Source: Bacillus sp. ISL-45 (GTDB taxonomy: Bacteria > Bacillota > Bacilli > Bacillales > Cytobacillaceae). Taken from it: a DNA stretch of 64,000 bases. Location: contig NZ_JAGGQQ010000008.1 of NCBI RefSeq assembly GCF_018613195.1, positions 62,001-126,000 of the forward strand, read 5' to 3'. How positions within the stretch are numbered: position 1 is the first letter of the stretch; each line of letters starts with the position of its first letter. A program made the position numbers and the translations under genes. Of this stretch, positions 1 to 64,000 are shown in pieces. The notes below the pieces were generated by a model. That model saw only the letters and a list, made by a program, of their open reading frames with translations, had not been told where the DNA came from and made no database searches.

Positions 1-36
1 ACCGAAATCGTTGGTGGAGCTGCAGCACTCGAATAG
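1..36 (+). CDS. atpG: ATP synthase gamma subunit, 3' end only
   Basis: The window opens inside a frame ending EIVGGAAALE and a TAG stop. That is the usual C-terminus of the F1 gamma subunit, the rotating central stalk that couples proton flow to ATP synthesis. Only 11 codons are present. The position directly before atpD agrees with the standard atpIBEFHAGDC order. The identification rests on this short tail plus context. Confidence 0.85.
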   Translation, partial: TEIVGGAAALE

Positions 37-42
37 ATTTAG

Positions 43-222
43 TGTCTAGCTCCAGCGCCTAGCCAGTTTTCATCCCTGATATTACTTCTTCGAGTATCTT
101 GCGATAAGCGTTAGCTTTGAGCAGCTCGAGTCGCTTCGGTCCGTCCAATGAAGTCAAAGAGCGACTTCACTGGCCGGCCCTCCAGCGCTTGTCGGGGCTG
201 GACAAGGCGCTTGCGCTTTTCT
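43..222 (+). repeat. Bacillaceae intergenic repeat, copy inside the atp operon
   Basis: It begins TGTCTAGCTCCAGCGCC and ends with a CCAGCGCTTGTCGGGG block followed by GCGCTTGCGCTTTTC. The centre carries a small hairpin, GAAGTC-N7-GACTTC (148-166). The same blocks recur at 34265-34643 and, shortened, at 55371-55416. Roughly 60 bases at about 68-127 are not shared with the other copies and look like an insertion. It separates atpG from atpD, which are normally closely spaced. It has no coding capacity. Confidence 0.85.
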
Positions 223-228
223 AAATGA

Positions 229-1716
<1,488 letters not shown>

Positions 1717-1735
1717 TAACGGACCAGGAGGGTAA

Positions 1736-2146
<411 letters not shown>

Positions 2147-2156
2147 TTTAAAGATT

Positions 2157-2190
2157 AACACCCTCCGGCGCTGCCGGGGGGTGTTTTTAT
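2157..2190 (+). terminator. Terminator of the atp operon
   Basis: A GC-rich stem, AACACCCTCCGGC pairing with GCCGGGGGGTGTT with a small internal irregularity, is followed by a T run. It lies 11 bases after the atpC stop. Confidence 0.85.
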
Positions 2191-2979
2191 ATGGAGAGAG
2201 CCGGCGGCGGATTGTTTGCTTTACTGCTGTCAGATGATTTACAAATCTAGGAGCAGCTTCCGTTTCGCCAATATAGTTGTGAAAATCGCCAATAAAATCA
2301 AACTATCGCCAATAAAAAATTATTTTCGCCAATAAAACGAGATTTTCGCCAATAAAATTGTGAAAACCGCGAATAAAACAGAACACAAGCCAATTCACCC
2401 TCCGCTTTTCAGAGGAATTCTTCATCCAATCAAGACTTTTTTAGAAAACAAATAGAATTCCTCACCCAATTCCTCACTTGTTAAGCGAAATCAGAAGAAC
2501 TCATCAATCACTCCGTCAATTTTTCAACAAAATCATCAGAATTCATCTTTCGATCTCCACTCTACACAAGATTTCCATATGCTTTCCCGTCTTTTCAAAA
2601 AAGGTTCGCATCCGATCCCCACTTCCCATGCAAATCCATGAAAAAGATCACCAAATCAATTCAAATTCAATCATACAAAACAGATTGCCACAATGTTGAC
2701 AAACGTCACTGACAACTTAATCCAAATTGTATTTAATATAGAATGTAACCGATTGTCTGCTGCGTTTTACCGTTAAAAGCGCATGCTTCGGAGGCTGCAC
2801 TCTCCAATCAGGCGGGCGCTCGTAAAAAGCCTGGGCAAAAGAGTAAGAATATATTGACTTCAAAGCAACTAAGTATGAAAGGGGAACCCTCTTTCCGTCA
2901 GTCCAACAAGCTCAATCAAGAAACTATTTTTCTATTGAAAAAGGCTTGGAAGAAGGTTGCCAGATTGTTCAAAGGCTTG
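2191..2979 (+). other. Long non-coding gap between the atp and nuo operons
   Basis: About 790 bases with no convincing gene. It contains the 20-bp periodic array at 2265-2378 and an AT-rich stretch. A weak possible promoter (CTGACA at 2709, 17-bp spacer, TTTAAT at 2732) lies upstream of the stronger promoter at 2980. Open frames here lack ribosome sites and have low-complexity, uncharacteristic translations. Confidence 0.6.
2265..2378 (+). repeat. Array A: six-unit 20-bp periodic repeat (CGCCAATAAAA)
   Basis: The core CGCCAATA(AAA) starts at 2266, 2287, 2307, 2327, 2347 and, as a variant CGCGAATA, at 2368. Spacings are 21, 20, 20, 20 and 21 bp. The core is constant and the remaining 9 or so bases of each unit vary. 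It begins about 75 bp after the atp terminator. The spacers are far too short for a CRISPR array. Confidence 0.85.
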
Positions 2980-3008
2980 TCGACACACTATTGTAACAAT
3001 GGTATAAT
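2980..3008 (+). promoter_or_regulatory. Sigma-A promoter of the nuo operon
   Basis: TCGACA at 2980-2985, a 17-bp spacer and a perfect TATAAT at 3003-3008. It lies about 58 bases ahead of the nuoA start and is the best vegetative promoter in this gap. Confidence 0.75.
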
Positions 3009-3065
3009 TGTTATCGGTTACAAGATTAAAAAGTATGAAAATTTCACAACATTGGAGGGATGGGC

Positions 3066-3443
3066 ATGGAGCAGTTGAATCTATATCAAAATAACTATTT
3101 GATAGTCTTTGTGTTCCTATGTCTCGGGGTATTGCTTCCGATCGTAGCCTTGTTTGCGGCTAAGCTTCTGCGGCCGAAATACAAGCAGGATGAGCGGAAA
3201 TATACCACCTACGAGAGCGGGATGGAACCGTTCAGCGATGCGCGGGTCCAGTTTAATGTCCGTTATTATGTTTTTGCTCTTATGTTCGTTATTTTTGATG
3301 TAGAAACAGCGTTTTTGTATCCATGGGCTGTCGCCTATGAGAAGCTGGGAATCTTCGCATTGATCGAGATGCTGATTTTCGTCGTAATGCTTCTTATCGG
3401 ACTCATCTACGCATGGAAAAAGAAGGTGCTAAAATGGATTTAA
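3066..3443 (+). CDS. nuoA: NADH-quinone oxidoreductase subunit A
   Basis: Small membrane subunit of complex I, at the junction of the peripheral and membrane arms. About 125 residues with three hydrophobic helices. The conserved loop [24 protein letters not shown], split here only in name, is visible at about residues 45-68 and identifies the family. ATG 3066 is chosen over ATG 3060 because the GGAGGG site at 3054-3059 would touch the earlier codon but sits 6 bases from the later one. Its end overlaps nuoB. It is first in an 11-gene operon. Confidence 0.95.
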
Positions 3444-3946
3444 AGTTGGATGATTTCTCACCTGAAGAAGTAGCAGAACTCCAAAGGAATGTGTTCGTGA
3501 CAACCCTTGAGCAGGTTAAAGGCTGGGCACGGAGCAACTCGATGTGGCCAATGACTTTCGGTCTTGCATGCTGTGCGATTGAAATGATGGCTTCCAGTTC
3601 AGCTCACTATGACCTGGACCGTTTCGGGACATTTTACCGGAACTCGCCTCGTCAGTCCGATGTCATGATTGTTTCGGGCACTGTTACGAAAAAAATGGCT
3701 CCAACTGTCCGCAGGCTGTACGATCAGCTGGCAGAACCAAAATGGGTAATCGCGATGGGTTCATGCGCGACAGCAGGCGGTCCATATGTAAAATCATACT
3801 CAGTTGTAAAAGGTGTCGATCAGATTGTTCCGGTCGATGTTTACATACCGGGTTGCCCGCCGAATCCAGCAGCATTGATTTACGGGATTAATAAATTGAA
3901 AGAGAAAATCCGTTATGAGGCGAAAACCGGGAAGAAGGTGATCTAA
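3434..3946 (+). CDS. nuoB: NADH-quinone oxidoreductase subunit B
   Basis: Peripheral-arm subunit that carries the terminal iron-sulfur cluster N2, which passes electrons to quinone. The ligand cysteines are all visible: the adjacent pair in GLACCAIEM, then GSCATAGG and PGCPPNP. The product is about 170 residues from ATG 3434, which sits 6-7 bases after an AAGGTG site and gives the typical start [13 protein letters not shown]. An in-frame ATG at 3413 would add seven residues inside nuoA. It overlaps the nuoA stop, so translation is probably coupled. Confidence 0.96.
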
Positions 3947-3949
3947 CCG

Positions 3950-5332
3950 ATGAGCGGGGAAAAGGATTTAGAGCAGATAAAGAGAGAAGCAGCCCAAAAG
4001 GCAAAGGAGCTTGCGAAGCAGCGCCAGGCTGCTAAACAGGCTGGGGAAGGAAACGACCCAAAAGAGGTAGCCGACAAAGTCGCAGAACCTGAATTAAAAG
4101 AAGCCGAGGCGAAGGCAGAGGCACCAGCAGGTGATGATGCCGAGCTTGCGAAGAAGAAAGCCGCCGCAGCAGCGAAGGCAAAAGCAGCTGCACTGGCGAA
4201 AATGAAAGCCAATGGCCAGACAGGTGAAGAAGCGGAAGCCAAAGAGGAAGTATCGGCTCCGGTAGAAGGCCAAGACGCTGAATTAGCCAAGAAAAAGGCA
4301 GCCGCAGCAGCAAAAGCGAAAGCAGCCGCTCTTGCAAAAATGAAGGCATCCGGACAGGCAGAGGAAAGCACGGAAGAATCTGCAGCGCCTGAAGCTTCAG
4401 CTGGCGACGAAGATGATCTGGCGAAAAAGAAAGCCGCAGCCGTAGCGAAAGCGAAGGCAGCAGCGGCAGCAAAAAGAAAAGCTCAGGAGGCAGGCGCAGG
4501 CGGTGAGACAGATGCTCCGGCAGGCTACGATGACCTGGCGAAAAAGAAAGCCGCAGCCGTAGCAAAGGCAAAGGCAGCAGCGGCAGCGAAAAGGAAAGCT
4601 CAGGAGGCAGGCGGAGAAGCAGACGCTTCAACAGACGAAGATGATCTGGCGAAAAAGAAAGCCGCAGCCGTAGCAAAAGCAAAGGCGGCCGCAGCAGCGA
4701 AAGCCAAAGCCGCAGCCGGCGGAGGATCAGCTGACGACGAGAAAGTGAAAGCGATTGCAGCAGCGAAGGCAAAAGCAGCCGCAGCAGCAAAGGCCAAGTC
4801 AGCAGCTGGCTCAAAGGCAGGAACAGAAGAGCCTGTTGAAGAGAAAAAGCCATCTCCAAACCAGCCTTACTTAGATAAATATGTAAAAGCGATCACAGAC
4901 AATCTCGGTGCTGATATTTTGGAAGATTCGTATATTAATCCTCTTTCAAAAGATGTCCCGACGCTTGTCGCCAAGAAGGAATCCTATTACCGACTGGCTG
5001 AATTCCTGAAGTACAACGAGCTATTAGGCTTTGATTACCTATCAGAGATTCACGGCACTGATTTCCAGACACATATGGAAGTGTATGTTCACTTGTACTC
5101 ATACAAAAACAGGCAGTCAGTTGCGCTAAAGGTCAAGCTTGACCGCGACCAGCCGGTTATTGAGTCACTGGCGAACCTGTGGGCAGGTGCGGACTGGCCT
5201 GAGTGTGAAGCGTATGATCTCCTTGGCATTAAATTTGAAGGCCATCCAAACCTCCATCGCATCATGCTTGGTGAAGACTGGGTAGGCCACCCATTAAGAA
5301 AAGACTATGAACCGTATGATGTGGAGGTGTAG
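3950..5332 (+). CDS. nuoC: NADH-quinone oxidoreductase subunit C with long Ala/Lys repeat extension
   Basis: The 30-kDa peripheral subunit of complex I occupies the last 160 or so of 460 residues, with the family signature EGHPNLHRIMLGEDWVGHPL followed by RKDYEP near the end. Residues 1-290 are a low-complexity extension of about six repeats. Each repeat has a short acidic linker, then (E/D)LAKKKAAA, then an AKAKAAAxAK-type block, predicted to form long charged helices. Usual bacterial NuoC proteins are about 150-220 residues. Extended forms occur in some Bacillaceae, but the extension has no assigned role. It starts 3 bases after nuoB. The DNA repeats could make copy number unstable. Confidence 0.95.
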   Translation: MSGEKDLEQIKREAAQKAKELAKQRQAAKQAGEGNDPKEVADKVAEPELKEAEAKAEAPAGDDAELAKKKAAAAAKAKAAALAKMKANGQTGEEAEAKEEVSAPVEGQDAELAKKKAAAAAKAKAAALAKMKASGQAEESTEESAAPEASAGDEDDLAKKKAAAVAKAKAAAAAKRKAQEAGAGGETDAPAGYDDLAKKKAAAVAKAKAAAAAKRKAQEAGGEADASTDEDDLAKKKAAAVAKAKAAAAAKAKAAAGGGSADDEKVKAIAAAKAKAAAAAKAKSAAGSKAGTEEPVEEKKPSPNQPYLDKYVKAITDNLGADILEDSYINPLSKDVPTLVAKKESYYRLAEFLKYNELLGFDYLSEIHGTDFQTHMEVYVHLYSYKNRQSVALKVKLDRDQPVIESLANLWAGADWPECEAYDLLGIKFEGHPNLHRIMLGEDWVGHPLRKDYEPYDVEV

Positions 5333-5335
5333 CCC

Positions 5336-6436
5336 GTGATACGCACAGAAGAAATGCTCTTGAACGTGGGCCCGCAGCACCCTAGTACACACGGTGTATT
5401 CCGCCTCGTTCTGAAAATTGACGGTGAGATCATCGTTGAAGCAAAGCCGGTTATCGGTTATTTGCACCGCGGGACTGAAAAGCTTGCCGAAGACCTGCAA
5501 TATACACAGATCATTCCGTATACAGACCGGATGGACTACGTTTCGGCAATGACGAATAACTATGTCATCGTCCATGCAGTCGAAACGATGATGGGCATAC
5601 AGGTGCCAGAACGGGCCGAGTATCTAAGGATACTTGCGATGGAATTGAACAGGGTGGCCAGCCACTTGCTGTGGTGGGGCACATTCATCCTTGACTTCGG
5701 TGCGACGAGCCCATTGCTTTACGCATTCCGTGACCGTGAGATGATCCTGAACTTGCTGAATGAATTGTCTGGTGCTCGTCTGACGTTCAACTACATGCGT
5801 GTAGGCGGCGTTAAATGGGATGCTCCAGAGGGCTGGATTGAGAAGGTGGCAGAGTTTGTCCCTTACCTGAGAGGCCAGTTGAAGGGCTATCACCAGCTTG
5901 TATCAGGAAACGAAATCTTCCTTAACCGTACAAAAAACATCGGTACATATTCAAAGGAAGATGCCATCAATTACTCATTGAGCGGCCCGAACCTGCGCTC
6001 TACAGGCGTTAAATGGGATTTGCGCAAGGATGAGCCGTATTCAATCTATGACCGCTTCGACTTTAACGTTGTCACCCGTGAAGAAGGCGACGCGCTTGCC
6101 CGTTACCATGTAAGAATGGGTGAAATCGAAGAATCTCTTAAAATCATCGAACAGGCTGTGCAGCAATTCCCGAAAGACGGAGAAATCATAGCCAAGGTTC
6201 CAAAAATCATCAAGGCTCCAAAAGGGGAAGCGTTTGTCCGGATCGAAGGCTCCCGAGGCGAAATCGGCTGCTATATTTCCAGCGATGGCAAAAAAGAGCC
6301 GTACCGTCTCAAGTTCAGACGACCGAGCTTCTACAATCTGCAAATCCTCCCTAAACTGCTTGAAGGTGAAAGCATCTCAAATCTGATTGCTATTTTAGGA
6401 GCGGTTGATATCGTTCTTGGGGAGGTAGACGGATAA
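5336..6436 (+). CDS. nuoD: NADH-quinone oxidoreductase subunit D
   Basis: The 49-kDa peripheral subunit of complex I forms the quinone pocket together with NuoB. The 366-residue product starts at GTG 5336, 3 bases after the nuoC stop, with GGAGGTG overlapping the end of nuoC. Diagnostic segments are NVGPQHPSTHGVFRLVL at the start, GYLHRGTEKLAE, and a C-terminal LGEVDG close. Length is slightly shorter than the roughly 400 of proteobacteria, which is usual for Bacillaceae. No domain is missing. Confidence 0.96.
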   Translation: MIRTEEMLLNVGPQHPSTHGVFRLVLKIDGEIIVEAKPVIGYLHRGTEKLAEDLQYTQIIPYTDRMDYVSAMTNNYVIVHAVETMMGIQVPERAEYLRILAMELNRVASHLLWWGTFILDFGATSPLLYAFRDREMILNLLNELSGARLTFNYMRVGGVKWDAPEGWIEKVAEFVPYLRGQLKGYHQLVSGNEIFLNRTKNIGTYSKEDAINYSLSGPNLRSTGVKWDLRKDEPYSIYDRFDFNVVTREEGDALARYHVRMGEIEESLKIIEQAVQQFPKDGEIIAKVPKIIKAPKGEAFVRIEGSRGEIGCYISSDGKKEPYRLKFRRPSFYNLQILPKLLEGESISNLIAILGAVDIVLGEVDG

Positions 6437-7443
6437 TGGTTCAGGAGCTACTCGAATCAAGCGCAGGCCTTATGAACTTCAGCATCTTCTTCGTCCTGGC
6501 TGTCGTCCTGCTGTTCGTAATCCTTGGATTCGTAACGATGGCGATTCTGGCAGAACGGAAAGTGCTTGGTTTCATGCAGGGCCGTTACGGTCCATCCCAT
6601 GTCGGCGGTAAGTGGGGGCTGTTGCAATCCGTTGCCGACGTTGTTAAGCTGCTTGTAAAAGAAGACTTAATTCCAAAAGCAGCGGATAAGCCGCTGTTCA
6701 TTATCGCACCGGTCATCGCATTCGCGCCGTCCTTCATGGTCATGGCGACGATTCCTTTGACTGACGAACTGCAGTTCGCTGACTTGAATGTCGGATTCCT
6801 TTATTACATTGCCATTTCAGGGCTGACAATCGTCGGCATGCTGATGGCAGGCTGGGCATCAAACAATAAGTACTCATTGCTTGGCGGTATGCGTGCCGCA
6901 GCCCAGATGATTTCCTATGAAATCCCGCTTGTCATGAGCGTACTCGGTATCGTTCTGCTGGCAGGAAGCCTTAACCTTAACGAGATCGTTGCGTATCAAG
7001 GAGAAAGCGGCTGGTTCATCCTATGGCAGCCGATCGCGTTCATCGTGTTCTTCATCGCGGCTACTGCCGAACTGAACAGGGTTCCTTTCGACCTTGCCGA
7101 AGCGGAAAACGAGCTTGTTGCCGGTTTCCACACAGAGTACTCTGGCTTCCGCTGGGCGATGTTCATGCTTGCTGAGTATGTGTATATGTTCGCAATGTCT
7201 GCGTTGATCACAGTGTTATTCCTTGGAGGCTGGCTTCCGCTGCCGTTCCTTGGCTTCATTCCAGGAGCTGTATGGTTCGCGCTCAAGTTCAGCTTGGTGG
7301 TCTATATCCTCATCTGGTTCCGTGCTACGTTCCCGCGTATCCGCGCCGACCAATTGATGGAGTTCGCATGGAAAGTGCTTCTGCCGGTAGCGCTGGCAAA
7401 CATCTTCCTTACTGCTTTGATTAAAGAATTTTTTCTAAAATAG
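6436..7443 (+). CDS. nuoH: NADH-quinone oxidoreductase subunit H
   Basis: Membrane subunit of complex I next to the quinone chamber, with eight helices in the family. The 335-residue product contains AILAERKVLGFMQGRYGPSH, the ELNRVPFDLAEAENELVAGF loop with its essential acidic residues, and the FRATFPRIRADQLM signature. The start ATG shares one base with the nuoD stop, indicating coupled translation. A short hairpin (GGAAGCA with TGCTTCC, about 7448-7465) lies just after the stop, before nuoI. Confidence 0.96.
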   Translation: MVQELLESSAGLMNFSIFFVLAVVLLFVILGFVTMAILAERKVLGFMQGRYGPSHVGGKWGLLQSVADVVKLLVKEDLIPKAADKPLFIIAPVIAFAPSFMVMATIPLTDELQFADLNVGFLYYIAISGLTIVGMLMAGWASNNKYSLLGGMRAAAQMISYEIPLVMSVLGIVLLAGSLNLNEIVAYQGESGWFILWQPIAFIVFFIAATAELNRVPFDLAEAENELVAGFHTEYSGFRWAMFMLAEYVYMFAMSALITVLFLGGWLPLPFLGFIPGAVWFALKFSLVVYILIWFRATFPRIRADQLMEFAWKVLLPVALANIFLTALIKEFFLK

Positions 7444-7486
7444 GAACGGAAGCAGCATTGCTTCCTGCATTAAAGGGGTGAATTAC

Positions 7487-7906
7487 GTGCTAGGATGGAC
7501 TAAAGGATTAGCTTATACCCTAAAACAATTGACTCGCGAAAAGCTGACTTACGATTATCCAAACGAACCGATTCCGCTTCCTGACAGGTTCCGCGGGATC
7601 CAGAAGTTTTATCCTGAAAAATGCATCGTCTGCAACCATTGTGCCAATATTTGCCCGACAGATTGCATTAACTTGACTGGTAAAAAGCATCCTGATCCAA
7701 CGAAAAAAGGCAAAATCATAGATACGTATGATATCAACTTCGAACTATGCATCCTCTGTGACCTGTGCACAGAAGTTTGCCCGACTGAAGCGATCATCAT
7801 GACGAACAACTTTGAGCTTGCTGAATACAGCCGGGATGATTTATTCAAGAACCTGGAATGGCTTGACGAAAATGATGAGAATATACGGAAGGTGAATAAA
7901 GCATGA
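7487..7906 (+). CDS. nuoI: NADH-quinone oxidoreductase subunit I
   Basis: Ferredoxin-like peripheral subunit carrying two [4Fe-4S] clusters (N6a and N6b). Both CxxCxxCxxxCP motifs are visible, CIVCNHCANICP and CILCDLCTEVCP. GTG 7487 is preferred over GTG 7478: the AAAGGGG site at 7472-7478 overlaps the earlier codon but is 8 bases from the later one, which yields the typical start MLGWTKGL. About 139 residues. It overlaps nuoJ by the four bases ATGA. Confidence 0.94.
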   Translation: MLGWTKGLAYTLKQLTREKLTYDYPNEPIPLPDRFRGIQKFYPEKCIVCNHCANICPTDCINLTGKKHPDPTKKGKIIDTYDINFELCILCDLCTEVCPTEAIIMTNNFELAEYSRDDLFKNLEWLDENDENIRKVNKA

Positions 7907-8427
7907 CGTTAACAGGCGAATTTTTTGCGTTTATGTCACTTGCTTTAGTGGCGGTAATCGGCGGCGTGCTTTTATTGAACCTCACCAAGGTCATCCACAT
8001 GGTCGTAGCGCTCGTCTTTACATTCGTCAGTATTGCAGGTATTTATGTGTTGCTGTCCGCTGAATTCCTGGCGGTCATCCAAGTTATGATCTATTCCGGC
8101 GCCATCACGATCATGATGCTGTTCGGAATCATGCTTACCCGCCATCATGGGGATGAAGCTGAGCCAAAAGGCGGATGGCTGCGCAGGCTTGCGCTGCTGT
8201 TTGGCGTTCTTGGCTTTGGCGCAGCTGTATATTTCGGAATTTACGATTTGAATTTCGAAGCAGTACCGAATACGCTGCATGAAAATAACACAGAACAAAT
8301 CGGGGTATCATTGTTCTCGCATTACATCATCCCGTTTGAACTGACATCCGTGATCCTGCTTGCCGCGCTCGTCGGCGCTATTGTACTGGCGCGCAAGGAT
8401 GACGATAAGGAGGGTGATCAGGAATGA
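7903..8427 (+). CDS. nuoJ: NADH-quinone oxidoreductase subunit J
   Basis: Membrane subunit of complex I, 174 residues with about five hydrophobic helices and a charged C-terminus ([11 protein letters not shown]). The pattern [20 protein letters not shown], with the pi-bulge region typical of helix 3, identifies it. It overlaps nuoI and nuoK by ATGA at either end, so the trio is translationally coupled. It helps transmit quinone chemistry to the antiporter-like subunits. Confidence 0.94.
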
Positions 8428-8738
8428 GTTCTGTTCCGGTTTCAGCCTATCTGGCTCTTGCACTTATTCTTTTTTGCATCGGCCTTTACGGTGCGCTGAC
8501 AAAAAAGAACACAGTTATTGTGCTGATTTCCATCGAATTGATGCTGAATGCGGTCAATATCAATCTGGTAACCTTCAGTAAATACGGAGTGAATCCTTCG
8601 ATTACTGGCCAGGTTTTCGCGCTGTTCTCCATTGCGGTGGCGGCAGCTGAAGTAGCGGTAGGACTGGCGATCCTGATTTCGCTTTACCGCAACCGCAGGA
8701 CGGTCAATATTGATGAAATGAATCAGCTGAAAAATTAA
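8424..8738 (+). CDS. nuoK: NADH-quinone oxidoreductase subunit K
   Basis: Small membrane subunit of complex I, 104 residues, three helices, homologous to MrpC/MnhC of sodium/proton antiporters. The segment [17 protein letters not shown] contains the conserved membrane glutamate of helix 2, and [11 protein letters not shown] contains the second one. It overlaps nuoJ by ATGA. It is followed by a 144-base gap containing a small hairpin (CCCGT with ACGGG, about 8804-8818), the only sizeable break in the operon. Confidence 0.95.
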
Positions 8739-8882
8739 GATTGATGGATTTTTCATAGACGGCATTTGCCGCTAAAATCAGAAGATTTCTGTAGCTGGAC
8801 TGCCCCGTGAAAGACGGGCCTCAATCTGACGGGCGTATATATGATAGATAGCGCGCGTTCAAAAAAGGGGATTGTGATATTA

Positions 8883-10745
8883 ATGGAGAATGCTTGGCTC
8901 ATTCCGCTGTTTCCGCTTGTATCCTTTCTATTCCTGCTGCTGTTCGGTAAAAAGCTTAAAGAAGCGAGTGCATTCGTTGGGATTCTTGCGACGCTTGCCT
9001 CTCTTGTATACTCCATCCTTGTGCTGATCGAGCGCTTCTCGGAGTCTACATTCAAAGCTGAAGCCATATGGCTGACAATAGGGAATCTGGAACTTACTGC
9101 GGGCTTTGAAGTAAATCAATTAAACGCATTGATGCTGGTGATCGTATCTCTTGTCAGTTTCCTTGTGCATACCTATTCAAAAGGCTATATGCATGGTGAT
9201 GAGCGCTTCCCGGTTTTCTATGCTTATCTCGGACTATTTACTTTTGCAATGCTTGGTCTTGTAATCTCGCCGAATCTTTTACAAACCTATATTTTCTGGG
9301 AATTGGTCGGTGTAGGTTCATTCCTGTTGATTGGATTCTATTTTTACAAAGAAAGCGCCAAAGCGGCTGCAAAGAAAGCCTTCATCATGACCCGTATCGG
9401 GGATGTCGGGCTGCTGATCGGGATGATTCTCTTATTCTGGCAAACTGGCAGCTTCGAATATGATGAAATTTTCGCGGCAGTAGAAGAAGGCGCGATTTCC
9501 GGAACGATGATTACCCTGACTGCGATCCTGATTTTCATCGGCGCAGTTGGTAAATCAGGTCAGTTCCCGCTTCATACATGGCTTCCAGACGCGATGGAAG
9601 GCCCGACGCCAGTTTCTGCGTTAATCCACGCAGCGACGATGGTAGCGGCCGGTGTTTACTTGGTCGCATCGCTGTTCCCGCTGTTCAATGCGAGTGAGAC
9701 AGCTATGCTGACTGTTGCGATCATCGGTGCCTTCACAGCGATTTTTGCGGCAACAATCGGCCTTGTCCAGACTGACATCAAGCGTGTTCTTGCATTCTCG
9801 ACTGTCAGCCAGCTTGGCTATATGATGCTTGCACTGGGTTCTGCCGGTTATGTAGCCGGTGTATTCCACTTGATGACTCACGCTTTCTTTAAAGCATTGT
9901 TATTCCTTGCAGCAGGCAGCGTCATCCATGCTGTACATACTCAGGATATTGAAAAAATGGGCGGGCTTTGGAAAAGGCTTTCGTTCACTGGACCTTTGTT
10001 CCTGATTGGAACACTGGCAATCAGTGGTGTCCCATTGTTCTCAGGCTTTTTCAGTAAAGATGAAATTTTGATCGCTGCATGGGCACATGGCAATTACCCC
10101 TTGTTCTGGCTGGCAGTGATCGCGGCGTTCTTCACAGCATTCTACATGTTCCGCTTGTTCTTCATGGTCTTCTCCGGTGAAGCACGCAGCGAAATGAAGA
10201 ATGTCCATGAATCGCCATCCGTCATGACTTTGCCTATGGTAGTTTTGGCTGTACTCGCAGTCGTTGCTGGTTATGTGAACACACCTTGGTTCGGCACATT
10301 CCTTGGCGACTGGCTTGTTGAAGGAAACGAGGCCCTTGGCCACGGTCATATCGAAGGCCCAGGCTGGATCATGATTGTCGCGACAGTTGTCTCCTTGCTC
10401 GGCATCCTGCTTGCATGGATGATGTACAGCAAGAAGTCTATTTCCCGCGACTGGCTGTCCAGCAGAGCGCCAATTGCCTATGGCATCGTGAAAAATAAGT
10501 ACTATATTGATGAAATTTACAATCAGAGCATCGTGTTCGGAGCGAAAGCGATCAGCTTGTTCCTGCGCTTCATCGAGGTCTTCCTTGTTGAAGGATTGGT
10601 GAAGCTGACAACTGCTGCCGTCCAGGGACTTGGCAAAACCGGTGCGAAAATCCAGAACGGCCAGGTACAGACATACGGCACAATCGCCTTTGTCGGCCTT
10701 GCAGTCCTGATTGTCATCTATGCGCTGACAGGGGGGTATTTATAA
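8883..10745 (+). CDS. nuoL: NADH-quinone oxidoreductase subunit L
   Basis: Large antiporter-like proton-pumping subunit at the distal end of the membrane arm, about 620 residues. Motifs include YIFWELVGVGSFLLIGFYFY, GKSGQFPLHTWLPDAMEGPT, the LIHAATMVAAGVYL helix and a long C-terminal lateral-helix region. ATG 8883 gives the usual start MENAWLIPLFPLVSF. Its AAAGGGG site is 12 bases away, so the in-frame GTG at 8874 is a possible alternative. The stop TAA overlaps the nuoM ATG. Confidence 0.94.
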   Translation: MENAWLIPLFPLVSFLFLLLFGKKLKEASAFVGILATLASLVYSILVLIERFSESTFKAEAIWLTIGNLELTAGFEVNQLNALMLVIVSLVSFLVHTYSKGYMHGDERFPVFYAYLGLFTFAMLGLVISPNLLQTYIFWELVGVGSFLLIGFYFYKESAKAAAKKAFIMTRIGDVGLLIGMILLFWQTGSFEYDEIFAAVEEGAISGTMITLTAILIFIGAVGKSGQFPLHTWLPDAMEGPTPVSALIHAATMVAAGVYLVASLFPLFNASETAMLTVAIIGAFTAIFAATIGLVQTDIKRVLAFSTVSQLGYMMLALGSAGYVAGVFHLMTHAFFKALLFLAAGSVIHAVHTQDIEKMGGLWKRLSFTGPLFLIGTLAISGVPLFSGFFSKDEILIAAWAHGNYPLFWLAVIAAFFTAFYMFRLFFMVFSGEARSEMKNVHESPSVMTLPMVVLAVLAVVAGYVNTPWFGTFLGDWLVEGNEALGHGHIEGPGWIMIVATVVSLLGILLAWMMYSKKSISRDWLSSRAPIAYGIVKNKYYIDEIYNQSIVFGAKAISLFLRFIEVFLVEGLVKLTTAAVQGLGKTGAKIQNGQVQTYGTIAFVGLAVLIVIYALTGGYL

Positions 10746-12265
10746 TGGATTTCAACTATTTTCTTACCTTGCTGGTATTCTCCCCTTTACTAGGAATCCT
10801 GCTTTTGGCATTCATGCCAAAGGCGAATGAATCAGGCATCAAAATGCTTGGCGTACTGGCAACACTGCCGACATTGATCTTAGCTTTGATCGCATACTTT
10901 TCGTATCGCGGCGGCAATGATCTCGCCAATTTTTCGGAAAAATTCCGCTGGATCCAATTCGGCGGCCAGGGTGCCGAGCAACAAGGCATGTTCACAGTGA
11001 ATTACGAACTAGGCATCGATGGGTTCGGTTTGATCATGGTGGTTCTAACAGCAATAATCGCGACGCTTGCGGCCATCGCATCCTTCCATATCAAAAAAGA
11101 ATGGAAAGGCTACTACATGCTGTTCCTGCTTCTCGAAATCGGGATGCTGGGAGTATTCACATCACAAAACTTGATCCTGTTCTTCCTTTTCTTCGAAATC
11201 ACCTTGATCCCAATGTTCTTCCTGATTGGAAAGTGGGGTTATTACGAAAGAGAAAAGGCTGCCTACAGCTTCTTGATCTATAACGGACTTGGGTCGGCCA
11301 TCCTGCTGATCGTCATCATGGTGCTCTTTGCACGAACAGGCACATCAAATATCGAAATGCTGTCAGTCATGATGAACACAGAAAACGCGCCGTTGTTCGC
11401 GCCGGTTTCCGATTCATTGAAAATGGGATTATTGATCGCCTTGCTGGTCGCATTCGGTGTCAAGCTGCCAATCTTCCCGCTGCACAGCTGGATGCTGCGC
11501 GTCCACGTTGAAGCGCCGCCATCCATCGTCATGATCCACTCAGGGATCCTGCTGAAGATTGGTGCATTTGGTTTGATCCGCTTCGGGATGGGGATTTTCC
11601 CTGAACAATTCGCGGAACTGGCCGTGCTGCTTGCAGTACTTGGTGTCATTAACCTGCTTTACGGAGCATTCCTTGCTTTTATCCAGACAGATTTCAAAAT
11701 GGTCCTTGCTTACTCTTCTATTTCCCATATGGGGATCGTTTTAATCGGACTTGGAGCATTAAATGAAGCGGGAATTCAAGGTGCTATTTTCCAGGTCGTA
11801 TCACACGGCTTGATTTCAGCATTACTGTTCTTCCTTGTCGGTGTGTTGTATGAACGCACGCACACGACAACGCTTGCAAACCTTGGCGGCATGGCAAAAG
11901 GAATGCCGCTTGCATCAGGCTTCCTGCTTGCAGGCGCGATGGCATCGCTTGGATTGCCTGGCATGTCAGGATTCGTCAGTGAATTCATGGCATTCCTTGG
12001 GCTATTCGAAGAAATGCCTGTCCTTGCAGCGGTCGGTACAATCGGCATCATCATGACAGCCGTCTACCTGCTGCGCGCAGTCCTCGCCATCACGTATGGC
12101 AATGCAGAACGTGAATTTGTCGGAGTGACGGACATCCGTTCATTTGAGTGGGCACCAGTGTTAGTGCTTATCGGCTTGATCGTTCTGATCGGTGTATATC
12201 CAGCTGTTCTGAGTGAACCGCTTCAGGCAACATTAGAGACTATCATGATGGGAATAGGGGGGTGA
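10745..12265 (+). CDS. nuoM: NADH-quinone oxidoreductase subunit M
   Basis: Second antiporter-like proton-pumping subunit, 506 residues with 14 helices in the family. Visible signatures are LLEIGMLGVFTSQNLILFFL with the key membrane glutamate, GVKLPIFPLHSWMLRVHVEAP, and FKMVLAYSSISHMGIVLIGL. The start overlaps the nuoL stop (TAATG). It is followed by nuoN after 6 bases, with GGGGGGTGATGAAGG as ribosome site. Confidence 0.96.
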   Translation: MDFNYFLTLLVFSPLLGILLLAFMPKANESGIKMLGVLATLPTLILALIAYFSYRGGNDLANFSEKFRWIQFGGQGAEQQGMFTVNYELGIDGFGLIMVVLTAIIATLAAIASFHIKKEWKGYYMLFLLLEIGMLGVFTSQNLILFFLFFEITLIPMFFLIGKWGYYEREKAAYSFLIYNGLGSAILLIVIMVLFARTGTSNIEMLSVMMNTENAPLFAPVSDSLKMGLLIALLVAFGVKLPIFPLHSWMLRVHVEAPPSIVMIHSGILLKIGAFGLIRFGMGIFPEQFAELAVLLAVLGVINLLYGAFLAFIQTDFKMVLAYSSISHMGIVLIGLGALNEAGIQGAIFQVVSHGLISALLFFLVGVLYERTHTTTLANLGGMAKGMPLASGFLLAGAMASLGLPGMSGFVSEFMAFLGLFEEMPVLAAVGTIGIIMTAVYLLRAVLAITYGNAEREFVGVTDIRSFEWAPVLVLIGLIVLIGVYPAVLSEPLQATLETIMMGIGG

Positions 12266-12271
12266 TGAAGG

Positions 12272-13792
12272 ATGGATCTAGATACACTCTTATCATTTGA
12301 ATGGGGGACGATGACTCCGGAATTCATCATCCTTGGTTTTATCGCACTTTTATCAGTCGCTGATTTATTCATGCCAAAGCATGTCGACCGAAAAGTCCTT
12401 GGCTGGGTCGGTTTTGGAGGTGTGGTATTGGCGCTGGTTTCACTGGTTACCTTGATTGGTACCGAAACAACATCAATTTTATACGATACATTCAGATTGG
12501 ATTCGTTCGCCATTGCCTTCAAGCTGATCCTCCTTCTTGGAGCGGCACTTGTCATGCTGTTGGCGATCGACTACAGGACGAATGACGGACTTGAGGAATA
12601 CAAGGGAGAATTTTTCTACCTGTTCCTCACTGCACTGCTTGGTACGATGTTCATGGCATCAAGCGGCGACTTGATCACATTGTTCGTCGGCCTTGAATTG
12701 CTGTCCATTCCGTCTTACGTACTTGCCGGAATGCGCAAGCGCAACCTGAAATCGAATGAATCGGCTATGAAATATGTCCTGAACGGCGGAATTTCCACTG
12801 CGATTACATTGTTCGGTATGAGCTATGTGTACGGGATCGCCGGAACAACGAATTTAAAAGGAATCGCCCAAGTCTTTGGAGGTCTGAGTGACCCTCAGCA
12901 CATCTACATTCTTGGACTGGCATTCTTCATGATTTTCGTCGGCCTGTCATTCAAGCTGGCATCTGCTCCATTCCATATGTGGGCACCTGATGTATACGAA
13001 GGAGCACCAACTCCAGTGACCGCTTTCCTGAGCGTCGTCTCGAAAACAGCTGGATTTGTGATTATCCTTCGCATCCTGTTATCGATTTTTGGATACATTC
13101 CTGTTGCACAGGAAGACGCACAGCCAATTCCGCTGTTGTTCGCGGTTCAGGATTACATCGCATTCCTAGCTGGAGCAACAATGATCATTGGTAACGTCGT
13201 CGCCATAAGACAACGCAACATCAAGCGCATGTTCGCCTACTCAAGTATCGCGCATGCCGGTTACATCCTTGTCGCATTGACTGCCATGTCATTCGTGACC
13301 TTCGATGCGATCTGGTTCTACATGCTCGCATATGTATTGATGAACCTAGGTGCATTCGCTGTGATCCAGGTGATCACAATGAAAACTGGCTCAGAAGACA
13401 TCAGCCACTTTGCCGGTCTTTACCGCCGTTCACCTTTATTGGCTGTCGGAATGGGAATCTTCATCCTGTCACTCGCAGGGATTCCTGGTACAGCAGGCTT
13501 CATCGGTAAGCTGAACATCTTCATGGGCGCATTGATGGTCGACCAGGCACACTACGTCCTTGTATCGATCATGATCGCGACAACAGTCGTCTCCTATTTC
13601 TACTACTTCGGAGTCATGACGCAAATGTTCTTCCGCCCGGCAGCAAGCGAAGAAAAAATTCAGCTGCCAGCAGGAACAATAGCCGTCATCCTGATCACAG
13701 TAGTCGGAACAATCCTGTTCGGAGTCATGCCAAACCTGGCCATCGACTTTATGCATAGTAACTTCAACCAGTTCGTTGACTTTATGAGATAG
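12272..13792 (+). CDS. nuoN: NADH-quinone oxidoreductase subunit N
   Basis: Third antiporter-like proton-pumping subunit of complex I, 506 residues. FVGLELLSIPSYVLAGMRKR contains the conserved membrane glutamate, followed by FKLASAPFHMWAPDVYEGAP and RNIKRMFAYSSIAHAGYILV. It is the last gene of the operon. No nuoE, nuoF or nuoG is found before or after, so this locus encodes the 11-subunit form without the NADH-binding module. The physiological electron donor is therefore not shown by the sequence. Confidence 0.96.
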   Translation: MDLDTLLSFEWGTMTPEFIILGFIALLSVADLFMPKHVDRKVLGWVGFGGVVLALVSLVTLIGTETTSILYDTFRLDSFAIAFKLILLLGAALVMLLAIDYRTNDGLEEYKGEFFYLFLTALLGTMFMASSGDLITLFVGLELLSIPSYVLAGMRKRNLKSNESAMKYVLNGGISTAITLFGMSYVYGIAGTTNLKGIAQVFGGLSDPQHIYILGLAFFMIFVGLSFKLASAPFHMWAPDVYEGAPTPVTAFLSVVSKTAGFVIILRILLSIFGYIPVAQEDAQPIPLLFAVQDYIAFLAGATMIIGNVVAIRQRNIKRMFAYSSIAHAGYILVALTAMSFVTFDAIWFYMLAYVLMNLGAFAVIQVITMKTGSEDISHFAGLYRRSPLLAVGMGIFILSLAGIPGTAGFIGKLNIFMGALMVDQAHYVLVSIMIATTVVSYFYYFGVMTQMFFRPAASEEKIQLPAGTIAVILITVVGTILFGVMPNLAIDFMHSNFNQFVDFMR

Positions 13793-14145
13793 GCTCTTTT
13801 CGTACACTTGTTGCTTTCACAACCCAAGTGAAAACCCGCACCTGGGTTTTTACGAGTAATATTTCCATACTGGTTCAGAAGTTCCTCTAAAAAAGAGCTT
13901 TCTGCATCAGAAGGCGAGAACAAGTTCGAAAGGAAAATAGTCATGTTTGGGTTTTGGGGAAAATCAATTCATGGAAACAAAGGGGTAAATTCAGCTGGCC
14001 TTGCTTTGATAGCAGGCCAGTTTTTACTTTGTACCCGCCAAAAGACGCAATCATGAACATGAAACTTTCCGTATTCTGAAACGTCTAAATAACAGGTAAT
14101 CATCGCGTTTATGTTAAAATAAACATGATAAGGGGGGAACGATTT
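13793..14145 (+). other. Gap between nuoN and ywzB
   Basis: About 350 non-coding bases. A weak hairpin (AACCCA at 13821, TGGGTTTTT near 13852) and the strong terminator at 13995-14025 close the nuo operon. Nothing else recognisable was seen. Confidence 0.6.
13995..14025 (+). terminator. Terminator downstream of the nuo operon
   Basis: CTGGCCTTGCT pairs with AGCAGGCCAG across a TTGAT loop, with a T run after it. Confidence 0.85.
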
Positions 14146-14382
14146 ATGATAACAGGTTTTGGCGGTTTTGCGCTGACCAGCATTCTAACACATCTGATTT
14201 TTATTGCGCTTGCCTGGTGGGCTCTTCAGGCACTGCAGTTTGATAAATTGCTCAGAGCTAATCATGTTCTTCAAGCTCGCGTTCTATACATCCTACTCTC
14301 CATCGTACTGGGGTCCACAGTAAGTAATTTCTTCCTTGATTACCTCCAATGGTCACAGCAGCTTCCGATGATTTTCCAGTAA
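14146..14382 (+). CDS. ywzB: YwzB-like small membrane protein (DUF1146)
   Basis: A 78-residue integral membrane protein with two hydrophobic helices (about residues 8-27 and 47-66) flanking a short polar stretch. Size, topology and position just before ywmB and murAA match the DUF1146/YwzB family of B. subtilis, whose role is unknown. ATG 14146 follows an AGGGGGG site at 14131-14137. An in-frame ATG at 14125 would place that site inside the gene. Confidence 0.85.
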   Translation: MITGFGGFALTSILTHLIFIALAWWALQALQFDKLLRANHVLQARVLYILLSIVLGSTVSNFFLDYLQWSQQLPMIFQ

Positions 14383-14727
14383 GGCATTTTCGTTTGCTTT
14401 CCAGAAGTCACCTCGAAAAGAACAGTATGCCTTGAATGTGAAACTTTGGGGATAAAAAACCAATTACTGCACTCATTTTGTCATACCTTGATGTAAAGTA
14501 TAAACAAATTGGTAAAAAATTAGGTCTTCATACATGTTTTCAAAACGCTGTATATTGAGTAAAATTGGCTTTGTGCTTGTTTTTTTGAAATGGCATGTTT
14601 ATTTTTTCACAAACGGTGAACGCCCGGCCAAGTTGGTACATAGAATGATGTCAAAAAGTGACGAGAATTCCCAAGTATGCGATTTGCTCTCCTGGTAAGA
14701 ATGGTAATAAGGGAGAGTGAAAGACAT
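14383..14727 (+). other. Gap between ywzB and ywmB
   Basis: About 345 AT-rich bases. No clear terminator, repeat or gene was seen. A promoter for ywmB is expected here but no hexamer pair stands out. Confidence 0.45.
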
Positions 14728-15447
14728 ATGAAGAAGATTCCATTTATTTTATCAATTTTTGGCATTATTGGTTTTATTGTGCTCCAAGCTGGGAATAAGA
14801 CGACTGTAGCTGACGCTAATCATGAAATAAAAACTCTGGCCTCAGTTTTGCAAGACGAAAATATTTTGATCACTGGGTGGTCGGTATATGCAAGGGAAAC
14901 CCTGGAAGAAGAAAATGTCGACAGACTGGTAAGGGACTTGAAGGCTCAGCTTCCAAGTTGGACATGGGAAGGCAGCGATGGAGAAATTACAGCCGTTTCG
15001 AAGTCCACAGAACTTCAGGAAAAAATTAAAATTGTTTCTACGGACACAAACGGGCCGATACATACGTATGTCATGTATGAGGTCAGAGGTCACTACTGGA
15101 ATAAAAATACAGAAACCTTTTTAAACAAAAATTTACCAGGCAGAATATTTGACATTTTTCGAGGGAATGCCACAACTTTCTCTTGTATTGAAGGCGAGTT
15201 CAATGATAAGATAAGATCGGCTTTACCTGTTTATAAAAGTAAATTGCTAAAGGCTTTTAATGCGGAGGAAGTCGAAGGATTGGAAGAGGAGTCATTCATT
15301 TCCACATCCGCCGTTTCGCCTTTATTCGACAAGTCACTGAGCAATGAACATGAGATGAATATGCAGCTTGGATTACGGAAAACTGAACGATTGGGCGCAA
15401 AGACTACCCTCGTAGTTGGCACACCCATCATAACGATTGAATATTAA
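14728..15447 (+). CDS. ywmB: YwmB family protein
   Basis: A 239-residue protein with an N-terminal hydrophobic signal or anchor (MKKIPFILSIFGIIGFIVLQ) followed by a soluble, probably extracytoplasmic domain. The TxGWSVYARE-like stretch and its place between ywzB and murAA match YwmB (DUF1779), a TATA-box-binding-like fold of unknown function. ATG 14728 is 8-10 bases after GGGAGAG. An in-frame ATG at 14677 lacks a site and would spoil the signal sequence. It probably precedes murAA in one transcript (32-base gap). Confidence 0.88.
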   Translation: MKKIPFILSIFGIIGFIVLQAGNKTTVADANHEIKTLASVLQDENILITGWSVYARETLEEENVDRLVRDLKAQLPSWTWEGSDGEITAVSKSTELQEKIKIVSTDTNGPIHTYVMYEVRGHYWNKNTETFLNKNLPGRIFDIFRGNATTFSCIEGEFNDKIRSALPVYKSKLLKAFNAEEVEGLEEESFISTSAVSPLFDKSLSNEHEMNMQLGLRKTERLGAKTTLVVGTPIITIEY

Positions 15448-15479
15448 TATAGAGAAATTGGACGCGGAGGGGAATACAC

Positions 15480-16787
15480 TTGGAAAAAATCATCGTCCGC
15501 GGCGGACAAAGGCTAAGCGGTTCTGTAAAGGTTGAAGGAGCTAAGAATGCCGTCTTGCCTGTTATCGCTGCAACATTATTAGCAAGTGACGGAAAAAGCG
15601 TAATTCGTGATGTGCCAACTCTCTCCGATGTATATACCATCAACGAAGTATTACGTTCTTTAAACGCCGTAGTGGAGTTTGAAAATAACACGATTACAGT
15701 AGATGCATCCAGAGAGTTAAAAATAGAAGCACCTTTTGAGTATGTACGTAAAATGCGTGCTTCTGTATTGGTTATGGGATCCCTGCTTGCCAGGAATGGC
15801 CGTGCTCGCGTAGCGCTGCCAGGCGGCTGCGCAATCGGTTCCCGCCCTATCGACCAGCACCTTAAAGGCTTTGAAGCAATGGGTGCGACTGTCAAGGTAG
15901 GAAACGGTTTTATCGAAGCCGAAGCAGTCAATGGTCTGCACGGAGCTAAAATATACCTTGATTTCCCTAGCGTAGGAGCTACGGAAAACATTATGATGGC
16001 AGCTGTCCTTGCAAAAGGCACAACGATCATCGAAAACGTCGCAAAAGAACCAGAAATCGTCGACCTTGCAAACTTCCTGAACAAAATGGGAGCGAAGGTC
16101 AGAGGCGCCGGAACTGGCACAATCAAGATCGAGGGTGTTGAAGTACTGTTCGGTGCTGACCACAACATCATTCCTGACCGTATCGAAGCAGGAACATTCA
16201 TGGTTGCGTCTGCCATCACTGGCGGCAACGTCCTTGTAAAAGGCGCTGTACCGGAACATCTTTCTTCATTGGTAGCCAAGATGGAAGAAATGGGCGTTAC
16301 TATCATTGAAGAAGAAGATGGCCTTCGTGTCATCGGACCTGAAAAATTGAAAGCAGTCGACATCAAGACGATGCCGCACCCTGGCTTCCCGACAGATATG
16401 CAATCCCAGATGATGGCATTGCTATTGCGCGCTCAGGGCACAAGCATGATCACGGAAACTGTTTTCGAAAACCGTTTCATGCACGTGGAAGAATTCCGCC
16501 GCATGAACGCGAACATCAAAATCGACGGACGTTCTGTCATCATGAACGGGCCATCAAACCTTCAGGGAGCAGAAGTGGCAGCAACTGACCTGCGTGCCGC
16601 AGCATCACTGATCCTGACTGGTCTTGTAGCAGATGGAGTGACTCGCGTAACAGAGCTGTATCACCTGGATCGCGGCTATGTGGACTTCCATCATAAGCTC
16701 GCAGGACTTGGCGCTGACATCGAACGCGTCAGCGAAGTAGAAGAACAGCCAGTAACTGATAAATTAGTCTCAGACATGAACGCATAA
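15480..16787 (+). CDS. murAA: UDP-N-acetylglucosamine 1-carboxyvinyltransferase
   Basis: Cytosolic MurA catalyses the first committed step of peptidoglycan synthesis, adding enolpyruvate from phosphoenolpyruvate to UDP-GlcNAc. The 435-residue product starts at TTG 15480 after GCGGAGGGG. It has the N-terminal [20 protein letters not shown] segment with the substrate-binding Lys-Asn pair, the loop [16 protein letters not shown] containing the catalytic Cys (the fosfomycin target), and a [11 protein letters not shown] segment. Genome position identifies the MurAA paralogue. A 17-base sequence at its 3' end is duplicated just after the stop. Confidence 0.96.
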
Positions 16788-16833
16788 GGCAATATAGTCT
16801 CAGACATGAACCAATAATGAATACTACTCAATG

Positions 16834-16876
16834 AACCGGAGAATTGTGCTTTTAACGTATAGTTCTGCGGTTTTTT
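16834..16876 (+). terminator. Terminator after murAA
   Basis: AACCGGAGAA pairs with TTCTGCGGTT (one mismatch) and is followed by TTTTTT. Confidence 0.7.
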
Positions 16877-16926
16877 GATTTTTGATCATTAACTTTAAAA
16901 GTGGCTGAACTTTTGTTATTAGACCT

Positions 16927-16948
16927 GTTGATTGGAATGGAAATCAAC
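16927..16948 (+). repeat. Relic of a GTTGATT...AATCAAC Bacillaceae repeat
   Basis: GTTGATTGGAATGGAAATCAAC, an inverted repeat with a very short centre. A second shortened copy with a longer GC-rich centre is at 39662-39704. In many Bacillaceae the same ends flank a much longer palindromic element, so these look like internally deleted remnants. Confidence 0.5.
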
Positions 16949-17039
16949 ATCCTATTTTAAAAATATCTGTCCAATTTCGACCGGCTTATTATGAACGTTT
17001 TAAAAGAAAATATACAAATACAGAGCTTTTTCGAAATCT

Positions 17040-17070
17040 GTCATAAAAGCTTGTCCGCCTCCATATGAAT
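17040..17070 (+). promoter_or_regulatory. Candidate sigma-E promoter for spoIID
   Basis: GTCATAA at 17040-17046 and CATATGAAT at 17062-17070, 15 bases apart, resemble the sigma-E pattern (-35 ATA-rich, -10 CATA-A-T). The B. subtilis orthologue is sigma-E dependent, which fits. Confidence 0.5.
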
Positions 17071-17119
17071 GGAATGAGACGGTTAACGACCGTGAAATTT
17101 CATAATGGAGGCTTTTTCT

Positions 17120-18148
17120 ATGTTAAAATTCAAACCACTCATCGTACTAGCTGCAATTCTATTCGCCGTCACTCTCCTGATCCCATCATTGCTGGTCCTC
17201 CCTTTTATGGAAGAAAAGGCAGGCGGAAAGCTGGGGGAAGAGCTGCAAAGCGAAGCGAAGGATGCAGCTGCTGTCCCGACTGCTGATTCCGCGGTTGAGG
17301 TAGCTGTTTACCGGACAGCTCTATCAAAAACCGAAAAGCTTCCGCTTGATGAATACTTGATTGGTGTCGTTGCTGCTGAAATGCCCGCCGAGTTCGAGCT
17401 GGAGGCATTGAAGGCACAGGCGCTGTCGGCAAGGACTTATTATGTAAGACAAATGCTAATACCAAATAAAGTGGGCGTTCCCGAAGGCGCTCAGTTGAAT
17501 GATACAGAAATCCATCAGGTATTTAAAAATAAAGAAGAGTTGAAAAAGCAGTGGGGCGTCGACTATAAATGGAAGATCAAGAAAATCACAGAAGCTGTGA
17601 AGGCAACTGATGGACAGGTGCTTACCTATGAAGGCTCACCGATCGATGCTACCTTCTTCTCAACCTCTAACGGCTTTACGGAGAACTCAGAAGAATACTG
17701 GTCAAACTCGCTGCCGTATTTGCGGAGCGTAGAAAGTCCGTGGGATCTGCAATCCCCTAAATTCAGGAGCCAGTCCGTGATGACCGTAGCTGAGGTAGAG
17801 TCTAAGCTTGGCGTCAAGCTGCCGAACAGTCCGGAGATCGGCAAGGTGATTTCAAGGACCACAGGCAACCGGGTCGCCAAAATCGATATAGGAGGCAAGG
17901 TCCTGACAGGAAAAGAAGTGCGTGATAAACTTGGCCTCCGCTCCAGCGACTTCTCCTGGGAGCTCAAAGGCAATAACGTCGTCATCACCACCGAAGGCTT
18001 CGGCCACGGCGTCGGCATGAGCCAATACGGAGCCAACGGCATGGCCACCGAAGGAAAGAACTATCAAGACATTGTCAAACACTATTACAAAGGTGTTGAG
18101 ATCAGCGAAGCGGATAGCATGCTTACGAAGGTGACCGCGAAGAAATAA
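17120..18148 (+). CDS. spoIID: Stage II sporulation protein D
   Basis: Membrane-anchored lytic transglycosylase of the SpoIIDMP complex that thins septal peptidoglycan during forespore engulfment. The 342-residue product has an N-terminal membrane helix (residues 5-28) and an extracytoplasmic SpoIID/LytB domain with the signature [20 protein letters not shown] and a C-terminal [20 protein letters not shown] 17120 is 8 bases after GGAGG at 17107-17111, so the upstream ATG 17105, which overlaps that site, is not used. It is followed directly by a terminator and so probably transcribed alone. Confidence 0.95.
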
Positions 18149-18186
18149 AATTAGCCTGCTGCAGCAATGAAACGAATAATGACCAG

Positions 18187-18214
18187 GCCAGGGCAAACAG
18201 CGCCCTGGCTTTTT
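18187..18214 (+). terminator. Terminator after spoIID
   Basis: GCCAGGGC pairs with GCCCTGGC across a 7-base loop, followed by TTTTT. Confidence 0.88.
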
Positions 18215-18243
18215 AGCGCGTTTGGGATGTGCTTCGGTAACTT

Positions 18244-19233
18244 TTATTTTTTCGCAGGATTGAAGAATGCTTCGATGTCTGGTGGCATGTGGTATATGCG
18301 GCCTTTGTTGCTGCCCGTGAAAGGAAGATTTAAAGGGAATAAAATGTTAGTGATAGTCCTGGATGATACACCAGGGCAGAACTCTCTGCAAATCTGATTT
18401 TTAATAGTAGGACTAATAAGGAGGAAAAATTCTTTTACAGTTTTATGATGAGCCGTTTTGGATTTATGCTCACACACAGGACAATGCCAAAACCATTTTT
18501 TACGATTCATGCCATATGTTAAACAAGATGGGCATTGAACACCTTTTTGAAGGTCGTCTGGAGTGAGGGAATATTGTTTCAGAATGTCAGGGTGGTGTGG
18601 AGAATGATTCTTTAGAAGTGACCTGGAGAACTTTCTTACTTCTTTTTCAGTAAAACTTGGATTTGTAATGGTTTCATCAAACTGAAGAACGCGACTTAGT
18701 AATACATCCCCTTTTACTATCAAGTTATTCAGGGAACGGTCACTTACCTTGATAATGGTGGAGGAATTGCTAAGGGCAACAAGATGGTATATGGGCGGAA
18801 CACTGAATTTGTGATTCTTCAGCCACCTTTTCAAATGCCAGCTTTGCATTCGAACCTGGTTAATGGGATTATCGTATGATTTTTCTTGACCATCCTTTGT
18901 TTGAATCATTTGTTCGGAATGTTTGTCGAAGAAGAGGGTGCCGGAATAGGCTTTGGTTTCAATTAGAAGGATGAAACGAAGAGTTAAAATAAGAGTATCA
19001 ATTTGGAAATGCCATTTTTCATCTTGCAGACGTAAATCTCGGAATATGTGGTAACCTTCTTCGGGTAAAAAACTTAAACGGTAATCCGTTTGCAGCTCGC
19101 CCTTATAGCCAGCACGCCATGCTCTGTAATCTTGTTCAAGGAATGAGGTTTTAGGGTGATTTGGTATGATTCTTTCCATTAAAGCTTCATACATGAGAAG
19201 ACGGATGGGGTATGTTCTTTCTTTTTCAATCAA
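18244..19233 (-). CDS. NERD domain protein
   Basis: About 329 residues. The region AGYKGELQTDYRLSFLP to FQIDTLILTLRFILLIETKAYSGTL (about residues 45-115) matches the nuclease-related domain (NERD), with the Glu, Asp and ExK residues resembling restriction-type nucleases. Near the C-terminus two CxxC pairs (CPSCLTYG, CPVCEHK) form a likely zinc ribbon. Cellular role is unknown; a nucleic-acid function is inferred from the fold. TTG 19233 is chosen because AAGGAAG lies 8 bases before it, whereas the in-frame GTG 19242 touches that site. It stands alone between spoIID and a VanZ-like gene on the same strand. Confidence 0.85.
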   Translation of the reverse strand: MIEKERTYPIRLLMYEALMERIIPNHPKTSFLEQDYRAWRAGYKGELQTDYRLSFLPEEGYHIFRDLRLQDEKWHFQIDTLILTLRFILLIETKAYSGTLFFDKHSEQMIQTKDGQEKSYDNPINQVRMQSWHLKRWLKNHKFSVPPIYHLVALSNSSTIIKVSDRSLNNLIVKGDVLLSRVLQFDETITNPSFTEKEVRKFSRSLLKNHSPHHPDILKQYSLTPDDLQKGVQCPSCLTYGMNRKKWFWHCPVCEHKSKTAHHKTVKEFFLLISPTIKNQICREFCPGVSSRTITNILFPLNLPFTGSNKGRIYHMPPDIEAFFNPAKK

Positions 19234-19346
19234 TTTGGTCACTTCCTTATTAGTTTTTATATGAATTCTTTATTTGTATGGAAATCACCTGTTGAAATAA
19301 CTGTTTTATTATGAAGTTTTTATGTCCGAATAACCATTTCTAATGA

Positions 19347-19451
19347 TATCTCCGGTTTCAGTGAATATATCTCCAGTTGCAGAAACTTTATCTCCGGTTG
19401 AGCGGAGTTTATTTCCGGTTAAGCTCATTTTATCTCCAGTTGAAGTTATGG
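19347..19451 (+). repeat. Array B: five-unit 21-bp periodic repeat (TATCTCCGGTT)
   Basis: The core TATCTCCRGTT starts at 19347, 19368, 19389, 19410 (TATTTCCGGTT) and 19431, exactly 21 bp apart each time. About 10 variable bases separate the cores. A degenerate relative (TATGTCCGAAT) is at 19321. It lies between the NERD gene promoter region and the terminator of the VanZ-like gene. Confidence 0.88.
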
Positions 19452-19462
19452 CTACACTAAAA

Positions 19463-19494
19463 CACAAAAAGCCAGCCTCAATAACAAGGCCAGC
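19463..19494 (-). terminator. Terminator of the VanZ-like gene
   Basis: On the minus strand GCTGGCCT pairs with AGGCTGGC (two G-U pairs), followed by TTTTTG. Confidence 0.8.
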
Positions 19495-19538
19495 CCCTTA
19501 AAAATCGTAACTAATTACAATCTATATACTAAACCCAG

Positions 19539-19976
19539 CTAAAATCCCCGAACTCTCTCTTCAATTCCACGCAAAACCCTCCCCAGCCGCACGAACTTTC
19601 CGCTGAAGTAGGCATGATGGATGAAGTGTGAGGCCGCTAAAACCCCAATTACGTCTTTTATAAAATCAAACACGGAAGCCGATCGGTACGGGACGAAGCT
19701 TTGATGAACCTCGTCAAGCAGTCCGTACAGGATCGCCACGCCCATGAAGATGAAGCTCAAGCCAGGTGTGAAGCGCCCGGTCGTCAACGCAGCCAGGACG
19801 AGCAGCACATACAGAATCCCGAACTCTGCAAGATGGAGAGATTCTTTTATAAAACGATCCACGCCCTGATTGGGCAGCTCGACCAATGCATCAGCAGGGT
19901 TGCTGGACATGATCCAGATTGCTGCCATATAGAACAGCGGAAGAATGCGTAGAAACCAAACTAATAACTTTTTCAT
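19539..19976 (-). CDS. ywnJ: VanZ-like membrane protein (YwnJ type)
   Basis: A 145-residue protein with four hydrophobic helices and the VanZ signature DEVHQSFVPYRSASVFDFIKD, plus a SLHLAEFGILYVLL motif. VanZ confers low-level teicoplanin resistance in enterococci, but most homologues have no proven role. B. subtilis ywnJ lies beside spoIIQ exactly as here, so orthology is likely. The start ATG follows GAGGTAGC. It is divergent from spoIIQ and closed by its own terminator. Confidence 0.85.
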   Translation of the reverse strand: MKKLLVWFLRILPLFYMAAIWIMSSNPADALVELPNQGVDRFIKESLHLAEFGILYVLLVLAALTTGRFTPGLSFIFMGVAILYGLLDEVHQSFVPYRSASVFDFIKDVIGVLAASHFIHHAYFSGKFVRLGRVLRGIEERVRGF

Positions 19977-20009
19977 GATGCTACCTCACTTTATAGTAGT
20001 AACTCGAAT

Positions 20010-20090
20010 GGAGTGACAAACCTATCTAATAAGTTAGAACACATTGGAGTGACCAACGTAACGTAATAGTTAGGAATCGAACGTGGTGAC
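20010..20090 (+). repeat. Imperfect 36-bp tandem repeat
   Basis: GGAGTGACAAACC at 20010, GGAGTGACCAACG at 20046 and GGTGACAAGCC at 20085 begin three degenerate copies spaced 36-37 bp. It lies in the divergent region between the VanZ-like gene and spoIIQ. Confidence 0.6.
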
Positions 20091-20272
20091 AAGCCAGGCT
20101 TAATTCAAGCGTCGCAGACAGTCCCAGGTCTAAAACTCAACCGCCAATCAACCCCAAAAAACTTTTTTGCATAAAACTCGCGCCTTTGTCGAAAAATAAG
20201 CAGTAAAAAATTTTTCAACTCTATGTATATATTTTTTCGCTTCTGTTCAAACTGATTGCTGAGGTGATGAAA

Positions 20273-21190
20273 ATGAGAGAGGAAGAAAAAAGATCTTCTC
20301 AAGACAAAAGCAAGAACAGCTTTTTCAAGAAGCGGTGGGTGTATCCAACAGTTTATATTGCTAGTGCCGCAATCATTCTAACTGGTGTCCTATGGTATCA
20401 AAACAGCGGAACCGATCAGCTGGATCAGTCGGAATACAAAGCGACTGACATGCCTGGCAAAAAGATGAATGACGAGCCAGCAGTTGAAGTGAACCGCGCG
20501 ATGGAGAACTTTGTAATGCCAGTGGTGAATGAAGACGATGCTGTCGTCCAAATGCAATTCTATGACAATGACGGCGACGCGGCTGAGCAAGAAGCAGCTC
20601 TAGTGTTCTATGATAATACGTACCATCCGAACACTGGACTGGACATTGCAGCGAAAGATGGCAAGGAATTTGATGTAATCGCATCACTAAGTGGTACTGT
20701 CACGAATGTCATGGAAGATGCAGTGCTTGGTAATGTCATCGAAATCGAGCATGACAAAGGTATTGTAACACAATATCAGTCAGTGAAAGACTACCAAGTT
20801 AAGGTTGGCGACCAGGTTGAGCAAGGACAAGTCATTGCGAAATCGGGAACAAGCCTGATCAATGAGAAGGCTGGCAACCACGTACACTTTGAGATCCGCA
20901 AGGACAATGTACCAGTCAATCCGCATGAGTACTTCAACAAGCCTCTAAGCGCATTGCAGGATGCAAATGTGACAGAAGAAAAAGCTTCTTCTGATGCAGA
21001 TGCAGGCAAGTCTGAAGATGCTGCCGAAGAAGATGTGGAAGGAAGCTCAGAGGAAGACGCTGAAGGCACTACTCCAGCGGAAGACAAGCCTGCTGAAGGC
21101 GGCTCTGATAAAAAAGACGAAGATAAGGATGCAGGAGAAGATACAGACAAAGACTCTTCAACTGACTCTGACACTTCAACAAACTCTTAA
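20273..21190 (+). CDS. spoIIQ: Stage II sporulation protein Q
   Basis: Forespore membrane protein that binds SpoIIIAH across the intermembrane space and is needed for engulfment and late forespore gene expression. About 305 residues: a cytoplasmic tail MREEEKRSSQ, one membrane helix (about 22-42), a LytM/M23-like domain (about 110-225) and a Glu/Asp/Ser-rich low-complexity tail of about 75 residues. In the zinc site the first His of the HxGxD motif is replaced by Asn (PNTGLD) while HVH is kept, as expected for the non-hydrolytic SpoIIQ. ATG 20273 gives the family start and has GAGGTGA just upstream. A GCATA box at 20169 with an A-rich -10-like stretch may be the sigma-F promoter, but this is weak. 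Confidence 0.93.
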   Translation: MREEEKRSSQDKSKNSFFKKRWVYPTVYIASAAIILTGVLWYQNSGTDQLDQSEYKATDMPGKKMNDEPAVEVNRAMENFVMPVVNEDDAVVQMQFYDNDGDAAEQEAALVFYDNTYHPNTGLDIAAKDGKEFDVIASLSGTVTNVMEDAVLGNVIEIEHDKGIVTQYQSVKDYQVKVGDQVEQGQVIAKSGTSLINEKAGNHVHFEIRKDNVPVNPHEYFNKPLSALQDANVTEEKASSDADAGKSEDAAEEDVEGSSEEDAEGTTPAEDKPAEGGSDKKDEDKDAGEDTDKDSSTDSDTSTNS

Positions 21191-21210
21191 TAAAATCTAA
21201 AATTCTCGAA

Positions 21211-21239
21211 CCTGCCTTGCTATAAAGGCGGGTTTTTTT
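21211..21239 (+). terminator. Terminator after spoIIQ
   Basis: CCTGCCTT pairs with AAAGGCGGG (one bulge), followed by TTTTTTT. Confidence 0.85.
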
Positions 21240-21350
21240 ATTGGATTAATCAGAAAAGATTCAATACAAGGAAAAAGAATTTTTCAAGAAAGCTCCAAGT
21301 TTATCTAAATGGAAATTCTATGGTAAAATCAGACAAGAGGAGGGATACAT

Positions 21351-23351
21351 ATGAAACGGGTACTATTAATACTTTTATCGGCCGTAATTGCCGCCATCAT
21401 TTCCGGCTGCAGCAAGGAACCGACTCCCGAAGAACGGTTTTCCCAATACGTAAAGCTCTGGAATGATCAGAAGTTTGATGAGATGTATGGATTTTTATCA
21501 GAGAAGGCGAAGGATTCCATCTCCAAGGAGGATTTCGTCTCCCGCTATAATAAAATTTACAAAGATTTAGAGGTCGACGAGCTGAAGGTCAGCTACAATC
21601 AGCCTGAGGAAGAGCAGGAGCATGAAGAAAATGCAGAACTTCCTTTTTCAGCAAAAATGAATAGCGCTGCTGGCCCGATCGAATTCGATCATAATGCTAC
21701 TCTTGTAAAAGAAGAACGTGAAAAAGAAACCAATTGGTATGTCGACTGGAATACGACGTACATTTTCCCAGAGCTCGAAGAAGGGGATAAAATCAGCTTC
21801 AAGAATGTCCAGGCAGAACGCGGCAGCATTCTTGACCGCGCTGGGAACGGACTCGCCATCAATGGGACGGCTGTCCAGATCGGAGTGGTCCCTGGCAAGC
21901 TGGGCGAGCCAAAAGAGCAGACAATCATGAAGCTTGCGGAGCTGCTCGACATGCCGGAGGAGCAAATCAACAAGGCAATGAACGCGGGTTGGGTAAAACC
22001 TGACTTGTTCGTTCCGCTTAAAAAAGTTTCGAAGACAGATAAAGGGCTTCATGAAAAATTATTTGCGCTCGATGGAGTGACAAGCCAGATGGTCGGTGCC
22101 CGCGAGTATCCGTATGGAGAGGCATTGTCCCACTTAATCGGATATGTCGGCCCAATCCTCGCCGATGACCTTGAAAAGCTGGAGGGGAAAGGATACACCG
22201 CAACCGACCTCATTGGCCGACGCGGCCTGGAACAGGTTCTTGAAGAACAGTTAAAAGGAACCAACGGAGTGAGGATCTCGATTGTGAAAAAAGACGGCAC
22301 CGTCAAGACGCTAGCGGAAAAACCTGTTGAGAACGGGAAGGATGTCCAGCTGACGATTGATGTTGTCGCACAGCAGCAATTATATGACCAGCTAAAAGGA
22401 AAAGCGGGTACAGCATCGGCAATCAATCCGTCAACAGGTGAAACGCTGGCATTGGTCAGCGCGCCGGGCTTCGATCCGAATGAAATGGCGCTCGGAATCT
22501 CGCAAAATAAACGAAAAATGCTCGAAGAAGATCCGCTTAAGCCGACGCTTAATAGATTCAAGATGACTTATGTTCCGGGTTCTGTGATCAAGCCAATCAC
22601 AGCAGCAATCGGGCTTGAGAGCGGAAAGCTCCAGCTGGATACTGCTTATGAAATCACCGGGAAACAGTGGAGTAAGGACGCCTCATGGGGCGGCTACAAA
22701 GTGACCAGGTATTCGAATGTCGTAGGGAATATCGACCTCGAAAAAGCGCTGATCTATTCGGATAATATTTACTTCGCGAGGGCAGCGCTCGGAATGGGTC
22801 AGGATACATTTACAGATGGACTGAAGAAATTCGGCTTTGAAGAGCAGCCGGAATATCTGTATCCAATCGAGCCATCGCAAATCGGCAAGATTGACAGCGA
22901 AATCAGCCTGGCAGACTCTGCCTACGGACAGGGACAGGTTGAAATGAATATTCTTCATCTTGCAGCGACGTATTCACCATTCGTCAACGAGGGAAACCTC
23001 ATTAAACCGATTTTGAATATGGAAGATAAACAGGGACAAATTTGGCAGGAAGGCCTGGTCAGCCCAGCCCATGCAGCGGCTCTAAGCAACATGCTGACAA
23101 AGGTCATCACCGATCCAAAAGGGACCGCGCACAATGGCCTGATTGCCAACTATCCATTAGCAGGTAAAACAGGCACCGCGGAAATCAAGGAAAAGCAAGG
23201 GGATAAGGGCCGGGAACTCGGATGGTTCGTTGCCTATAGCCCTAAATCCACCGATATGATCGTCGCGATGATGATCGAGGATTCAGGTTCGAAGGATGTC
23301 GTGACCCGGGTGAAGGGATTTTATGAATTAAGACTGCAGAGCGGAATGTAG
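21351..23351 (+). CDS. pbpC: Class B penicillin-binding protein, PBP3/MecA type
   Basis: Peptidoglycan transpeptidase of 666 residues anchored as a lipoprotein: the signal ends ISGC-SK, so Cys20 is the likely lipidated residue. Domains in order are an NTF2-like MecA N-terminal domain (about 25-140), a dimerisation domain (150-320) and a transpeptidase domain (330-660). Active-site motifs are intact: SVIK at 411, SDN at 470 and KTGT at 606. Architecture and length match B. subtilis PBP3 (PbpC), whose MecA-like relatives have low beta-lactam affinity. It is a single gene between two terminators, with a GAGGAGGG ribosome site. Confidence 0.92.
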   Translation: MKRVLLILLSAVIAAIISGCSKEPTPEERFSQYVKLWNDQKFDEMYGFLSEKAKDSISKEDFVSRYNKIYKDLEVDELKVSYNQPEEEQEHEENAELPFSAKMNSAAGPIEFDHNATLVKEEREKETNWYVDWNTTYIFPELEEGDKISFKNVQAERGSILDRAGNGLAINGTAVQIGVVPGKLGEPKEQTIMKLAELLDMPEEQINKAMNAGWVKPDLFVPLKKVSKTDKGLHEKLFALDGVTSQMVGAREYPYGEALSHLIGYVGPILADDLEKLEGKGYTATDLIGRRGLEQVLEEQLKGTNGVRISIVKKDGTVKTLAEKPVENGKDVQLTIDVVAQQQLYDQLKGKAGTASAINPSTGETLALVSAPGFDPNEMALGISQNKRKMLEEDPLKPTLNRFKMTYVPGSVIKPITAAIGLESGKLQLDTAYEITGKQWSKDASWGGYKVTRYSNVVGNIDLEKALIYSDNIYFARAALGMGQDTFTDGLKKFGFEEQPEYLYPIEPSQIGKIDSEISLADSAYGQGQVEMNILHLAATYSPFVNEGNLIKPILNMEDKQGQIWQEGLVSPAHAAALSNMLTKVITDPKGTAHNGLIANYPLAGKTGTAEIKEKQGDKGRELGWFVAYSPKSTDMIVAMMIEDSGSKDVVTRVKGFYELRLQSGM

Positions 23352-23355
23352 GAAA

Positions 23356-23383
23356 GTCCGGCCGATTCGGGCCGGGCTTTTTT
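23356..23383 (+). terminator. Terminator after pbpC
   Basis: GTCCGGCC pairs with GGCCGGGC across a 6-base loop, then a T run. Confidence 0.88.
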
Positions 23384-23398
23384 ACAAGAGGTTTTCTA

Positions 23399-23427
23399 TT
23401 TAGAATTTTCAGCTATTTTGGTATAAT
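23399..23427 (+). promoter_or_regulatory. Sigma-A promoter of the gamma-glutamyltransferase gene
   Basis: TTTAGA at 23399, a 17-bp spacer and TATAAT at 23422-23427. The start codon is 33 bases downstream. Confidence 0.6.
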
Positions 23428-23459
23428 ATTTCGTAAGACGAAAAAATGGGGGAATTAGA

Positions 23460-25064
23460 ATGTCTTTGCATACATATCCTTATCCTTCCCAGCGGATGGC
23501 TTCGGTCGTCCGCAATGGGATGGTTGCTACGTCACAGCCGCTTGCTGCGCAGGCGGGGCTTGATATTTTAAAAAAGGGCGGAAACGCGATTGATGCCGCG
23601 ATCGCGACAGCAGCATGCCTGACGGTTGTGGAGCCGACTTCCAACGGCATTGGCGGCGACGCGTTCGCGCTTGTCTGGGTAAAAGATAAGCTGTATGGCT
23701 TGAATGCGAGCGGCCCTGCGCCACAATCGATTTCGATCGAAAAAGTGAGGGAGCTTGGCCATGAAAAAATGCCTTCGCATGGCTGGATTCCAGTCACTGT
23801 TCCGGGAGCACCATCAGCGTGGGCGGAGTTATCGAAAAAATTCGGGCGCCTGCCGCTTACGGAAGTAATGAAGCCGGCAATTGATTATGCGCGCAATGGG
23901 TACCCGCTGACTCCTATTCTCGCAAAATATTGGAAGGGTGCTTACAATGCCTACAAGACTCGCTTCCAGGGCGAGGAGTACGATGAGTGGTTCCGCGTCT
24001 TCGCTCCTGGCGGCAAGGTTCCTGAGGCAGGCGAGATGTGGAAATCGGAGGACCATGCGAACACGCTCCAGGAAATCGCCGAAACAAATGGGGAAAGCTT
24101 TTACAGGGGCGCGCTGGCTGATAGAATCGCAGAAGCTTCTGAAAAAGCAGGAGCCTTCCTGAGTAAATCCGACCTTGAAAACTACCATCCGGAATGGGTG
24201 GAGCCGATTTCTGTGTCCTATCGCGGGCACGAGGTTTGGGAAATCCCGCCGAACGGACAGGGAATCGTTGCCTTGATGGCATTGAATATTTTAAAAGGGT
24301 ATGAGTTTACCCATCGTGATGACGTCCAGGGAGTCCATCTTCAGCTGGAAGCGATGAAGCAGGCGTTCACGGATGGCAAGGAATATGTGACCGACCCTAA
24401 GACGATGCAGGCGAAGGTAGCCGACCTTCTGTCAGAGCAGTATGGTGAGGACGCTCGCGCGAAAATCTCTGATGAAGCGAGAATGCCTGAACCTGGCCAG
24501 CTCCCTAAAGGCGGAACGGTGTATCTATCGACTGCGGATGGGGAAGGCAATATGGTTTCGTTCATCCAGAGTAACTACATGGGCTTCGGTTCAGGAGTTG
24601 TTGTGCCGGGAACAGGCATCGGACTGCAAAACCGCGGTCATGACTTCTCGCTTGATCCAGATCATGCGAATGCGCTGGCTCCGGGCAAAAAGACATACCA
24701 CACGATCATTCCCGGCTTCATCACAAAGGATGGTCAGGCAGTCGGTCCATTCGGCGTGATGGGCGGCTATATGCAGCCACAGGGGCATGTCCAGGTGGCG
24801 ATGAATATGATTGACTTTGGCTTGAATCCACAGGCAGCGCTGGATGCACCGCGCTGGCAGTGGATCAGCGGCAAGCAAATCGAAGTCGAGCACACCTTCC
24901 CGAATCATATCGTCAAGGAGCTCGCAGCGCGCGGGCATCAGATGAAGGTAGCATTTGATGGCGGAGGCTTTGGCCGCGGCCAGGTCATCGTCCGTAATCC
25001 GGAAACCGGTGTCCTGACCGGCGGAACCGAAATGCGGACCGACGGTGCCATTGCCTGCTGGTAA
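23460..25064 (+). CDS. Gamma-glutamyltransferase family protein (YwrD-like)
   Basis: A 534-residue N-terminal-nucleophile hydrolase of the gamma-glutamyltranspeptidase family. These enzymes are self-cleaved before a Thr that then hydrolyses or transfers gamma-glutamyl groups such as that of glutathione. The expected cleavage and nucleophile Thr is at about 353 (GGTVYLSTADGEGNMVSFIQ). The N-terminal GGNAIDAAIATAACLTVVEP and the PGTGIGLQNRGHDFS loop are typical. No signal peptide is seen, so it is probably cytosolic, as for B. subtilis YwrD, its closest match by motif. The substrate is not shown by the sequence. Start ATG has GGGGGA upstream, and a hairpin terminator follows. Confidence 0.9.
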   Translation: MSLHTYPYPSQRMASVVRNGMVATSQPLAAQAGLDILKKGGNAIDAAIATAACLTVVEPTSNGIGGDAFALVWVKDKLYGLNASGPAPQSISIEKVRELGHEKMPSHGWIPVTVPGAPSAWAELSKKFGRLPLTEVMKPAIDYARNGYPLTPILAKYWKGAYNAYKTRFQGEEYDEWFRVFAPGGKVPEAGEMWKSEDHANTLQEIAETNGESFYRGALADRIAEASEKAGAFLSKSDLENYHPEWVEPISVSYRGHEVWEIPPNGQGIVALMALNILKGYEFTHRDDVQGVHLQLEAMKQAFTDGKEYVTDPKTMQAKVADLLSEQYGEDARAKISDEARMPEPGQLPKGGTVYLSTADGEGNMVSFIQSNYMGFGSGVVVPGTGIGLQNRGHDFSLDPDHANALAPGKKTYHTIIPGFITKDGQAVGPFGVMGGYMQPQGHVQVAMNMIDFGLNPQAALDAPRWQWISGKQIEVEHTFPNHIVKELAARGHQMKVAFDGGGFGRGQVIVRNPETGVLTGGTEMRTDGAIACW

Positions 25065-25080
25065 GTTATATTCTAATGAA

Positions 25081-25108
25081 GGAACACTCAAAGGCGAGTG
25101 TTCCTTTT
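25081..25108 (+). terminator. Terminator after the gamma-glutamyltransferase gene
   Basis: Perfect 9-bp stem GGAACACTC/GAGTGTTCC with a 6-base loop and TTTT. Confidence 0.85.
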
Positions 25109-25252
25109 ACTATTCTGTAAAATCATTACAAACAGAGCAATTCTATGGAAACAAGCTAAAAAAAATTTTTTTCGACAAACTCCTTCGCCTCTTATCACGT
25201 CAAACCCTTACTGTTACTAACGAATTTCCCACGGTATGAAAAGTATCGACAT

Positions 25253-25266
25253 AGAAAGCGATTACA
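25253..25266 (+). promoter_or_regulatory. CcpA operator (cre site)
   Basis: AGAAAGCGATTACA fits the cre consensus TGWNANCGNTNWCA at every defined position except the first. It lies about 25 bases upstream of the -35 box at 25285. That position suits CcpA control of an uptake operon, either repression or activation. Derived from consensus only. Confidence 0.65.
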
Positions 25267-25284
25267 TTTTTTAAAAATAACGTA

Positions 25285-25313
25285 TTGACCTGCCTGGACA
25301 TTATATGGATAAT
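25285..25313 (+). promoter_or_regulatory. Sigma-A promoter of the symporter cluster
   Basis: TTGACC, a 17-bp spacer and GATAAT. It is the only strong promoter seen before the symporter genes. The 25109-25396 gap otherwise holds the cre site and AT-rich sequence. Confidence 0.7.
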
Positions 25314-25396
25314 TAAATTAAATTTTCTAAAGATTTAGTTAAATAAATAATTATTCATAATATATGCAAAATAATTTTTACGCAGGAGGAATCAAC

Positions 25397-25579
25397 GTGA
25401 TCATTTTAATCGGCCTGCTGGTGATTACCGGCATAAGCCTGTTCATGGGTTTAAGAAAAAACAAGTTAATTTACCTGGCACTCCCGTTCCTGAGCATATT
25501 TCTCTACTTCCTCATCCAGATCATCATGGTTCCGGCTCCATTTTTTGAAACAGTGAAATTCATCTTCAGCTTAAGTTAA
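25397..25579 (+). CDS. Small two-helix membrane protein
   Basis: A 60-residue protein beginning at GTG 25397, seven bases after a strong GCAGGAGGA site. Two hydrophobic segments (about 1-18 and 24-46) flank a basic loop (RKNK). I do not recognise a family. It is the first gene after the cre-controlled promoter, and the symporter small subunit follows 180 bases later, so it may be co-transcribed with the symporter. An ATG at 25364 lacks a ribosome site. Confidence 0.65.
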   Translation: MIILIGLLVITGISLFMGLRKNKLIYLALPFLSIFLYFLIQIIMVPAPFFETVKFIFSLS

Positions 25580-25758
25580 TCCATCCAGACTCCATTCAAT
25601 GTTCATCCAAAAATAGGTATTAACTTTGCCTGGCGCAGGGTTCATATAATTAAAATTTATAAAAACAAAGGAGTGAAAAAGGCTTTCAATGTAAGGCTGT
25701 GTCTGTCATTCATGAAGGATTTTACAAAGGGGATTAGCAAAACCAAAGGGGTGTAAAT

Positions 25759-26061
25759 GTGAAGAAAATTGATAAGTCAGTTGCTGACGCGTATTTCCGT
25801 GAAAAAAACCGTAACATGATCATCTATTTCATCGTCTGGTTCCTCGTTTCGTTTGGCGCGGTCATGATTGCCGAACCACTGAGCGAGATTTCAATCGGCG
25901 GCTTCCCGTTCCACTATTTCATGGGAGCGCAGGGGGCAGTGGTCACGTTCATTATCCTGCTGTTTGTCAACGCCAAGCTTAGCGATGGCATCGACAAGAA
26001 GTATGGAATCGATGAAGAAAAGAACGTCAAGCTGAGCGAAGGAAAGAGCCTGGATCACTAA
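25759..26061 (+). CDS. Sodium:solute symporter small subunit (DUF4212)
   Basis: A 100-residue protein with two membrane helices, matching the DUF4212 family of small partners to a solute:sodium symporter. The diagnostic region is IYFIVWFLVSFGAVMIAEPL, then GGFPFHYFMGAQGAVV and a C-terminal DKKYGID motif. GTG start with AAAGGGGTG upstream. It is followed after 44 bases by the large subunit. In related operons the pair is thought to import organic acids such as acetate; the substrate is inferred, not shown. Confidence 0.9.
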   Translation: MKKIDKSVADAYFREKNRNMIIYFIVWFLVSFGAVMIAEPLSEISIGGFPFHYFMGAQGAVVTFIILLFVNAKLSDGIDKKYGIDEEKNVKLSEGKSLDH

Positions 26062-26105
26062 ACCACGGAGAAAGAAAAAAGAGCGTTTGAATAAGGGGGA
26101 GAACT

Positions 26106-27776
26106 TTGGATACACAATTCTTGGTCTCATTATCTATTATTTTAGCTACATTTGGTTTGTATATCGGGATTGCGGTTTACAATACAGCTAAGCAGACTTC
26201 TGACTTCTACGTTGCCAGCCGCGGCGTTCCGCCAATTTTTAACGGGATGGCGATCGGCGCTGACTGGATGAGTGCTGCTTCCTTCATCGGGATGGCCGGT
26301 ACAATCATGCTGCTCGGCTATGACGGCCTTGCGTATATCATGGGCTGGACGGGCGGATATTTGCTGTTGACCTTCCTGCTTGCGCCACAGCTCAGGAAGT
26401 ACGGGCGCTACACGGTTCCAGAATTTATCGGTGACCGATACAACAGCCACACGGCACGCGTCATCGCGGCCATTTCCACGATCATCATCAGCTTCACTTA
26501 CTCGATCGGGCAGCTTTCCGGTTCCGGTGTGGTAATCGGGCGACTGTTTGAAATCGACGCGAAGCTCGGCACGATGATCGGTGTGGTCCTGATCGCTACT
26601 TATGCTGCTTTCGGCGGTATGAAGGGGATTACGTGGACCCAGGTTGCGCAATATATCATTTTGATCATTGCCTATTTGATTCCGGTCATTTTCATGTCTC
26701 TCCAGGTGACGAGCAGCGCACTTCCATGGCTTTCCTATGGTGAACTGGTCGGAAAAATGGGAGAGCTTGATCGTGAGCTTGGTATTTCTGAATACTTCGC
26801 GCCATTCACGAACGGCACGAAATGGCAGTTCCTTGCTCTTATGTTTACATTGATGGCCGGTACTGCGGGACTTCCGCACGTCATCGTCCGTTTCTATACT
26901 GTATCAACGATGAAGGCGGCACGCTGGTCAGGAGCCTGGGCACTTCTGTTCATCGGTTTGCTTTACCTGTCAGCACCTGCTTATGCGGCGTTCTCACGCT
27001 TCATCCTGATGACAAAGGTTGCCGGCAGCAAAATCAGTGAGCTTCCTGCCTGGACGAAAACATGGGTCGATACAGGCAAGCTACAAGTTGCCGATGGAAA
27101 TGGCGACGGTGTCCTTCAGTGGAGCGAGTTGATCATCTCCAATGATATCGTCGTTATGGCGACACCGGAAATCGCCAACCTTGGCGTATTCGTCATCGGC
27201 CTTGTAGCGGCAGGCGCTATGGCCGCGGCTCTTTCAACAGCCGGCGGATTGATGATCGCGATTTCTTCGGCTTTTGCGCACGATATATACTACCGTGTCA
27301 TGAAGCCAAACGCTACGGAAAAAACTCGCCTGAATGTGGCGCGTATTTCGATTGTTGTTGCTACATTGTTTGCAGGCCTGATCGCCCTTAACCCTCCTGG
27401 AGCGATCACTCAAATCGTTGCCTGGGCCTTCGCGCTTGCCAGCGGAACGTTCTTCCCGGCGCTGATCCTTGGTGTATGGTGGAAGCGTTCAAATTCCCAG
27501 GGTGTTATTGCAGGTATGCTCGTCGGTCTTGCTGTGACATTGAGCTACATTTTCGCGGCAAAGTATGGCGGCTTCACGATCCTTGGCATTATTGACACAG
27601 GTGCCGGCGTATTCGGCGCTACAGCTGCAATCCTTGCGAACGTCATTGTATCGCTTGCGACACCGGCACCTTCGCAAAAAATTCAGGAGGAAGTACTCGA
27701 CCTTCGCTATCCTGAACAGATGACCTATAAGAACGGCGAAGTTTGGATGAATGACGATGCAACAAAGTCAGTATAA
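26106..27776 (+). CDS. Sodium:solute symporter large subunit (SSS family, VC_2705 type)
   Basis: A 556-residue secondary transporter of the sodium:solute symporter family, with about 13 helices. It starts at TTG 26106 after AAGGGGGAGA. SSS features are DFYVASRGVPPIFNGMAIG, ADWMSAASFIGMAGTIMLLG near the N-terminus, and TAAFGGMKG-like and ITWTQVAQYIILIIAY stretches. The pairing with a DUF4212 subunit and the next gene type it to the VC_2705-like subgroup. Residues 330-341 (DGNGDGVLQWSE) form a textbook EF-hand calcium loop in a hydrophilic segment, suggesting calcium binding or sensing. Its end overlaps the next gene by 26 bases. Confidence 0.92.
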   Translation: MDTQFLVSLSIILATFGLYIGIAVYNTAKQTSDFYVASRGVPPIFNGMAIGADWMSAASFIGMAGTIMLLGYDGLAYIMGWTGGYLLLTFLLAPQLRKYGRYTVPEFIGDRYNSHTARVIAAISTIIISFTYSIGQLSGSGVVIGRLFEIDAKLGTMIGVVLIATYAAFGGMKGITWTQVAQYIILIIAYLIPVIFMSLQVTSSALPWLSYGELVGKMGELDRELGISEYFAPFTNGTKWQFLALMFTLMAGTAGLPHVIVRFYTVSTMKAARWSGAWALLFIGLLYLSAPAYAAFSRFILMTKVAGSKISELPAWTKTWVDTGKLQVADGNGDGVLQWSELIISNDIVVMATPEIANLGVFVIGLVAAGAMAAALSTAGGLMIAISSAFAHDIYYRVMKPNATEKTRLNVARISIVVATLFAGLIALNPPGAITQIVAWAFALASGTFFPALILGVWWKRSNSQGVIAGMLVGLAVTLSYIFAAKYGGFTILGIIDTGAGVFGATAAILANVIVSLATPAPSQKIQEEVLDLRYPEQMTYKNGEVWMNDDATKSV

Positions 27777-29643
27777 GCAAATTTGGAAGGCTGTGCAGTT
27801 CCATCCCCTGTTCCAGGGGGTGGATGAACGCACGGCCCTTTCCCTTGTCGAGGGATGTATATCATTTACCTATGGAAAGAGCGAAATGATGCTCAAGGCG
27901 GACACAACTCGTCTGGGGCTTTTGTTGATTTTACAGGGAAATGCCGAGGTGTTCGTGAAGAATGCTGCCGGACAGGAGGAAGTTCTTGAAGTCATCCGGA
28001 AAGGCGAAATTGTAGGGTTTTCGAGTCTGGCAGAGTTCCTTGGGTTGACGAGTGCCGATAAAACACAGGCCAATGTAGAGGTAAGGGCTGCAGACGAAGT
28101 ACAGGCATTGCTAATCCCTTTTTCCGTACTGGCAAAGAGATGGGATGATCAGGAAGTCCATGATTATCTGCTGGCCCAGGTCTCGATCAGGCTGAGGGAT
28201 GTGTACGGGTCCCTTGCAGAGCAGGTCAAAATGGCCAGGGGTATCGGCGAGGGTGAAACGATTTTAGCAAGGGTTCAGGATCTTATGAGTGATAAAATCG
28301 CGTCCGTTACTCCTGACACGAGCATTCAGGAAGCAGCGCGAAGAATGGCTGGAAGTAAAACCAGTTCTGTACTGGTGGTCGAGGATGGTGAGCTGAAAGG
28401 AATCATAACGGAACGGGATATCGTAGGCCGTGTGGTTTCAAAGGGCATCCCATTTGACAGTCCATCCAGGCTGGCGATGACCGAAAATCCCGTGACGATT
28501 TCCAGGTTCGATTACTATTATGATGCCTTATCTAAAATTTTACTGAATGGAATCAAGCATCTGCCCGTCGTTGATGATGGGGCAATTTCCGGGGTAGTAA
28601 CACTGACCGATTTGCTCCGGAAAAAGAATGACAGTGTTATGAGGACGATAAAGAAGATTGACGAGGCTGATGAAATAAATTTGCCAGAGGTAAAGGCAGC
28701 AATCTATGAAATGACCGAAACGCTGCTGCGAGACCGTGTTCCGGCTATGGCATTGCTGGATATCATCACAAAGCTATACGACCGATTGATCGGCAGAGCT
28801 GTCGAGCTTTCTCTTGCGGCACTCCGCACGAAAGGGCTTGAGCCACCTGCTCCATTTGCATTTTATTTAATGGGATCTGCCGGCCGCGGGGAACAATTCA
28901 TGCTGACGGACCAGGATCATTTCCTTGTGTATGGAGAAAGTGGTGAACATGGCTATTTTGAAAAACTGGGTGCAGAGATCACTGCAAGGCTGGAGGCTGC
29001 CGGCTACGCGCGCTGCAAGGGCTTGATGATGTCGAGTGAGGAGCAGTGGAGGGGGACAGTGCTTCAGTGGCAGGATCGCGTCAGGAAGTGGATGCTACAG
29101 TCGACAAATGAAAACCTGCTCCTGGCGCATAACTTCTTTTCCTATCGTTTCGTAGCAGGAAGTGAAGTGTTAGGCGAGGAGTTCGAAGGAAAGATTGCCG
29201 AACTGCTCGACCGTTCGAAAATCTTCCTCTACCGGATGGTCCAGGTCGAAAAGGAGCAGGAAATCCCGACGCTGGACGAACCAATCCGTGCACTGTTCAA
29301 GCTCGGCCGGAAAAGCATCGATATGAAAAAAGAAATCTTGTTTCCCTTCCATCACAGCCTGCAAATCCTATCGCTCTATTACGGAGGAATCCCGGGAACA
29401 CCACTGGAGAAAATCGCTAGTTTAAAAGAGAAAGGGATTTTTACCGAAGGGTTCGCGGAAGATTTAAAAGAAGCCTTCAACCATGTGCTGGACCTTTATA
29501 TCAGGCAAAGATGGGGAAATAAAGGCGGAAGCTCCACCCTGTCATTCACCACCATGTCTACGAGACAAAAAGATGAACTCATCCTGAGCCTGCGAACACT
29601 CCGCGAACTTCAGGGAATGGTTTTTGCTAGATTCTCGGTATGA
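27751..29643 (+). CDS. cNMP-binding / CBS / DUF294 nucleotidyltransferase-like protein
   Basis: A 630-residue cytosolic protein with an N-terminal cyclic-nucleotide-binding-like beta barrel (about 15-140) and two CBS domains (about 180-300), which usually bind adenine nucleotides. Next come a GlnD-type nucleotidyltransferase motif, GSAGRGEQFMLTDQDHFLVY (about 374-393), and a DUF294 C-terminal domain. In other bacteria this architecture sits beside DUF4212/SSS symporters, so it likely senses nucleotide status to regulate uptake or modifies a protein. That role is inferred. The overlap with the symporter gene indicates translational coupling. Confidence 0.9.
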   Translation: MTMQQSQYKQIWKAVQFHPLFQGVDERTALSLVEGCISFTYGKSEMMLKADTTRLGLLLILQGNAEVFVKNAAGQEEVLEVIRKGEIVGFSSLAEFLGLTSADKTQANVEVRAADEVQALLIPFSVLAKRWDDQEVHDYLLAQVSIRLRDVYGSLAEQVKMARGIGEGETILARVQDLMSDKIASVTPDTSIQEAARRMAGSKTSSVLVVEDGELKGIITERDIVGRVVSKGIPFDSPSRLAMTENPVTISRFDYYYDALSKILLNGIKHLPVVDDGAISGVVTLTDLLRKKNDSVMRTIKKIDEADEINLPEVKAAIYEMTETLLRDRVPAMALLDIITKLYDRLIGRAVELSLAALRTKGLEPPAPFAFYLMGSAGRGEQFMLTDQDHFLVYGESGEHGYFEKLGAEITARLEAAGYARCKGLMMSSEEQWRGTVLQWQDRVRKWMLQSTNENLLLAHNFFSYRFVAGSEVLGEEFEGKIAELLDRSKIFLYRMVQVEKEQEIPTLDEPIRALFKLGRKSIDMKKEILFPFHHSLQILSLYYGGIPGTPLEKIASLKEKGIFTEGFAEDLKEAFNHVLDLYIRQRWGNKGGSSTLSFTTMSTRQKDELILSLRTLRELQGMVFARFSV

Positions 29644-29700
29644 TGTGTTCCGGGAATACAAGAGTTGGAGTTGAGTGGCACCAGGAAATTCAGCAAAATC

Positions 29701-29820
29701 CGGGTAGTGTCAAGCACTGCACCAACCACTAGAAAGATCAGGAGGAATCTGGGTGGAGACAAGCACCGCACAGATCACTAGAAAGAGATCCAGAGAATCT
29801 GGGTGGAGACAGGTACTTTG
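29701..29820 (+). repeat. Imperfect 50-bp tandem repeat
   Basis: Copies begin at 29701, 29751 and 29801 with the words GGGTAGTGTCAAGCACTGC, GGGTGGAGACAAGCACCGC and GGGTGGAGACAGGTAC, and share CACTAGAAAGA and GAATCT. The third copy is truncated and runs into the ribosome site of the exonuclease gene. It fills the gap between two genes of one apparent operon. Confidence 0.8.
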
Positions 29821-29833
29821 AGAGGAGGCTCGC

Positions 29834-30499
29834 ATGTTTTTTCAACGAAAGAATATTTCCTGCCCGCTTACGTACGAAAAAATCCCTTTATCGACTAGAA
29901 TCGATGATCTGACATTTATTGTTTTCGACACAGAGACGACAGGGTTCCAGGTGGCGAGCACAGACCGGCTGATTGAAATTGGAGCCGTTCCGGTAAGCGG
30001 GATGAAGGTGATGGAAAATGACCGGTTTCAGACATATGTGAACCCGGAGCGACAAATTTCTCGGGAAATAATCGATTTTACTTCGATAACGAATGAAAAA
30101 GTTGCCGGTGCACCGGTGGCTTTAGAGGCGATACATGAGTTTTTTGACTACGTTGGGTCACACGAGGCAGTATGCCTTGTCGGGCACTATGTCGGCTTCG
30201 ATCACCTCGTGCTGAAGAGCGAACTGAAACGCGAAAAGCTGGCACTGAAAAAGCTGTTCACCATCGATACGCTCGATCTGATCGGCTTCATAGCCCCGTC
30301 CTACGATATGCGTGACCTGGAGCGATATGCGATGGCATTTGGCACACGTATTTATGACCGCCATAGCGCGGTTGGCGATGCATTGACCACAGCCTACCTG
30401 TTTACCGAATTGCTGCAGCAGTTCAAAGACCGGGGACATACCACCTGGGGAGAGCTGATTAAGGCTACCGAAAGCCAGATGCGGTCGATACAGTTTTAG
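29834..30499 (+). CDS. DnaQ-type 3'-5' exonuclease
   Basis: A 221-residue DEDDh exonuclease of the DNA polymerase III epsilon superfamily. Exo I is FIVFDTETTG, Exo II is GHYVGFDHLVL with the conserved Asp, and Exo III is YDRHSAVGDALTTAYLF with the catalytic His and Asp. A strong AGGAGG site precedes ATG 29834. An exonuclease of this kind commonly follows the symporter/CBS-nucleotidyltransferase pair in other bacteria; the reason for the association is unknown. It may act on RNA or DNA ends. Its 3' end is part of a 47-bp tandem repeat. Confidence 0.92.
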   Translation: MFFQRKNISCPLTYEKIPLSTRIDDLTFIVFDTETTGFQVASTDRLIEIGAVPVSGMKVMENDRFQTYVNPERQISREIIDFTSITNEKVAGAPVALEAIHEFFDYVGSHEAVCLVGHYVGFDHLVLKSELKREKLALKKLFTIDTLDLIGFIAPSYDMRDLERYAMAFGTRIYDRHSAVGDALTTAYLFTELLQQFKDRGHTTWGELIKATESQMRSIQF

Positions 30500-30600
30500 T
30501 GGGAACTAGGCATATCGGTCAGCGATACGGCGCGATGCAGTTTGGATAGAAACAAGGTATATCGGTTAGCGATATGTGTTCGATGCAGTTATGATAGGTA
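30481..30600 (+). repeat. Imperfect 47-bp tandem repeat spanning the exonuclease stop codon
   Basis: Three related blocks: GGTCGATACAGTTTTAG (inside the gene, with the TAG stop), GCGCGATGCAGTTTGGATAG and TTCGATGCAGTTATGATAGG. They are separated by the twin phrase ATATCGGTYAGCGATA at 30512 and 30559, 47 bp apart. The duplicated unit therefore starts inside the coding sequence. Confidence 0.7.
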
Positions 30601-30849
30601 GCAGCAACCACCCTCTTTGTTTGGATAAATATATAAAATACTACAGGGCAGTTCATTGACGTAACTGCTCTTTTCTATGGTTGAAATTCCTGAACTGGGA
30701 CATTAATGGAGAGCTGCATGACTCTAATGTTCGATTTGGTAAGATCAATATACTAAAATAGATATAGTCAGTGCAGGGGTCTTTGAGGGATACTAGCCGC
30801 TATTAATTAAATTAGGATACGTAAAATTAGCATGGAGGCAAGATGAAAT
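30500..30849 (+). other. Gap after the exonuclease gene
   Basis: About 350 bases containing the tail of the 47-bp repeat, a terminator at 30646-30675 and an AT-rich lead to the next gene. No other gene was seen. Confidence 0.55.
30646..30675 (+). terminator. Terminator of the symporter cluster
   Basis: GGGCAGTT pairs with AACTGCTC (one G-U) over a 9-base loop, followed by TTTTC. Confidence 0.7.
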
Positions 30850-31170
30850 ATGATAGGAAATAGGCTTAAAAAGGTAGTTTTCTCCACGATACTAACGGGT
30901 TTGATATCGATCGTATTCTTTGTTATTCCTGTAATTTTCATTGGGGGAGTTATATATTCACTAGTAATAAATCCTGTTCCTGCAGCTGGTAAAATGTTCG
31001 ATTATCTTAAGCATATTTCTTTTATGATTCTAAGTGGAATAGTGGGCTGGATGGGTTCTGCATATTTTGTCTATGGTGAATTGAATTTGTCTAACTTGTA
31101 TCTAGTAACTTTTTTTACATTTGTATACTACACTATTTATCTATTCTTAAATAATTATATGGACGAATAA
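30850..31170 (+). CDS. Hypothetical membrane protein
   Basis: A 106-residue protein made largely of four hydrophobic segments (about 10-36, 52-72, 80-98). No family is recognised. The GGAGG site at 30834-30838 is 11 bases from ATG 30850, acceptable but long. A terminator shared with the convergent LysM gene follows. It lacks the gene order conservation of its neighbours, so it may be strain-specific. Confidence 0.65.
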   Translation: MIGNRLKKVVFSTILTGLISIVFFVIPVIFIGGVIYSLVINPVPAAGKMFDYLKHISFMILSGIVGWMGSAYFVYGELNLSNLYLVTFFTFVYYTIYLFLNNYMDE

Positions 31171-31195
31171 TGGCTGAATGCCCTTTTTGAAGCGC

Positions 31196-31236
31196 AAAAA
31201 AATGCTTAGAGTTCTCTATACTCCAAGCATTTTTTA
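31196..31236. terminator. Bidirectional terminator between convergent genes
   Basis: AAAAAATGCTT pairs with AAGCATTTTTT, giving a T run on both strands. Confidence 0.85.
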
Positions 31237-31245
31237 CTAACCATT

Positions 31246-32040
31246 TCAGTTTAATTGCATATCAATCAACGCACCATTTTTATAAGAAGCGAGGACACGC
31301 TGTCCTGCCAGCTCCTCATACTTCCGTGCTGTCTTATAGGAAACCTTCAACGGAACTGCTTCCCCGTCCGTCTCAAACTCAACGGTGAAATTATCGGCTG
31401 CCCCGGTAACGGTTGCTTTCATGAATTGTATTTCACCGGGAATGACCAGCTGCTGGCCGATCAGCACCATGTCTTCCTTCAGCCTGTTAGCCTGCTTTAA
31501 TTCTTTCAAACTTACACCGAATCGCTGGGAAATGTTGAACAGTGTATCCCCGGGATTGACGACGTAAATCCCCTCAGCCGTTTCGAAACCATGAGTCGGT
31601 ACTATAAGGGCTTGTCCAACATAAATAGAGTCACTGGCTAATTTATTTTCACTTTTTAAATCCTTCACGGTTACCCCGTATTTTTTTGACAGGGAGAACA
31701 ATGTATCTCCTTTTTTCACAATATAAACACCCGCTTCAGCCTCGAGAGGTACCTCCAGCTGCTGCCCGGCTCTAATGAAATCTGATGATAGTGAGTTCAC
31801 TTCCTGAAGCATCTCAACCGATGTATCGAATTCCTTAGCCAGGCTGTATAGTGTATCGCCTTTTTTGACGGTATAAAAAGATCCGATTGCATCTGTCTTC
31901 TTTTGGCCGAAACCAAGCAGCAATCCCGCTGCCACCGAACCGGCTACAGCTGCACCGATCAGCTTTCTGTTCCGTTTCAAGGTCACTTTGCGTTTTTGCT
32001 CTCTGATTCTCTGTTTTCTAGTCTGTCTGTAGGTAATCAA
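31246..32040 (-). CDS. Protein with three LysM domains
   Basis: A 264-residue protein with a basic N-terminus (about 1-28), a membrane or signal helix (about 29-45) and three LysM peptidoglycan-binding motifs. These begin FYTVKKGDTLYSLAKEF, VYIVKKGDTLFSLSKKY and IYVVNPGDTLFNISQRF. A short beta-rich tail follows. No catalytic domain is present, so it may tether or sense cell wall. The TTG start follows a GGGGGAG site. The position beside spoIIID could suggest a sporulation role, but no proof is seen. Confidence 0.85.
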   Translation of the reverse strand: MITYRQTRKQRIREQKRKVTLKRNRKLIGAAVAGSVAAGLLLGFGQKKTDAIGSFYTVKKGDTLYSLAKEFDTSVEMLQEVNSLSSDFIRAGQQLEVPLEAEAGVYIVKKGDTLFSLSKKYGVTVKDLKSENKLASDSIYVGQALIVPTHGFETAEGIYVVNPGDTLFNISQRFGVSLKELKQANRLKEDMVLIGQQLVIPGEIQFMKATVTGAADNFTVEFETDGEAVPLKVSYKTARKYEELAGQRVLASYKNGALIDMQLN

Positions 32041-32432
32041 GTCTCTTCTCCCCCAATAAAAAAATAACTCCTCAACAGAAATTCGGGAAGGAACAGGTTT
32101 TTTTGTACATAATAATGGGTAAACAGGAAAGTTTTTCTGCTAAAAATAGTTGAATTTTTCAAAAAACTTCACAATACCTTGTCCCTATTGCTTTTTTCGT
32201 GCATATATCCTCAACCAAGCTAATAAAATGTTACAAACCTGACAAAGAGAGTGTTTGAGGTGAGGAATCGTTTGAACAATATGAGGATTCAGCCGGGGAC
32301 ATGATTAATCTTAGTAATATCCAGAAGGACCAACCTTCTGCCGCAGCGGAATTTTTGCGGAATGCAATATTAGCCGATAAAAGCGAGTCTCATTTCACAC
32401 TTCTCACATCCAATTTAGGGAGGGCGAGTGGT
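32041..32432 (+). other. Divergent gap between the LysM gene and spoIIID
   Basis: About 390 bases. It includes a possible sigma-E promoter for spoIIID: CTATTG near 32184, about 15 bases before CATATATCC at 32202. An open frame runs into spoIIID from 32301 but is not supported by a ribosome site. No repeat was seen. Confidence 0.45.
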
Positions 32433-32705
32433 GTGCACGATTACATCAAAGAGAGAACAATCAAGATTGGAAAGTATATCGTGGAGACGAGAAAAACAGT
32501 TCGCGTCATAGCGAAGGAGTTTGGCGTATCCAAAAGTACAGTCCATAAAGACCTGACAGAAAGATTGCCTGAGATCAACCCTGACCTTGCCAATGAAGTA
32601 AAAGAGATTCTCGATTATCATAAATCAATCCGTCATTTGAGAGGCGGCGAAGCCACGAAAATGAAGTATCGCAAAGAGGAAAGGGAAGAAGAGCCGGTTA
32701 AGTGA
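32433..32705 (+). CDS. spoIIID: Sporulation transcription factor SpoIIID
   Basis: Mother-cell DNA-binding regulator that modulates sigma-E and sigma-K genes. The 90-residue product is nearly identical in its core to B. subtilis SpoIIID: MHDYIKERTIKIGKYIVET, the helix-turn-helix VRVIAKEFGVSKSTVHKDLT and the basic C-terminal helix. GTG 32433 lies 8 bases after GGGAGGG and gives exactly the known N-terminus, so the longer upstream frame is rejected. It is followed by mbl, as in B. subtilis. Confidence 0.97.
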   Translation: MHDYIKERTIKIGKYIVETRKTVRVIAKEFGVSKSTVHKDLTERLPEINPDLANEVKEILDYHKSIRHLRGGEATKMKYRKEEREEEPVK

Positions 32706-32768
32706 AAAAAGATTGAAACTAACAGATTGGAGGGAACGTAATTCAGCTGTGTGAACATTGCCGACATA

Positions 32769-32810
32769 AAAATGAAAAATGCCCAGCTTAGATCCAGAAA
32801 AGCCGGGCAT
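32769..32810 (-). terminator. Minus-strand terminator-like hairpin with no known gene
   Basis: ATGCCCAGCTT pairs with AAGCCGGGCAT (one mismatch) around a 9-base loop. Read on the minus strand it is followed by TTTTTCATTTTT. On the plus strand there is no T run. Confidence 0.6.
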
Positions 32811-33000
32811 CGCCACAAAAGGCGTGTATGATTCTGCTTTTATACATAGCGGAGGCTGCCGCCTTTTCATTATGGAAAAAAGCGGACAAGCCCTCTTTAT
32901 CGGCTGAACAAGTGCTTCTGAAATACTCAGCCTTTTAATTGTGACAAATTTAAACAAAATGTTTCAAATTTTTCAGCTGGAAGTTACTTATTTACTATTG

Positions 33001-33030
33001 TTGTGATAAAATAAACAATTAGGGTAGAAT
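33001..33030 (+). promoter_or_regulatory. Candidate sigma-A promoter of mbl
   Basis: TTGTGA at 33001-33006, an 18-bp spacer and TAGAAT at 33025-33030. The leader to the start codon is about 130 bases. Confidence 0.55.
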
Positions 33031-33168
33031 ATGGTTCGCAGATTGCGGCAGCGTCTGTGTAATCTCGGACATCGCGATCTATTTTTACATAGATGAGGCT
33101 TTTCGTCAGCTGAGATCACGAGGCTTAATCAGCCGCAGCCAGCCATTTGTCAAGGAGGAAAAAGCAAA

Positions 33169-34173
33169 ATGTTTGCAAGGGATATCGGGATTGACCTTGG
33201 TACAGCTAATGTGTTGATCCATGTTAAAGGTCGAGGAATTGTCTTGAATGAACCGTCTGTTGTGGCGATTGATAAGAACACGAACAAGGTTTTGGCTGTT
33301 GGGGAAGAGGCGCGCAAAATGGTTGGGCGTACACCCGGCAATATCGTAGCGATTCGCCCGTTGAAGGATGGGGTTATCGCGGACTTCGATGTAACGGAGT
33401 CTATGCTTAAACATTTTATCAATAAATTGAACGTAAAAGGCTTCCTTTCCAAGCCGCGAATCCTGATTTGCTGTCCGACGAACATTACGAGCGTGGAGCA
33501 GAAAGCGATCAAGGAAGCAGCTGAAAAAAGCGGCGGCAAGAAGGTTTACCTTGAAGAAGAGCCAAAGGTTGCGGCAATCGGCGCTGGCATGGACATCTTC
33601 CAGCCTAGCGGGAACATGGTTGTGGATATCGGCGGCGGCACGACGGATGTAGCTGTCCTGTCAATGGGGGACATCGTTACATCGCAATCGATTAAAATGG
33701 CCGGTGACAAATTCGACGCTGAAATTTTAAGCTACATTAAACGTGAATATAAGCTGTTGATCGGTGAGAGAACAGCTGAAAATATTAAAATCCAAATCGG
33801 GACAGTCTTCCCGGGCAGCCGCAGTGAGGAAATGGAAATCCGCGGCCGTGATATGGTGTCCGGACTTCCGCGCACGATTACAGTTCGTTCTGAAGAGATC
33901 GAAAAGGCATTAAGGGAATCTGTTGCAGTGATCGTTCAGGCAGCGAAAACGGTACTGGAAAAAACTCCGCCTGAATTGTCCGCTGACATCATTGACCGAG
34001 GCGTCATTCTGACGGGCGGCGGAGCCTTGCTTCATGGCATCGACCAGCTGATGCAGGAAGAGCTGAAGGTGCCGGTATTGATTGCGGATAACCCGATGGA
34101 TTGTGTCGCTATCGGCACAGGCATCATGCTTGATAACATCGACCGGATCGCAGGTCGCCGCAGAATCGTCTAA
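33169..34173 (+). CDS. mbl: MreB-like cell-shape protein Mbl
   Basis: Bacterial actin homologue that forms filaments under the membrane and guides lateral-wall synthesis. The 334-residue product has the actin-fold ATP-binding motifs DIGIDLGTANVLIHVKG (phosphate 1), VVDIGGGTTDVAVLS (phosphate 2) and GVILTGGGALLHGIDQL (adenosine). Location after spoIIID identifies Mbl rather than MreB or MreBH. CAAGGAGGAAAAAGC serves as ribosome site. A strong terminator follows. Confidence 0.97.
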   Translation: MFARDIGIDLGTANVLIHVKGRGIVLNEPSVVAIDKNTNKVLAVGEEARKMVGRTPGNIVAIRPLKDGVIADFDVTESMLKHFINKLNVKGFLSKPRILICCPTNITSVEQKAIKEAAEKSGGKKVYLEEEPKVAAIGAGMDIFQPSGNMVVDIGGGTTDVAVLSMGDIVTSQSIKMAGDKFDAEILSYIKREYKLLIGERTAENIKIQIGTVFPGSRSEEMEIRGRDMVSGLPRTITVRSEEIEKALRESVAVIVQAAKTVLEKTPPELSADIIDRGVILTGGGALLHGIDQLMQEELKVPVLIADNPMDCVAIGTGIMLDNIDRIAGRRRIV

Positions 34174-34179
34174 AATAAA

Positions 34180-34226
34180 ATCTGGAATTGCTTCGGTAAA
34201 ATTACTGAAGGATTCCAGATTTTTTT
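34180..34226 (+). terminator. Terminator after mbl
   Basis: ATCTGGAAT pairs with ATTCCAGAT, extended by an inner CTTCGGT/ACTGAAG stem, followed by TTTTTT. Confidence 0.9.
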
Positions 34227-34264
34227 GGTTGAAATTAGAATGTACTAAATTTACTTTGAGAATT

Positions 34265-34383
34265 GTCCAGCTCCAGCGCCTTGCCCCTCGAGACGCTTCG
34301 TTCCTGCCAATGAAGTCAAAGAACGACTTCACTGTCAGGCCCTCCAGCGCTTGTCGGAGTTGGGCAGTCGCCTCCTCTTTTCG
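34265..34383 (+). repeat. Bacillaceae intergenic repeat, copy 2
   Basis: GTCCAGCTCCAGCGCCTTGCC to the GCGCTTGTCGGAGTTGGGCA block. It shares the GAAGTC-N7-GACTTC hairpin (34312-34330) with the copy in the atp operon. It is immediately followed by another copy. Confidence 0.85.
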
Positions 34384-34386
34384 AAT

Positions 34387-34643
34387 TGTCTAGTGTCGCC
34401 TCCTAGAAACTCCGAAACTTCAACTCCGCCGGCAGAAGCAAAAAGCGCTTCTTTGTCGGAGTCTCCAGTTTCTGCGTTTCTAAGCAGTCGGCTATACTTT
34501 TCGAGTTCGGTCCTGCCAATGAAGTCAAAGAACGACTTCACTGTCAGGCCCTCCGAGGAACAGGATGTGCTAGACCCGCCAGCCACAGGACGTGGCGCTT
34601 TAAGGCGGGCAGCGCTTGTCGGGACAGACCAAGGCGCTTGCGC
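34387..34643 (+). repeat. Bacillaceae intergenic repeat, copy 3, enlarged by insertions
   Basis: It starts TTGTCTAGTGTCGCCTCC and ends GACCAAGGCGCTTGCGC. It carries the same 43-bp block (CCTGCCAATGAAGTCAAAGA onward) as copy 2 exactly 199 bp later. Two extra stretches, about 34400-34500 and 34553-34610, are absent from the other copies. The second has its own inverted repeat (CCCGCC/GGCGGG). Confidence 0.8.
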
Positions 34644-34698
34644 AATTCGGTTTTACCCATTTTTTCTGGAATAAAACCCAAAATCCTACATTTTCCTG

Positions 34699-34725
34699 CA
34701 AATTTTTAATGTTTCTTGCCGATAT
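34699..34725 (+). promoter_or_regulatory. Sigma-D promoter of flhO-flhP
   Basis: CAAA at 34699-34702, a 15-bp spacer and a perfect GCCGATAT at 34718-34725, the sigma-D pattern TAAA-N15-GCCGATAT. The B. subtilis flhO/flhP pair also belongs to the sigma-D motility regulon. Confidence 0.8.
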
Positions 34726-34797
34726 ATTTCTTATAATAGAGAGTAGTGAAAAAATTACCTGTTCAATCAGGTGTTTTTCCAAAAAGGGTGTGAAACT

Positions 34798-35616
34798 ATG
34801 TTCAGAGGTTTTTATACAGTAGCTTCCGGGATGCTGGCGCAGCAGCGCAGGACGGAAATGCTGACGAATAATATGTCAAATGCCAATACGCCGGGGTATA
34901 AAGCTGATCAGGCGGGAATGCGGGCGTTCCCGGAAATGCTGCTTCAGCGCTTTGACAAGCAGCAAATCCCTACAGAGAATGGGCTGAATTTGCCGTTCAA
35001 CAGGGAGATTGGCACAATCAATACAGGTGTATACATGCAGGAAGCGGTCCCGAAATTCATCCAGGGTGATTTGCGCGAAACGGGCCGGAAGACAGATGTA
35101 GCATTGCTCGATATAAATATGCCTGAAAATGGCTCAGTGTTTTTTACAGTAAGCAACGCGGACGGCACAGTTCGTTATACAAGGAATGGGAATTTCACGA
35201 TTGATGCACAGGGGTATTTGACGACTGGCAGCGGCCACTATGTGCTCGATTCTGCTGGCCAGCAAATCCAGCTCTCGAGCGACCGTTTTACCGTCTCTGA
35301 AGGCGGGATCCTGACAGGTGAAAATGGTGAGAGTGCAGCTCTTGGTGTTGCCTATTCGAACAATCCGCTGCGGATGGTAAAAGAAGGCGACGGGCTGTTC
35401 CGCACAGAAGATGGCGGCGAATTGCCGTTTGCTAATGGCAACGCTGGCGTCCAGTTCAGGACACAGCAGGGTTTCCTTGAGCAGTCCAACGTTGATATCA
35501 GCAGGACGATGACCGACATGATGTCAGCCTATCGAGCTTTCGAAGCGAACCAAAAGATTCTCCAGGCTTATGATAAAAGCATGGAAAAAGCTGCGAACGA
35601 AATCGGAAGGCTATAG
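34798..35616 (+). CDS. flhO: Flagellar hook-basal body protein FlhO
   Basis: A 272-residue rod/hook family protein (FlgG/FlgF-like). The N-terminal signature is MLTNNMSNANTPGYKADQAG, and the C-terminal one is QSNVDISRTMTDMMSAYRAFEANQKILQAY, both typical of axial flagellar proteins. ATG 34798 is 7 bases after AAGGGTG. An in-frame ATG at 34771 would precede the ribosome site. It lies downstream of a sigma-D promoter and pairs with flhP, so motility-linked expression is expected. It is probably part of the distal rod. Confidence 0.94.
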   Translation: MFRGFYTVASGMLAQQRRTEMLTNNMSNANTPGYKADQAGMRAFPEMLLQRFDKQQIPTENGLNLPFNREIGTINTGVYMQEAVPKFIQGDLRETGRKTDVALLDINMPENGSVFFTVSNADGTVRYTRNGNFTIDAQGYLTTGSGHYVLDSAGQQIQLSSDRFTVSEGGILTGENGESAALGVAYSNNPLRMVKEGDGLFRTEDGGELPFANGNAGVQFRTQQGFLEQSNVDISRTMTDMMSAYRAFEANQKILQAYDKSMEKAANEIGRL

Positions 35617-35680
35617 AATTCTGGATCAAATTTTAAAAGGAATCGCTCTCCTACACTGGAAGCGCATTGAGGTATAAAAT

Positions 35681-36529
35681 ATGAACAGAACAATGTTTAC
35701 CGCAACCAATACTTTATCCCAGCTGCAAAAGCAGATGGACATGATCAGCAACAACCTGGCAAATATCGATACTGCCGGGTACAAACGCCGGGAAGCTTCC
35801 TTTACCGACCTGCTTGTACAGGAATACAGGAACCAGCCTAATAATGCGCTTGAGCCGCAGAATCGGATGACACCATTTAATATTCGCCAGGGGAATGGGG
35901 CAAGATTAGGCCAGATACAGATGAATCTGTCGCAAGGCAATATCAAAACGACGGATAGGCCATTGGATACTGCTTTTACGGCAGAAGGCCAATTTTACCG
36001 GGCGATGGTCCAGAATGAAGACGGCAGCTCAGCGATGCGATTGACACGAAATGGTTCACTTTACCTGTCGCCACTTTCTGATAATGAGTCAATGCTTGTC
36101 AATAGCGACGGGCACGCGCTCCTTGACGAGAACAACCAGCCAATCACCATTACAGGGAATGTCAAAAACTTCACTATAAATAAATCAGGCCTTTTAACAG
36201 CCGAAATGTACAATGGGACAAGCCAAGAAGTGAATCTTGGTGTAGTATTGATTAATAAGCCTCAATTTTTAGAGCAAAAAGGGGCGAATCTGCTTGGGTT
36301 GCCAGACAATCTGGCTGAGCTTGGCGTAACGGAGGAAGAGGTCATGACGAACCTGACAGGCCCTCTGAGGAATCAAATCGCCATCCAGCAAGGTGTCCTC
36401 GAGCAATCGAATGTAGATGTGAGTAAAGAAATGACGGATTTAATCAATGTACAGCGGAGCTATCAGTTCCACTCAAAATCGATAACACTGGCCGATCAAA
36501 TGCTCGGACTAGTGAATGGAATCCGTTAA
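35681..36529 (+). CDS. flhP: Flagellar hook-basal body protein FlhP
   Basis: A 282-residue paralogue of FlhO. The N-terminal axial motif is MDMISNNLANIDTAGYKRRE, and the C-terminal one is LEQSNVDVSKEMTDLINVQRSYQFHSKSI. It is thought to complete the rod at the hook junction. GAGGT lies upstream of ATG 35681, and 64 bases separate it from flhO without a terminator, so they share the sigma-D transcript. The next gene starts 19 bases later. Confidence 0.94.
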   Translation: MNRTMFTATNTLSQLQKQMDMISNNLANIDTAGYKRREASFTDLLVQEYRNQPNNALEPQNRMTPFNIRQGNGARLGQIQMNLSQGNIKTTDRPLDTAFTAEGQFYRAMVQNEDGSSAMRLTRNGSLYLSPLSDNESMLVNSDGHALLDENNQPITITGNVKNFTINKSGLLTAEMYNGTSQEVNLGVVLINKPQFLEQKGANLLGLPDNLAELGVTEEEVMTNLTGPLRNQIAIQQGVLEQSNVDVSKEMTDLINVQRSYQFHSKSITLADQMLGLVNGIR

Positions 36530-36548
36530 GAGGGGAAGAACAATCAAA

Positions 36549-36809
36549 ATGGCTTTGAACGAGAATAATCAAGAAGCAATAACGCGTGAAGAAGTGAAAA
36601 AGAACAAGAAGACACGCGAAAAAAAGAAAAGAATCCGGGTTCGCCTTATTCCGATCTGGCTTCGGATTATGATTGTGGTCCTTCTGTTAGCCGCAAGTGT
36701 CGTGCTGGGCGCCATGTTCGGTTATGCCGTGATGGGCGGCGGCGAAGCGAAGGATGTTTTTGAAAAGTCAACTTGGAGTCATATTATTGATTTGGTTAAT
36801 AGAGAATAA
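36549..36809 (+). CDS. Small basic membrane protein annotated as RNA polymerase-associated (EpuA type)
   Basis: An 86-residue protein with a lysine/arginine-rich cytoplasmic N-terminus (KKNKKTREKKKRIRVRLIPI), one membrane helix (about 41-62) and a short outer tail. This pattern matches the family usually named DNA-directed RNA polymerase subunit beta (EpuA, PF11772), which is a misleading name: no polymerase sequence is present. ATG 36549 follows GAGGGGAAG. ATG 36516, overlapping flhP, is possible. A terminator follows. Confidence 0.8.
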   Translation: MALNENNQEAITREEVKKNKKTREKKKRIRVRLIPIWLRIMIVVLLLAASVVLGAMFGYAVMGGGEAKDVFEKSTWSHIIDLVNRE

Positions 36810-36816
36810 TTTTCGG

Positions 36817-36845
36817 AAGGAAGGGAGATTTCCCTTCCTTTTTAT
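36817..36845 (+). terminator. Terminator of the flhO-flhP transcript
   Basis: AAGGAAGGGA pairs perfectly with TCCCTTCCTT over a 4-base loop, with TTT after. Confidence 0.9.
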
Positions 36846-36895
36846 TTGGTTTATTTAGTACAATGGTTAGTAAGTATTAGTAGGAGGTACTAAAA

Positions 36896-37318
36896 ATGTT
36901 GGACATTACTCAAATCAAAGAAATCATCCCGCACCGCTATCCATTTTTACTTGTTGATAAAATTGTCGAAATCGAAGAAGGGAAAAGGGCAGTCGGCATT
37001 AAGAATGTAACGGCAAACGAAGAATTCTTCAACGGCCATTTCCCTGATTACCCTGTCATGCCCGGTGTGCTAATCGTCGAAGCATTGGCGCAGGTTGGAG
37101 CAGTTGCTGTTTTGAAGCTAGAAGAAAACCGCGGCAAAATTGGCTTCTTCGCCGGCATCGACAACTGCCGGTTTAAAAGGCAGGTTAAACCAGGAGACCA
37201 GCTCAGGCTGGAAGTGGAAATGATCAAGCTGCGCGGGCCAATTGGAAAAGGAAAAGCCGTAGCTACAGTTGATGGCGAGCTGGCTTGTGAAGCGGAAATT
37301 ACATTTGCGATAAAGTAA
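36896..37318 (+). CDS. fabZ: 3-hydroxyacyl-[acyl-carrier-protein] dehydratase
   Basis: Cytosolic hot-dog-fold enzyme that dehydrates beta-hydroxyacyl-ACP in fatty acid elongation. The 140-residue product shows [13 protein letters not shown], the active-site His in [20 protein letters not shown], and the catalytic Glu in the same segment. GGAGGT is 8 bases before ATG. It is a single gene with terminators on both sides. The order flhP-fabZ matches B. subtilis. Confidence 0.97.
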
Positions 37319-37326
37319 ATTATGGA

Positions 37327-37360
37327 GGGAACCCAATTTTGAGTTGGGTCCTTTTTTTTT
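37327..37360 (+). terminator. Terminator after fabZ
   Basis: GGGAACCCAA pairs with TTGGGTCC (bulged) and is followed by nine Ts. Confidence 0.88.
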
Positions 37361-37745
37361 ACATAATTAGGAAGACGGCGTGATTCCTAGCTGTTTTCGG
37401 GAGATTAAGGAGGTTGAGTCGGAGATTAACGATGAGTTTTGGGAGAATGTTATTCATTAATGGGCAATTAACCCCTTTTATTAAGAGAATAATCTTTCCA
37501 GTTCGGTTAGGAGGTCTGATTTTCATGAAAAAAGAAACTGGATCCTCAAATAAAGGAAGTTATTTCGTATAACGATGGCTAATAATTTGGCCATTTAGAA
37601 TATTTTTATGGAAAAAATTTTTTGCAGCAAAAAACGGGTAATTTTTACAAAAAACCATGCAAGTTTTTTTCATTGATGGGCAATATAACAGCAGACCCGT
37701 GCAACAGGTCTCAAAAATACTTATTAATGAAAGGGGCTTTTACTC
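37361..37745 (+). other. Gap between fabZ and a lipoprotein gene
   Basis: About 385 AT-rich bases with array C at its left end. No gene or clear promoter was recognised elsewhere. In B. subtilis mscL lies near here; it is absent. Confidence 0.55.
37379..37450 (+). repeat. Array C: 21-bp periodic repeat (GGAGATTAA)
   Basis: GGAGATTAA starts at 37400 and 37421 and a variant GGAGAATGT at 37442, 21 bp apart. A degenerate copy (CGTGATTCC) is at 37379, again 21 bp away. The reverse complement, TTAATCTCC, resembles the core of array B. Confidence 0.65.
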
Positions 37746-38042
37746 ATGAAGAAAAAGCTATTAATGCTAATCGGCGGTTCATTGCTATCCGCTATGTTCC
37801 TTGCTGGCTGCGCGAATGATCAGGATCCTCCTCCGAATGATGACGTGGATGTTGAGAACCCTGCAGATAACAATGGCGAGAACGGAAATGACATGATGAA
37901 TGGCAACAACGGGAACAACGGCAACAACAACGACGTCAACACTGACAACGATGGCGACATGATGGAAGACAACAACGAGCCTGGCGAAGATGCTGTTGAA
38001 GATCAACTTGATATGAACGACGAGAACAATAACGATCAATAA
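37746..38042 (+). CDS. Small Asn/Asp-rich lipoprotein
   Basis: A 98-residue predicted lipoprotein: the signal MKKKLLMLIGGSLLSAMFLA ends in the lipobox LAGC, with Cys22 as the lipidation site. The mature part is almost entirely Asn, Asp, Gly, Glu and Met in short repeats (NGNNGNNGNNND), with no recognisable domain. Such acidic flexible tails may bind cations, but no function can be assigned. GAAAGGGG precedes ATG. A terminator follows. Confidence 0.8.
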   Translation: MKKKLLMLIGGSLLSAMFLAGCANDQDPPPNDDVDVENPADNNGENGNDMMNGNNGNNGNNNDVNTDNDGDMMEDNNEPGEDAVEDQLDMNDENNNDQ

Positions 38043-38050
38043 TGAAAAAA

Positions 38051-38076
38051 GGGCAGGTGTGAAATCCTGCCCATTT
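38051..38076 (+). terminator. Terminator of the lipoprotein gene
   Basis: GGGCAGG pairs with CCTGCCC across 8 bases, followed by a T-rich stretch. Confidence 0.75.
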
Positions 38077-38146
38077 ATTTTGCGCTTGGTAACCTCTGTC
38101 AGCCTCGCCCAATCTTCGGCTAGTACTTAGATTATTTTTATGTATG

Positions 38147-38176
38147 AAAAAAACTCCAGCCTGCAAGCGGGAGTTT
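38147..38176 (-). terminator. Terminator of ywpF
   Basis: On the minus strand AACTCCCGC...GCTGGAGTT is followed by seven Ts. It touches the ywpF stop codon. Confidence 0.75.
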
Positions 38177-38613
38177 TATAACACTTTTTTCGGCTGCAAA
38201 ATCTGCGGCCTTGTGATGATTTTTTCTTTGAATTCTGTAAGCAGAGCATCGCCTTTGTACCCTTTATCAAGTAGATACTCCAGCAGTTTTTCAGGATAAT
38301 CGCTCTTCGGCTTGGTGAGCTTTCCTGTTAAGAGGATGCTGGCATGGGTCTTCAGCTTCTTCACGCAACAAACTTTGGTCAAAAAGGCTGCCGGGTCGTT
38401 CTCCCGTTTGGTGATAACGACTTGGACGATGATTTCTTTGTCATTGTCGCATGCATCCTGGAAATAAGGAATGTATTTATGGTCAGCAAAAACCTCGACG
38501 AGCCAGGTGCCTTTTTCATCCTCTTTATTGATAATCAGGCCGTCTTCCATTTCGATATCCACTAAAGCATCATCATCAGCAAGCTGCATTGAAATCAACT
38601 TAAACGTCTTCAT
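38176..38613 (-). CDS. ywpF: YwpF family protein
   Basis: A 145-residue soluble protein matching the YwpF family, found next to ssbB in B. subtilis; its function is unknown. It starts [20 protein letters not shown] and is mainly beta-strand with conserved [10 protein letters not shown] and GTWLVEVF segments. ATG 38613 is preferred: GGGAGG overlaps the in-frame GTG 38622 but is well spaced to the ATG. It is divergent from ssbB. Confidence 0.85.
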
Positions 38614-38688
38614 GTCGACCACCTCCCGAAATTCTTGTCCAAATTATAACACAGTATCAATCGAAAACGAAAATAAGCCATTTTGTCG

Positions 38689-38723
38689 AAAGAAAAATTT
38701 CAGAATTGATAAAAATCATTTTT
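38689..38723 (+). promoter_or_regulatory. Possible ComK (K-box) site upstream of ssbB
   Basis: A perfect AT-box AAAA-N5-TTTT at 38711-38723 is preceded by AAAG-N5-TTTC at 38689-38701, nine bases apart (consensus spacing 8). B. subtilis ssbB is a ComK target, but AT-boxes also occur by chance in AT-rich DNA. Confidence 0.35.
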
Positions 38724-38873
38724 GGCTGTATGAGGTGGGTGGAAAATTCAATTATCCAGAGATCCCATGGTGGTTTGAAGCAGTTTTTACAGGTAAAAGA
38801 ACGATTTTCGCCATTTTACCGCCGGCCTGAAAAGGAATATCATCGGGGTATCAAGGAGAAAGGAGATGAAAAA

Positions 38874-39290
38874 GTGATCAATCAAGTAACGCTAGTCGGC
38901 AGGCTGACCAGGGATCCGGACCTCAGGTACACACCTGATGGCAAGGCGGTATCGAATATAACGCTTGCGGTGAACCGTCATTACAAAAATGCCAGCGGCG
39001 AAATTGAGGCAGATTTTGTCCACTGCATCCTCTGGGGGAAAACAGCAGAGAACACATCGAATTATTGTAAAAAGGGCTCCGTTCTTGGAGTCACCGGCCG
39101 CATCCAGACGCGGAACTATGATAACCAGGAAGGCAAACGTGTCTACGTGACTGAAGTCGTTGCTGAGGGAGTAAGGTTTTTAAGCACAAAACCGGCCAGT
39201 ACGAGGGAAGCGCCGCAAGCTTCACATCCACCTCAACAGCCGCAGACCGTACCAGCAGCACCGCAAAGAGAGGAGCTTCCATTTGCATAA
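38874..39290 (+). CDS. ssbB: Single-stranded DNA-binding protein SsbB
   Basis: A 138-residue OB-fold protein binding single-stranded DNA. It starts [20 protein letters not shown] and has [19 protein letters not shown] and [20 protein letters not shown]. Location next to ywpF identifies the second, competence-type SSB (YwpH) rather than SsbA. The C-terminus is longer than B. subtilis SsbB and ends in ELPFA, a variant of the acidic DDDIPF tip that recruits partners. GTG 38874 follows AAGGAGA; a longer upstream frame has no site. Confidence 0.92.
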
Positions 39291-39489
39291 TGAAACCGAC
39301 TCAATCGAAAAGCTGCTAGTAAGCCTGATTAAAATGGTTGGCAAAAACAATGAGAAGATCGACGAACTCACCAAGCGTGTCTGCCAGCTCGAAACTGCCT
39401 CTAAAGAGATTCAGATCAATCGTGTCTACTCCTTCATTGCCGAACCGCCGCGACCCAATACCAGCAGAAAAGAATACGCAAGAAAATAA
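39283..39489 (+). CDS. Small coiled-coil protein coupled to ssbB
   Basis: A 68-residue frame starting at TTG 39283, overlapping the end of ssbB by 8 bases, with AGAGGAG inside ssbB as ribosome site. Residues 5-42 ([20 protein letters not shown] and onward) form a likely amphipathic coiled coil, and the tail is basic and proline-rich. No family is recognised. Coupling to ssbB and a sensible composition support it being real. Confidence 0.6.
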
Positions 39490-39600
39490 TGAAGTGCTTA
39501 TCTTTAACATCACTTGTGAATTTTCCTCATAATAGCCTCAAAAAGGATCTTTAAGAGAGAAATTCAATAACCCGATCTCCAATATACCCTCAACATTTGC

Positions 39601-39627
39601 TTCCGGCTCTTACAGCCGGTTTTTTTA
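39601..39627 (+). terminator. Terminator of the ssbB unit
   Basis: CCGGCT pairs with AGCCGG over a 5-base loop, then TTTTTTT. Confidence 0.82.
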
Positions 39628-39661
39628 TTATTTTGGTTCTGTTAAAGCATATTATTGTCCC

Positions 39662-39704
39662 GTTGATTGAAGTGGAAGGCGCAGCGCCTGGAACGAATAT
39701 CAAC
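39662..39704 (+). repeat. Shortened GTTGATT...ATCAAC Bacillaceae repeat
   Basis: Ends GTTGATT and ATCAAC flank a centre with the palindrome AGGCGCAGCGCCT. Related to 16927-16948 and probably a deletion derivative of a longer element common in Bacillaceae. Confidence 0.55.
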
Positions 39705-39798
39705 ATTCTATAATAAAAAAGCCTATCAACTTATTTGAATAAATTGGATCATCCTTCTAAAATGAAGATAAAACACCCTGTCAAAGGATTGATTTCAA

Positions 39799-40395
39799 TT
39801 GACCAAAAAATTCGGGATCAGATTAATGCTTGCCATAATACTGGTCCTATTTATTTTCATCAGCTATTCGGCTTTTAGCATTTGGTCTTTCAGTAATAAG
39901 GTTCAACATGTGAAAACGGATGCGGCTGTGGTACTTGGTGCAGCTGCCTGGGGTGATGAGCCATCTCCAGTTTTACGCGAGCGGATCAATCATTCGATCT
40001 GGCTTTATGAGAATGGGTACGTGGATAAGATTATTTTTACCGGCGGCAAGGGTGAAGGCGCTTTGTACGCAGAGTCCGAGATTGCCAGGCAGTATGCTGT
40101 TAAAAACAATGTTAACCCGGAGAATATCCTGATAGAAACGAAATCAAGAATTACAGAAGAGAACTTAACCTACGCTTATGAAATTGCAAAACAGCAAAAC
40201 ATCAGGACATTTACGATTGTCAGCGACCCTTTACATATGAAAAGAGCCATGTTAATGGCCAAAAACACTGGAATGGAAGCTTATTCATCGCCGACGCAAA
40301 CTTCCGTATATAAGACATTGGAGAGTAAAGTTCCGTTTTTCATGCGGGAGTTATTTTTCTATATCGGGTATATTTTTAGTTTGCCTTTTAGGTAA
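39799..40395 (+). CDS. YdcF-like protein (DUF218)
   Basis: A 198-residue membrane-anchored protein: an N-terminal helix (about 7-29) followed by a Rossmann-like DUF218 domain. Signatures are DAAVVLGAAAWGDEPSPVLRERI, IIFTGGKGEGALYAESEIA, SRITEENLTYAYEIA and VSDPLHMKRAMLMAK. The family includes SanA and ElyC of E. coli, linked to envelope integrity; no reaction is established. TTG start after AAAGGAT. It is not part of the B. subtilis ssbB-ywqA neighbourhood I know. Confidence 0.88.
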   Translation: MTKKFGIRLMLAIILVLFIFISYSAFSIWSFSNKVQHVKTDAAVVLGAAAWGDEPSPVLRERINHSIWLYENGYVDKIIFTGGKGEGALYAESEIARQYAVKNNVNPENILIETKSRITEENLTYAYEIAKQQNIRTFTIVSDPLHMKRAMLMAKNTGMEAYSSPTQTSVYKTLESKVPFFMRELFFYIGYIFSLPFR

Positions 40396-40424
40396 AAAAA
40401 GCCACAAAGCGAAAGCTTCGTGGC
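40394..40424 (-). terminator. Terminator of ywqA
   Basis: GCCACAAAGC...GCTTCGTGGC stem with a GAAA loop (one mismatch). The seven-base T run is on the minus strand. Confidence 0.85.
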
Positions 40425-40436
40425 CTGGTGATGCTA

Positions 40437-43262
40437 CTATGACAAAAACACCAGCTCATGCAATTCATCGGTCGATAGCTCAGTGATCCAGCTGTCGCTC
40501 TGGATGATCTGGTCGTTCAGCGACTGTTTCTTCTCAAGCATGGCGTCGATTTTTTCCTCGAGCGTTCCTGTGCTGATCAGCTTGTGCACGTGCACGAAGC
40601 GGCTTTGCCCGATGCGGTAGGCGCGGTCCGTCGCCTGGTTTTCAACGGCTGGATTCCACCAGCGGTCGTAGTGGACAACGTGGTTTGCCGCCGTCAGGTT
40701 CAGACCGGTTCCGCCGGCCTTCAGTGACAGCAGGAACACAGGGAATTCACGGTTCTGGAATTTCGTGATCAAATCATCGCGCTTCGTCTTCGGCAGGCTG
40801 CCGTTCAGGAACGGAACATCAATGCCGAATTTCTTTTTCAGCGCGGCCTGGATCATCTCGCCCATTCCAATGTACTGGGTAAAAATGATGCAGCTTTCTT
40901 CCTGTTCGAGGACAGCGCTCACCAGCTCGATCATCTTCTCCATCTTCGCAGAACGATCCACCAAATGCTTCGGATTTTCCTCTTTCAAATACAAAGCAGG
41001 GTGGTTGCACAGCTGCTTCAGCCTGCTCAGCATCTGTAAAATTAAGCCCTTGCGCTCGAAACTCGATAATGTTTCGATCTGCGCAAAGGTGTCCTTCACG
41101 AGCTGCTCGTATAACGAAGCCTGCTCGGCAGACAGCGGGCAGTATTCCTTCTGCTCGACCTTGTCAGGCAGGTTCAGCGCAACTTCTTCATCCTTCTTCG
41201 TCCGCCTCAGCAGGAAAGGCTTGATCAGCGACTGAAGCTGGCTGATTTTTTCCTTTTTGTCTTCTTTTTCAATCGGCAGAATGAACTGCTTCTGGAACTG
41301 GCCGGCGCTGCCAAGATAGCCGCGATTCGTGAAATCGAAAATCGACCACAGCTCAGACAGGCGGTTCTCCATCGGCGTACCGGTCAAGGCGATATGGTGC
41401 TTGCCCTTCAGCTTCCTCACCGCTCGCGACTGCTTCGTATCGGCGTTCTTTATATTCTGCGCCTCGTCAATCGCAATGCTGCTCCATTCAATGCTTTCAA
41501 GCTCATCGAAATCGAGGTGCGTCAGTCCATAGGATGTCAGAACAATATCCGAGCCTGTGGCTTCTTCGGTAAAAGCGCTGCCCTTCAGGCGGTTTGGCCC
41601 GTAATGAAGATGGACGCGCAAGTCCGGAGCGAAGCGCTCAATCTCTTTCTGCCAGTTTCCGAGAACGGATGTCGGGCAGATGATCAATGCAGAGTGATCG
41701 TCGTTTTCCTGCTCTTTTACCGACAGGATATAAGAGATCAGCTGAATCGTTTTCCCGAGGCCCATGTCATCGGCAAGCAAGGCGCCAAATCCATACTTCC
41801 GCAGGAACAGCAGCCAGTTCATGCCGAGCTTCTGATACGGGCGCAGTTCACCATGCAAGCCGGCAGGCACCGGCATATCCGGAATTTCCTTTGTCTCCGA
41901 CAGCTGCTTCATCATCTGCTTCCAGTGGCGGTTCAGCTCGATCTGGATTTTTGCGAACGCCCTTGGATCCTCGAGTCCTTCAGCGCCTTCTTCCTCATCA
42001 GACAGCTCCTGCTGCAGCAGGTCGCGGATGTGGAGGCCTTCCTTATCGGCCTTTTTCATCATTTCCTGGATCTGGCGGATGAAGCCATGGTCCAGCTTGA
42101 TCCAGCGGCCCTTCAGATAGACAAGCCGGCGCTTTTCATTCACCAGGCGCTGGAAATCATCCTCACTCAAATCCACACCGTTCATCGAAAAACGCCAGTC
42201 ATAATCGAGCATCGCATTCAAGCCGACGAATGAGCGGCGGTAGCCAGTCTGTCCCTTTAGACGCGCCTTCACCTTCAGGTTCGCATTCTTGATCGCTTCC
42301 CACCAGGAAGGGAGGAGGATCTCGATGCCGAGCGCAATCAGCGTCTCGCTCGCTTCGGTTAAAAACATCCAAGCTTCATCCTCGGAGAGAGTGGACTTCA
42401 GGCGGCCGTCTTCCTCAATCCACGGAAAAATCGATGCAAGCCGCTTTTCTTCATCCTCAATTCTTTCGCTGAAAAAGTCCCAGCCAGCAGGATAGCTTTC
42501 ATAGTCGCGGGCTTCAATCAGCATATGCTCTTCTTTTCCGCGCAAAAATAACCCTAGCTTCCAATCTCCCAGGTCATCGATTGGCTCTTCAAGACGCATT
42601 CCAATCGAAAACGGCGCCGGATTTTCCTTCAGGCCAATCCATTCAAGCCATCGGTCCTCATCAAAGTAGGCAGCCAGCTGCGAAGCCGATAGCTGCTTTT
42701 TCCGCAGCACATCAAGCTTGTCACCAAGCAGATACTTCATCGTCTCATTTTCATGGAAGTAAGACTCGAGCGCATGATGGAACAGGTCCGCCACAAAATC
42801 GCGCACGAGAAGCTCTCCGTCACTGATTTTCAACGTTTCCTCCCAGAATGGCTCATGGAATTCATCGAGCACACTCACCGGAAGTTTCCAGCGGAAATCC
42901 TCGCCATCAAGCTGGGTAAAATCAGGATGCCATTCCTTCGCGAGGATCGCATCATAAATCGCATGGGCCGTCGACAGGCAGATATCGCCCAGGTCATCCC
43001 ATTCCCACTCGACAAGCCTGTTGAAGCTCTCCTCGCCAAACAGCGTCACCAGCTGCCAGGCACTCAAAGTCACTCCCTCGGCAGGACCCCATTTTTCCGA
43101 ATCCAGCATCGTCCCGAAGTAACTCTCCTTATGACGGAAAAAGAGCAGCTTCTTCCATTCAGAGATCTTTAGGTCAAAACCATCAAAATCCTCAGCACTC
43201 AAAAAATACCGCCCGCCCGCAACCGGCATCACATCTATATGAATCTGCTTAATCTCAAGCAT
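40437..43262 (-). CDS. ywqA: SNF2-family helicase YwqA
   Basis: A 941-residue DNA translocase of the SNF2/RapA type. The first 450 or so residues are the bacterial SNF2-associated N-terminal region. The ATPase core follows with LLADDMGLGKTIQLISYI (Walker A, near residue 500), AIDEAQNIKN (DExx box), LTGTPMENRLSELWSIFDF, and in the second lobe SLKAGGTGLNLTAANHVVHY and DRAYRIGQ (motif VI). ATG 43262 lies 8 bases after GGAGG; the in-frame GTG 43271 overlaps that site. It is downstream of ywqB in the same direction, as in B. subtilis, and is presumed to act with that SWIM protein. Substrate unknown. Confidence 0.94.
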   Translation of the reverse strand: MLEIKQIHIDVMPVAGGRYFLSAEDFDGFDLKISEWKKLLFFRHKESYFGTMLDSEKWGPAEGVTLSAWQLVTLFGEESFNRLVEWEWDDLGDICLSTAHAIYDAILAKEWHPDFTQLDGEDFRWKLPVSVLDEFHEPFWEETLKISDGELLVRDFVADLFHHALESYFHENETMKYLLGDKLDVLRKKQLSASQLAAYFDEDRWLEWIGLKENPAPFSIGMRLEEPIDDLGDWKLGLFLRGKEEHMLIEARDYESYPAGWDFFSERIEDEEKRLASIFPWIEEDGRLKSTLSEDEAWMFLTEASETLIALGIEILLPSWWEAIKNANLKVKARLKGQTGYRRSFVGLNAMLDYDWRFSMNGVDLSEDDFQRLVNEKRRLVYLKGRWIKLDHGFIRQIQEMMKKADKEGLHIRDLLQQELSDEEEGAEGLEDPRAFAKIQIELNRHWKQMMKQLSETKEIPDMPVPAGLHGELRPYQKLGMNWLLFLRKYGFGALLADDMGLGKTIQLISYILSVKEQENDDHSALIICPTSVLGNWQKEIERFAPDLRVHLHYGPNRLKGSAFTEEATGSDIVLTSYGLTHLDFDELESIEWSSIAIDEAQNIKNADTKQSRAVRKLKGKHHIALTGTPMENRLSELWSIFDFTNRGYLGSAGQFQKQFILPIEKEDKKEKISQLQSLIKPFLLRRTKKDEEVALNLPDKVEQKEYCPLSAEQASLYEQLVKDTFAQIETLSSFERKGLILQMLSRLKQLCNHPALYLKEENPKHLVDRSAKMEKMIELVSAVLEQEESCIIFTQYIGMGEMIQAALKKKFGIDVPFLNGSLPKTKRDDLITKFQNREFPVFLLSLKAGGTGLNLTAANHVVHYDRWWNPAVENQATDRAYRIGQSRFVHVHKLISTGTLEEKIDAMLEKKQSLNDQIIQSDSWITELSTDELHELVFLS

Positions 43263-43280
43263 CAAAAGCACCTCCTTGGC

Positions 43281-43307
43281 GAGACATGGGGACGGTTCTC
43301 CTGTCTC
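43281..43307 (+). repeat. GGGGACGGTTCTCC hairpin repeat in the ywqB-ywqA gap
   Basis: GAGACATGGGGACGGTTCTC then CTGTCTC: GAGACA pairs with TGTCTC and GGGA with TCTCC around CGGT. It sits 18 bases before the ywqA start in its untranslated leader. The sequence type recurs in many Bacillaceae intergenic regions. A further hairpin (GCAGGGGG-AAG-CACCCTGC) is near 43358-43376. Confidence 0.55.
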
Positions 43308-43410
43308 TTTCTCACATTAAACTAGGTATCGTCTGTTTCCGTCACGCCAACTTGAGCAGGGGGAAGCACCCTGCACTTCCTTCGTTTCGCTAGGAGCAGT
43401 GGGATGCGCC

Positions 43411-45045
43411 CTATGCTTCCTCCACCTCAATCAGCTTGCTTCTCGTACATTCTTCATGGAATGCGCGCAGCCGTTTCGTCCTCACGAGCAGCTTGCCGAA
43501 AAACTCTTCCCATTCGGGCACGCGCTTCAATTTTTTATAGACCGTACGGAGCTTTTTCAGCAGGCGTGCGGCCTGCTTGTAGCTGCTGCGGTTTTTCATC
43601 TCGATTAAATCGCCGATCATCTGGTGATACAGCGGAATCAATACCTCAGGAGCTTCTTTTTGTAAAACTTTAATCCGCTCGCTTGAAATCGAATTATATT
43701 CAAAGCCGAAGTAAGACTGCAATTCGCCCCACTGTTCGTATTGTTCTTTTTCAAATAAGGAATCTTCATATTCGTAAAAACTGTATGGCATCGCCTGTGC
43801 CAGCGCCCGGTCGTACAGTTCGCCGCGGCCAATTTCACGCGTATACGTGCCAACGAGCTTCAGCGCATAACGAGTGAATTTTTTACAAGCATAATAATCA
43901 CCCAGGAGCTTAAGGTAATTCCGCAGCTGCTGGACGAGGTATTCGATGAAAGGACCCATCCTGTTCCATTCGCGCTGGACACGGAAACCGTCGAGCCAAT
44001 AAAACATATATGGAAGCGAACCGACAGGGAGAGCAGTGAATCGCTTCAAAGCCTCACCGTCCTGCTTCGCTAAAACAAGCTGATGGATCAAGGCGATTTC
44101 CTCGATCAGGTCCCGCTTGTCATCGCCAAAGTTTTCAAGACGCGCCCGCTCGGCATCACGCCAGCTCCCATTTTTAAAAAGTTTCTCCCATAACAAACGG
44201 TATAAATCAATTCGGTCATAGCCAACAGCAGCATCGGGCACCGTCAATCCAATTGTTTCTTCCTTCAGTTTTTCCAAAAACGAATCAAACGAAAACGGCA
44301 TCGTCCCATAAGCAAGGCGCTCGACGTATTCTTCAGCATCATTGAACAGATCCTCGAACAGCGGCCGGTAATAGCGGTCCATTGCCGACTCTTCATCGTG
44401 TCCGAGTTCGCCTGCCAGTTCTGTGAGCAAATTAAAGGAATGAACCGACGCTGCGATCATATAAAGGTTTTTCCAAACGGCCTCAAGCGGAGCGGATACC
44501 TCAACGCGGCGAATATAGGAACGGAACAATCCGGGCACAACATAGGCTTTCGGTTCGCCCTGGCCCTTGACAATCTCCTCGAAGCTCTCCCGAAAGGAAG
44601 CGGCCCAGCTGTCGTAATCATGTCCAGCCCGGGTGTCCTTTTTTACCAGATCCTTCGCCCGCTGCAGTCCCCATTTTTCTGCGTTCAGCTGCTCCTTTGC
44701 AGGCTTTCGCCAGGCTTCGACCCAGTCCGAAACACTCGCGACATCACCGTACGCCTGAAAAAACGCAGCCAGACGATGGCGGCAGAAGGAATTAGCAGGG
44801 CAGGTGCAGCTGCTCTCTTCAGGATCTGAAACATTTATGTACACACGAACCGGGGTCACGTCCTGGACCGTCGCCCAGATCGACTTCACCATATACTTCA
44901 GATGGTGCACCGTCCCCTGGCGATAGAGCATCAGCCCTTTCTGCACAAGGCGCGCATCCTCCTCGACCTCGGATTTCAGCATCGTATTCAGTTTTGCGGC
45001 AGCTTCTTTAAAAATCGGTGCCTGGTGATCAGGTATGACAGCCAC
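43411..45045 (-). CDS. ywqB: SWIM zinc-finger protein YwqB
   Basis: About 544 residues. A SWIM zinc finger lies near residue 85-98 (SCTCPANSFCRHRL, the CxCxnCxH pattern). The long remainder is helical and has no recognised domain. SWIM proteins commonly pair with SNF2 helicases, and ywqA follows. GTG 45045 is preferred because GGAGG lies 7 bases before it; the ATG 45063 would put that ribosome site within codons 3-4 and itself lacks a site. Confidence 0.88.
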   Translation of the reverse strand: MAVIPDHQAPIFKEAAAKLNTMLKSEVEEDARLVQKGLMLYRQGTVHHLKYMVKSIWATVQDVTPVRVYINVSDPEESSCTCPANSFCRHRLAAFFQAYGDVASVSDWVEAWRKPAKEQLNAEKWGLQRAKDLVKKDTRAGHDYDSWAASFRESFEEIVKGQGEPKAYVVPGLFRSYIRRVEVSAPLEAVWKNLYMIAASVHSFNLLTELAGELGHDEESAMDRYYRPLFEDLFNDAEEYVERLAYGTMPFSFDSFLEKLKEETIGLTVPDAAVGYDRIDLYRLLWEKLFKNGSWRDAERARLENFGDDKRDLIEEIALIHQLVLAKQDGEALKRFTALPVGSLPYMFYWLDGFRVQREWNRMGPFIEYLVQQLRNYLKLLGDYYACKKFTRYALKLVGTYTREIGRGELYDRALAQAMPYSFYEYEDSLFEKEQYEQWGELQSYFGFEYNSISSERIKVLQKEAPEVLIPLYHQMIGDLIEMKNRSSYKQAARLLKKLRTVYKKLKRVPEWEEFFGKLLVRTKRLRAFHEECTRSKLIEVEEA

Positions 45046-45502
45046 AGCGATTCCTCCGTTCATGCAGCATCTCTAAATTCAATCAAAAAGGCTCTTTTCT
45101 CAAACTTTGTTGCTATTGACTACAAAATAGGAATGAATTACTTAAGTTTCTTCCAAAAATTAATGCTTATTATGAGAAAAGAGCTTGCAACCTTAGTACC
45201 GACATACAAAATGGCTTTTATCACGTTAAAATCGGCTTTAGGATTTTAACAGCAATCTTTCCGAAAACAGCAATCAAAAAAAACATATTCTTTTATTATA
45301 CCCAAAAAAAGGTGGTTAGAGGAGGGGGATATACAATTTAAAAAATGCAGGGATTACTCTCGATATTGTTGAATAGAGTATAAATCATCGTCCTGTTTTG
45401 ACAAATTTTTAGTAATTCTTCAAAAAAACGGCGGTTTTCATTTTGGTTTTTGGTATATTTCATATAAAATGAACTATACAAGTAAAATCTGGGGGACATT
45501 AG
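45046..45502 (+). other. Divergent gap upstream of the Yip1-type gene
   Basis: About 450 AT-rich bases. Its left part holds a MITE-like inverted repeat (45091-45184); its right part should hold the promoter of the next gene (TATAAAATGA near 45463). No gene seen. Confidence 0.5.
45091..45184. repeat. MITE-like element with 12-bp terminal inverted repeats
   Basis: GCTCTTTTCTCA at 45091-45102 and its exact complement TGAGAAAAGAGC at 45173-45184 bound a 94-bp AT-rich segment without coding capacity. No clear target duplication was seen. Confidence 0.6.
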
Positions 45503-46162
45503 ATGAACCGAATACATGTGCTTCGCGGCCTTTTTTATCCTGATTTATATACATATAAATTACGAGATTCAGAATATGTACCTGGAGTTTGGAAGAATAC
45601 AGCAATGCTGGTCCTGCTCAGCGGACTGATTTTTGGCATTAGTGCTTATTTTGGCATCGGTTCTGAATATCTGTCGAAAAATCTGACTGCCGTTTCAAGG
45701 GAAAAATATGAACTTCAAAAACTGCTGTTCATGATCGGGCAGTTGATTTGGGGCCTGTTTTACGGTGTTGCGATGATTTTCATACCGGCATTGTTTTTCT
45801 GGACTTTTTCAGATATTGAGCTGAAAAAGTTTGTGACTGTCCAGCTTTACGTTATGCCTGTTCTTCTTTTGGAAAAAGTGATCAACATCCCGCTCGCAAC
45901 GGGGCTTGGGCTGATTAAAACGTCCTCACCGTTTTCATTGGGCGTGATTGCACAATACATAACGAATAATGACTTCATCATCTATTTTCTGGCAGCTATT
46001 ACACTATTCAAAATTTGGGTTATTTTTATAGAATACAAGTACATCAAAATGCTTACCGGGAAACGTCCGGGGATTGTCCTGTTGCTGGTAATTGGAATCA
46101 ATCTGATATTCTGGCTGTTCTCGGCGCTGTTTTCGTTCATTCAATTCGAAAAAATTCTATAA
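45503..46162 (+). CDS. Yip1-type integral membrane protein (YknW-like)
   Basis: A 219-residue protein with about five membrane helices, an N-terminal cytosolic stretch and an LSGLIFGISAYFGIGS first helix. Topology and pairing with the membrane-fusion protein downstream (12-base gap) resemble B. subtilis YknW-YknX. In that system YknW is a Yip1-family protein aiding assembly of an ABC efflux system. Similarity is by architecture and context, not by a strong motif. A GGGGG ribosome site precedes the ATG. Confidence 0.75.
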   Translation: MNRIHVLRGLFYPDLYTYKLRDSEYVPGVWKNTAMLVLLSGLIFGISAYFGIGSEYLSKNLTAVSREKYELQKLLFMIGQLIWGLFYGVAMIFIPALFFWTFSDIELKKFVTVQLYVMPVLLLEKVINIPLATGLGLIKTSSPFSLGVIAQYITNNDFIIYFLAAITLFKIWVIFIEYKYIKMLTGKRPGIVLLLVIGINLIFWLFSALFSFIQFEKIL

Positions 46163-46174
46163 GGGGGTGCACTG

Positions 46175-47413
46175 ATGAAAAAGAAATCACTGATCTTAAT
46201 GTCGGCAGGCGTTCTGTTTATTTCGGGAAATCTGTACCTGGCGTTGAAAGACGACAGCAAAGCGGTGCGCTCTTCTTATATAAACAAGTGGACAGCGACC
46301 GGAAAAGAGAGCTTAACAAAAACCTTGCAGGCGGAGGGAGTCGTTACACCTGTCGAGGAACATCATGTCTATTATAATGACACCCCAGGCGGCTTTAAGA
46401 ACTTCCTGGTAAAAGAGGGCGACCCGGTTGACGTCGGCAGTCCTTTGTATGAATATGCTGGTGACAGCAATGAAGCAGAGCGGGACAAGCTGGAAATGGA
46501 GAAGCGGCAGCTTGTAAGGGAAGCAGCTTTAATCGATGATCAAATCCAACAGCTGGAGTATTTGTTATCCGTATCTGAATCAGCAACAGATAACAGCATT
46601 CCTGTGACAGGTGATGGGACATCTGATTCAGGTGGGTCTTCCAGCGAACTTATGAACGTTTCTATTGAAAAAGAAATCTACGATAAGAAGAGTGAGAAAA
46701 CGAGGATCCAAGCTGAAATCGATGCATATGACAATACATTGAACTCACAAGACAGTGGCGACCAGCTCGGCATTAACAGCGAAGTGGCCGGGACTGTGAA
46801 GAAGATTAATTATGATTTGAATAATCCTATTGTGACCATTATTTCAGACAGCCCCAAAGTTGAGGGAGCTTTTACCGAAAAAGATCTGAAGGAAGTCCAG
46901 GAGGGGATGGAGGTTTTCGTAAAGTCGGACCTGGTCAAGGGGACTGTAAAGGGAACCTTGACAAGCATCGCCAGCTATCCTGAGCAGGATCCATCGGTAA
47001 AAACAGAAAGCCGCTTCCCGTACGAAGTCGAGCTGACCGATGAACAGACGGACCTCATAAAAGGGACGCATGTCGAGGTTGCCGTCGTTACCGACCAGGT
47101 CGTGAACGCAGCAACTGTTCCTGAAGAATCAGTAAAAAAGACAAAGAAAGCCAGCTACGTGTATGTTCTAAACGAGCTTGGCAAAGTAGAAAAGAGGAAG
47201 ATCACAAAAGGATTGACGCTTGACGGCAAAGTCGAAGTGAAAAAAGGCGCCAAACCAGGAGAACTCGTCGTCAAGAATCCAGAAGCAATCCAAAAAGCAG
47301 GCGACCCATTCTTCAGCAAACTAAAACCAGACATCCTCAACAAAAAAACACTCAGTAAAGAGCCCGGTAAAGAAATATTCAAGTCCATCATGGTAGGCTT
47401 CTTCAAAAGATAA
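46175..47413 (+). CDS. Membrane-fusion (HlyD/YknX-type) protein
   Basis: A 412-residue periplasmic-adaptor-type protein anchored by an N-terminal helix (about 5-25). Next come a lipoyl-like half-motif (VKEGDPVDVGSPLYEYAGD), a coiled-coil hairpin (about 105-195) with a Ser/Gly/Asp-rich tip, the second lipoyl half (NSEVAGTVKKINYDL) and beta-barrel domains. Such proteins link exporters to the wall side in Gram-positives. The expected ABC transporter genes (YknY/YknZ type) do not follow. GGGGGTG ribosome site. One of the G5-core palindromes lies 13 bases after the stop. Confidence 0.85.
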   Translation: MKKKSLILMSAGVLFISGNLYLALKDDSKAVRSSYINKWTATGKESLTKTLQAEGVVTPVEEHHVYYNDTPGGFKNFLVKEGDPVDVGSPLYEYAGDSNEAERDKLEMEKRQLVREAALIDDQIQQLEYLLSVSESATDNSIPVTGDGTSDSGGSSSELMNVSIEKEIYDKKSEKTRIQAEIDAYDNTLNSQDSGDQLGINSEVAGTVKKINYDLNNPIVTIISDSPKVEGAFTEKDLKEVQEGMEVFVKSDLVKGTVKGTLTSIASYPEQDPSVKTESRFPYEVELTDEQTDLIKGTHVEVAVVTDQVVNAATVPEESVKKTKKASYVYVLNELGKVEKRKITKGLTLDGKVEVKKGAKPGELVVKNPEAIQKAGDPFFSKLKPDILNKKTLSKEPGKEIFKSIMVGFFKR

Positions 47414-47425
47414 AAAGAGAACTTC

Positions 47426-47472
47426 AACACACTAAAGCAGTGGGGGTCAGACCCCCGCTGCTTTAGTGTGTT
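47426..47472. repeat. G5-core palindrome a (GGGGGTCAGACCCCC)
   Basis: Left arm AACACACTAAAGCAGT, core GGGGGTCAGACCCCC, right arm GCTGCTTTAGTGTGTT: a 23-bp stem with one G-U. It could act as a terminator for the membrane-fusion gene but has no T run. Confidence 0.88.
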
Positions 47473-47543
47473 AAAGCGTTCTATATGAGATATTTACCTA
47501 ACCGTGGATTTCAAATTCGAATGTTTTATGAGGGGTGAATGTA

Positions 47544-47860
47544 TTGAGGATTTTCTTTGAGGTGGTTAAACGGACTTTGGAGGAGATCAGGGGGTGCTGG
47601 GGGCTTGCTAAAGATGCGGATACAAATCGCGCTAGAGCAACTTATATGTCTCTCGTCTACATGAATATATTATTTATCCCATTCTATCTAATTCCCCTTC
47701 TGTACACCTTGGTCATTGTCATCGATGCAGTATTTTATGGACCGGTCCTGTTAGTGGGCCTGCTTTTAACATCCCATTTGTTCTGTTTGTGCTCTGGGTC
47801 AAAGTGAAAGTGTATCCTGTAATGAAGCAGAATTTGATTAACAAAAATATCAGTGCCTGA
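47544..47860 (+). pseudogene. Small membrane protein gene with a one-base frameshift
   Basis: Starts at TTG 47544, 8 bases after AGGGG (or GTG 47535). The first frame encodes a charged N-terminus (KRTLEEIRGCWGLAKDAD) and a hydrophobic stretch, then stops at 47807 after an atypical SHLFCLCSGSK tail. Adding one T to the TTTT tract at 47764-47767 restores a frame continuing NIPFVLFVLWVKVKVYPVM and ending at 47860, giving about 105 residues with two helices and a basic tail. This could be a real mutation or a sequencing error. Family not recognised. Confidence 0.6.
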
Positions 47861-47900
47861 CTTCCATTTCAGAGAAGCTGCTAGTTGTTGAGTCAGGCAC
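47853..47900. repeat. GTGCCTGACT palindromic repeat
   Basis: GTGCCTGACT at 47853-47862 and AGTCAGGCAC at 47891-47900 form a 10-bp stem. The right side contains AGTTGTTG, also found in the copy at 53505-53565. It overlaps the restored stop codon of the preceding gene. Confidence 0.65.
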
Positions 47901-47919
47901 CTGTTTAAATCGATAATTA

Positions 47920-48024
47920 TTACTCATTGTCTTTCCACTTTCGTCCCTTCTTGCTGATCTCCTCTAATAATATTAGCTTCTGTTCCTGACTTAACATACT
48001 CCAGCTTCCTGCTTTAACCTTCAT
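47920..48024 (-). CDS. Possible 34-residue protein
   Basis: A short frame, MKVKAGSWSMLSQEQKLILL then EEISKKGRKWKDNE, with AAAAGGAGTG 7-10 bases before the ATG at 48024. Composition (amphipathic helix, basic end) resembles other small Bacillus proteins. No family recognised. Its end abuts the palindrome at 47853-47900. It is supported only by the ribosome site and amino-acid composition. Confidence 0.5.
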   Translation of the reverse strand: MKVKAGSWSMLSQEQKLILLEEISKKGRKWKDNE

Positions 48025-48340
48025 GTAAAACACTCCTTTTATAATGTATTTTTTTGGGATTTCGTTTTTGTATTCCTCTTATACCGCCTTTTTCAAAAAA
48101 ATAAACAAAACAAATTCCTACATATTTCCAAGGTGGCAATTAAGTAGAATAGAAGTTTGTCGAATTGAGCAGCCAATTGGGTGAAATGGCTACATGAACT
48201 AGGGTTAACGAGTGAATAAAAGGCTGATTTTGTAAAAACAAGTTGATTTTATTGTCGCAAGAATCATTGAAACGAAAGTGAAAAATCCTTCGACTAACTG
48301 TGTGTAAACCAAAACATACAGTAATCGGGGGAATGAAAAG
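48025..48340 (+). other. Gap upstream of the NlpC/P60-like gene
   Basis: About 315 AT-rich bases between divergent small and NlpC-like genes. No repeat; no confident promoter pair. Confidence 0.4.
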
Positions 48341-48823
48341 ATGGGTGCAGTAACAAAAAGATTTTTTATTGGGTTAGTCATTTTTGCAATTGCTTCTTTG
48401 GCTTTTTTAGGGTCTGTGGGGCAAAAAGCAAGTGCAAGCGTTTCGTGGGGACAGGAGGTCACAGAGGTAGCGAAGCGCTACCATGGGGTAAAATATAAAT
48501 GGGGCGGTACAGAACCTAAAAAAGGATTCGATGCGTCAGGCTTCACTCAATATATTTTTGACCACTCAGCCGCAGACATTAAATTACCTCGAACGGCACT
48601 CGCGCAATACAAAACTGGCAAGGCCGTAAGCAAAAATGAACTGAAGGAAGGCGATCTGGTCTTCTTCAATACAAACGGAAAAGGAGTTTCCTTCGCAGGA
48701 ATCTACCTTGAAAAAGGCAAATTCATTGCTGTAACCGTATCAAAAGGAGTCTCCATCCAATCCATGGACTCAAAATACTGGAAAACAAAATATGTAGGCG
48801 CCAAACGAGTTTTAAAACACTAA
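48341..48823 (+). CDS. NlpC/P60 domain protein lacking catalytic residues
   Basis: A 160-residue secreted protein: signal peptide (about 1-33, ending KASAS) and one NlpC/P60 fold. The nucleophile Cys of the FDCSG motif is Ala65 (GFDASGFTQYIF), the catalytic His is Phe118 (GVSFAGIYL), and the third polar position is also not polar (KFIAVTVSKGV). The paralogue at 57899 keeps Cys and His. The fold is otherwise intact and in frame, so it is probably a binding or regulatory pseudoenzyme rather than a decayed gene. The stop codon is the first triplet of a palindrome. Confidence 0.9.
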   Translation: MGAVTKRFFIGLVIFAIASLAFLGSVGQKASASVSWGQEVTEVAKRYHGVKYKWGGTEPKKGFDASGFTQYIFDHSAADIKLPRTALAQYKTGKAVSKNELKEGDLVFFNTNGKGVSFAGIYLEKGKFIAVTVSKGVSIQSMDSKYWKTKYVGAKRVLKH

Positions 48824-48869
48824 CGCATTAACCCGCCGGGGGTCTGACCCCCGGCGGGTTAATGCGTTA
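48821..48869. repeat. G5-core palindrome b, starting on a stop codon
   Basis: TAACGCATTAACCCGCC, core GGGGGTCTGACCCCC, GGCGGGTTAATGCGTTA: a perfect 24-bp stem with a one-base centre. The first TAA is the stop codon of the NlpC-like gene. Confidence 0.92.
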
Positions 48870-48950
48870 AAGCGAAATTACTTATTCACTTGGACATCTT
48901 TTGCCTAATCAACAATATACTTTATTAAAAAGAAAGGAGTGATTGATGGG

Positions 48951-50267
48951 ATGTTATCTTCGGTTGCAGATCGTCTGTCCAGGGGAGTCCAGCGGTATTT
49001 GCCAGATGCGTTTGTCATTGCAGTCCTTCTTACATTATTCGTTTTTGTCATCGGCTTTTTTACCAACCCAACAGAACCAGTTGATCTAATCAAGTCATTC
49101 GGTGATGGTTTCTGGGTGTATCTAGCATTTACCATGCAAATGGTGCTTCTTTTGTTGACGGGTATGGTATTGGCATCAGTTCCTTTTGTGAAAAAAGGGC
49201 TTGAACATCTTGCCTCCTTTGCCAGCACCCCGAATAAAGCATATGTATTCACATTTGCGATTTCAGCTTGTTCGTACTATATCAACTGGGGACTGGCAGT
49301 GGTCGTGGGAGCGATATTTGTAAGAGAGGTGGGAAAACGAAACCAACAGGCTCACTTCCCACTGTTGGTTGCTGCTGCATATTCACCTACAGTCTTGTAC
49401 ACTGCAGGACTATCAAGTTCAATTGGTTTGACGGTCGCTACCCCGGATCATTTTCTGGCAGATGTAATGGGGGTCATTCCAACTTCAGAAACAATTTTCA
49501 GCCTTTCTACCATCATTATCTTTCTCGCCTTGTTCGTCACGATGCCTGTCATCATATGTCTAATGGCTCCAAAAACAAATATAAAACCTTATATTGCAAA
49601 GGAAGTTCCTGCGAAGAAGAAAGTGACAGGGGAATATGAGGAAAATACACCTGCACTAAAATTAGAAAAAACCCCTGTTTTAGGAATACTCATAGGACTA
49701 ATTGGTCTCTTTTATGTGGTCACGGAATTCATAAATGGCCGTGACTTGGATTTGAATATTATTAATATCATGTTTTTATCATTAGGCTTATTCTTCCATA
49801 GGTCACTGGGACAGTTCGGCGAGGCTTTTAAAGAGGCAGCAGGTTCCACCTCTCCAATTATTTTGCAATTTCCGTTTTATGCCGGGATCATTGCAGTACT
49901 TGGCAGTTCCGGTCTTGGCCAAGCGATCATTGATGGGATGGCTTCAATTGCCTCTAAAGAAACCTTTGATATCTTCACCTATTGGGCAGCAGGTTTAGTT
50001 AATATCCTGGCTCCTTCAGGCGGCGGGCAATGGGCACTTCAAGGCCCGCTACAAGTTCCGGCAGGTATGGCATTAGGCGTGGATCCAGCGACAATTGCGA
50101 TGGCAGTTGGATGGGGAGACGCATGGACCAACTTAATCCAGCCATTCTGGGCACTGCCAATTCTAAGTGTCGTAGGACTTCATATCCGTCACATCATGGG
50201 CTACTGCTTCCTGCTTGCCATCTGGGTTGGGGCATTGACAACCGTACTCATGTTGTTTTTGTATTAA
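48951..50267 (+). CDS. Short-chain fatty acid transporter, AtoE family
   Basis: About 438 residues, roughly 11-12 membrane helices. The family is the AtoE/TIGR00366 short-chain fatty acid uptake group. Visible markers are a SRGVQRYLPDAFVIAVLLTL start, FAISACSYYINWGLAVVVGA, a repeated-looking SGGGQWALQGP motif and a WGDAWTNLIQPFWALPIL segment near the end. AAGGAG is 11 bases before ATG 48951; GTG 48939 overlaps the site. It may supply acetoacetate or butyrate. It is flanked on both sides by palindromes with identical arms. Confidence 0.9.
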   Translation: MLSSVADRLSRGVQRYLPDAFVIAVLLTLFVFVIGFFTNPTEPVDLIKSFGDGFWVYLAFTMQMVLLLLTGMVLASVPFVKKGLEHLASFASTPNKAYVFTFAISACSYYINWGLAVVVGAIFVREVGKRNQQAHFPLLVAAAYSPTVLYTAGLSSSIGLTVATPDHFLADVMGVIPTSETIFSLSTIIIFLALFVTMPVIICLMAPKTNIKPYIAKEVPAKKKVTGEYEENTPALKLEKTPVLGILIGLIGLFYVVTEFINGRDLDLNIINIMFLSLGLFFHRSLGQFGEAFKEAAGSTSPIILQFPFYAGIIAVLGSSGLGQAIIDGMASIASKETFDIFTYWAAGLVNILAPSGGGQWALQGPLQVPAGMALGVDPATIAMAVGWGDAWTNLIQPFWALPILSVVGLHIRHIMGYCFLLAIWVGALTTVLMLFLY

Positions 50268-50288
50268 CACCAAAAAGCAGCAATCCGA

Positions 50289-50337
50289 TAACGCATTAAC
50301 CCGCCGGGGGTCAGACCCCCGGCGGGTTAATGCGTTA
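50289..50337. repeat. G5-core palindrome c
   Basis: Same arms as copy b (TAACGCATTAACCCGCC) with core GGGGGTCAGACCCCC, 22 bases after the AtoE-like gene. A perfect 24-bp stem. Confidence 0.92.
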
Positions 50338-50543
50338 AAGGGATGGGTTTCTCTAGTGAAGAGAATCAACATGTTTACATAAGCAACTTAAGAGGTAAAA
50401 GGAAGGAACAAACATACCTAGTTAGCGAAATGAAGGTGGACAGGCCTAATTTAGTGGCCTTTTAATAAGGAAATCATACTTTAAAGCAAGAGGGTAATTT
50501 TTGCAGTGCTTAATTGTTAACTGGCTGTAATACGTATGAAAAG

Positions 50544-50568
50544 ATTTTCTACTATAATAGTAGAAAAT
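50544..50568. promoter_or_regulatory. 25-bp palindromic operator over a -10 box
   Basis: ATTTTCTACTAT-A-ATAGTAGAAAAT is a perfect 12-bp inverted repeat. It contains TATAAT at 50553-50558. A repressor dimer bound here would block the promoter of the small gene 90 bases downstream. The -35 region is weak. Confidence 0.6.
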
Positions 50569-50656
50569 TGTTCACAAATATATTAACTGGAATTATATTT
50601 ACAATTTCAATAGTTTTATATATGATATTCATAATGAAATCAGGAGGGTCTTGTCA

Positions 50657-50812
50657 TTGGAACAACAATTGAAGCAGACAGAATATAATCAGGAGCTTTT
50701 CTTTGACATAATCAAGAGGGCTTATGAAAAAGGCATGAATGAAAAAGAGATCACCGTAGCCAAGATCGTAGAAGACCTCAAAAACGATCTGAAAAATACC
50801 GTAGTCAAATAA
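50657..50812 (+). CDS. Small 51-residue protein
   Basis: Starts at TTG 50657, 8 bases after AGGAGGG. The product is charged and helical (MEQQLKQTEYNQELFFDIIK then RAYEKGMNEKEITVAKIVED and a basic tail). No family recognised. A proper terminator at 50818 and an operator-like palindrome upstream give it the look of a complete transcription unit. Confidence 0.65.
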   Translation: MEQQLKQTEYNQELFFDIIKRAYEKGMNEKEITVAKIVEDLKNDLKNTVVK

Positions 50813-50817
50813 ACCAG

Positions 50818-50861
50818 GCAAATGGAAAGCCACTATAAAGGGCATATCCATTTGCTTTTTT
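50818..50861 (+). terminator. Terminator of the 51-residue gene
   Basis: GCAAATGGA pairs perfectly with TCCATTTGC over a 20-base loop, followed by six Ts. Confidence 0.82.
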
Positions 50862-50897
50862 CATTATAAACCGAACACGAGTAAACACACTTTATCA

Positions 50898-50936
50898 CTT
50901 TAAAGCCCCGGGGGTCTGACCCCCGGGGCTTTAAAG
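50898..50936. repeat. G5-core palindrome d
   Basis: CTTTAAAGCCCC, core GGGGGTCTGACCCCC, GGGGCTTTAAAG: a perfect 19-bp stem. Confidence 0.9.
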
Positions 50937-51070
50937 CTTTACTGTATTGGAAATCTGACCCCCATAAACTGTTGAATGATGTCGATTTGTATTTATGTAT
51001 GAAGTTATGATATTGTAGTTATGTTACTTTTGTGCAGTATAGTATTTGTTTAGGGGGTTCCTTAAATAGG

Positions 51071-51445
51071 ATGTTAAAAGATCTTGCTCCAGGTATAAAA
51101 ATTAGCATTTCCAGGTCTATTTCTAAGTCATTTGAGCAATATATGGGCAGAATTGGCTGGGATGAAAATAAGTATAACCTTAATGATTTTATCAAGGAAT
51201 GGCGAGAATATATCATCAATTCTTCATCATGGTACAGCCAGCTCAGTGAGGAAATGAAAGCTGATCCGGTTTTCCACGAAGAACTTGCTGTTAAAATCAA
51301 TGAAACAATCGAAAAAGTCTTTAATGAAGAGCCAACTCCGGCACAGATTGAAGAAATCGAAAAGCTCCAGGCGAAGCATGGTAAAGAGTTCGATTACTCA
51401 TGCAAGATGGAAGCGAAATACATCATCGACACTTACAAAAACTAA
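51071..51445 (+). CDS. Hypothetical soluble protein
   Basis: A 124-residue acidic, helical protein (MLKDLAPGIKISISRSISKS start, two amphipathic helices in 50-110). No family recognised. AGGGGG lies 13 bases before ATG 51071, which is long; ATG 51032 has no site. Composition and codon use look genuine. A hairpin terminator follows after 110 bases. Confidence 0.65.
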   Translation: MLKDLAPGIKISISRSISKSFEQYMGRIGWDENKYNLNDFIKEWREYIINSSSWYSQLSEEMKADPVFHEELAVKINETIEKVFNEEPTPAQIEEIEKLQAKHGKEFDYSCKMEAKYIIDTYKN

Positions 51446-51554
51446 GCACATTCGTGAGCAGGAATATACAGTTGCAGTGCGTACCTGATACAAGACTCGA
51501 CATATCATAACTTTCATGTGTAATCATGAAGCTTGCCATATATATTTCTAATTA

Positions 51555-51583
51555 GGCAGTCCGCATAACGCGGGCTGCCTTTT
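51555..51583 (+). terminator. Terminator
   Basis: GGCAGTCCGC pairs with GCGGGCTGCC over a 5-base loop, followed by TTTT. Confidence 0.85.
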
Positions 51584-51753
51584 CTGCGTTTTGGTCCTCA
51601 TTATCACGTGACAGAGTCTCCGCTTAACTGCTTTCAATCCCGCCACCAAAGTATTCCTGAATAGCATTTATCTCAAACGGTAACCTTTCCTCCGTCTATT
51701 CGTCTGTAAAAATGGAAACTTATACTAATAAATACCCCTGGTTGTGTTAAAAT

Positions 51754-51782
51754 TTTACAGTGTCTGTCGATAATAATATTAT
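51754..51782 (+). promoter_or_regulatory. Candidate promoter of the SLH-DUF4855 gene
   Basis: TTTACA, a 17-bp spacer and TATTAT, 40 bases before the start codon. Confidence 0.5.
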
Positions 51783-51821
51783 CATGCAATAAAAATAGTT
51801 TGAAAAAGAAAGGTACCTACT

Positions 51822-53498
51822 ATGAAAAGACTAGCAGTATTACTTATGGGCGTTCTGATGGGCATCAGCAGTTTGTTTGCAACACAGGCAGCCGCCGCGG
51901 AAACAAAATTCTCCGATTTGACCAGAAGCCATTGGGCATATCACGAAATCAAGTTCCTTACCGAAAAGGAAGTAATCAGAGGGGTTTCAGGAAAGTTTTT
52001 ACCGAATGAGACGATCACCAGATTGGACGCAGCCGTCATGATGGGACGGGCAATGAATCTGACGGCACAAGGGGAAACAACAACAGTGCCAGCGGATATG
52101 TTCGTTACGACAAGGGGATATCAAGAGGCTCTCGCCAGCCTCGAAAAAGGGATGTTCACTTTGAATAACGGTAATTTCATGCCGAATGAGAATTTAACAA
52201 GAAAAGATATGGCCAGAGCACTTGCTGTCGGTTTTGGATATGAAGGGAAAGGGCAATCGACATTCACTGATGCGCCTCAATCATCACCATACTATTCTTA
52301 CATAGATGCAATTGCTGCCAATGATGTGACGACCGGCTACAGCGATGGCACATTCAGGCCGGATATGCCTGTGAACAGGCTTCAATTTTCAATATTCTTA
52401 GCGCGGATTTACAGCAAGCCATTGGAGTACAGTGTTAAACAGGACGGGGTCACACTGCACACAGTAAGCGATTCGGAGGAAGCCATCAGCCTGGCTATGA
52501 CCTATCCGAAAGCGACCGTTCATCCAGTGAGCAATTCAATGGTCACTTATTCTGAACAAACAGGAGCGTTGAACGAAACGGGCATCCGTAACGGCGCGCT
52601 TATCTATAATGGTGCAGAGCGTAATATCACGTTCTCTCCAGAATTCTTCAGACCATATATCACTCCAAACGGAAGCTGGGGCACTTTATTCGAGAGCTTT
52701 ATTTTTCTAGGGAGGAGCTATCCTGGAGGTGAGTTCGGGGCCCATGCTAAAAATAACGCCAATTATTCTGATTGGTGGTGGTACCTCAGTCAGACTTTTG
52801 ACGAAGCAGGAGGACTTAATAACCTGAACGAAGCAGCGAAAGGCCTTGGCAAAACGGTTAATGTCTATATCGCCATTCCTTACCCTAAAATGGGAGGATC
52901 CATCGTCGACTTGGAAGGGAATGAACACCCGAATACCATGTCGGAACGTGAGAAAATCGTTTCCTGGTACATCGACCAGACAGAGATGCTCTGGGATGTA
53001 GCAGCTTACGAAAACCTTAATTTCAAGGGCTATTACTGGTTAAGTGAAACGATGGGCCACCGTGAAGATGAGAAAATGATCACAAGGATAGCAGATGAAA
53101 TCCATGAACGTAACAGAGCGTTCATTTACTCGCCACATGCTACATCAACCAACTACGAGCACTGGAAAAATTACGGCTTTGATGGAGCATACCTTCAGCC
53201 AAATGCTTTTAGGCTGAAAATCACAGATACGGAAGCGCGCCTTCACAGAGCCTTCCTGCAGGCACAAATCTACGGAAGCGGGATCAATCTTGAAATCGAC
53301 CAATACGGCCCACACCAAATGGAAGCCGGGCTGCAAAACTTCAGACAATACATTGAAATGGCTCACCGGTACGGACTCCCAGGCCAAAGCCTGATCGTCT
53401 ATCAAGGTGTAGGAATGGTAGACCGAATGGTCAAATATTGGAACCAGCCAGCCTATTATCAGACTTACCAATTACTCAGCAGTTTGGCGTATCAATAA
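51822..53498 (+). CDS. S-layer homology protein with DUF4855 domain
   Basis: A 558-residue secreted protein. A signal peptide (about 1-26, ending QAAAA) is followed by three SLH domains (about 28-205; FSDLTRSHWAYHEIKFLTEK, ITRLDAAVMMGRAM, YSDGTFRPDMPVNRLQFSIF), which bind pyruvylated cell-wall polysaccharide. A C-terminal DUF4855 domain follows (about 225-545). DUF4855 resembles a glycoside-hydrolase-like barrel, with acidic residues in GFDGAYLQPN and INLEIDQYGP, but no activity is established. AAAGG before ATG. Confidence 0.88.
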   Translation: MKRLAVLLMGVLMGISSLFATQAAAAETKFSDLTRSHWAYHEIKFLTEKEVIRGVSGKFLPNETITRLDAAVMMGRAMNLTAQGETTTVPADMFVTTRGYQEALASLEKGMFTLNNGNFMPNENLTRKDMARALAVGFGYEGKGQSTFTDAPQSSPYYSYIDAIAANDVTTGYSDGTFRPDMPVNRLQFSIFLARIYSKPLEYSVKQDGVTLHTVSDSEEAISLAMTYPKATVHPVSNSMVTYSEQTGALNETGIRNGALIYNGAERNITFSPEFFRPYITPNGSWGTLFESFIFLGRSYPGGEFGAHAKNNANYSDWWWYLSQTFDEAGGLNNLNEAAKGLGKTVNVYIAIPYPKMGGSIVDLEGNEHPNTMSEREKIVSWYIDQTEMLWDVAAYENLNFKGYYWLSETMGHREDEKMITRIADEIHERNRAFIYSPHATSTNYEHWKNYGFDGAYLQPNAFRLKITDTEARLHRAFLQAQIYGSGINLEIDQYGPHQMEAGLQNFRQYIEMAHRYGLPGQSLIVYQGVGMVDRMVKYWNQPAYYQTYQLLSSLAYQ

Positions 53499-53869
53499 AA
53501 ACAAGGTGACAGGCACCTGCCAGTTATCGGAAGGTAACTTCCAGTTGTTGGGAGGTGCCTGTCACTAGTAAAATAGCCACCGGGCAAGGAGCTTTAATAG
53601 CTAAATAGGCGGGTTTTTTCATGAAAATATTGTTATTTTTAGCTCCAGGCTCTTCCAATACATCCAAATATATTAATTTCCCCGATTTCAACTAATATAA
53701 AACATGTAATTTATTCCATTTTTAGGTCCTATAAACGTTGGTAAATCAGTATTTAACTCTTTTTCTCCTAATTTTTGTAACATGTTTCGCCTTTTTATAG
53801 CTAAATTGGATGATTCAGGCACGTTTTCCATGTGTTAAAATGTAAAAAAAAGACGAAAGGAGCAGACGA
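53499..53869 (+). other. Gap between two SLH genes
   Basis: About 370 bases. The palindrome at its left end probably terminates transcription. The rest is AT-rich, with TAAAAT-type -10 sequence near 53836 (GTGTTAAAATGTAA), similar to the sequence at 51745. Confidence 0.5.
53505..53565. repeat. GTGACAGGCACCT palindromic repeat
   Basis: GTGACAGGCACCT (53506-53518) and AGGTGCCTGTCAC (53553-53565) form a perfect 13-bp outer stem around an inner hairpin GGAAG-GTAA-CTTCC. It lies 7 bases after the SLH-DUF4855 stop. Related to 47853-47900 through AGTTGTTG. Confidence 0.85.
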
Positions 53870-55276
53870 ATGAAGCGTTTTGTCACAAGTATTTTACTAG
53901 CTTTGTTGATCCTGCCATTTACAGCGAATAGCTCTGAAGCGGCTGTTGCTTTTTTGGATGTAGATAGTTCGCATCGAGCTTATCCTGAAATCAGTTACCT
54001 TGCCGGAGGAAATATAGTCAATGGAACAGGGGGTTATTTTAACCCTAATAAAGAGGTAACGCGAGCCGAAGCAGCTACAATGCTTGGACGTGCGCTGAAC
54101 CTCAACGGAACGAAAAGAGCGACGATGTTCAAAGATGTGGATTCCGGAAGTTTTGCTTCAGGATACATACAGTCATCAGTCGAAAAAGGGATCATATCAG
54201 GCTACCAGGACGGAACTTTCCGGCCTGAACAACCTGTCAAGCGTGGAGAAATGGCCCTCCTTATTAACAGAGCGTTTGGCTATGGGGGATCCGATACGGT
54301 TTCAGCGGCGAATGCACTTATGGTAAAAGGGATTGCCCAGGGGATTTCACCAGGTAACTTTGGTTACGACCTGAAAATCAAGAGAGCAGATTTCTCGGTC
54401 TTTTTAGCGAGAGCGGTCAATTATAAATATCGAATCAATGCTTCAGTTGAATTTGGCGGAGATCTGCAAATCAAGGCTGATTCGCTGAATGTCCGCACCG
54501 GACCATCGACGAATTTCACTATTGTCCAGGAGCTGCCGATCGCGACTAAGGTAGAAGCAGCCTACAGAGTAGGAGATTGGGTTTTCATCCGTTCAGCTGA
54601 AGGTGAAGGACTTGTGCACGGTGCTTATCTTACTGGAACATACCCATCCTTCATGAACAAGCCATTACCTGCCTCAACGCCTTTGAATGAAGAAATGATC
54701 ATCATTGATCCAGGTCATGGTGGTAAGGATCCTGGAGCGTCAGGTTACGGTATCCAGGAAAAAGCAGTCGTGCTTGATACAGCGCTGAAAGTAAAGGCTC
54801 TTCTAGCTAAAACGCCTTTTTCATATAAGTTAACACGGGAAACAGATGTTTACTTAACACTTTCCCAGCGCGTTAGCTTGGCGAAGAGTGTCGGCGGAGA
54901 TACTTTTATCAGCATTCATGCGAATGCCTTTAATGGATCTGCAAACGGTACCGAGGTTTATTACTATGGTACATCAGCAACGAACCCGTATCAGTCCGAC
55001 AGCAAAAGACTTGCGGCGGCAATCCAGAATCGCCTGTTGGCAGCATGGAAGCTGTACGACCGCGGAATCGATCAAGGAGATTATCATGTTCTCCGTGAAA
55101 ATTCAATGCCTGCAGTACTAGTGGAATTAGGATTCATTGATAATAAGAAAGACAACGAGAAGCTTGCATCAGCATGGTGGCGCCAGGAAGCAGCCGAAGC
55201 CATTTACCTCGGTATTCTTGATTATTACAAGGCAAAAGGTTATAACGTAACGTATTTATATAATAATGTGAATTAG
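53870..55276 (+). CDS. SLH-anchored N-acetylmuramoyl-L-alanine amidase
   Basis: A 468-residue secreted hydrolase: signal peptide (1-24), SLH domains (about 27-185, the third weak), a bacterial SH3 domain (about 198-256; SLNVRTGPSTNFTIVQELP) and a zinc-dependent Amidase_3 domain (about 275-460). Catalytic residues are present: His283 in DPGHGG, Glu297, His350 in SIHANA and Glu419 in VELGF. It cleaves the amide between muramic acid and the peptide stem. SLH anchoring keeps it on the wall. The best SLH block closely resembles one in the neighbouring subtilase. Confidence 0.94.
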   Translation: MKRFVTSILLALLILPFTANSSEAAVAFLDVDSSHRAYPEISYLAGGNIVNGTGGYFNPNKEVTRAEAATMLGRALNLNGTKRATMFKDVDSGSFASGYIQSSVEKGIISGYQDGTFRPEQPVKRGEMALLINRAFGYGGSDTVSAANALMVKGIAQGISPGNFGYDLKIKRADFSVFLARAVNYKYRINASVEFGGDLQIKADSLNVRTGPSTNFTIVQELPIATKVEAAYRVGDWVFIRSAEGEGLVHGAYLTGTYPSFMNKPLPASTPLNEEMIIIDPGHGGKDPGASGYGIQEKAVVLDTALKVKALLAKTPFSYKLTRETDVYLTLSQRVSLAKSVGGDTFISIHANAFNGSANGTEVYYYGTSATNPYQSDSKRLAAAIQNRLLAAWKLYDRGIDQGDYHVLRENSMPAVLVELGFIDNKKDNEKLASAWWRQEAAEAIYLGILDYYKAKGYNVTYLYNNVN

Positions 55277-55314
55277 TTATTTATTGATTTATAATATGAA
55301 CCTATTAAAATAGG

Positions 55315-55343
55315 AAAGGAGTCTTATAATAGGCTCCTTTTCT
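55315..55343 (+). terminator. Terminator after the amidase gene
   Basis: AAAGGAG pairs with CTCCTTT, then TTCT. Confidence 0.65.
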
Positions 55344-55370
55344 AGTATAATCTTTTTATACTTAGATTAG

Positions 55371-55416
55371 TGTCTAGCTCCAGCGCTTGTCATGGACAAG
55401 GAGCTGGCGTTTTTCT
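55371..55416 (+). repeat. Short derivative of the Bacillaceae intergenic repeat
   Basis: TGTCTAGCTCCAGCGCTTGT, then CATGGACAAGGAGCTGGCG and TTTTTC. Both ends of the longer element (43-222) are kept with the middle lost, leaving a hairpin CTTGTC-ATG-GACAAG with a T run that could serve as a terminator. Confidence 0.7.
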
Positions 55417-55451
55417 AGTAGAAGGGACTTTTTAGGAAACGAGGAAATGGC

Positions 55452-57386
55452 ATGAAAAACTGGATTGCTTCACTATTGATTTTAGTATTATTCACCTCGG
55501 CGGCTGTCCCATCTTTTGCTACCACTATTGAACCGCTAGCAGAGCCGGAACGTTACATAGTGTTTTTTAAGGACGAAATGGCCCTTGAAGGGATTGAAGA
55601 AAATGGCGGGGAAATTGTCCAGTCCTATGCTTCGATAAAAGCTGCCACAGTAGTGATGGAACCAGCAAAGCTAGATGGGCTGCTATCTCTTGGTGTGATT
55701 ACCGGCTTCCAAAAAGAGCATAAGTTCGAAGCAAGCGCGCAAATCACTCCCTGGGCACACACGAATATGAATATCCCTGCCAAAGTGCCTGCTACTTTAA
55801 CAGGAGCAGGGATAAAAGTAGCCATTGTTGATACTGGTGTTGATTCCAGCCATCCCGATCTGACCGTTAAAGAGGGAGTCTGTACTCTGGATGACTCCAT
55901 CAGTGTAAATGCATGCAGTAAATCATTCCTTGATGAAAATGGACATGGCACACATGTAGCGGGTATCATTGCTGCGAAAAATAATGATATCGGCATTGTC
56001 GGTGTTGCTCCTGGTGCGGAGATTTATGCAGTAAAAGCACTTGATGGCAATGGTGACGGAACAACCTCAACAATTATGGCCGGCATCGATTGGGCCATTC
56101 GCAAAGGTGTTCATATTATCAATATGAGTTTGACAACTCCGTATCCTGACATGGGAATTAAGGCAATGGTGGACAAGGCCAATGCAAATGGTATCATGGT
56201 CATCGCTGCGGCAGGGAATGAAGGGACTTTTTCAGGAAGTGAAGAAAACGTCGAATATCCTGCAAAATTCCCTAGCGTTATCGCGGTCGCGTCAACTAAG
56301 TCAGATAATCGCAGATCGTCTTCGTCAGCAACAGGACAGGAAATCGAGCTTGCGGCTCCAGGTGAGATGATATACTCCACCATCCCAACGAGTCTGGTGA
56401 AATCAGGTTACGGTTCCATGAGCGGAACATCGATGGCAGCTCCATTCGTTGCTGGCATGGCGGCGCTCTATAAAGAAAAATTTCCTGGCTATACGAATGA
56501 TCAAATTCGCTCTCTTCTGCAAAAAAATGCAAAGGATTTGGGCATGGCTGGAAGGGACCGATTATATGGGTTCGGGCTCATCCAGACTGACAAGGTTCCT
56601 GTAGACCAGTCTCAGGCACCCATTACTTTTACCACAGCAGGGAAGGGCTCCCTCAAGCTTAATATGCAGCCTGTATTAGAGAAGTACCAAGCATATTCGG
56701 TCTATCGAGATGGAAGGTTAATCTCGAATAAAGCAACTTCAGCTACGTTTGAGGATTACGGAAAAAGCGGGTCAATAAAGTACATGATCTATCCTTGGCT
56801 CAATGGAAGCATGCTTAAGGATAAAGTAAATGAAACCATTGTATCGCTTTCCAGTCCCGTGATTCCCGACCTTGATAATTCGGTATGGTACAGCCGGAAC
56901 ATGATGTACTTATATTCAGTGAATATACTAAAAGGGGACGCCTTCAACCAGCTGCAGCCTGCAAATAATGTGACCCGGGCAGAAGCAATTGCCATGGTGG
57001 GCAGAGCGCTTGGATTGAATGGCACACAAAGGGCGACCAGGTTCTCTGATGTACCGAGCAGCAGCTTCGCATCCGGTTTTATACAATCAGCATACGAACA
57101 GGGCATCATCAGCGGCCGGGCAGACAAAACCTTCCGCCCGAATGAATTTGTCACACGTGCTGAAATGGCGATCATGCTGTCAAAAGCATATAAACTGCCA
57201 GACGCACAAACCGGAAGCTTCAGCGACGTCCCGGCAGGAATGGCCGGCTACCAGCAAATCTACAACCTGGCAGCAGCCAAAATCACAACAGGATACACAG
57301 ACGGAACCTTCAAACCAAACGAAAAAATGCAAAGATCCACCTATTCCGTCTTCCTATCCAAAGCCAATAATCCAGCACTGAAGTAA
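55452..57386 (+). CDS. SLH-anchored subtilisin-like serine protease
   Basis: A 644-residue secreted S8 protease: signal peptide (about 1-24), I9-like propeptide (33-95), catalytic domain (about 105-385), a linker domain (about 390-465) and three SLH domains at the C-terminus (about 468-640). The catalytic triad is Asp127 (IVDTGVDSSHPDL), His165 (NGHGTHVAG) and Ser327 (SGTSMAAPF), with Asn256 in AAAGNEG for the oxyanion hole. Two cysteines (144 and 155) may form a disulfide. Unlike its neighbours its SLH block is C-terminal. GAGGAAA before ATG. Confidence 0.95.
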   Translation: MKNWIASLLILVLFTSAAVPSFATTIEPLAEPERYIVFFKDEMALEGIEENGGEIVQSYASIKAATVVMEPAKLDGLLSLGVITGFQKEHKFEASAQITPWAHTNMNIPAKVPATLTGAGIKVAIVDTGVDSSHPDLTVKEGVCTLDDSISVNACSKSFLDENGHGTHVAGIIAAKNNDIGIVGVAPGAEIYAVKALDGNGDGTTSTIMAGIDWAIRKGVHIINMSLTTPYPDMGIKAMVDKANANGIMVIAAAGNEGTFSGSEENVEYPAKFPSVIAVASTKSDNRRSSSSATGQEIELAAPGEMIYSTIPTSLVKSGYGSMSGTSMAAPFVAGMAALYKEKFPGYTNDQIRSLLQKNAKDLGMAGRDRLYGFGLIQTDKVPVDQSQAPITFTTAGKGSLKLNMQPVLEKYQAYSVYRDGRLISNKATSATFEDYGKSGSIKYMIYPWLNGSMLKDKVNETIVSLSSPVIPDLDNSVWYSRNMMYLYSVNILKGDAFNQLQPANNVTRAEAIAMVGRALGLNGTQRATRFSDVPSSSFASGFIQSAYEQGIISGRADKTFRPNEFVTRAEMAIMLSKAYKLPDAQTGSFSDVPAGMAGYQQIYNLAAAKITTGYTDGTFKPNEKMQRSTYSVFLSKANNPALK

Positions 57387-57405
57387 AGCATTAACGCACC
57401 AAGGA

Positions 57406-57442
57406 ATTAACGCGCCGGGGGTCTGACCCCCGGCGCGTTAAT
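57406..57442. repeat. G5-core palindrome e
   Basis: ATTAACGCGCC, core GGGGGTCTGACCCCC, GGCGCGTTAAT: a perfect 18-bp stem. An extra degenerate left-arm copy (ATTAACGCACC) precedes it at 57390. Confidence 0.9.
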
Positions 57443-57464
57443 ATGGTAAAGCGGAAATCAACAA

Positions 57465-57502
57465 ACAAAGGCGCACATGAAACCAGTCATGTGCGCCTTT
57501 GT
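57465..57502 (+). terminator. Strong hairpin after palindrome e
   Basis: ACAAAGGCGCACATGA pairs perfectly with TCATGTGCGCCTTTGT over 6 bases, followed by TTAT. Likely terminator of the subtilase transcript. Confidence 0.7.
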
Positions 57503-57534
57503 TTATGCTTCCAGGGGATAAACATCGTTTTCGA

Positions 57535-57567
57535 CAAAAAAAGACACCGATTTACCAGATCGGTGTC
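57535..57567 (-). terminator. Minus-strand terminator-like hairpin with no known gene
   Basis: GACACCGAT/ATCGGTGTC, 9-bp stem and 7-base loop. Seven Ts follow on the minus strand. No convincing minus-strand gene lies between it and 57898. Confidence 0.6.
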
Positions 57568-57898
57568 AACAAATGGCTGATTGGCAGCCTCAAATAGATT
57601 ACCAACCAAAATCTTAACTTATATAAGTTATAGCAGAAAATGTCGAACTTTGTCGAGGGGTAAAAGATGGTAATTCACGTATAACATCCACACCCTATCT
57701 CGAAGTTCTCGAATAATTAAATACAATAATAACATCAGAACCAACTATATTTACCCAATCAACAAAACTGTAAACCGATTTTGCGAGATTTGTAATATAA
57801 TCGTAAAATTTATAACATTCGAATTCTGGTAAAATAGCCTCAATGAGGCAAAAAACGATATTTTTTTCCAAAAAAATCAACGAGGCAGAGGTGTACTG

Positions 57899-58900
57899 AT
57901 GAAGAAGCTCATATCCAAGCTAATCTTGGCAGCGCTAATACTATCGATGATCCCATTCCAAACAGCCATGGCAGCAACACAACAAGAACAAGTAGTAGAA
58001 ATCGCACACAAATACATAGGGGTTCCATATCTTTATGGTGGAACAACGCCAAGCGGATTCGATTGCTCTGGATATATCGGATATGTTTACGACCAAATCG
58101 GCGTGGATATGCCAAGGATTTCTGCTGATCAATACAATGTTGGGAAAGCAGTTTCCAAATCAGACCTCCAACCAGGTGATCTAGTATTTTTCGAAAAAAC
58201 ATATAATAAAGCGGGAATTACCCATTCCGGTATATACATAGGCGACAATCAATTCCTGAGTGCAACTTCAAGCAAAGGAATAAAAATCGACTCACTAGAC
58301 AGTACATACTGGGGACCAAAATTCTATGGAGCAAAAAGAGTTTTGGAAGATGCAACCCTTCAGCCAGGGGAATATCAAGATGTACCGCAGGATCATCTAG
58401 CGTATGAAGCTGTACGTACATTAAGCAATCAAAACGTCATTAAAGGCATTGACAATACGACTTTCCAGCCGGAACAGCCGGTTACAAGGGGACAAGCTGC
58501 AGCAATCATCAATCGTGTACTAAAACTGAAGCCTGCATCCCTTGACGGATTCAAGGATGTATCGCCTAACTACCAATTTGCAGCTGATATCGCTGCAATC
58601 AAGGAAGCCGGAGTCATTAACGGGTTTGCCGATGGAACATTCCGTCCGAACAACAATATGACAAAAGCAGAAATGGCAAAAATCGTTCAAAGAGCATTCA
58701 AGCTAAACAACCATGGCATACAGGCAGCAAGCGCACCGTATTCAGACGTTGCACCGGGTTATTGGGCATATGATGCAATTTTGACAATGCATAAAATCGA
58801 CACAACGACAATCTTTAGCGGCAGCACGTACGGCTCATCACTAAAAGCAACTCGTGCGACATTTGCCGCATCAATCTATAATTCTATCAACGCAAGATAA
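57899..58900 (+). CDS. SLH-anchored NlpC/P60 endopeptidase
   Basis: A 333-residue secreted protein: signal peptide (about 1-26), NlpC/P60 domain (about 28-148) and three SLH domains (about 155-330). Catalytic Cys56 (GFDCSGYIGYVY) and His109 (ITHSGIYIG) are present. The third position, usually His, Asn or Gln, appears as Ser121 (FLSATSSKGI), which may still allow activity. It probably cuts peptide stems, as gamma-D-Glu-diaminopimelate endopeptidases do. It is the catalytic counterpart of the pseudoenzyme at 48341. GAGG ribosome site about 10 bases upstream. Confidence 0.92.
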   Translation: MKKLISKLILAALILSMIPFQTAMAATQQEQVVEIAHKYIGVPYLYGGTTPSGFDCSGYIGYVYDQIGVDMPRISADQYNVGKAVSKSDLQPGDLVFFEKTYNKAGITHSGIYIGDNQFLSATSSKGIKIDSLDSTYWGPKFYGAKRVLEDATLQPGEYQDVPQDHLAYEAVRTLSNQNVIKGIDNTTFQPEQPVTRGQAAAIINRVLKLKPASLDGFKDVSPNYQFAADIAAIKEAGVINGFADGTFRPNNNMTKAEMAKIVQRAFKLNNHGIQAASAPYSDVAPGYWAYDAILTMHKIDTTTIFSGSTYGSSLKATRATFAASIYNSINAR

Positions 58901-58927
58901 GCTGGGAAGATTATTCCCAGCTTTTTC
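58901..58927 (+). terminator. Terminator of the NlpC/P60-SLH gene
   Basis: GCTGGGAA pairs perfectly with TTCCCAGC, followed by TTTTT; it begins right after the stop codon. Confidence 0.9.
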
Positions 58928-59001
58928 TATCATATTTTGTCTAAAAAAATAAGCAATATTACCGATATATAACGGGAGAAACTTAATAGACAGTAGTTTT
59001 T

Positions 59002-59031
59002 GACTATTTTCTTAAATATTCAAAAATAGTC
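59002..59031. promoter_or_regulatory. Inverted repeat ahead of the glucosaminidase gene
   Basis: GACTATTTT at 59002 and its complement AAAATAGTC ending at 59031. It precedes TATAAT at 59035-59040, whose own -35 is weak. Possible operator. Confidence 0.45.
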
Positions 59032-59110
59032 TATTATAATTGTAAATAAATTGGTAGAATGAGAGAGGAAATTGTCAGAAAAAGGGCAAAAAACATCTGG
59101 GGGTAAAAGA

Positions 59111-61102
59111 ATGAGGAAGAAATTTGGCATACTCGCCTTGACTTTCGGGTTGACAGTGAGCAGTTTATTGTCGTATCAGCAGCCAAAGGCTTATGCACAG
59201 GACGATATTACAGGCAGTGCCTTAGAGACAGAGATGCGTGCAATGATTGCTGAAAAAGTGATCTATGGATATGGAGAAGGTGTCTATAAACCGAATCTTA
59301 ATGTGAGCCGCGGACAGTTTGCGACATTTATTTCACGGGCACTTAAATTACCTGAAGGTCCGCATGTGTTTTCTGATGTCCCATTATCATCAGGTCTAGC
59401 ACATGGCATTAATAGTGCCACAGCAGCGGGTATTATCATGGGGTACACACCTACAACCTTCGGGCCAAATGAGCAGATTTCAAGAGAACAGGCGGCGGCG
59501 ATGATCGACCGTGCGTTTAACTATATGCAAATTTCGCGTGAAGACGCTGTGCTCAATTTTTCCGATGCAAATGAAATCAACAGCAATTTCAAAATGGCTG
59601 TCGCAAAAAACTCCAGGGATGGTTTGATCAAGGGTCTTTCAAATGGCGATGGTACATACAGGTTCTTGCCTAAAAAGACCGCAACTCGCCAGGAAGCAGC
59701 AGCTTTCATCTATCGCATGTTAAATAAAATGGAAGAAGCACAAATTCCTGAAGAACCAGGTGAGGATGGCGCAGCGGGTTATAAAGTGGCTACCATCCAG
59801 TCAAATGGTGATCTAGTTTACAGTTCTAAAACTTATTCAAGCTTTGATGCAGCTAAAACAGCAGCAACTGCAAATAACCAGGTAGTAACCGTTAATGAGC
59901 AGATAGTAGAAATGAATGCTGGATTGGTCTGGTCAAAGCCTGTTCTTGGTAAAGCATTGACCTATATATACACTGATTCAAATCTATCATCATCGTTCAC
60001 GTACCTGCCAGCTGGGCAGGAAATGAAATACGTGGATGCTACAGAGAATTATGTAAAAGTAATTCTTGCGGGCAAAACAGTATTCGTCAAGCATGAAGAA
60101 GTTTCGATGGTGCCTTTGCAGTTAATCGAAGGCAGAAACTATTATTCTGTTAACTCTAAAGGTGAGTTGGTCCACTCGATCTTTGACCCTGTAAAAAAAT
60201 CATATGCTTCTTATACAATGGGATTTGCGCCTAGCTTCATGGTTCAAGGCCAAAATTATTATAGCTGGGATGGCGGCCAGTTCATGAATACGACTGGAAA
60301 CGTAGTGGGGACTGCTTACCAGTACTTTAACTATTTGCCAGCCCGTACTGAAACGGTATACACTGCTGAAGAGTTAAATAGGTATATTGATAGTGTCCTT
60401 GCTGAAAAAGAGGCTCTATTCATATCGAATCCTACAACTTTCGCAAGATATAAGAATGCAACAACTGCGAGCAAAATCAAAGGGCTTGGAGCATACCTGA
60501 AAGAAGCAGAAGTGAAGCATAATATCAACGCACTTCTCATCCTTGGAATGGCCATGCATGAAAGTGACTTTGGCATGAGCAAATATGCCTTAGAACGGAA
60601 CAACCTGTTTGGCATCAAGGCGTATGACAGCAACACCGATGCAGCAGAAACATTTGCTACACCGAATGCAGCTATTGATGCATTAGCAGACCGGTACTTG
60701 AACAAGAACTATATCAATCCTACAGGTGCTCACGCTAACGGAGCTTCAACTGGGAATAAAGCACGCGGCTTCAATGTTAAATACGCATCAGACCCGTTCT
60801 GGGGACAAAAAATTGCCGGCCATATGCATAGAGTCGACCTGTTCTTAGGGAAAAAAGACCGTGGCGCAAGTGCATATCGTATCGGCCAAACAACAGTCGA
60901 TGGAGTAAACGCCAGAATCAATCCTGGAACAGAATCAGCATTAGTATATGCAAATAAAAACACAGGATCACCAGTAGCAATCCTGGGATCCGTCAAGCAC
61001 ACAGACAACTACGAATGGCTCAAGATCATGTCAGACGCAGCAGCGCAGAACGAAGTCTATATCCGTTCCGACCTGATCAAAGACCTGCCAATCGTAAAAT
61101 AA
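59111..61102 (+). CDS. SLH-anchored N-acetylglucosaminidase
   Basis: A secreted autolysin of about 663 residues. A signal peptide ends AYAQ. Three SLH domains follow (about 30-210), then an acidic linker, a central beta-rich region (about 225-400), a glucosaminidase domain (about 400-590) and a terminal SH3-like domain (about 600-655; GVNARINPGTESALVY). The likely catalytic Glu is 484 in MAMHESDFGMSK, followed by the typical NNLFGIKAYD. It hydrolyses glycan strands. ATG 59111 gives a standard signal sequence with GGGGG 7 bases before. A TTG at 59072 with GAGAGAGG could add 13 residues. Confidence 0.9.
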   Translation: MRKKFGILALTFGLTVSSLLSYQQPKAYAQDDITGSALETEMRAMIAEKVIYGYGEGVYKPNLNVSRGQFATFISRALKLPEGPHVFSDVPLSSGLAHGINSATAAGIIMGYTPTTFGPNEQISREQAAAMIDRAFNYMQISREDAVLNFSDANEINSNFKMAVAKNSRDGLIKGLSNGDGTYRFLPKKTATRQEAAAFIYRMLNKMEEAQIPEEPGEDGAAGYKVATIQSNGDLVYSSKTYSSFDAAKTAATANNQVVTVNEQIVEMNAGLVWSKPVLGKALTYIYTDSNLSSSFTYLPAGQEMKYVDATENYVKVILAGKTVFVKHEEVSMVPLQLIEGRNYYSVNSKGELVHSIFDPVKKSYASYTMGFAPSFMVQGQNYYSWDGGQFMNTTGNVVGTAYQYFNYLPARTETVYTAEELNRYIDSVLAEKEALFISNPTTFARYKNATTASKIKGLGAYLKEAEVKHNINALLILGMAMHESDFGMSKYALERNNLFGIKAYDSNTDAAETFATPNAAIDALADRYLNKNYINPTGAHANGASTGNKARGFNVKYASDPFWGQKIAGHMHRVDLFLGKKDRGASAYRIGQTTVDGVNARINPGTESALVYANKNTGSPVAILGSVKHTDNYEWLKIMSDAAAQNEVYIRSDLIKDLPIVK

Positions 61103-61107
61103 ACTTC

Positions 61108-61154
61108 AACACAGTAAAGCGGTGGGGGTCTGACCCCCACCGCTTTACTGTGTT
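61108..61154. repeat. G5-core palindrome f
   Basis: AACACAGTAAAGCGGT, core GGGGGTCTGACCCCC, ACCGCTTTACTGTGTT: a perfect 23-bp stem starting 6 bases after the glucosaminidase stop. Confidence 0.92.
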
Positions 61155-61200
61155 AAAATCATGTTGATTAAACTAGCTGGACCAATGGGAGGCTTGATCA

Positions 61201-61647
61201 ATGGAAAAGGAATTCATGGAACAGGTAAATGAATTCAGGCGCTGGGCAAGCAAACATACACGAACGGCGGGTGCTGGTGAGTGGGAGACGGAGTATCACC
61301 ACTGGGAACCCATTTACCAGGCAGCTGCTGAACTGGTCGCTCGTATTCCAGTATGTGACTGGGACCATGACATACTGGATAACTTCCTCTATATCCTCGC
61401 CCGTGATAATGAATGTGAAAATATTTTAGAACTCCTCATTCAATATCCAGCACAGCTGACAGCTATTGCTCGCCATGCGGTCGCTTATGAAGACCCGGAT
61501 ACTAGATGGCAAATTGCGTTTGGACTTGGTGAAATTAACACCAAGAGTCAGGAAATCAAAAACTTGTCCAGCCAATTCTTACTGGATGGAAACGAATATG
61601 TAAGACGACGAGCTTCTATGGCCTGGGAGAAAAAATGGTCTGAATAG
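61201..61647 (+). CDS. HEAT-repeat-like small protein
   Basis: A 148-residue all-helical cytosolic protein. The C-terminal two-thirds reads like HEAT/PBS-type helical pairs (ARHAVAYEDPDTRWQIAFGL, GNEYVRRRASMAWEKKW), as in small Bacillus HEAT proteins. Function unknown; such repeats mediate protein contacts. GGGAGG lies 9 bases before ATG. It sits between two palindromes and is convergent with the flippase gene. Confidence 0.75.
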   Translation: MEKEFMEQVNEFRRWASKHTRTAGAGEWETEYHHWEPIYQAAAELVARIPVCDWDHDILDNFLYILARDNECENILELLIQYPAQLTAIARHAVAYEDPDTRWQIAFGLGEINTKSQEIKNLSSQFLLDGNEYVRRRASMAWEKKWSE

Positions 61648-61701
61648 ACCTCGTACGGACATAACTTAATTGTTCACCTCGATGAAACTAATACACATCA
61701 C

Positions 61702-61744
61702 CACATTAAAGCGGTGGGGGTCAGACCCCCACCGCTTTAATGTG
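61702..61744. repeat. G5-core palindrome g
   Basis: CACATTAAAGCGGT, core GGGGGTCAGACCCCC, ACCGCTTTAATGTG: a perfect 21-bp stem between two convergent genes. Confidence 0.92.
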
Positions 61745-61766
61745 TTAAAACAAACAAATTTCAATA

Positions 61767-63287
61767 TCAAGCTGCTTTCTTCTTCCGCAGTATCCCAAGC
61801 AGCTGCCTGAAGCCTTCTCGGTAGAAGAAGTAAATTCCAGCTGCATATAGCACTACGCCAAGCGGCACCAAAATGCCTAGCTGAATGAGCGAGTACAGTT
61901 CGGAAATCGGTGTGAACTGTTTGATCAAATAAATGGGAACCGCCATGATCAAAGTCGGCAGGATGACCCGCGCGAACAGATTGGCCAGCCTTAACCGCTC
62001 CGCCCGCTCAAAATCCTTATAAACAACAAACGTCGAAACTCCCAAATAATATATAGAAACGAGTGAGCTCGTCAGCGCGAGCCCCGGATATCCAAACGGT
62101 CCAACGAGAATCCAGTTGAAGATAAGGTTCAATACAATAGTCGTAATACTGATCCTCAACACAATCGCTGTCTTGCCGCGAGCGTACATCGATTTGGAAA
62201 CAATGTATTGCAACCCTTGAGTGACGATCAAAGGAATATAATAAACAAGTGCAATATACGTATTCTGTGTATCCTCTGCGGTAAAGCGCCCACGCTCGAA
62301 AACAAACGAAATCGCTTCCTTACCAACGAGGAGCAGGCCAACCGCTATCGGCAGCAATGTAACAAGCGTAATCTGCATGCCCATGAACACAGTTCCCTGG
62401 AACTTCTTGTGGTTGTCCACCTGTTCAGATAATAATGTAAAAATGATTGCTGCAACGGTCGTCGCATAAATCGCCTGCGGAATGCTCACCAGCAGGGAGG
62501 CGTTGTTTAAGTAAGTAACAGCACCGCTCTCGGTACCTGATGCAAATGACTTATTCACGAACATATTGATCTGCCCGACAACCGAATTCAGCAGCGCCGG
62601 TGCCAGCAGAACTAGGAAAGCTGAGCCAAAAGCCTTTTCCACCTTAACAGTCGGCTGCCACTCATACCCGTTCTTAAAAAGGAAAAAGAACTGGATGACC
62701 ATTCCGAGGAAGGTTCCGAAAATAAAACCGTATGCCAAGCTGTAAATTCCCCATTGATCGGAGAACAGCAGCGCAAAAACCGCACCCATCAAGGTTGCCA
62801 GCAATTTAGAAACCTGCGTAGGAACAAACACCCGCCGTCCCTGCAAATAAGATTCAAGAATACCGTTCACCGCGATTAAAGTCATGAACAGGAAAAAGAA
62901 CTGTGTAATTTCAACGGCTACTTCTTCTGTCGTCTCCGTCATGTTGCCATAAATCAGCGGCACAATATAAGGAACGAGGAAATAACCAGCGAGGGTCACA
63001 CCAAGGAATACTAAAAAAGTGCCATTCAAAATGCCATTTGCATTCCGATCCGTTTCCTCCGGGCTTTCCTTCCGTTTTTGCACGTACATAGGAAGGAATA
63101 CATTGTTGAACCCGCCAGAAATCATCGCTACTACGAGCGTAATGAAAGAAAAAGCCAGCAAATAGCCATCCGTGTATTCGCTTGCTCCGAACTCTCTGGC
63201 AATGATACTTTCCCGCAAAAAACCTGACAGCTTAAGAACCAGAGCCAGGAGGGTGATCCAAATGGCCGTTTTTTTCAATCCTGCCAT
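61767..63287 (-). CDS. MurJ/MviN-family lipid flippase
   Basis: A 506-residue membrane protein with about 14 helices. The N-terminus LSGFLRESIIAREFGASEYT and the later GILESYLQGRRVFVPTQVSK are typical of the MurJ/MviN branch of the MOP flippase superfamily, which moves lipid-linked cell-wall precursors outward. Whether it carries lipid II or a secondary-polymer precursor cannot be told. Position after the SLH genes and beside a glycosyltransferase suggests a role in the SLH-binding polysaccharide. It is downstream of, but separated by a terminator from, the glycosyltransferase gene. Confidence 0.9.
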   Translation of the reverse strand: MAGLKKTAIWITLLALVLKLSGFLRESIIAREFGASEYTDGYLLAFSFITLVVAMISGGFNNVFLPMYVQKRKESPEETDRNANGILNGTFLVFLGVTLAGYFLVPYIVPLIYGNMTETTEEVAVEITQFFFLFMTLIAVNGILESYLQGRRVFVPTQVSKLLATLMGAVFALLFSDQWGIYSLAYGFIFGTFLGMVIQFFFLFKNGYEWQPTVKVEKAFGSAFLVLLAPALLNSVVGQINMFVNKSFASGTESGAVTYLNNASLLVSIPQAIYATTVAAIIFTLLSEQVDNHKKFQGTVFMGMQITLVTLLPIAVGLLLVGKEAISFVFERGRFTAEDTQNTYIALVYYIPLIVTQGLQYIVSKSMYARGKTAIVLRISITTIVLNLIFNWILVGPFGYPGLALTSSLVSIYYLGVSTFVVYKDFERAERLRLANLFARVILPTLIMAVPIYLIKQFTPISELYSLIQLGILVPLGVVLYAAGIYFFYREGFRQLLGILRKKKAA

Positions 63288-63352
63288 ATCATTTCAGTCA
63301 CTTTCTATAAAAGAATTTTCATCAAAGCTCTAACATCACTTAAAAAACAGCC

Positions 63353-63387
63353 TAAATAAAAGTAAGGCGAAACAATGCCGCCTTACT
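63353..63387 (-). terminator. Terminator of the glycosyltransferase gene
   Basis: AGTAAGGCG/CGCCTTACT, 9-bp stem. TTTTATTT follows on the minus strand. Confidence 0.75.
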
Positions 63388-63429
63388 AGTTTCAAACTAT
63401 ATCATATCAGTAATCATGCTCACAAAAAA

Positions 63430-64000
63430 CTATTTACGGCCTAAAGCGCTCAAATAGATTTCTTCATATTTCTCAGCCGCGGCAATATGAGAGTATTCCT
63501 CTTCAATCTTCTGGCGAGCCTTCGCGGCGAATTCCTCACCTTTTTCAGGATTCTTCAATAAGAAAATGATCGCTTCCGCAAGCTCCTGGACGTTCTTCTC
63601 CTCAACAAGCAGGCCATCTTCTTTATCCACGATGATTTCCTTCAAGCCGCCAACTGCGCATGCAACCAGCGGTGAACCCGAACCCATCGCTTCAAGCGCG
63701 GAAATCGAAGTCGCTTCCTCAACACCCGCAGAGTGGACACTCGGCACAAGCGCAACATCGGCAAGCGCATAGTAGTCCTTAACCTTGTCGTGTGCAACAG
63801 CACCAAGCAGGTCAACCCTGTCCTCCAGTCCATTTTCAGCAACAATTTTCTTGATTTCTGACAACGCCTCGCCGCTTCCTGCATAGATTAACCTTGTGTT
63901 TGGAAATTCCTTCAGCACGGCCGGCATCGCAAGCGCAGGATAGATGACGCCATTCTTTTTCGTCAGGCGGCGCGGCACGAACAATATATGTTCATCCCGA
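63430..64000 (-). CDS. Group 1 (GT4-type) glycosyltransferase, C-terminal part
   Basis: Partial: the frame stays open to the window edge, so the N-terminal acceptor domain is outside. The 190 visible residues are the nucleotide-sugar-binding half of a GT-B enzyme: RLIYAGSGEALSEIKKIVAE, then DYYALADVALVPSVHSAG, and EEATSISALEAMGSGSPLVA with the EX7E acidic pair contacting the donor. The sugar is not evident. Together with the flippase it suggests synthesis of a wall polysaccharide. Confidence 0.92.
   Translation of the reverse strand, partial: RDEHILFVPRRLTKKNGVIYPALAMPAVLKEFPNTRLIYAGSGEALSEIKKIVAENGLEDRVDLLGAVAHDKVKDYYALADVALVPSVHSAGVEEATSISALEAMGSGSPLVACAVGGLKEIIVDKEDGLLVEEKNVQELAEAIIFLLKNPEKGEEFAAKARQKIEEEYSHIAAAEKYEEIYLSALGRK

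Follow-up and report, generated by a model that had tools for sequence, protein, structure and literature searches.

The window, as we call the whole 64,000-nucleotide stretch of DNA that was analysed, contains the 15-bp core GGGGGTCWGACCCCC exactly at seven places (47442, 48838, 50306, 50910, 57417, 61124 and 61716), together with an eighth match, with 3 mismatches, at 50949. When 3 mismatches were allowed, shuffled versions of the window gave a mean of 0.57 matches and a maximum of 3, none of 100 shuffles reached 8, and no match was detected in the window upstream of 47442. These results bear out two claims of an earlier, sequence-only reading, that seven palindromes share a 15-bp core and that the first 47 kb are devoid of copies. 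The core is the centre of a 55-bp repeat unit in which it is flanked by two inverted arms of 20 nt each, and the left end of complete units reads CTTYAAC or similar. What had been described as a GTTAAAG 'tail' following the right arm actually belongs to the right arm of this 20+15+20-nt unit, forming its outer end. The units and their neighbours are as follows.

47422..47476, strand (.): copy a, core 47442-47456; the stop of an HlyD-like gene lies 8 bp before
48818..48872, strand (.): copy b, core 48838-48852; the unit and an NlpC/P60 gene overlap by the gene's last codon and stop
50286..50340, strand (.): copy c, core 50306-50320; a short-chain fatty acid transporter gene lies 18 bp before
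50890..50944, strand (.): copy d, core 50910-50924; a separate hairpin and T-run lie upstream (by eye)
50949..50963, strand (.): GGAAATCTGACCCCC, a second core in degraded form; distance to the copy d core 39 bp
57397..57451, strand (.): copy e, core 57417-57431; a subtilase gene with SLH domains lies 10 bp before
61104..61158, strand (.): copy f, core 61124-61138; an SLH/glucosaminidase gene lies 1 bp before
61201-61647, strand +: gene flanking copy g
61696..61750, strand (.): copy g, core 61716-61730; sits between two convergent genes
61767-63287, strand -: murJ-like gene flanking copy g

All seven copies fold into hairpins as single-stranded DNA with z-scores of −7.9 to −12.6, far below 200 shuffles of each. 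The arm pair reported to occur in three states (ACTAAAG, AGTAAAG and ATTAAAG, with their complements) was recovered in copies a, f and g. The 49-bp palindromes contained in copies b and c are equal save for the opposite centre base. Because the match at 50949 lies at the usual doublet spacing from the core of copy d (39 bp, the distance found in 18 of 48 close pairs), it is likely to be the decayed second unit of a doublet with this copy.

The genome (G000) contains 27 exact copies, all but one of them on C27, the 413-kb contig that includes the window. Counted as 13-mers, exact matches number 28 (27 on C27), and two carry one mismatch. The family spans about 350 kb of this contig, and the seven copies that the window holds in 14 kb form one of the clusters within it. 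By a simple ORF caller with a minimum of 60 aa, 6 of the 7 window copies and 16 of the 27 genomic copies have the stop-codon end of an ORF no more than 21 bp away, such that the earlier statement that all copies lie just after genes applies to most copies in the window and to many in the genome but not to copy d and the others. The claim of paired arms fared similarly. Perfect pairing outward from the core ranges from 0 to 21 nt among the 27 copies, reaching at least 11 nt in 12 of them and no more than 4 nt in 13. The non-complementary arms that the sequence-only reading had named as evidence against itself are thus present in some copies. Taken overall, the family is nonetheless not random. 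Arm identity within copies is 0.747, compared to 0.598 (sd 0.018) in shuffled controls, of which 0 of 5000 were as high, and it is similar in the genomes G011 and G015 (21 of 22 copies analysed in the latter). Nor do identical recent duplicates make up the whole family, although copies b and c come close to that description. Among 151 distinct palindromic cores collected from the retrieved sequences, with orthologs counted apart, 149 have A or T at the centre.

The suggested check for a REP-associated Y1 transposase elsewhere in the genome yielded three Y1_Tnp matches, all on C27. One of these, RAYT-B, is an intact REP-type Y1 transposase gene (C27:348571-349137) outside the window, 286 kb from the window start, with a repeat copy 33 bp past its stop codon. 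The 188-aa protein matches PF01797 at 40.7 bits (cut-off 23), and its residues H60, H62 and Y119, which we take to be the HUH motif and the catalytic tyrosine, respectively, are invariant in all 24 aligned relatives. In a profile search of the PDB, 4er8 was the sole match at the E-value threshold of 0.01 (E = 6.6e-4), and 4er8_A was also the top match (E = 3.6e-9, TM 0.67 by query) in a fold search that used as the query the model of a 92% identical RAYT-B ortholog (pLDDT 93.8); phmmer with RAYT-B alone produced no match in the PDB. By both the profile and the fold search, the nearest solved structure to RAYT-B is the E. coli REP transposase 4er8. The score against the NCBIfam REP transposase equivalog NF047646 is 67.7 bits, below the cut-off of 80, and RAYT-B is related to this curated group while falling outside of it. 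Pfam at E 0.001 detected Y1_Tnp only, with no C-terminal helix-turn-helix (HTH). Among four RAYT-B orthologs, dN/dS is 0.077-0.184 (6 pairs). A palindrome is located just downstream of the gene in all four, with a variant core in one, and upstream copies lie 0.2-1.2 kb away, again in all four (G015, G011, G017 and G000); in G000, another gene separates the upstream copy from RAYT-B.

Four of the 21 genomes of the genus carry 9 or more copies (27, 23, 22 and 9), and these are exactly the genomes with a RAYT-B ortholog (88-100% identity); in the remaining 17, copy numbers run from 0 to 3 and the best relative is 46% identical. The chance of four copy-rich genomes matching the four RAYT-B genomes is 1 in 5985. 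In the absence of a close RAYT-B, G010 has three exact copies, and G001, G002 and G016 have one each. The earlier proposal of a REP-type transposase acting in trans is well supported as an association, through the gene itself, the copy at its 3' end and the co-occurrence in the genus.

In a set of 80 RAYT relatives, 3 of them from the source genus, a GGGGxCNGx'CCCC palindrome is found within about 6 kb of the gene at 20 loci and was absent from this range for the other 60; the reversed control gave 0. The core also fits GGGGWSAS, the motif published for TIRtrons, reading GGGGTCAG in this family and GGGGACAG in other genera. We considered whether the core type tracks the RAYT tree and dropped the idea, the signal being weak (equalled by 100 of 1000 shuffles). 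Given the co-occurrence with the gene, the likeness to 4er8 and the fit of the core to GGGGWSAS, the palindromes are a new Bacillaceae family of RAYT-linked repeats, a branch of the known REP/RAYT systems. Their inverted-repeat form would also suit the ends of an insertion sequence or a MITE of a DDE transposase, but there is no internal sequence between termini, and the only tie found, in searches directed at Y1 (HUH) genes, is to one of these; we regard this origin as highly improbable.

Orthologous sites bear on how the arms evolve. A counterpart site in G011 exists for 23 of the 27 copies of G000, with the two genomes differing at 22.6% of fourfold sites. Among 15 of the 17 G000-G011 pairs (119424 and 349177 were dropped because of an arm indel), the 8 palindromic pairs show 13 changed columns, of which 5 are double, compared to 0.56 expected under independent arms; the 7 non-palindromic pairs show 1 double column of 22, with 1.05 expected. 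One of the paired changes is a transversion on both sides. Orthologs of copy e likewise have arm sequences that differ in paired fashion. Palindromic copies, then, keep their pairing through changes on both arms at orthologous sites.

These paired changes, the high stability of the stems as single strands and the frequent position of copies next to stop-codon ends are all features expected if selection acted on RNA hairpins, that is, terminators or stabilisers of mRNA 3' ends, with arms paired by compensatory mutation in the transcript. The mismatches tell a different story: at sites with a clear sense strand, arms read on that strand contain 48 G.U and 58 A.C mismatches, and those at convergent sites 7 and 10, respectively, in a tally of G000, G011 and one G015 contig in which orthologs are counted repeatedly, so that there is no excess of G.U. 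T-runs are not consistent among the seven window copies, which do not fit the pattern of an intrinsic terminator, a hairpin with a T-run directly behind it. The terminator scan picked out copy d on the plus strand and, on the minus strand, copies b and f, their T-runs being weak; at copy g it marked another short stem, bordering the unit. Copy d is itself preceded by the other hairpin with its T-run, Rfam has no match in the window, and 7 of the 15 ortholog pairs examined are non-palindromic yet still in place. Selection on RNA would also leave the tie to RAYT-B unexplained. We consider this explanation, one of those raised by the sequence-only reading, unsupported and improbable.

Selection could instead act on a DNA hairpin or cruciform, recognised, for example, by RAYT-B or by a DNA-binding protein of the host; each paired change would then result from two mutations, with no copying involved. 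Under such selection, one would expect the core to decay rarely despite the 22.6% fourfold divergence, the arms to diverge less than their flanks (6-9%, indel-bearing pairs left out, against 10-13% between G000 and G011), and the core to decay where RAYT-B is missing, as it has at a shared site in G020; all three are seen. Against this, the exact core is kept at the shared site in G001 and G016, which lack a close RAYT-B, non-palindromic copies persist at the same sites, implying that arm pairing is not required there, and one paired change is the transversion on both sides. On balance, we would not choose this explanation, although it deserves serious consideration. DNA-level template switching fits the arm pairing best. 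The palindrome-rebuilding copying mechanism previously suggested is compatible with the arms and is our favoured, tentative reading of them. The centre A/T flips, present in 4 of 17 G000-G011 pairs compared to 7.9% A-T change at fourfold sites (P = 0.041), were rejected as proof of template-switch inversion because they only marginally exceed the neutral rate; given that nearly all palindromic cores have A or T at the centre, the flips could simply be tolerated.

The copies cluster within tens of kilobases of the RAYT gene in most of the genomes tested. Because G021-G025 were picked for cores near their RAYT, the inner 6.5 kb were excluded from the test; at 6.5-40 kb from the gene, places exceed chance in 5 of 7 genomes (G000, G011, G021, G023 and G024), whereas no clustering beyond 6.5 kb was found in G022 and G025, two of the five genomes outside the genus. 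The tests against chance used exact copies; counts for G021-G025 refer to GGGGNCNGNCCCC and include cores with mismatches, genome totals served as n for G022-G024, and the counts near RAYT in G024, supplemented from locus L188, are lower bounds. Short-range spread from the gene at its present position does not account for the cluster in the window, which lies about 225-240 kb away from RAYT-B. No RAYT relics were detected near this cluster by tblastn, whose hits were confined to the three genes already known and a weak one at 377.6 kb. Despite the clustering near RAYT, most copies are old, and no clear recent empty site or insertion was seen between G000, G011 and G015. One site followed through all 21 genomes of the genus presents filled, decayed and empty states, without an exact insertion border.

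Clusters might also form if this part of the chromosome, with its surface and wall genes and roomy intergenic DNA, were merely permissive. C27 indeed also carries another repeat family, GGTGCCTGTCAC, unrelated to the first, together with the three Y1 matches, and within ±40 kb the tie of each family to its own RAYT is not significant (Fisher 0.28). Within ±20 kb, however, each family adjoins its own gene, with 7 places of family B and 1 of family A around RAYT-B as opposed to 6 of A and 2 of B around RAYT-A (Fisher 0.04; 24 family B places, with two one-mismatch copies added), and clusters recur around RAYT in other genera. We think a permissive region rather unlikely as the reason for the clustering.

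Compared to known systems, RAYT-B resembles the E. coli REPtron transposase 4er8 in being a Y1 HUH protein of the same fold, and the repeats resemble REPs in being extragenic palindromes, often past stop codons, with a copy beside the transposase gene. Unlike in REP/RAYT systems, the GTAG tag is absent here (within 50 bp of copies it occurs in 22 of 170 strand scans, 12.9%, below the 16.2% of random windows), and the whole core is palindromic around a single centre nucleotide. GTGG is over-represented (64 of 170 strand scans vs 16.5%), being formed at the junction between the G run and an arm that ends in GT. One tally of 86 copies left out a single copy, at a contig end. Like the REPINs of Pseudomonas, as described by Bertels and Rainey 2011 (PMC3116915), the units combine fixed and variable parts, but REPINs have fixed ends and a varying spacer, whereas in the present units the constant part is the centre and the variation is in the outer arms. 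The REPIN layout, in which two conserved ends enclose a variable spacer that forms a hairpin, was not found, though 39-bp doublets exist.

A further parallel is with TIRtron/TIRYT elements, RAYT-like genes flanked by inverted repeats that share GGGGWSAS; some families are self-complementary, and dimers and clusters occur (Di Nocera et al. 2013, PMC3733652). The accessible portion of that paper contains no Bacillaceae case, no fixed core with co-varying arms, no 39-bp doublets and no paired change among orthologs. According to Quentin et al. 2018 (PMC6006769), 20 of 26 TIRtron/TIRYT examples have a C-terminal HTH domain, TnpA_REP subclass 2.1 probably corresponds to the TIRYT group, and no REP-like sequences occur near subclasses 2.1 and 2.3. 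Because Pfam detects no such domain in RAYT-B, unlike in TIRYT members, its sequence may fall outside subclass 2.1. In Marinomonas, the REPs of REPtrons Ma and Mb are also concentrated near their own tnpA_REP, which PMC8266576 attributes to recent arrival; in contrast, most G000 copies have G011 counterparts at 22.6% fourfold divergence. Searches with the core strings, the relatives' cores and the second family returned nothing related by title, and no title or abstract in the RAYT/REPIN, Firmicutes, TIRYT and template-switching literature, with subscription journals mostly uncovered, describes the present family. Relative to the known systems, the less ordinary features are the paired arm change at orthologs and the clustering near the RAYT gene.

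Taken together, we think it quite probable that the palindromes are the repeat family of RAYT-B, locally dispersed, inherited in place and with arms rebuilt by template switching. Under this model, RAYT-B would recognise the GGGGGTCWGACCCCC hairpin in single-stranded DNA, nick it and join copies to new sites, preferably near its own gene, through short-range or cis-biased dispersal. The core would remain fixed because it is the proposed recognition site. The spread would mostly predate the split of the present species, the copies thereafter being inherited in place. Arms would drift, and in palindromic copies a change in one arm would be transferred to its partner; the most likely route is template switching across the palindrome at the replication fork, possibly helped by RAYT nicks. 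Perfect yet differing stems could persist in this manner, whereas copies already asymmetric would not be rebuilt and their two arms would diverge independently.

The present family bears on how REP-type repeats spread. In a single element, it separates conservation of sequence, in the core, from conservation of symmetry, in the arms, and it offers a natural experiment both on the places at which a domesticated transposase acts and on the upkeep of perfect palindromes. As a tentative generalisation, Bacillaceae RAYT families might be locally bound populations, with a transposase active chiefly within tens of kb of its gene, that keep their neighbourhood over species-level time and whose palindromes are rewritten as units by template switching. 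If so, the transposase itself may expose the hairpins at which template switching occurs, the core and the symmetry of the arms would persist while the arm sequence wanders, and the chromosome sector would be a long-lived, gene-centred field of hairpins.

The sequence-only reading claimed seven exact copies of the GGGGGTCWGACCCCC core in the window, and these were confirmed at 47442-61730, together with an eighth, degraded core at 50949; shuffled sequence yields a mean of 0.57 core matches with three mismatches allowed. When aligned on the 15-nt core, each copy spans 55 bp, with a 20-nt arm on either side. Read towards the core, the arms have the consensus C-TTYAMCRC-ANTAAMGC-RCY, in which TTAA is repeated at 8-nt spacing. 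As single-stranded DNA, all seven window copies fold into a single hairpin (z -7.9 to -12.6, 200 shuffles each), and the degraded core is the 39-bp-spaced partner of copy d. The position just after genes, previously ascribed to all seven window copies, holds for 16 of the 27 exact copies in the source genome, which are at most 21 bp away from the stop-codon end of an open reading frame (at least 60 aa, simple ORF caller). The palindromes are also housed in a cell-surface gene region, window 48341-61102:

Window 48341: NlpC/P60 gene (Pfam)
Window 51822, 53870 and 57899: further SLH-like ORFs (by eye)
Window 55452: subtilase with SLH (Pfam)
Window 59072: glucosaminidase with SLH (Pfam)

Of the 27 exact copies in the 4.6-Mb source genome (27 contigs), 26 are on C27, the contig of the window (62001-126000 of 413,566), and one is on contig C11. 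Matches to the 13-mer core number 28 without a mismatch, 2 with one (both on C27) and 17 with two, none of the latter on C27 (12 in the reversed control). Because copy order is collinear in the complete, related genome G011, where the C11 site adjoins the rest, the copies probably form one sector of about 400 kb; all 23 copies of G011 fall between 4.24 and 4.64 Mb in a genome of 4.84 Mb. Counterpart sites in G011 were found for 23 of the 27 copies, at a divergence of 22.6% at fourfold sites between the two genomes; part of G015 was compared as well. Among 21 genomes of the genus, exact copies number 27 in the source genome, 23 in G011, 22 in G015, 9 in G017 (Mesobacillus subterraneus), 3 in G010 and 1 each in G001 (M. 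boroniphilus), G002 and G016, with none in the other 13.

The sequence-only reading proposed looking for a Y1 transposase elsewhere in the genome, and three Y1_Tnp matches were found, all on C27:

C27:142691-143248: RAYT-A, a REP-associated tyrosine transposase gene with another palindrome, GTGACAGGCACCTCCCA...TGGGAGGTGCCTGTCAC, on both sides
C27:211409-211953: third Y1 transposase gene, apparently frame-broken
C27:348571-349137: RAYT-B, 188 aa

A second, unrelated palindrome family, GTGACAGGCACC...GGTGCCTGTCAC, has 29 matches in 15 places, all on C27 and one of them in the window (53506-53565, C27:115506-115565), and flanks RAYT-A on both sides. Neither palindrome adjoins the third gene within the locus sequence examined. 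A core-bearing palindrome (family B) lies 33 bp past the RAYT-B stop. Upstream of the gene, at about 1.1-1.2 kb, are two further copies, of which one has a mismatch. RAYT-B matches PF01797 at 40.7 bits, with no other Pfam domain, and NCBIfam REP_Tyr_transpos at 67.7 bits, under the cut-off of 80. The only PDB sequence matched by a profile of 24 RAYT-B relatives is 4er8, E. coli TnpA_REP, which is also the best fold match of a modelled 92% ortholog (pLDDT 93.8), followed by IS200/IS605-type transposases; H60, H62 and Y119 are invariant across the 24 aligned rows. The gene is kept by selection, with dN/dS of 0.077-0.184 in all six pairs of the four orthologs.

RAYT-B occurs at 88-100% identity in exactly G000 (the source genome), G011, G015 and G017, a coincidence that four blindly picked genomes would show once in 5985; the next-best protein in the genus is 46% identical. 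A palindrome lies directly downstream of the gene in all four orthologs (core GGGGGTCTGGCCCCC in G017), and the 46% relative in G001 adjoins GGGGCCWGGCCCC. In a Bacillaceae scan with RAYT-B and its relatives (80 loci, three from this genus), a palindromic GGGGxCNGx'CCCC core lies within about 6 kb at 20 loci (65 cores in 939,135 bases) and was not found at 60; the reversed control core occurs at none of the 80. Apart from two exceptions at the centre, cores are of TC.GA, AC.GT or CC.GG type, with a single type in 15 of the 16 loci that hold at least two. Core type shows four changes on the RAYT tree, a number matched by 100 of 1000 shuffles, and thus hints only weakly at following it. By eye, the same arm pattern occurs in several genera. 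Of 48 distinct pairs of cores less than 400 bp apart, 18 have a centre spacing of 39 bp, which is thus preferred; they come from 12 sources, among them loci of other genera. At L191, L204, L208 and L209 (also L198 and L210), a RAYT relative lies immediately upstream of a gene whose start, we presume, resembles comM/yifB; a palindromic core within 6 kb is absent from the first four and present at L210. This may be a second, domesticated setting of the transposase.

Places, that is, copies grouped by position, concentrate within 40 kb of RAYT-B (observed, with expected in brackets: 13 (0.47) in G000, 11 (0.38) in G011, 10 (0.38) in G015 and 3 (0.18) in G017), counts that are not independent, as these genomes share orthologous copies. 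Outside the genus, 10 of 12 places in Cytobacillus gottheilii (G021) are no more than 100 kb from the RAYT gene, and 2 are elsewhere on the 4.7-Mb chromosome. With the inner 6.5 kb excluded, since G021-G025 were picked by cores there, an excess is seen in G021 (7, expected 0.24), G023 (8, 1.32) and G024 (at least 9, 2.18), with none in G022 (1, 1.18) or G025 (0, 0.53); in G025, 8 of 21 places are on the 418-kb RAYT contig (P 0.0024). The two source-genome families favour their own RAYT genes within 20 kb on either side (7:1 and 6:2, Fisher 0.04), a preference that is not significant at 40 kb (Fisher 0.28). In Marinomonas, concentration of REPs near tnpA_REP is taken as recent arrival in the accessible part of PMC8266576, whereas here most copies are old. 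Some 225-240 kb separate the window cluster from RAYT-B, and a search of the source genome found no transposase relic near the cluster; short-range spread from the present RAYT-B gene does not account for this cluster.

A gene of 837 aa that resembles secA has its 3' end beside the C11 site. The core there is exact in G000, G011, G015, G001, G016 and G017 and decayed in G020 (GGGGGCATAACCCCC) and G008. In G010 (L138), a genome without close RAYT-B, units with CTTTAACGCTTTA arms form a tandem array beside the secA-like gene, and their cores are different ones such as GGGGCCTGACCCC; G004 has a possible remnant, and no unit was seen by eye in the other 11 of 21 genomes. The exact core kept in G001 and G016 without RAYT-B weakens the case for RAYT-B as sole keeper of cores.

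Arms agree within source-genome copies at 0.747 of 19 positions, versus 0.598 (sd 0.018) when right arms are re-dealt (0 of 5000 as high), and likewise in G011 (0.698 vs 0.558) and G015 (0.722 vs 0.574). Perfect runs from the core reach at least 11 nt in 12 of 27 copies, but at most 4 nt in 13. Among 15 G000-G011 ortholog pairs (2 of 17 were omitted for arm indels), the 8 that are palindromic differ at 13 arm columns, and at 5 of these both arms have changed (0.56 expected); the 7 non-palindromic pairs differ at 22, with 1 changed on both arms (1.05 expected). Both arms read alike at 329069 (CATTAAACGGGT in G000, CGTTAAACGGGT in G015, CGTTAAACGGTT in G011) and at 321191 (CCAGC, CCAGT and CCAAT, respectively). 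These comparisons indicate that pairing is maintained where it exists and not rebuilt where it has been lost, matching the prediction of template switching across an existing palindrome (a general mechanism in the accessible part of PMC8794818), which would copy a change in one arm to the opposite arm. Selection on a DNA hairpin, a possible but somewhat doubtful explanation, likewise predicts upkeep of pairing but leaves the persistence of asymmetric copies unexplained. The RNA hairpin suggested earlier as a target of selection left no sign in the stem, since sense-strand mismatches show no excess of G.U (48) over A.C (58) in a tally that counts orthologs repeatedly (convergent sites, 7 and 10). 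Between G000 and G011 orthologs, arms diverge by 6-9% and flanks by 10-13%, and the centre base flips between A and T in 4 of 17 pairs (fourfold A-T change, 7.9%; P 0.041), which is only suggestive of flips above the neutral rate.

The core fits the TIRtron motif GGGGWSAS, as given in the accessible part of PMC3733652. According to the portion available of PMC6006769, no REP-like sequences were found near subclass 2.1, which probably corresponds to the TIRYT group and whose TIRYT members have a C-terminal HTH; RAYT-B, with no HTH by Pfam, resembles TIRYTs by its repeats and not by domain. In REPINs, compensatory change is in the spacer and the ends are fixed (PMC3116915, accessible part), the reverse of the layout here. 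The copies carry no GTAG tag (the tetranucleotide lies within 50 bp in 22 of 170 strand scans, versus 16.2% in random windows), and GTGG, which sits where a GT-ending arm meets the G run, is enriched (64 of 170 scans, versus 16.5% in random windows). The accessible literature on the core strings and on RAYT in Bacillus or Firmicutes yielded no account of family B, and we place these palindromes among TIRtron-type repeats, as a new RAYT-linked family.
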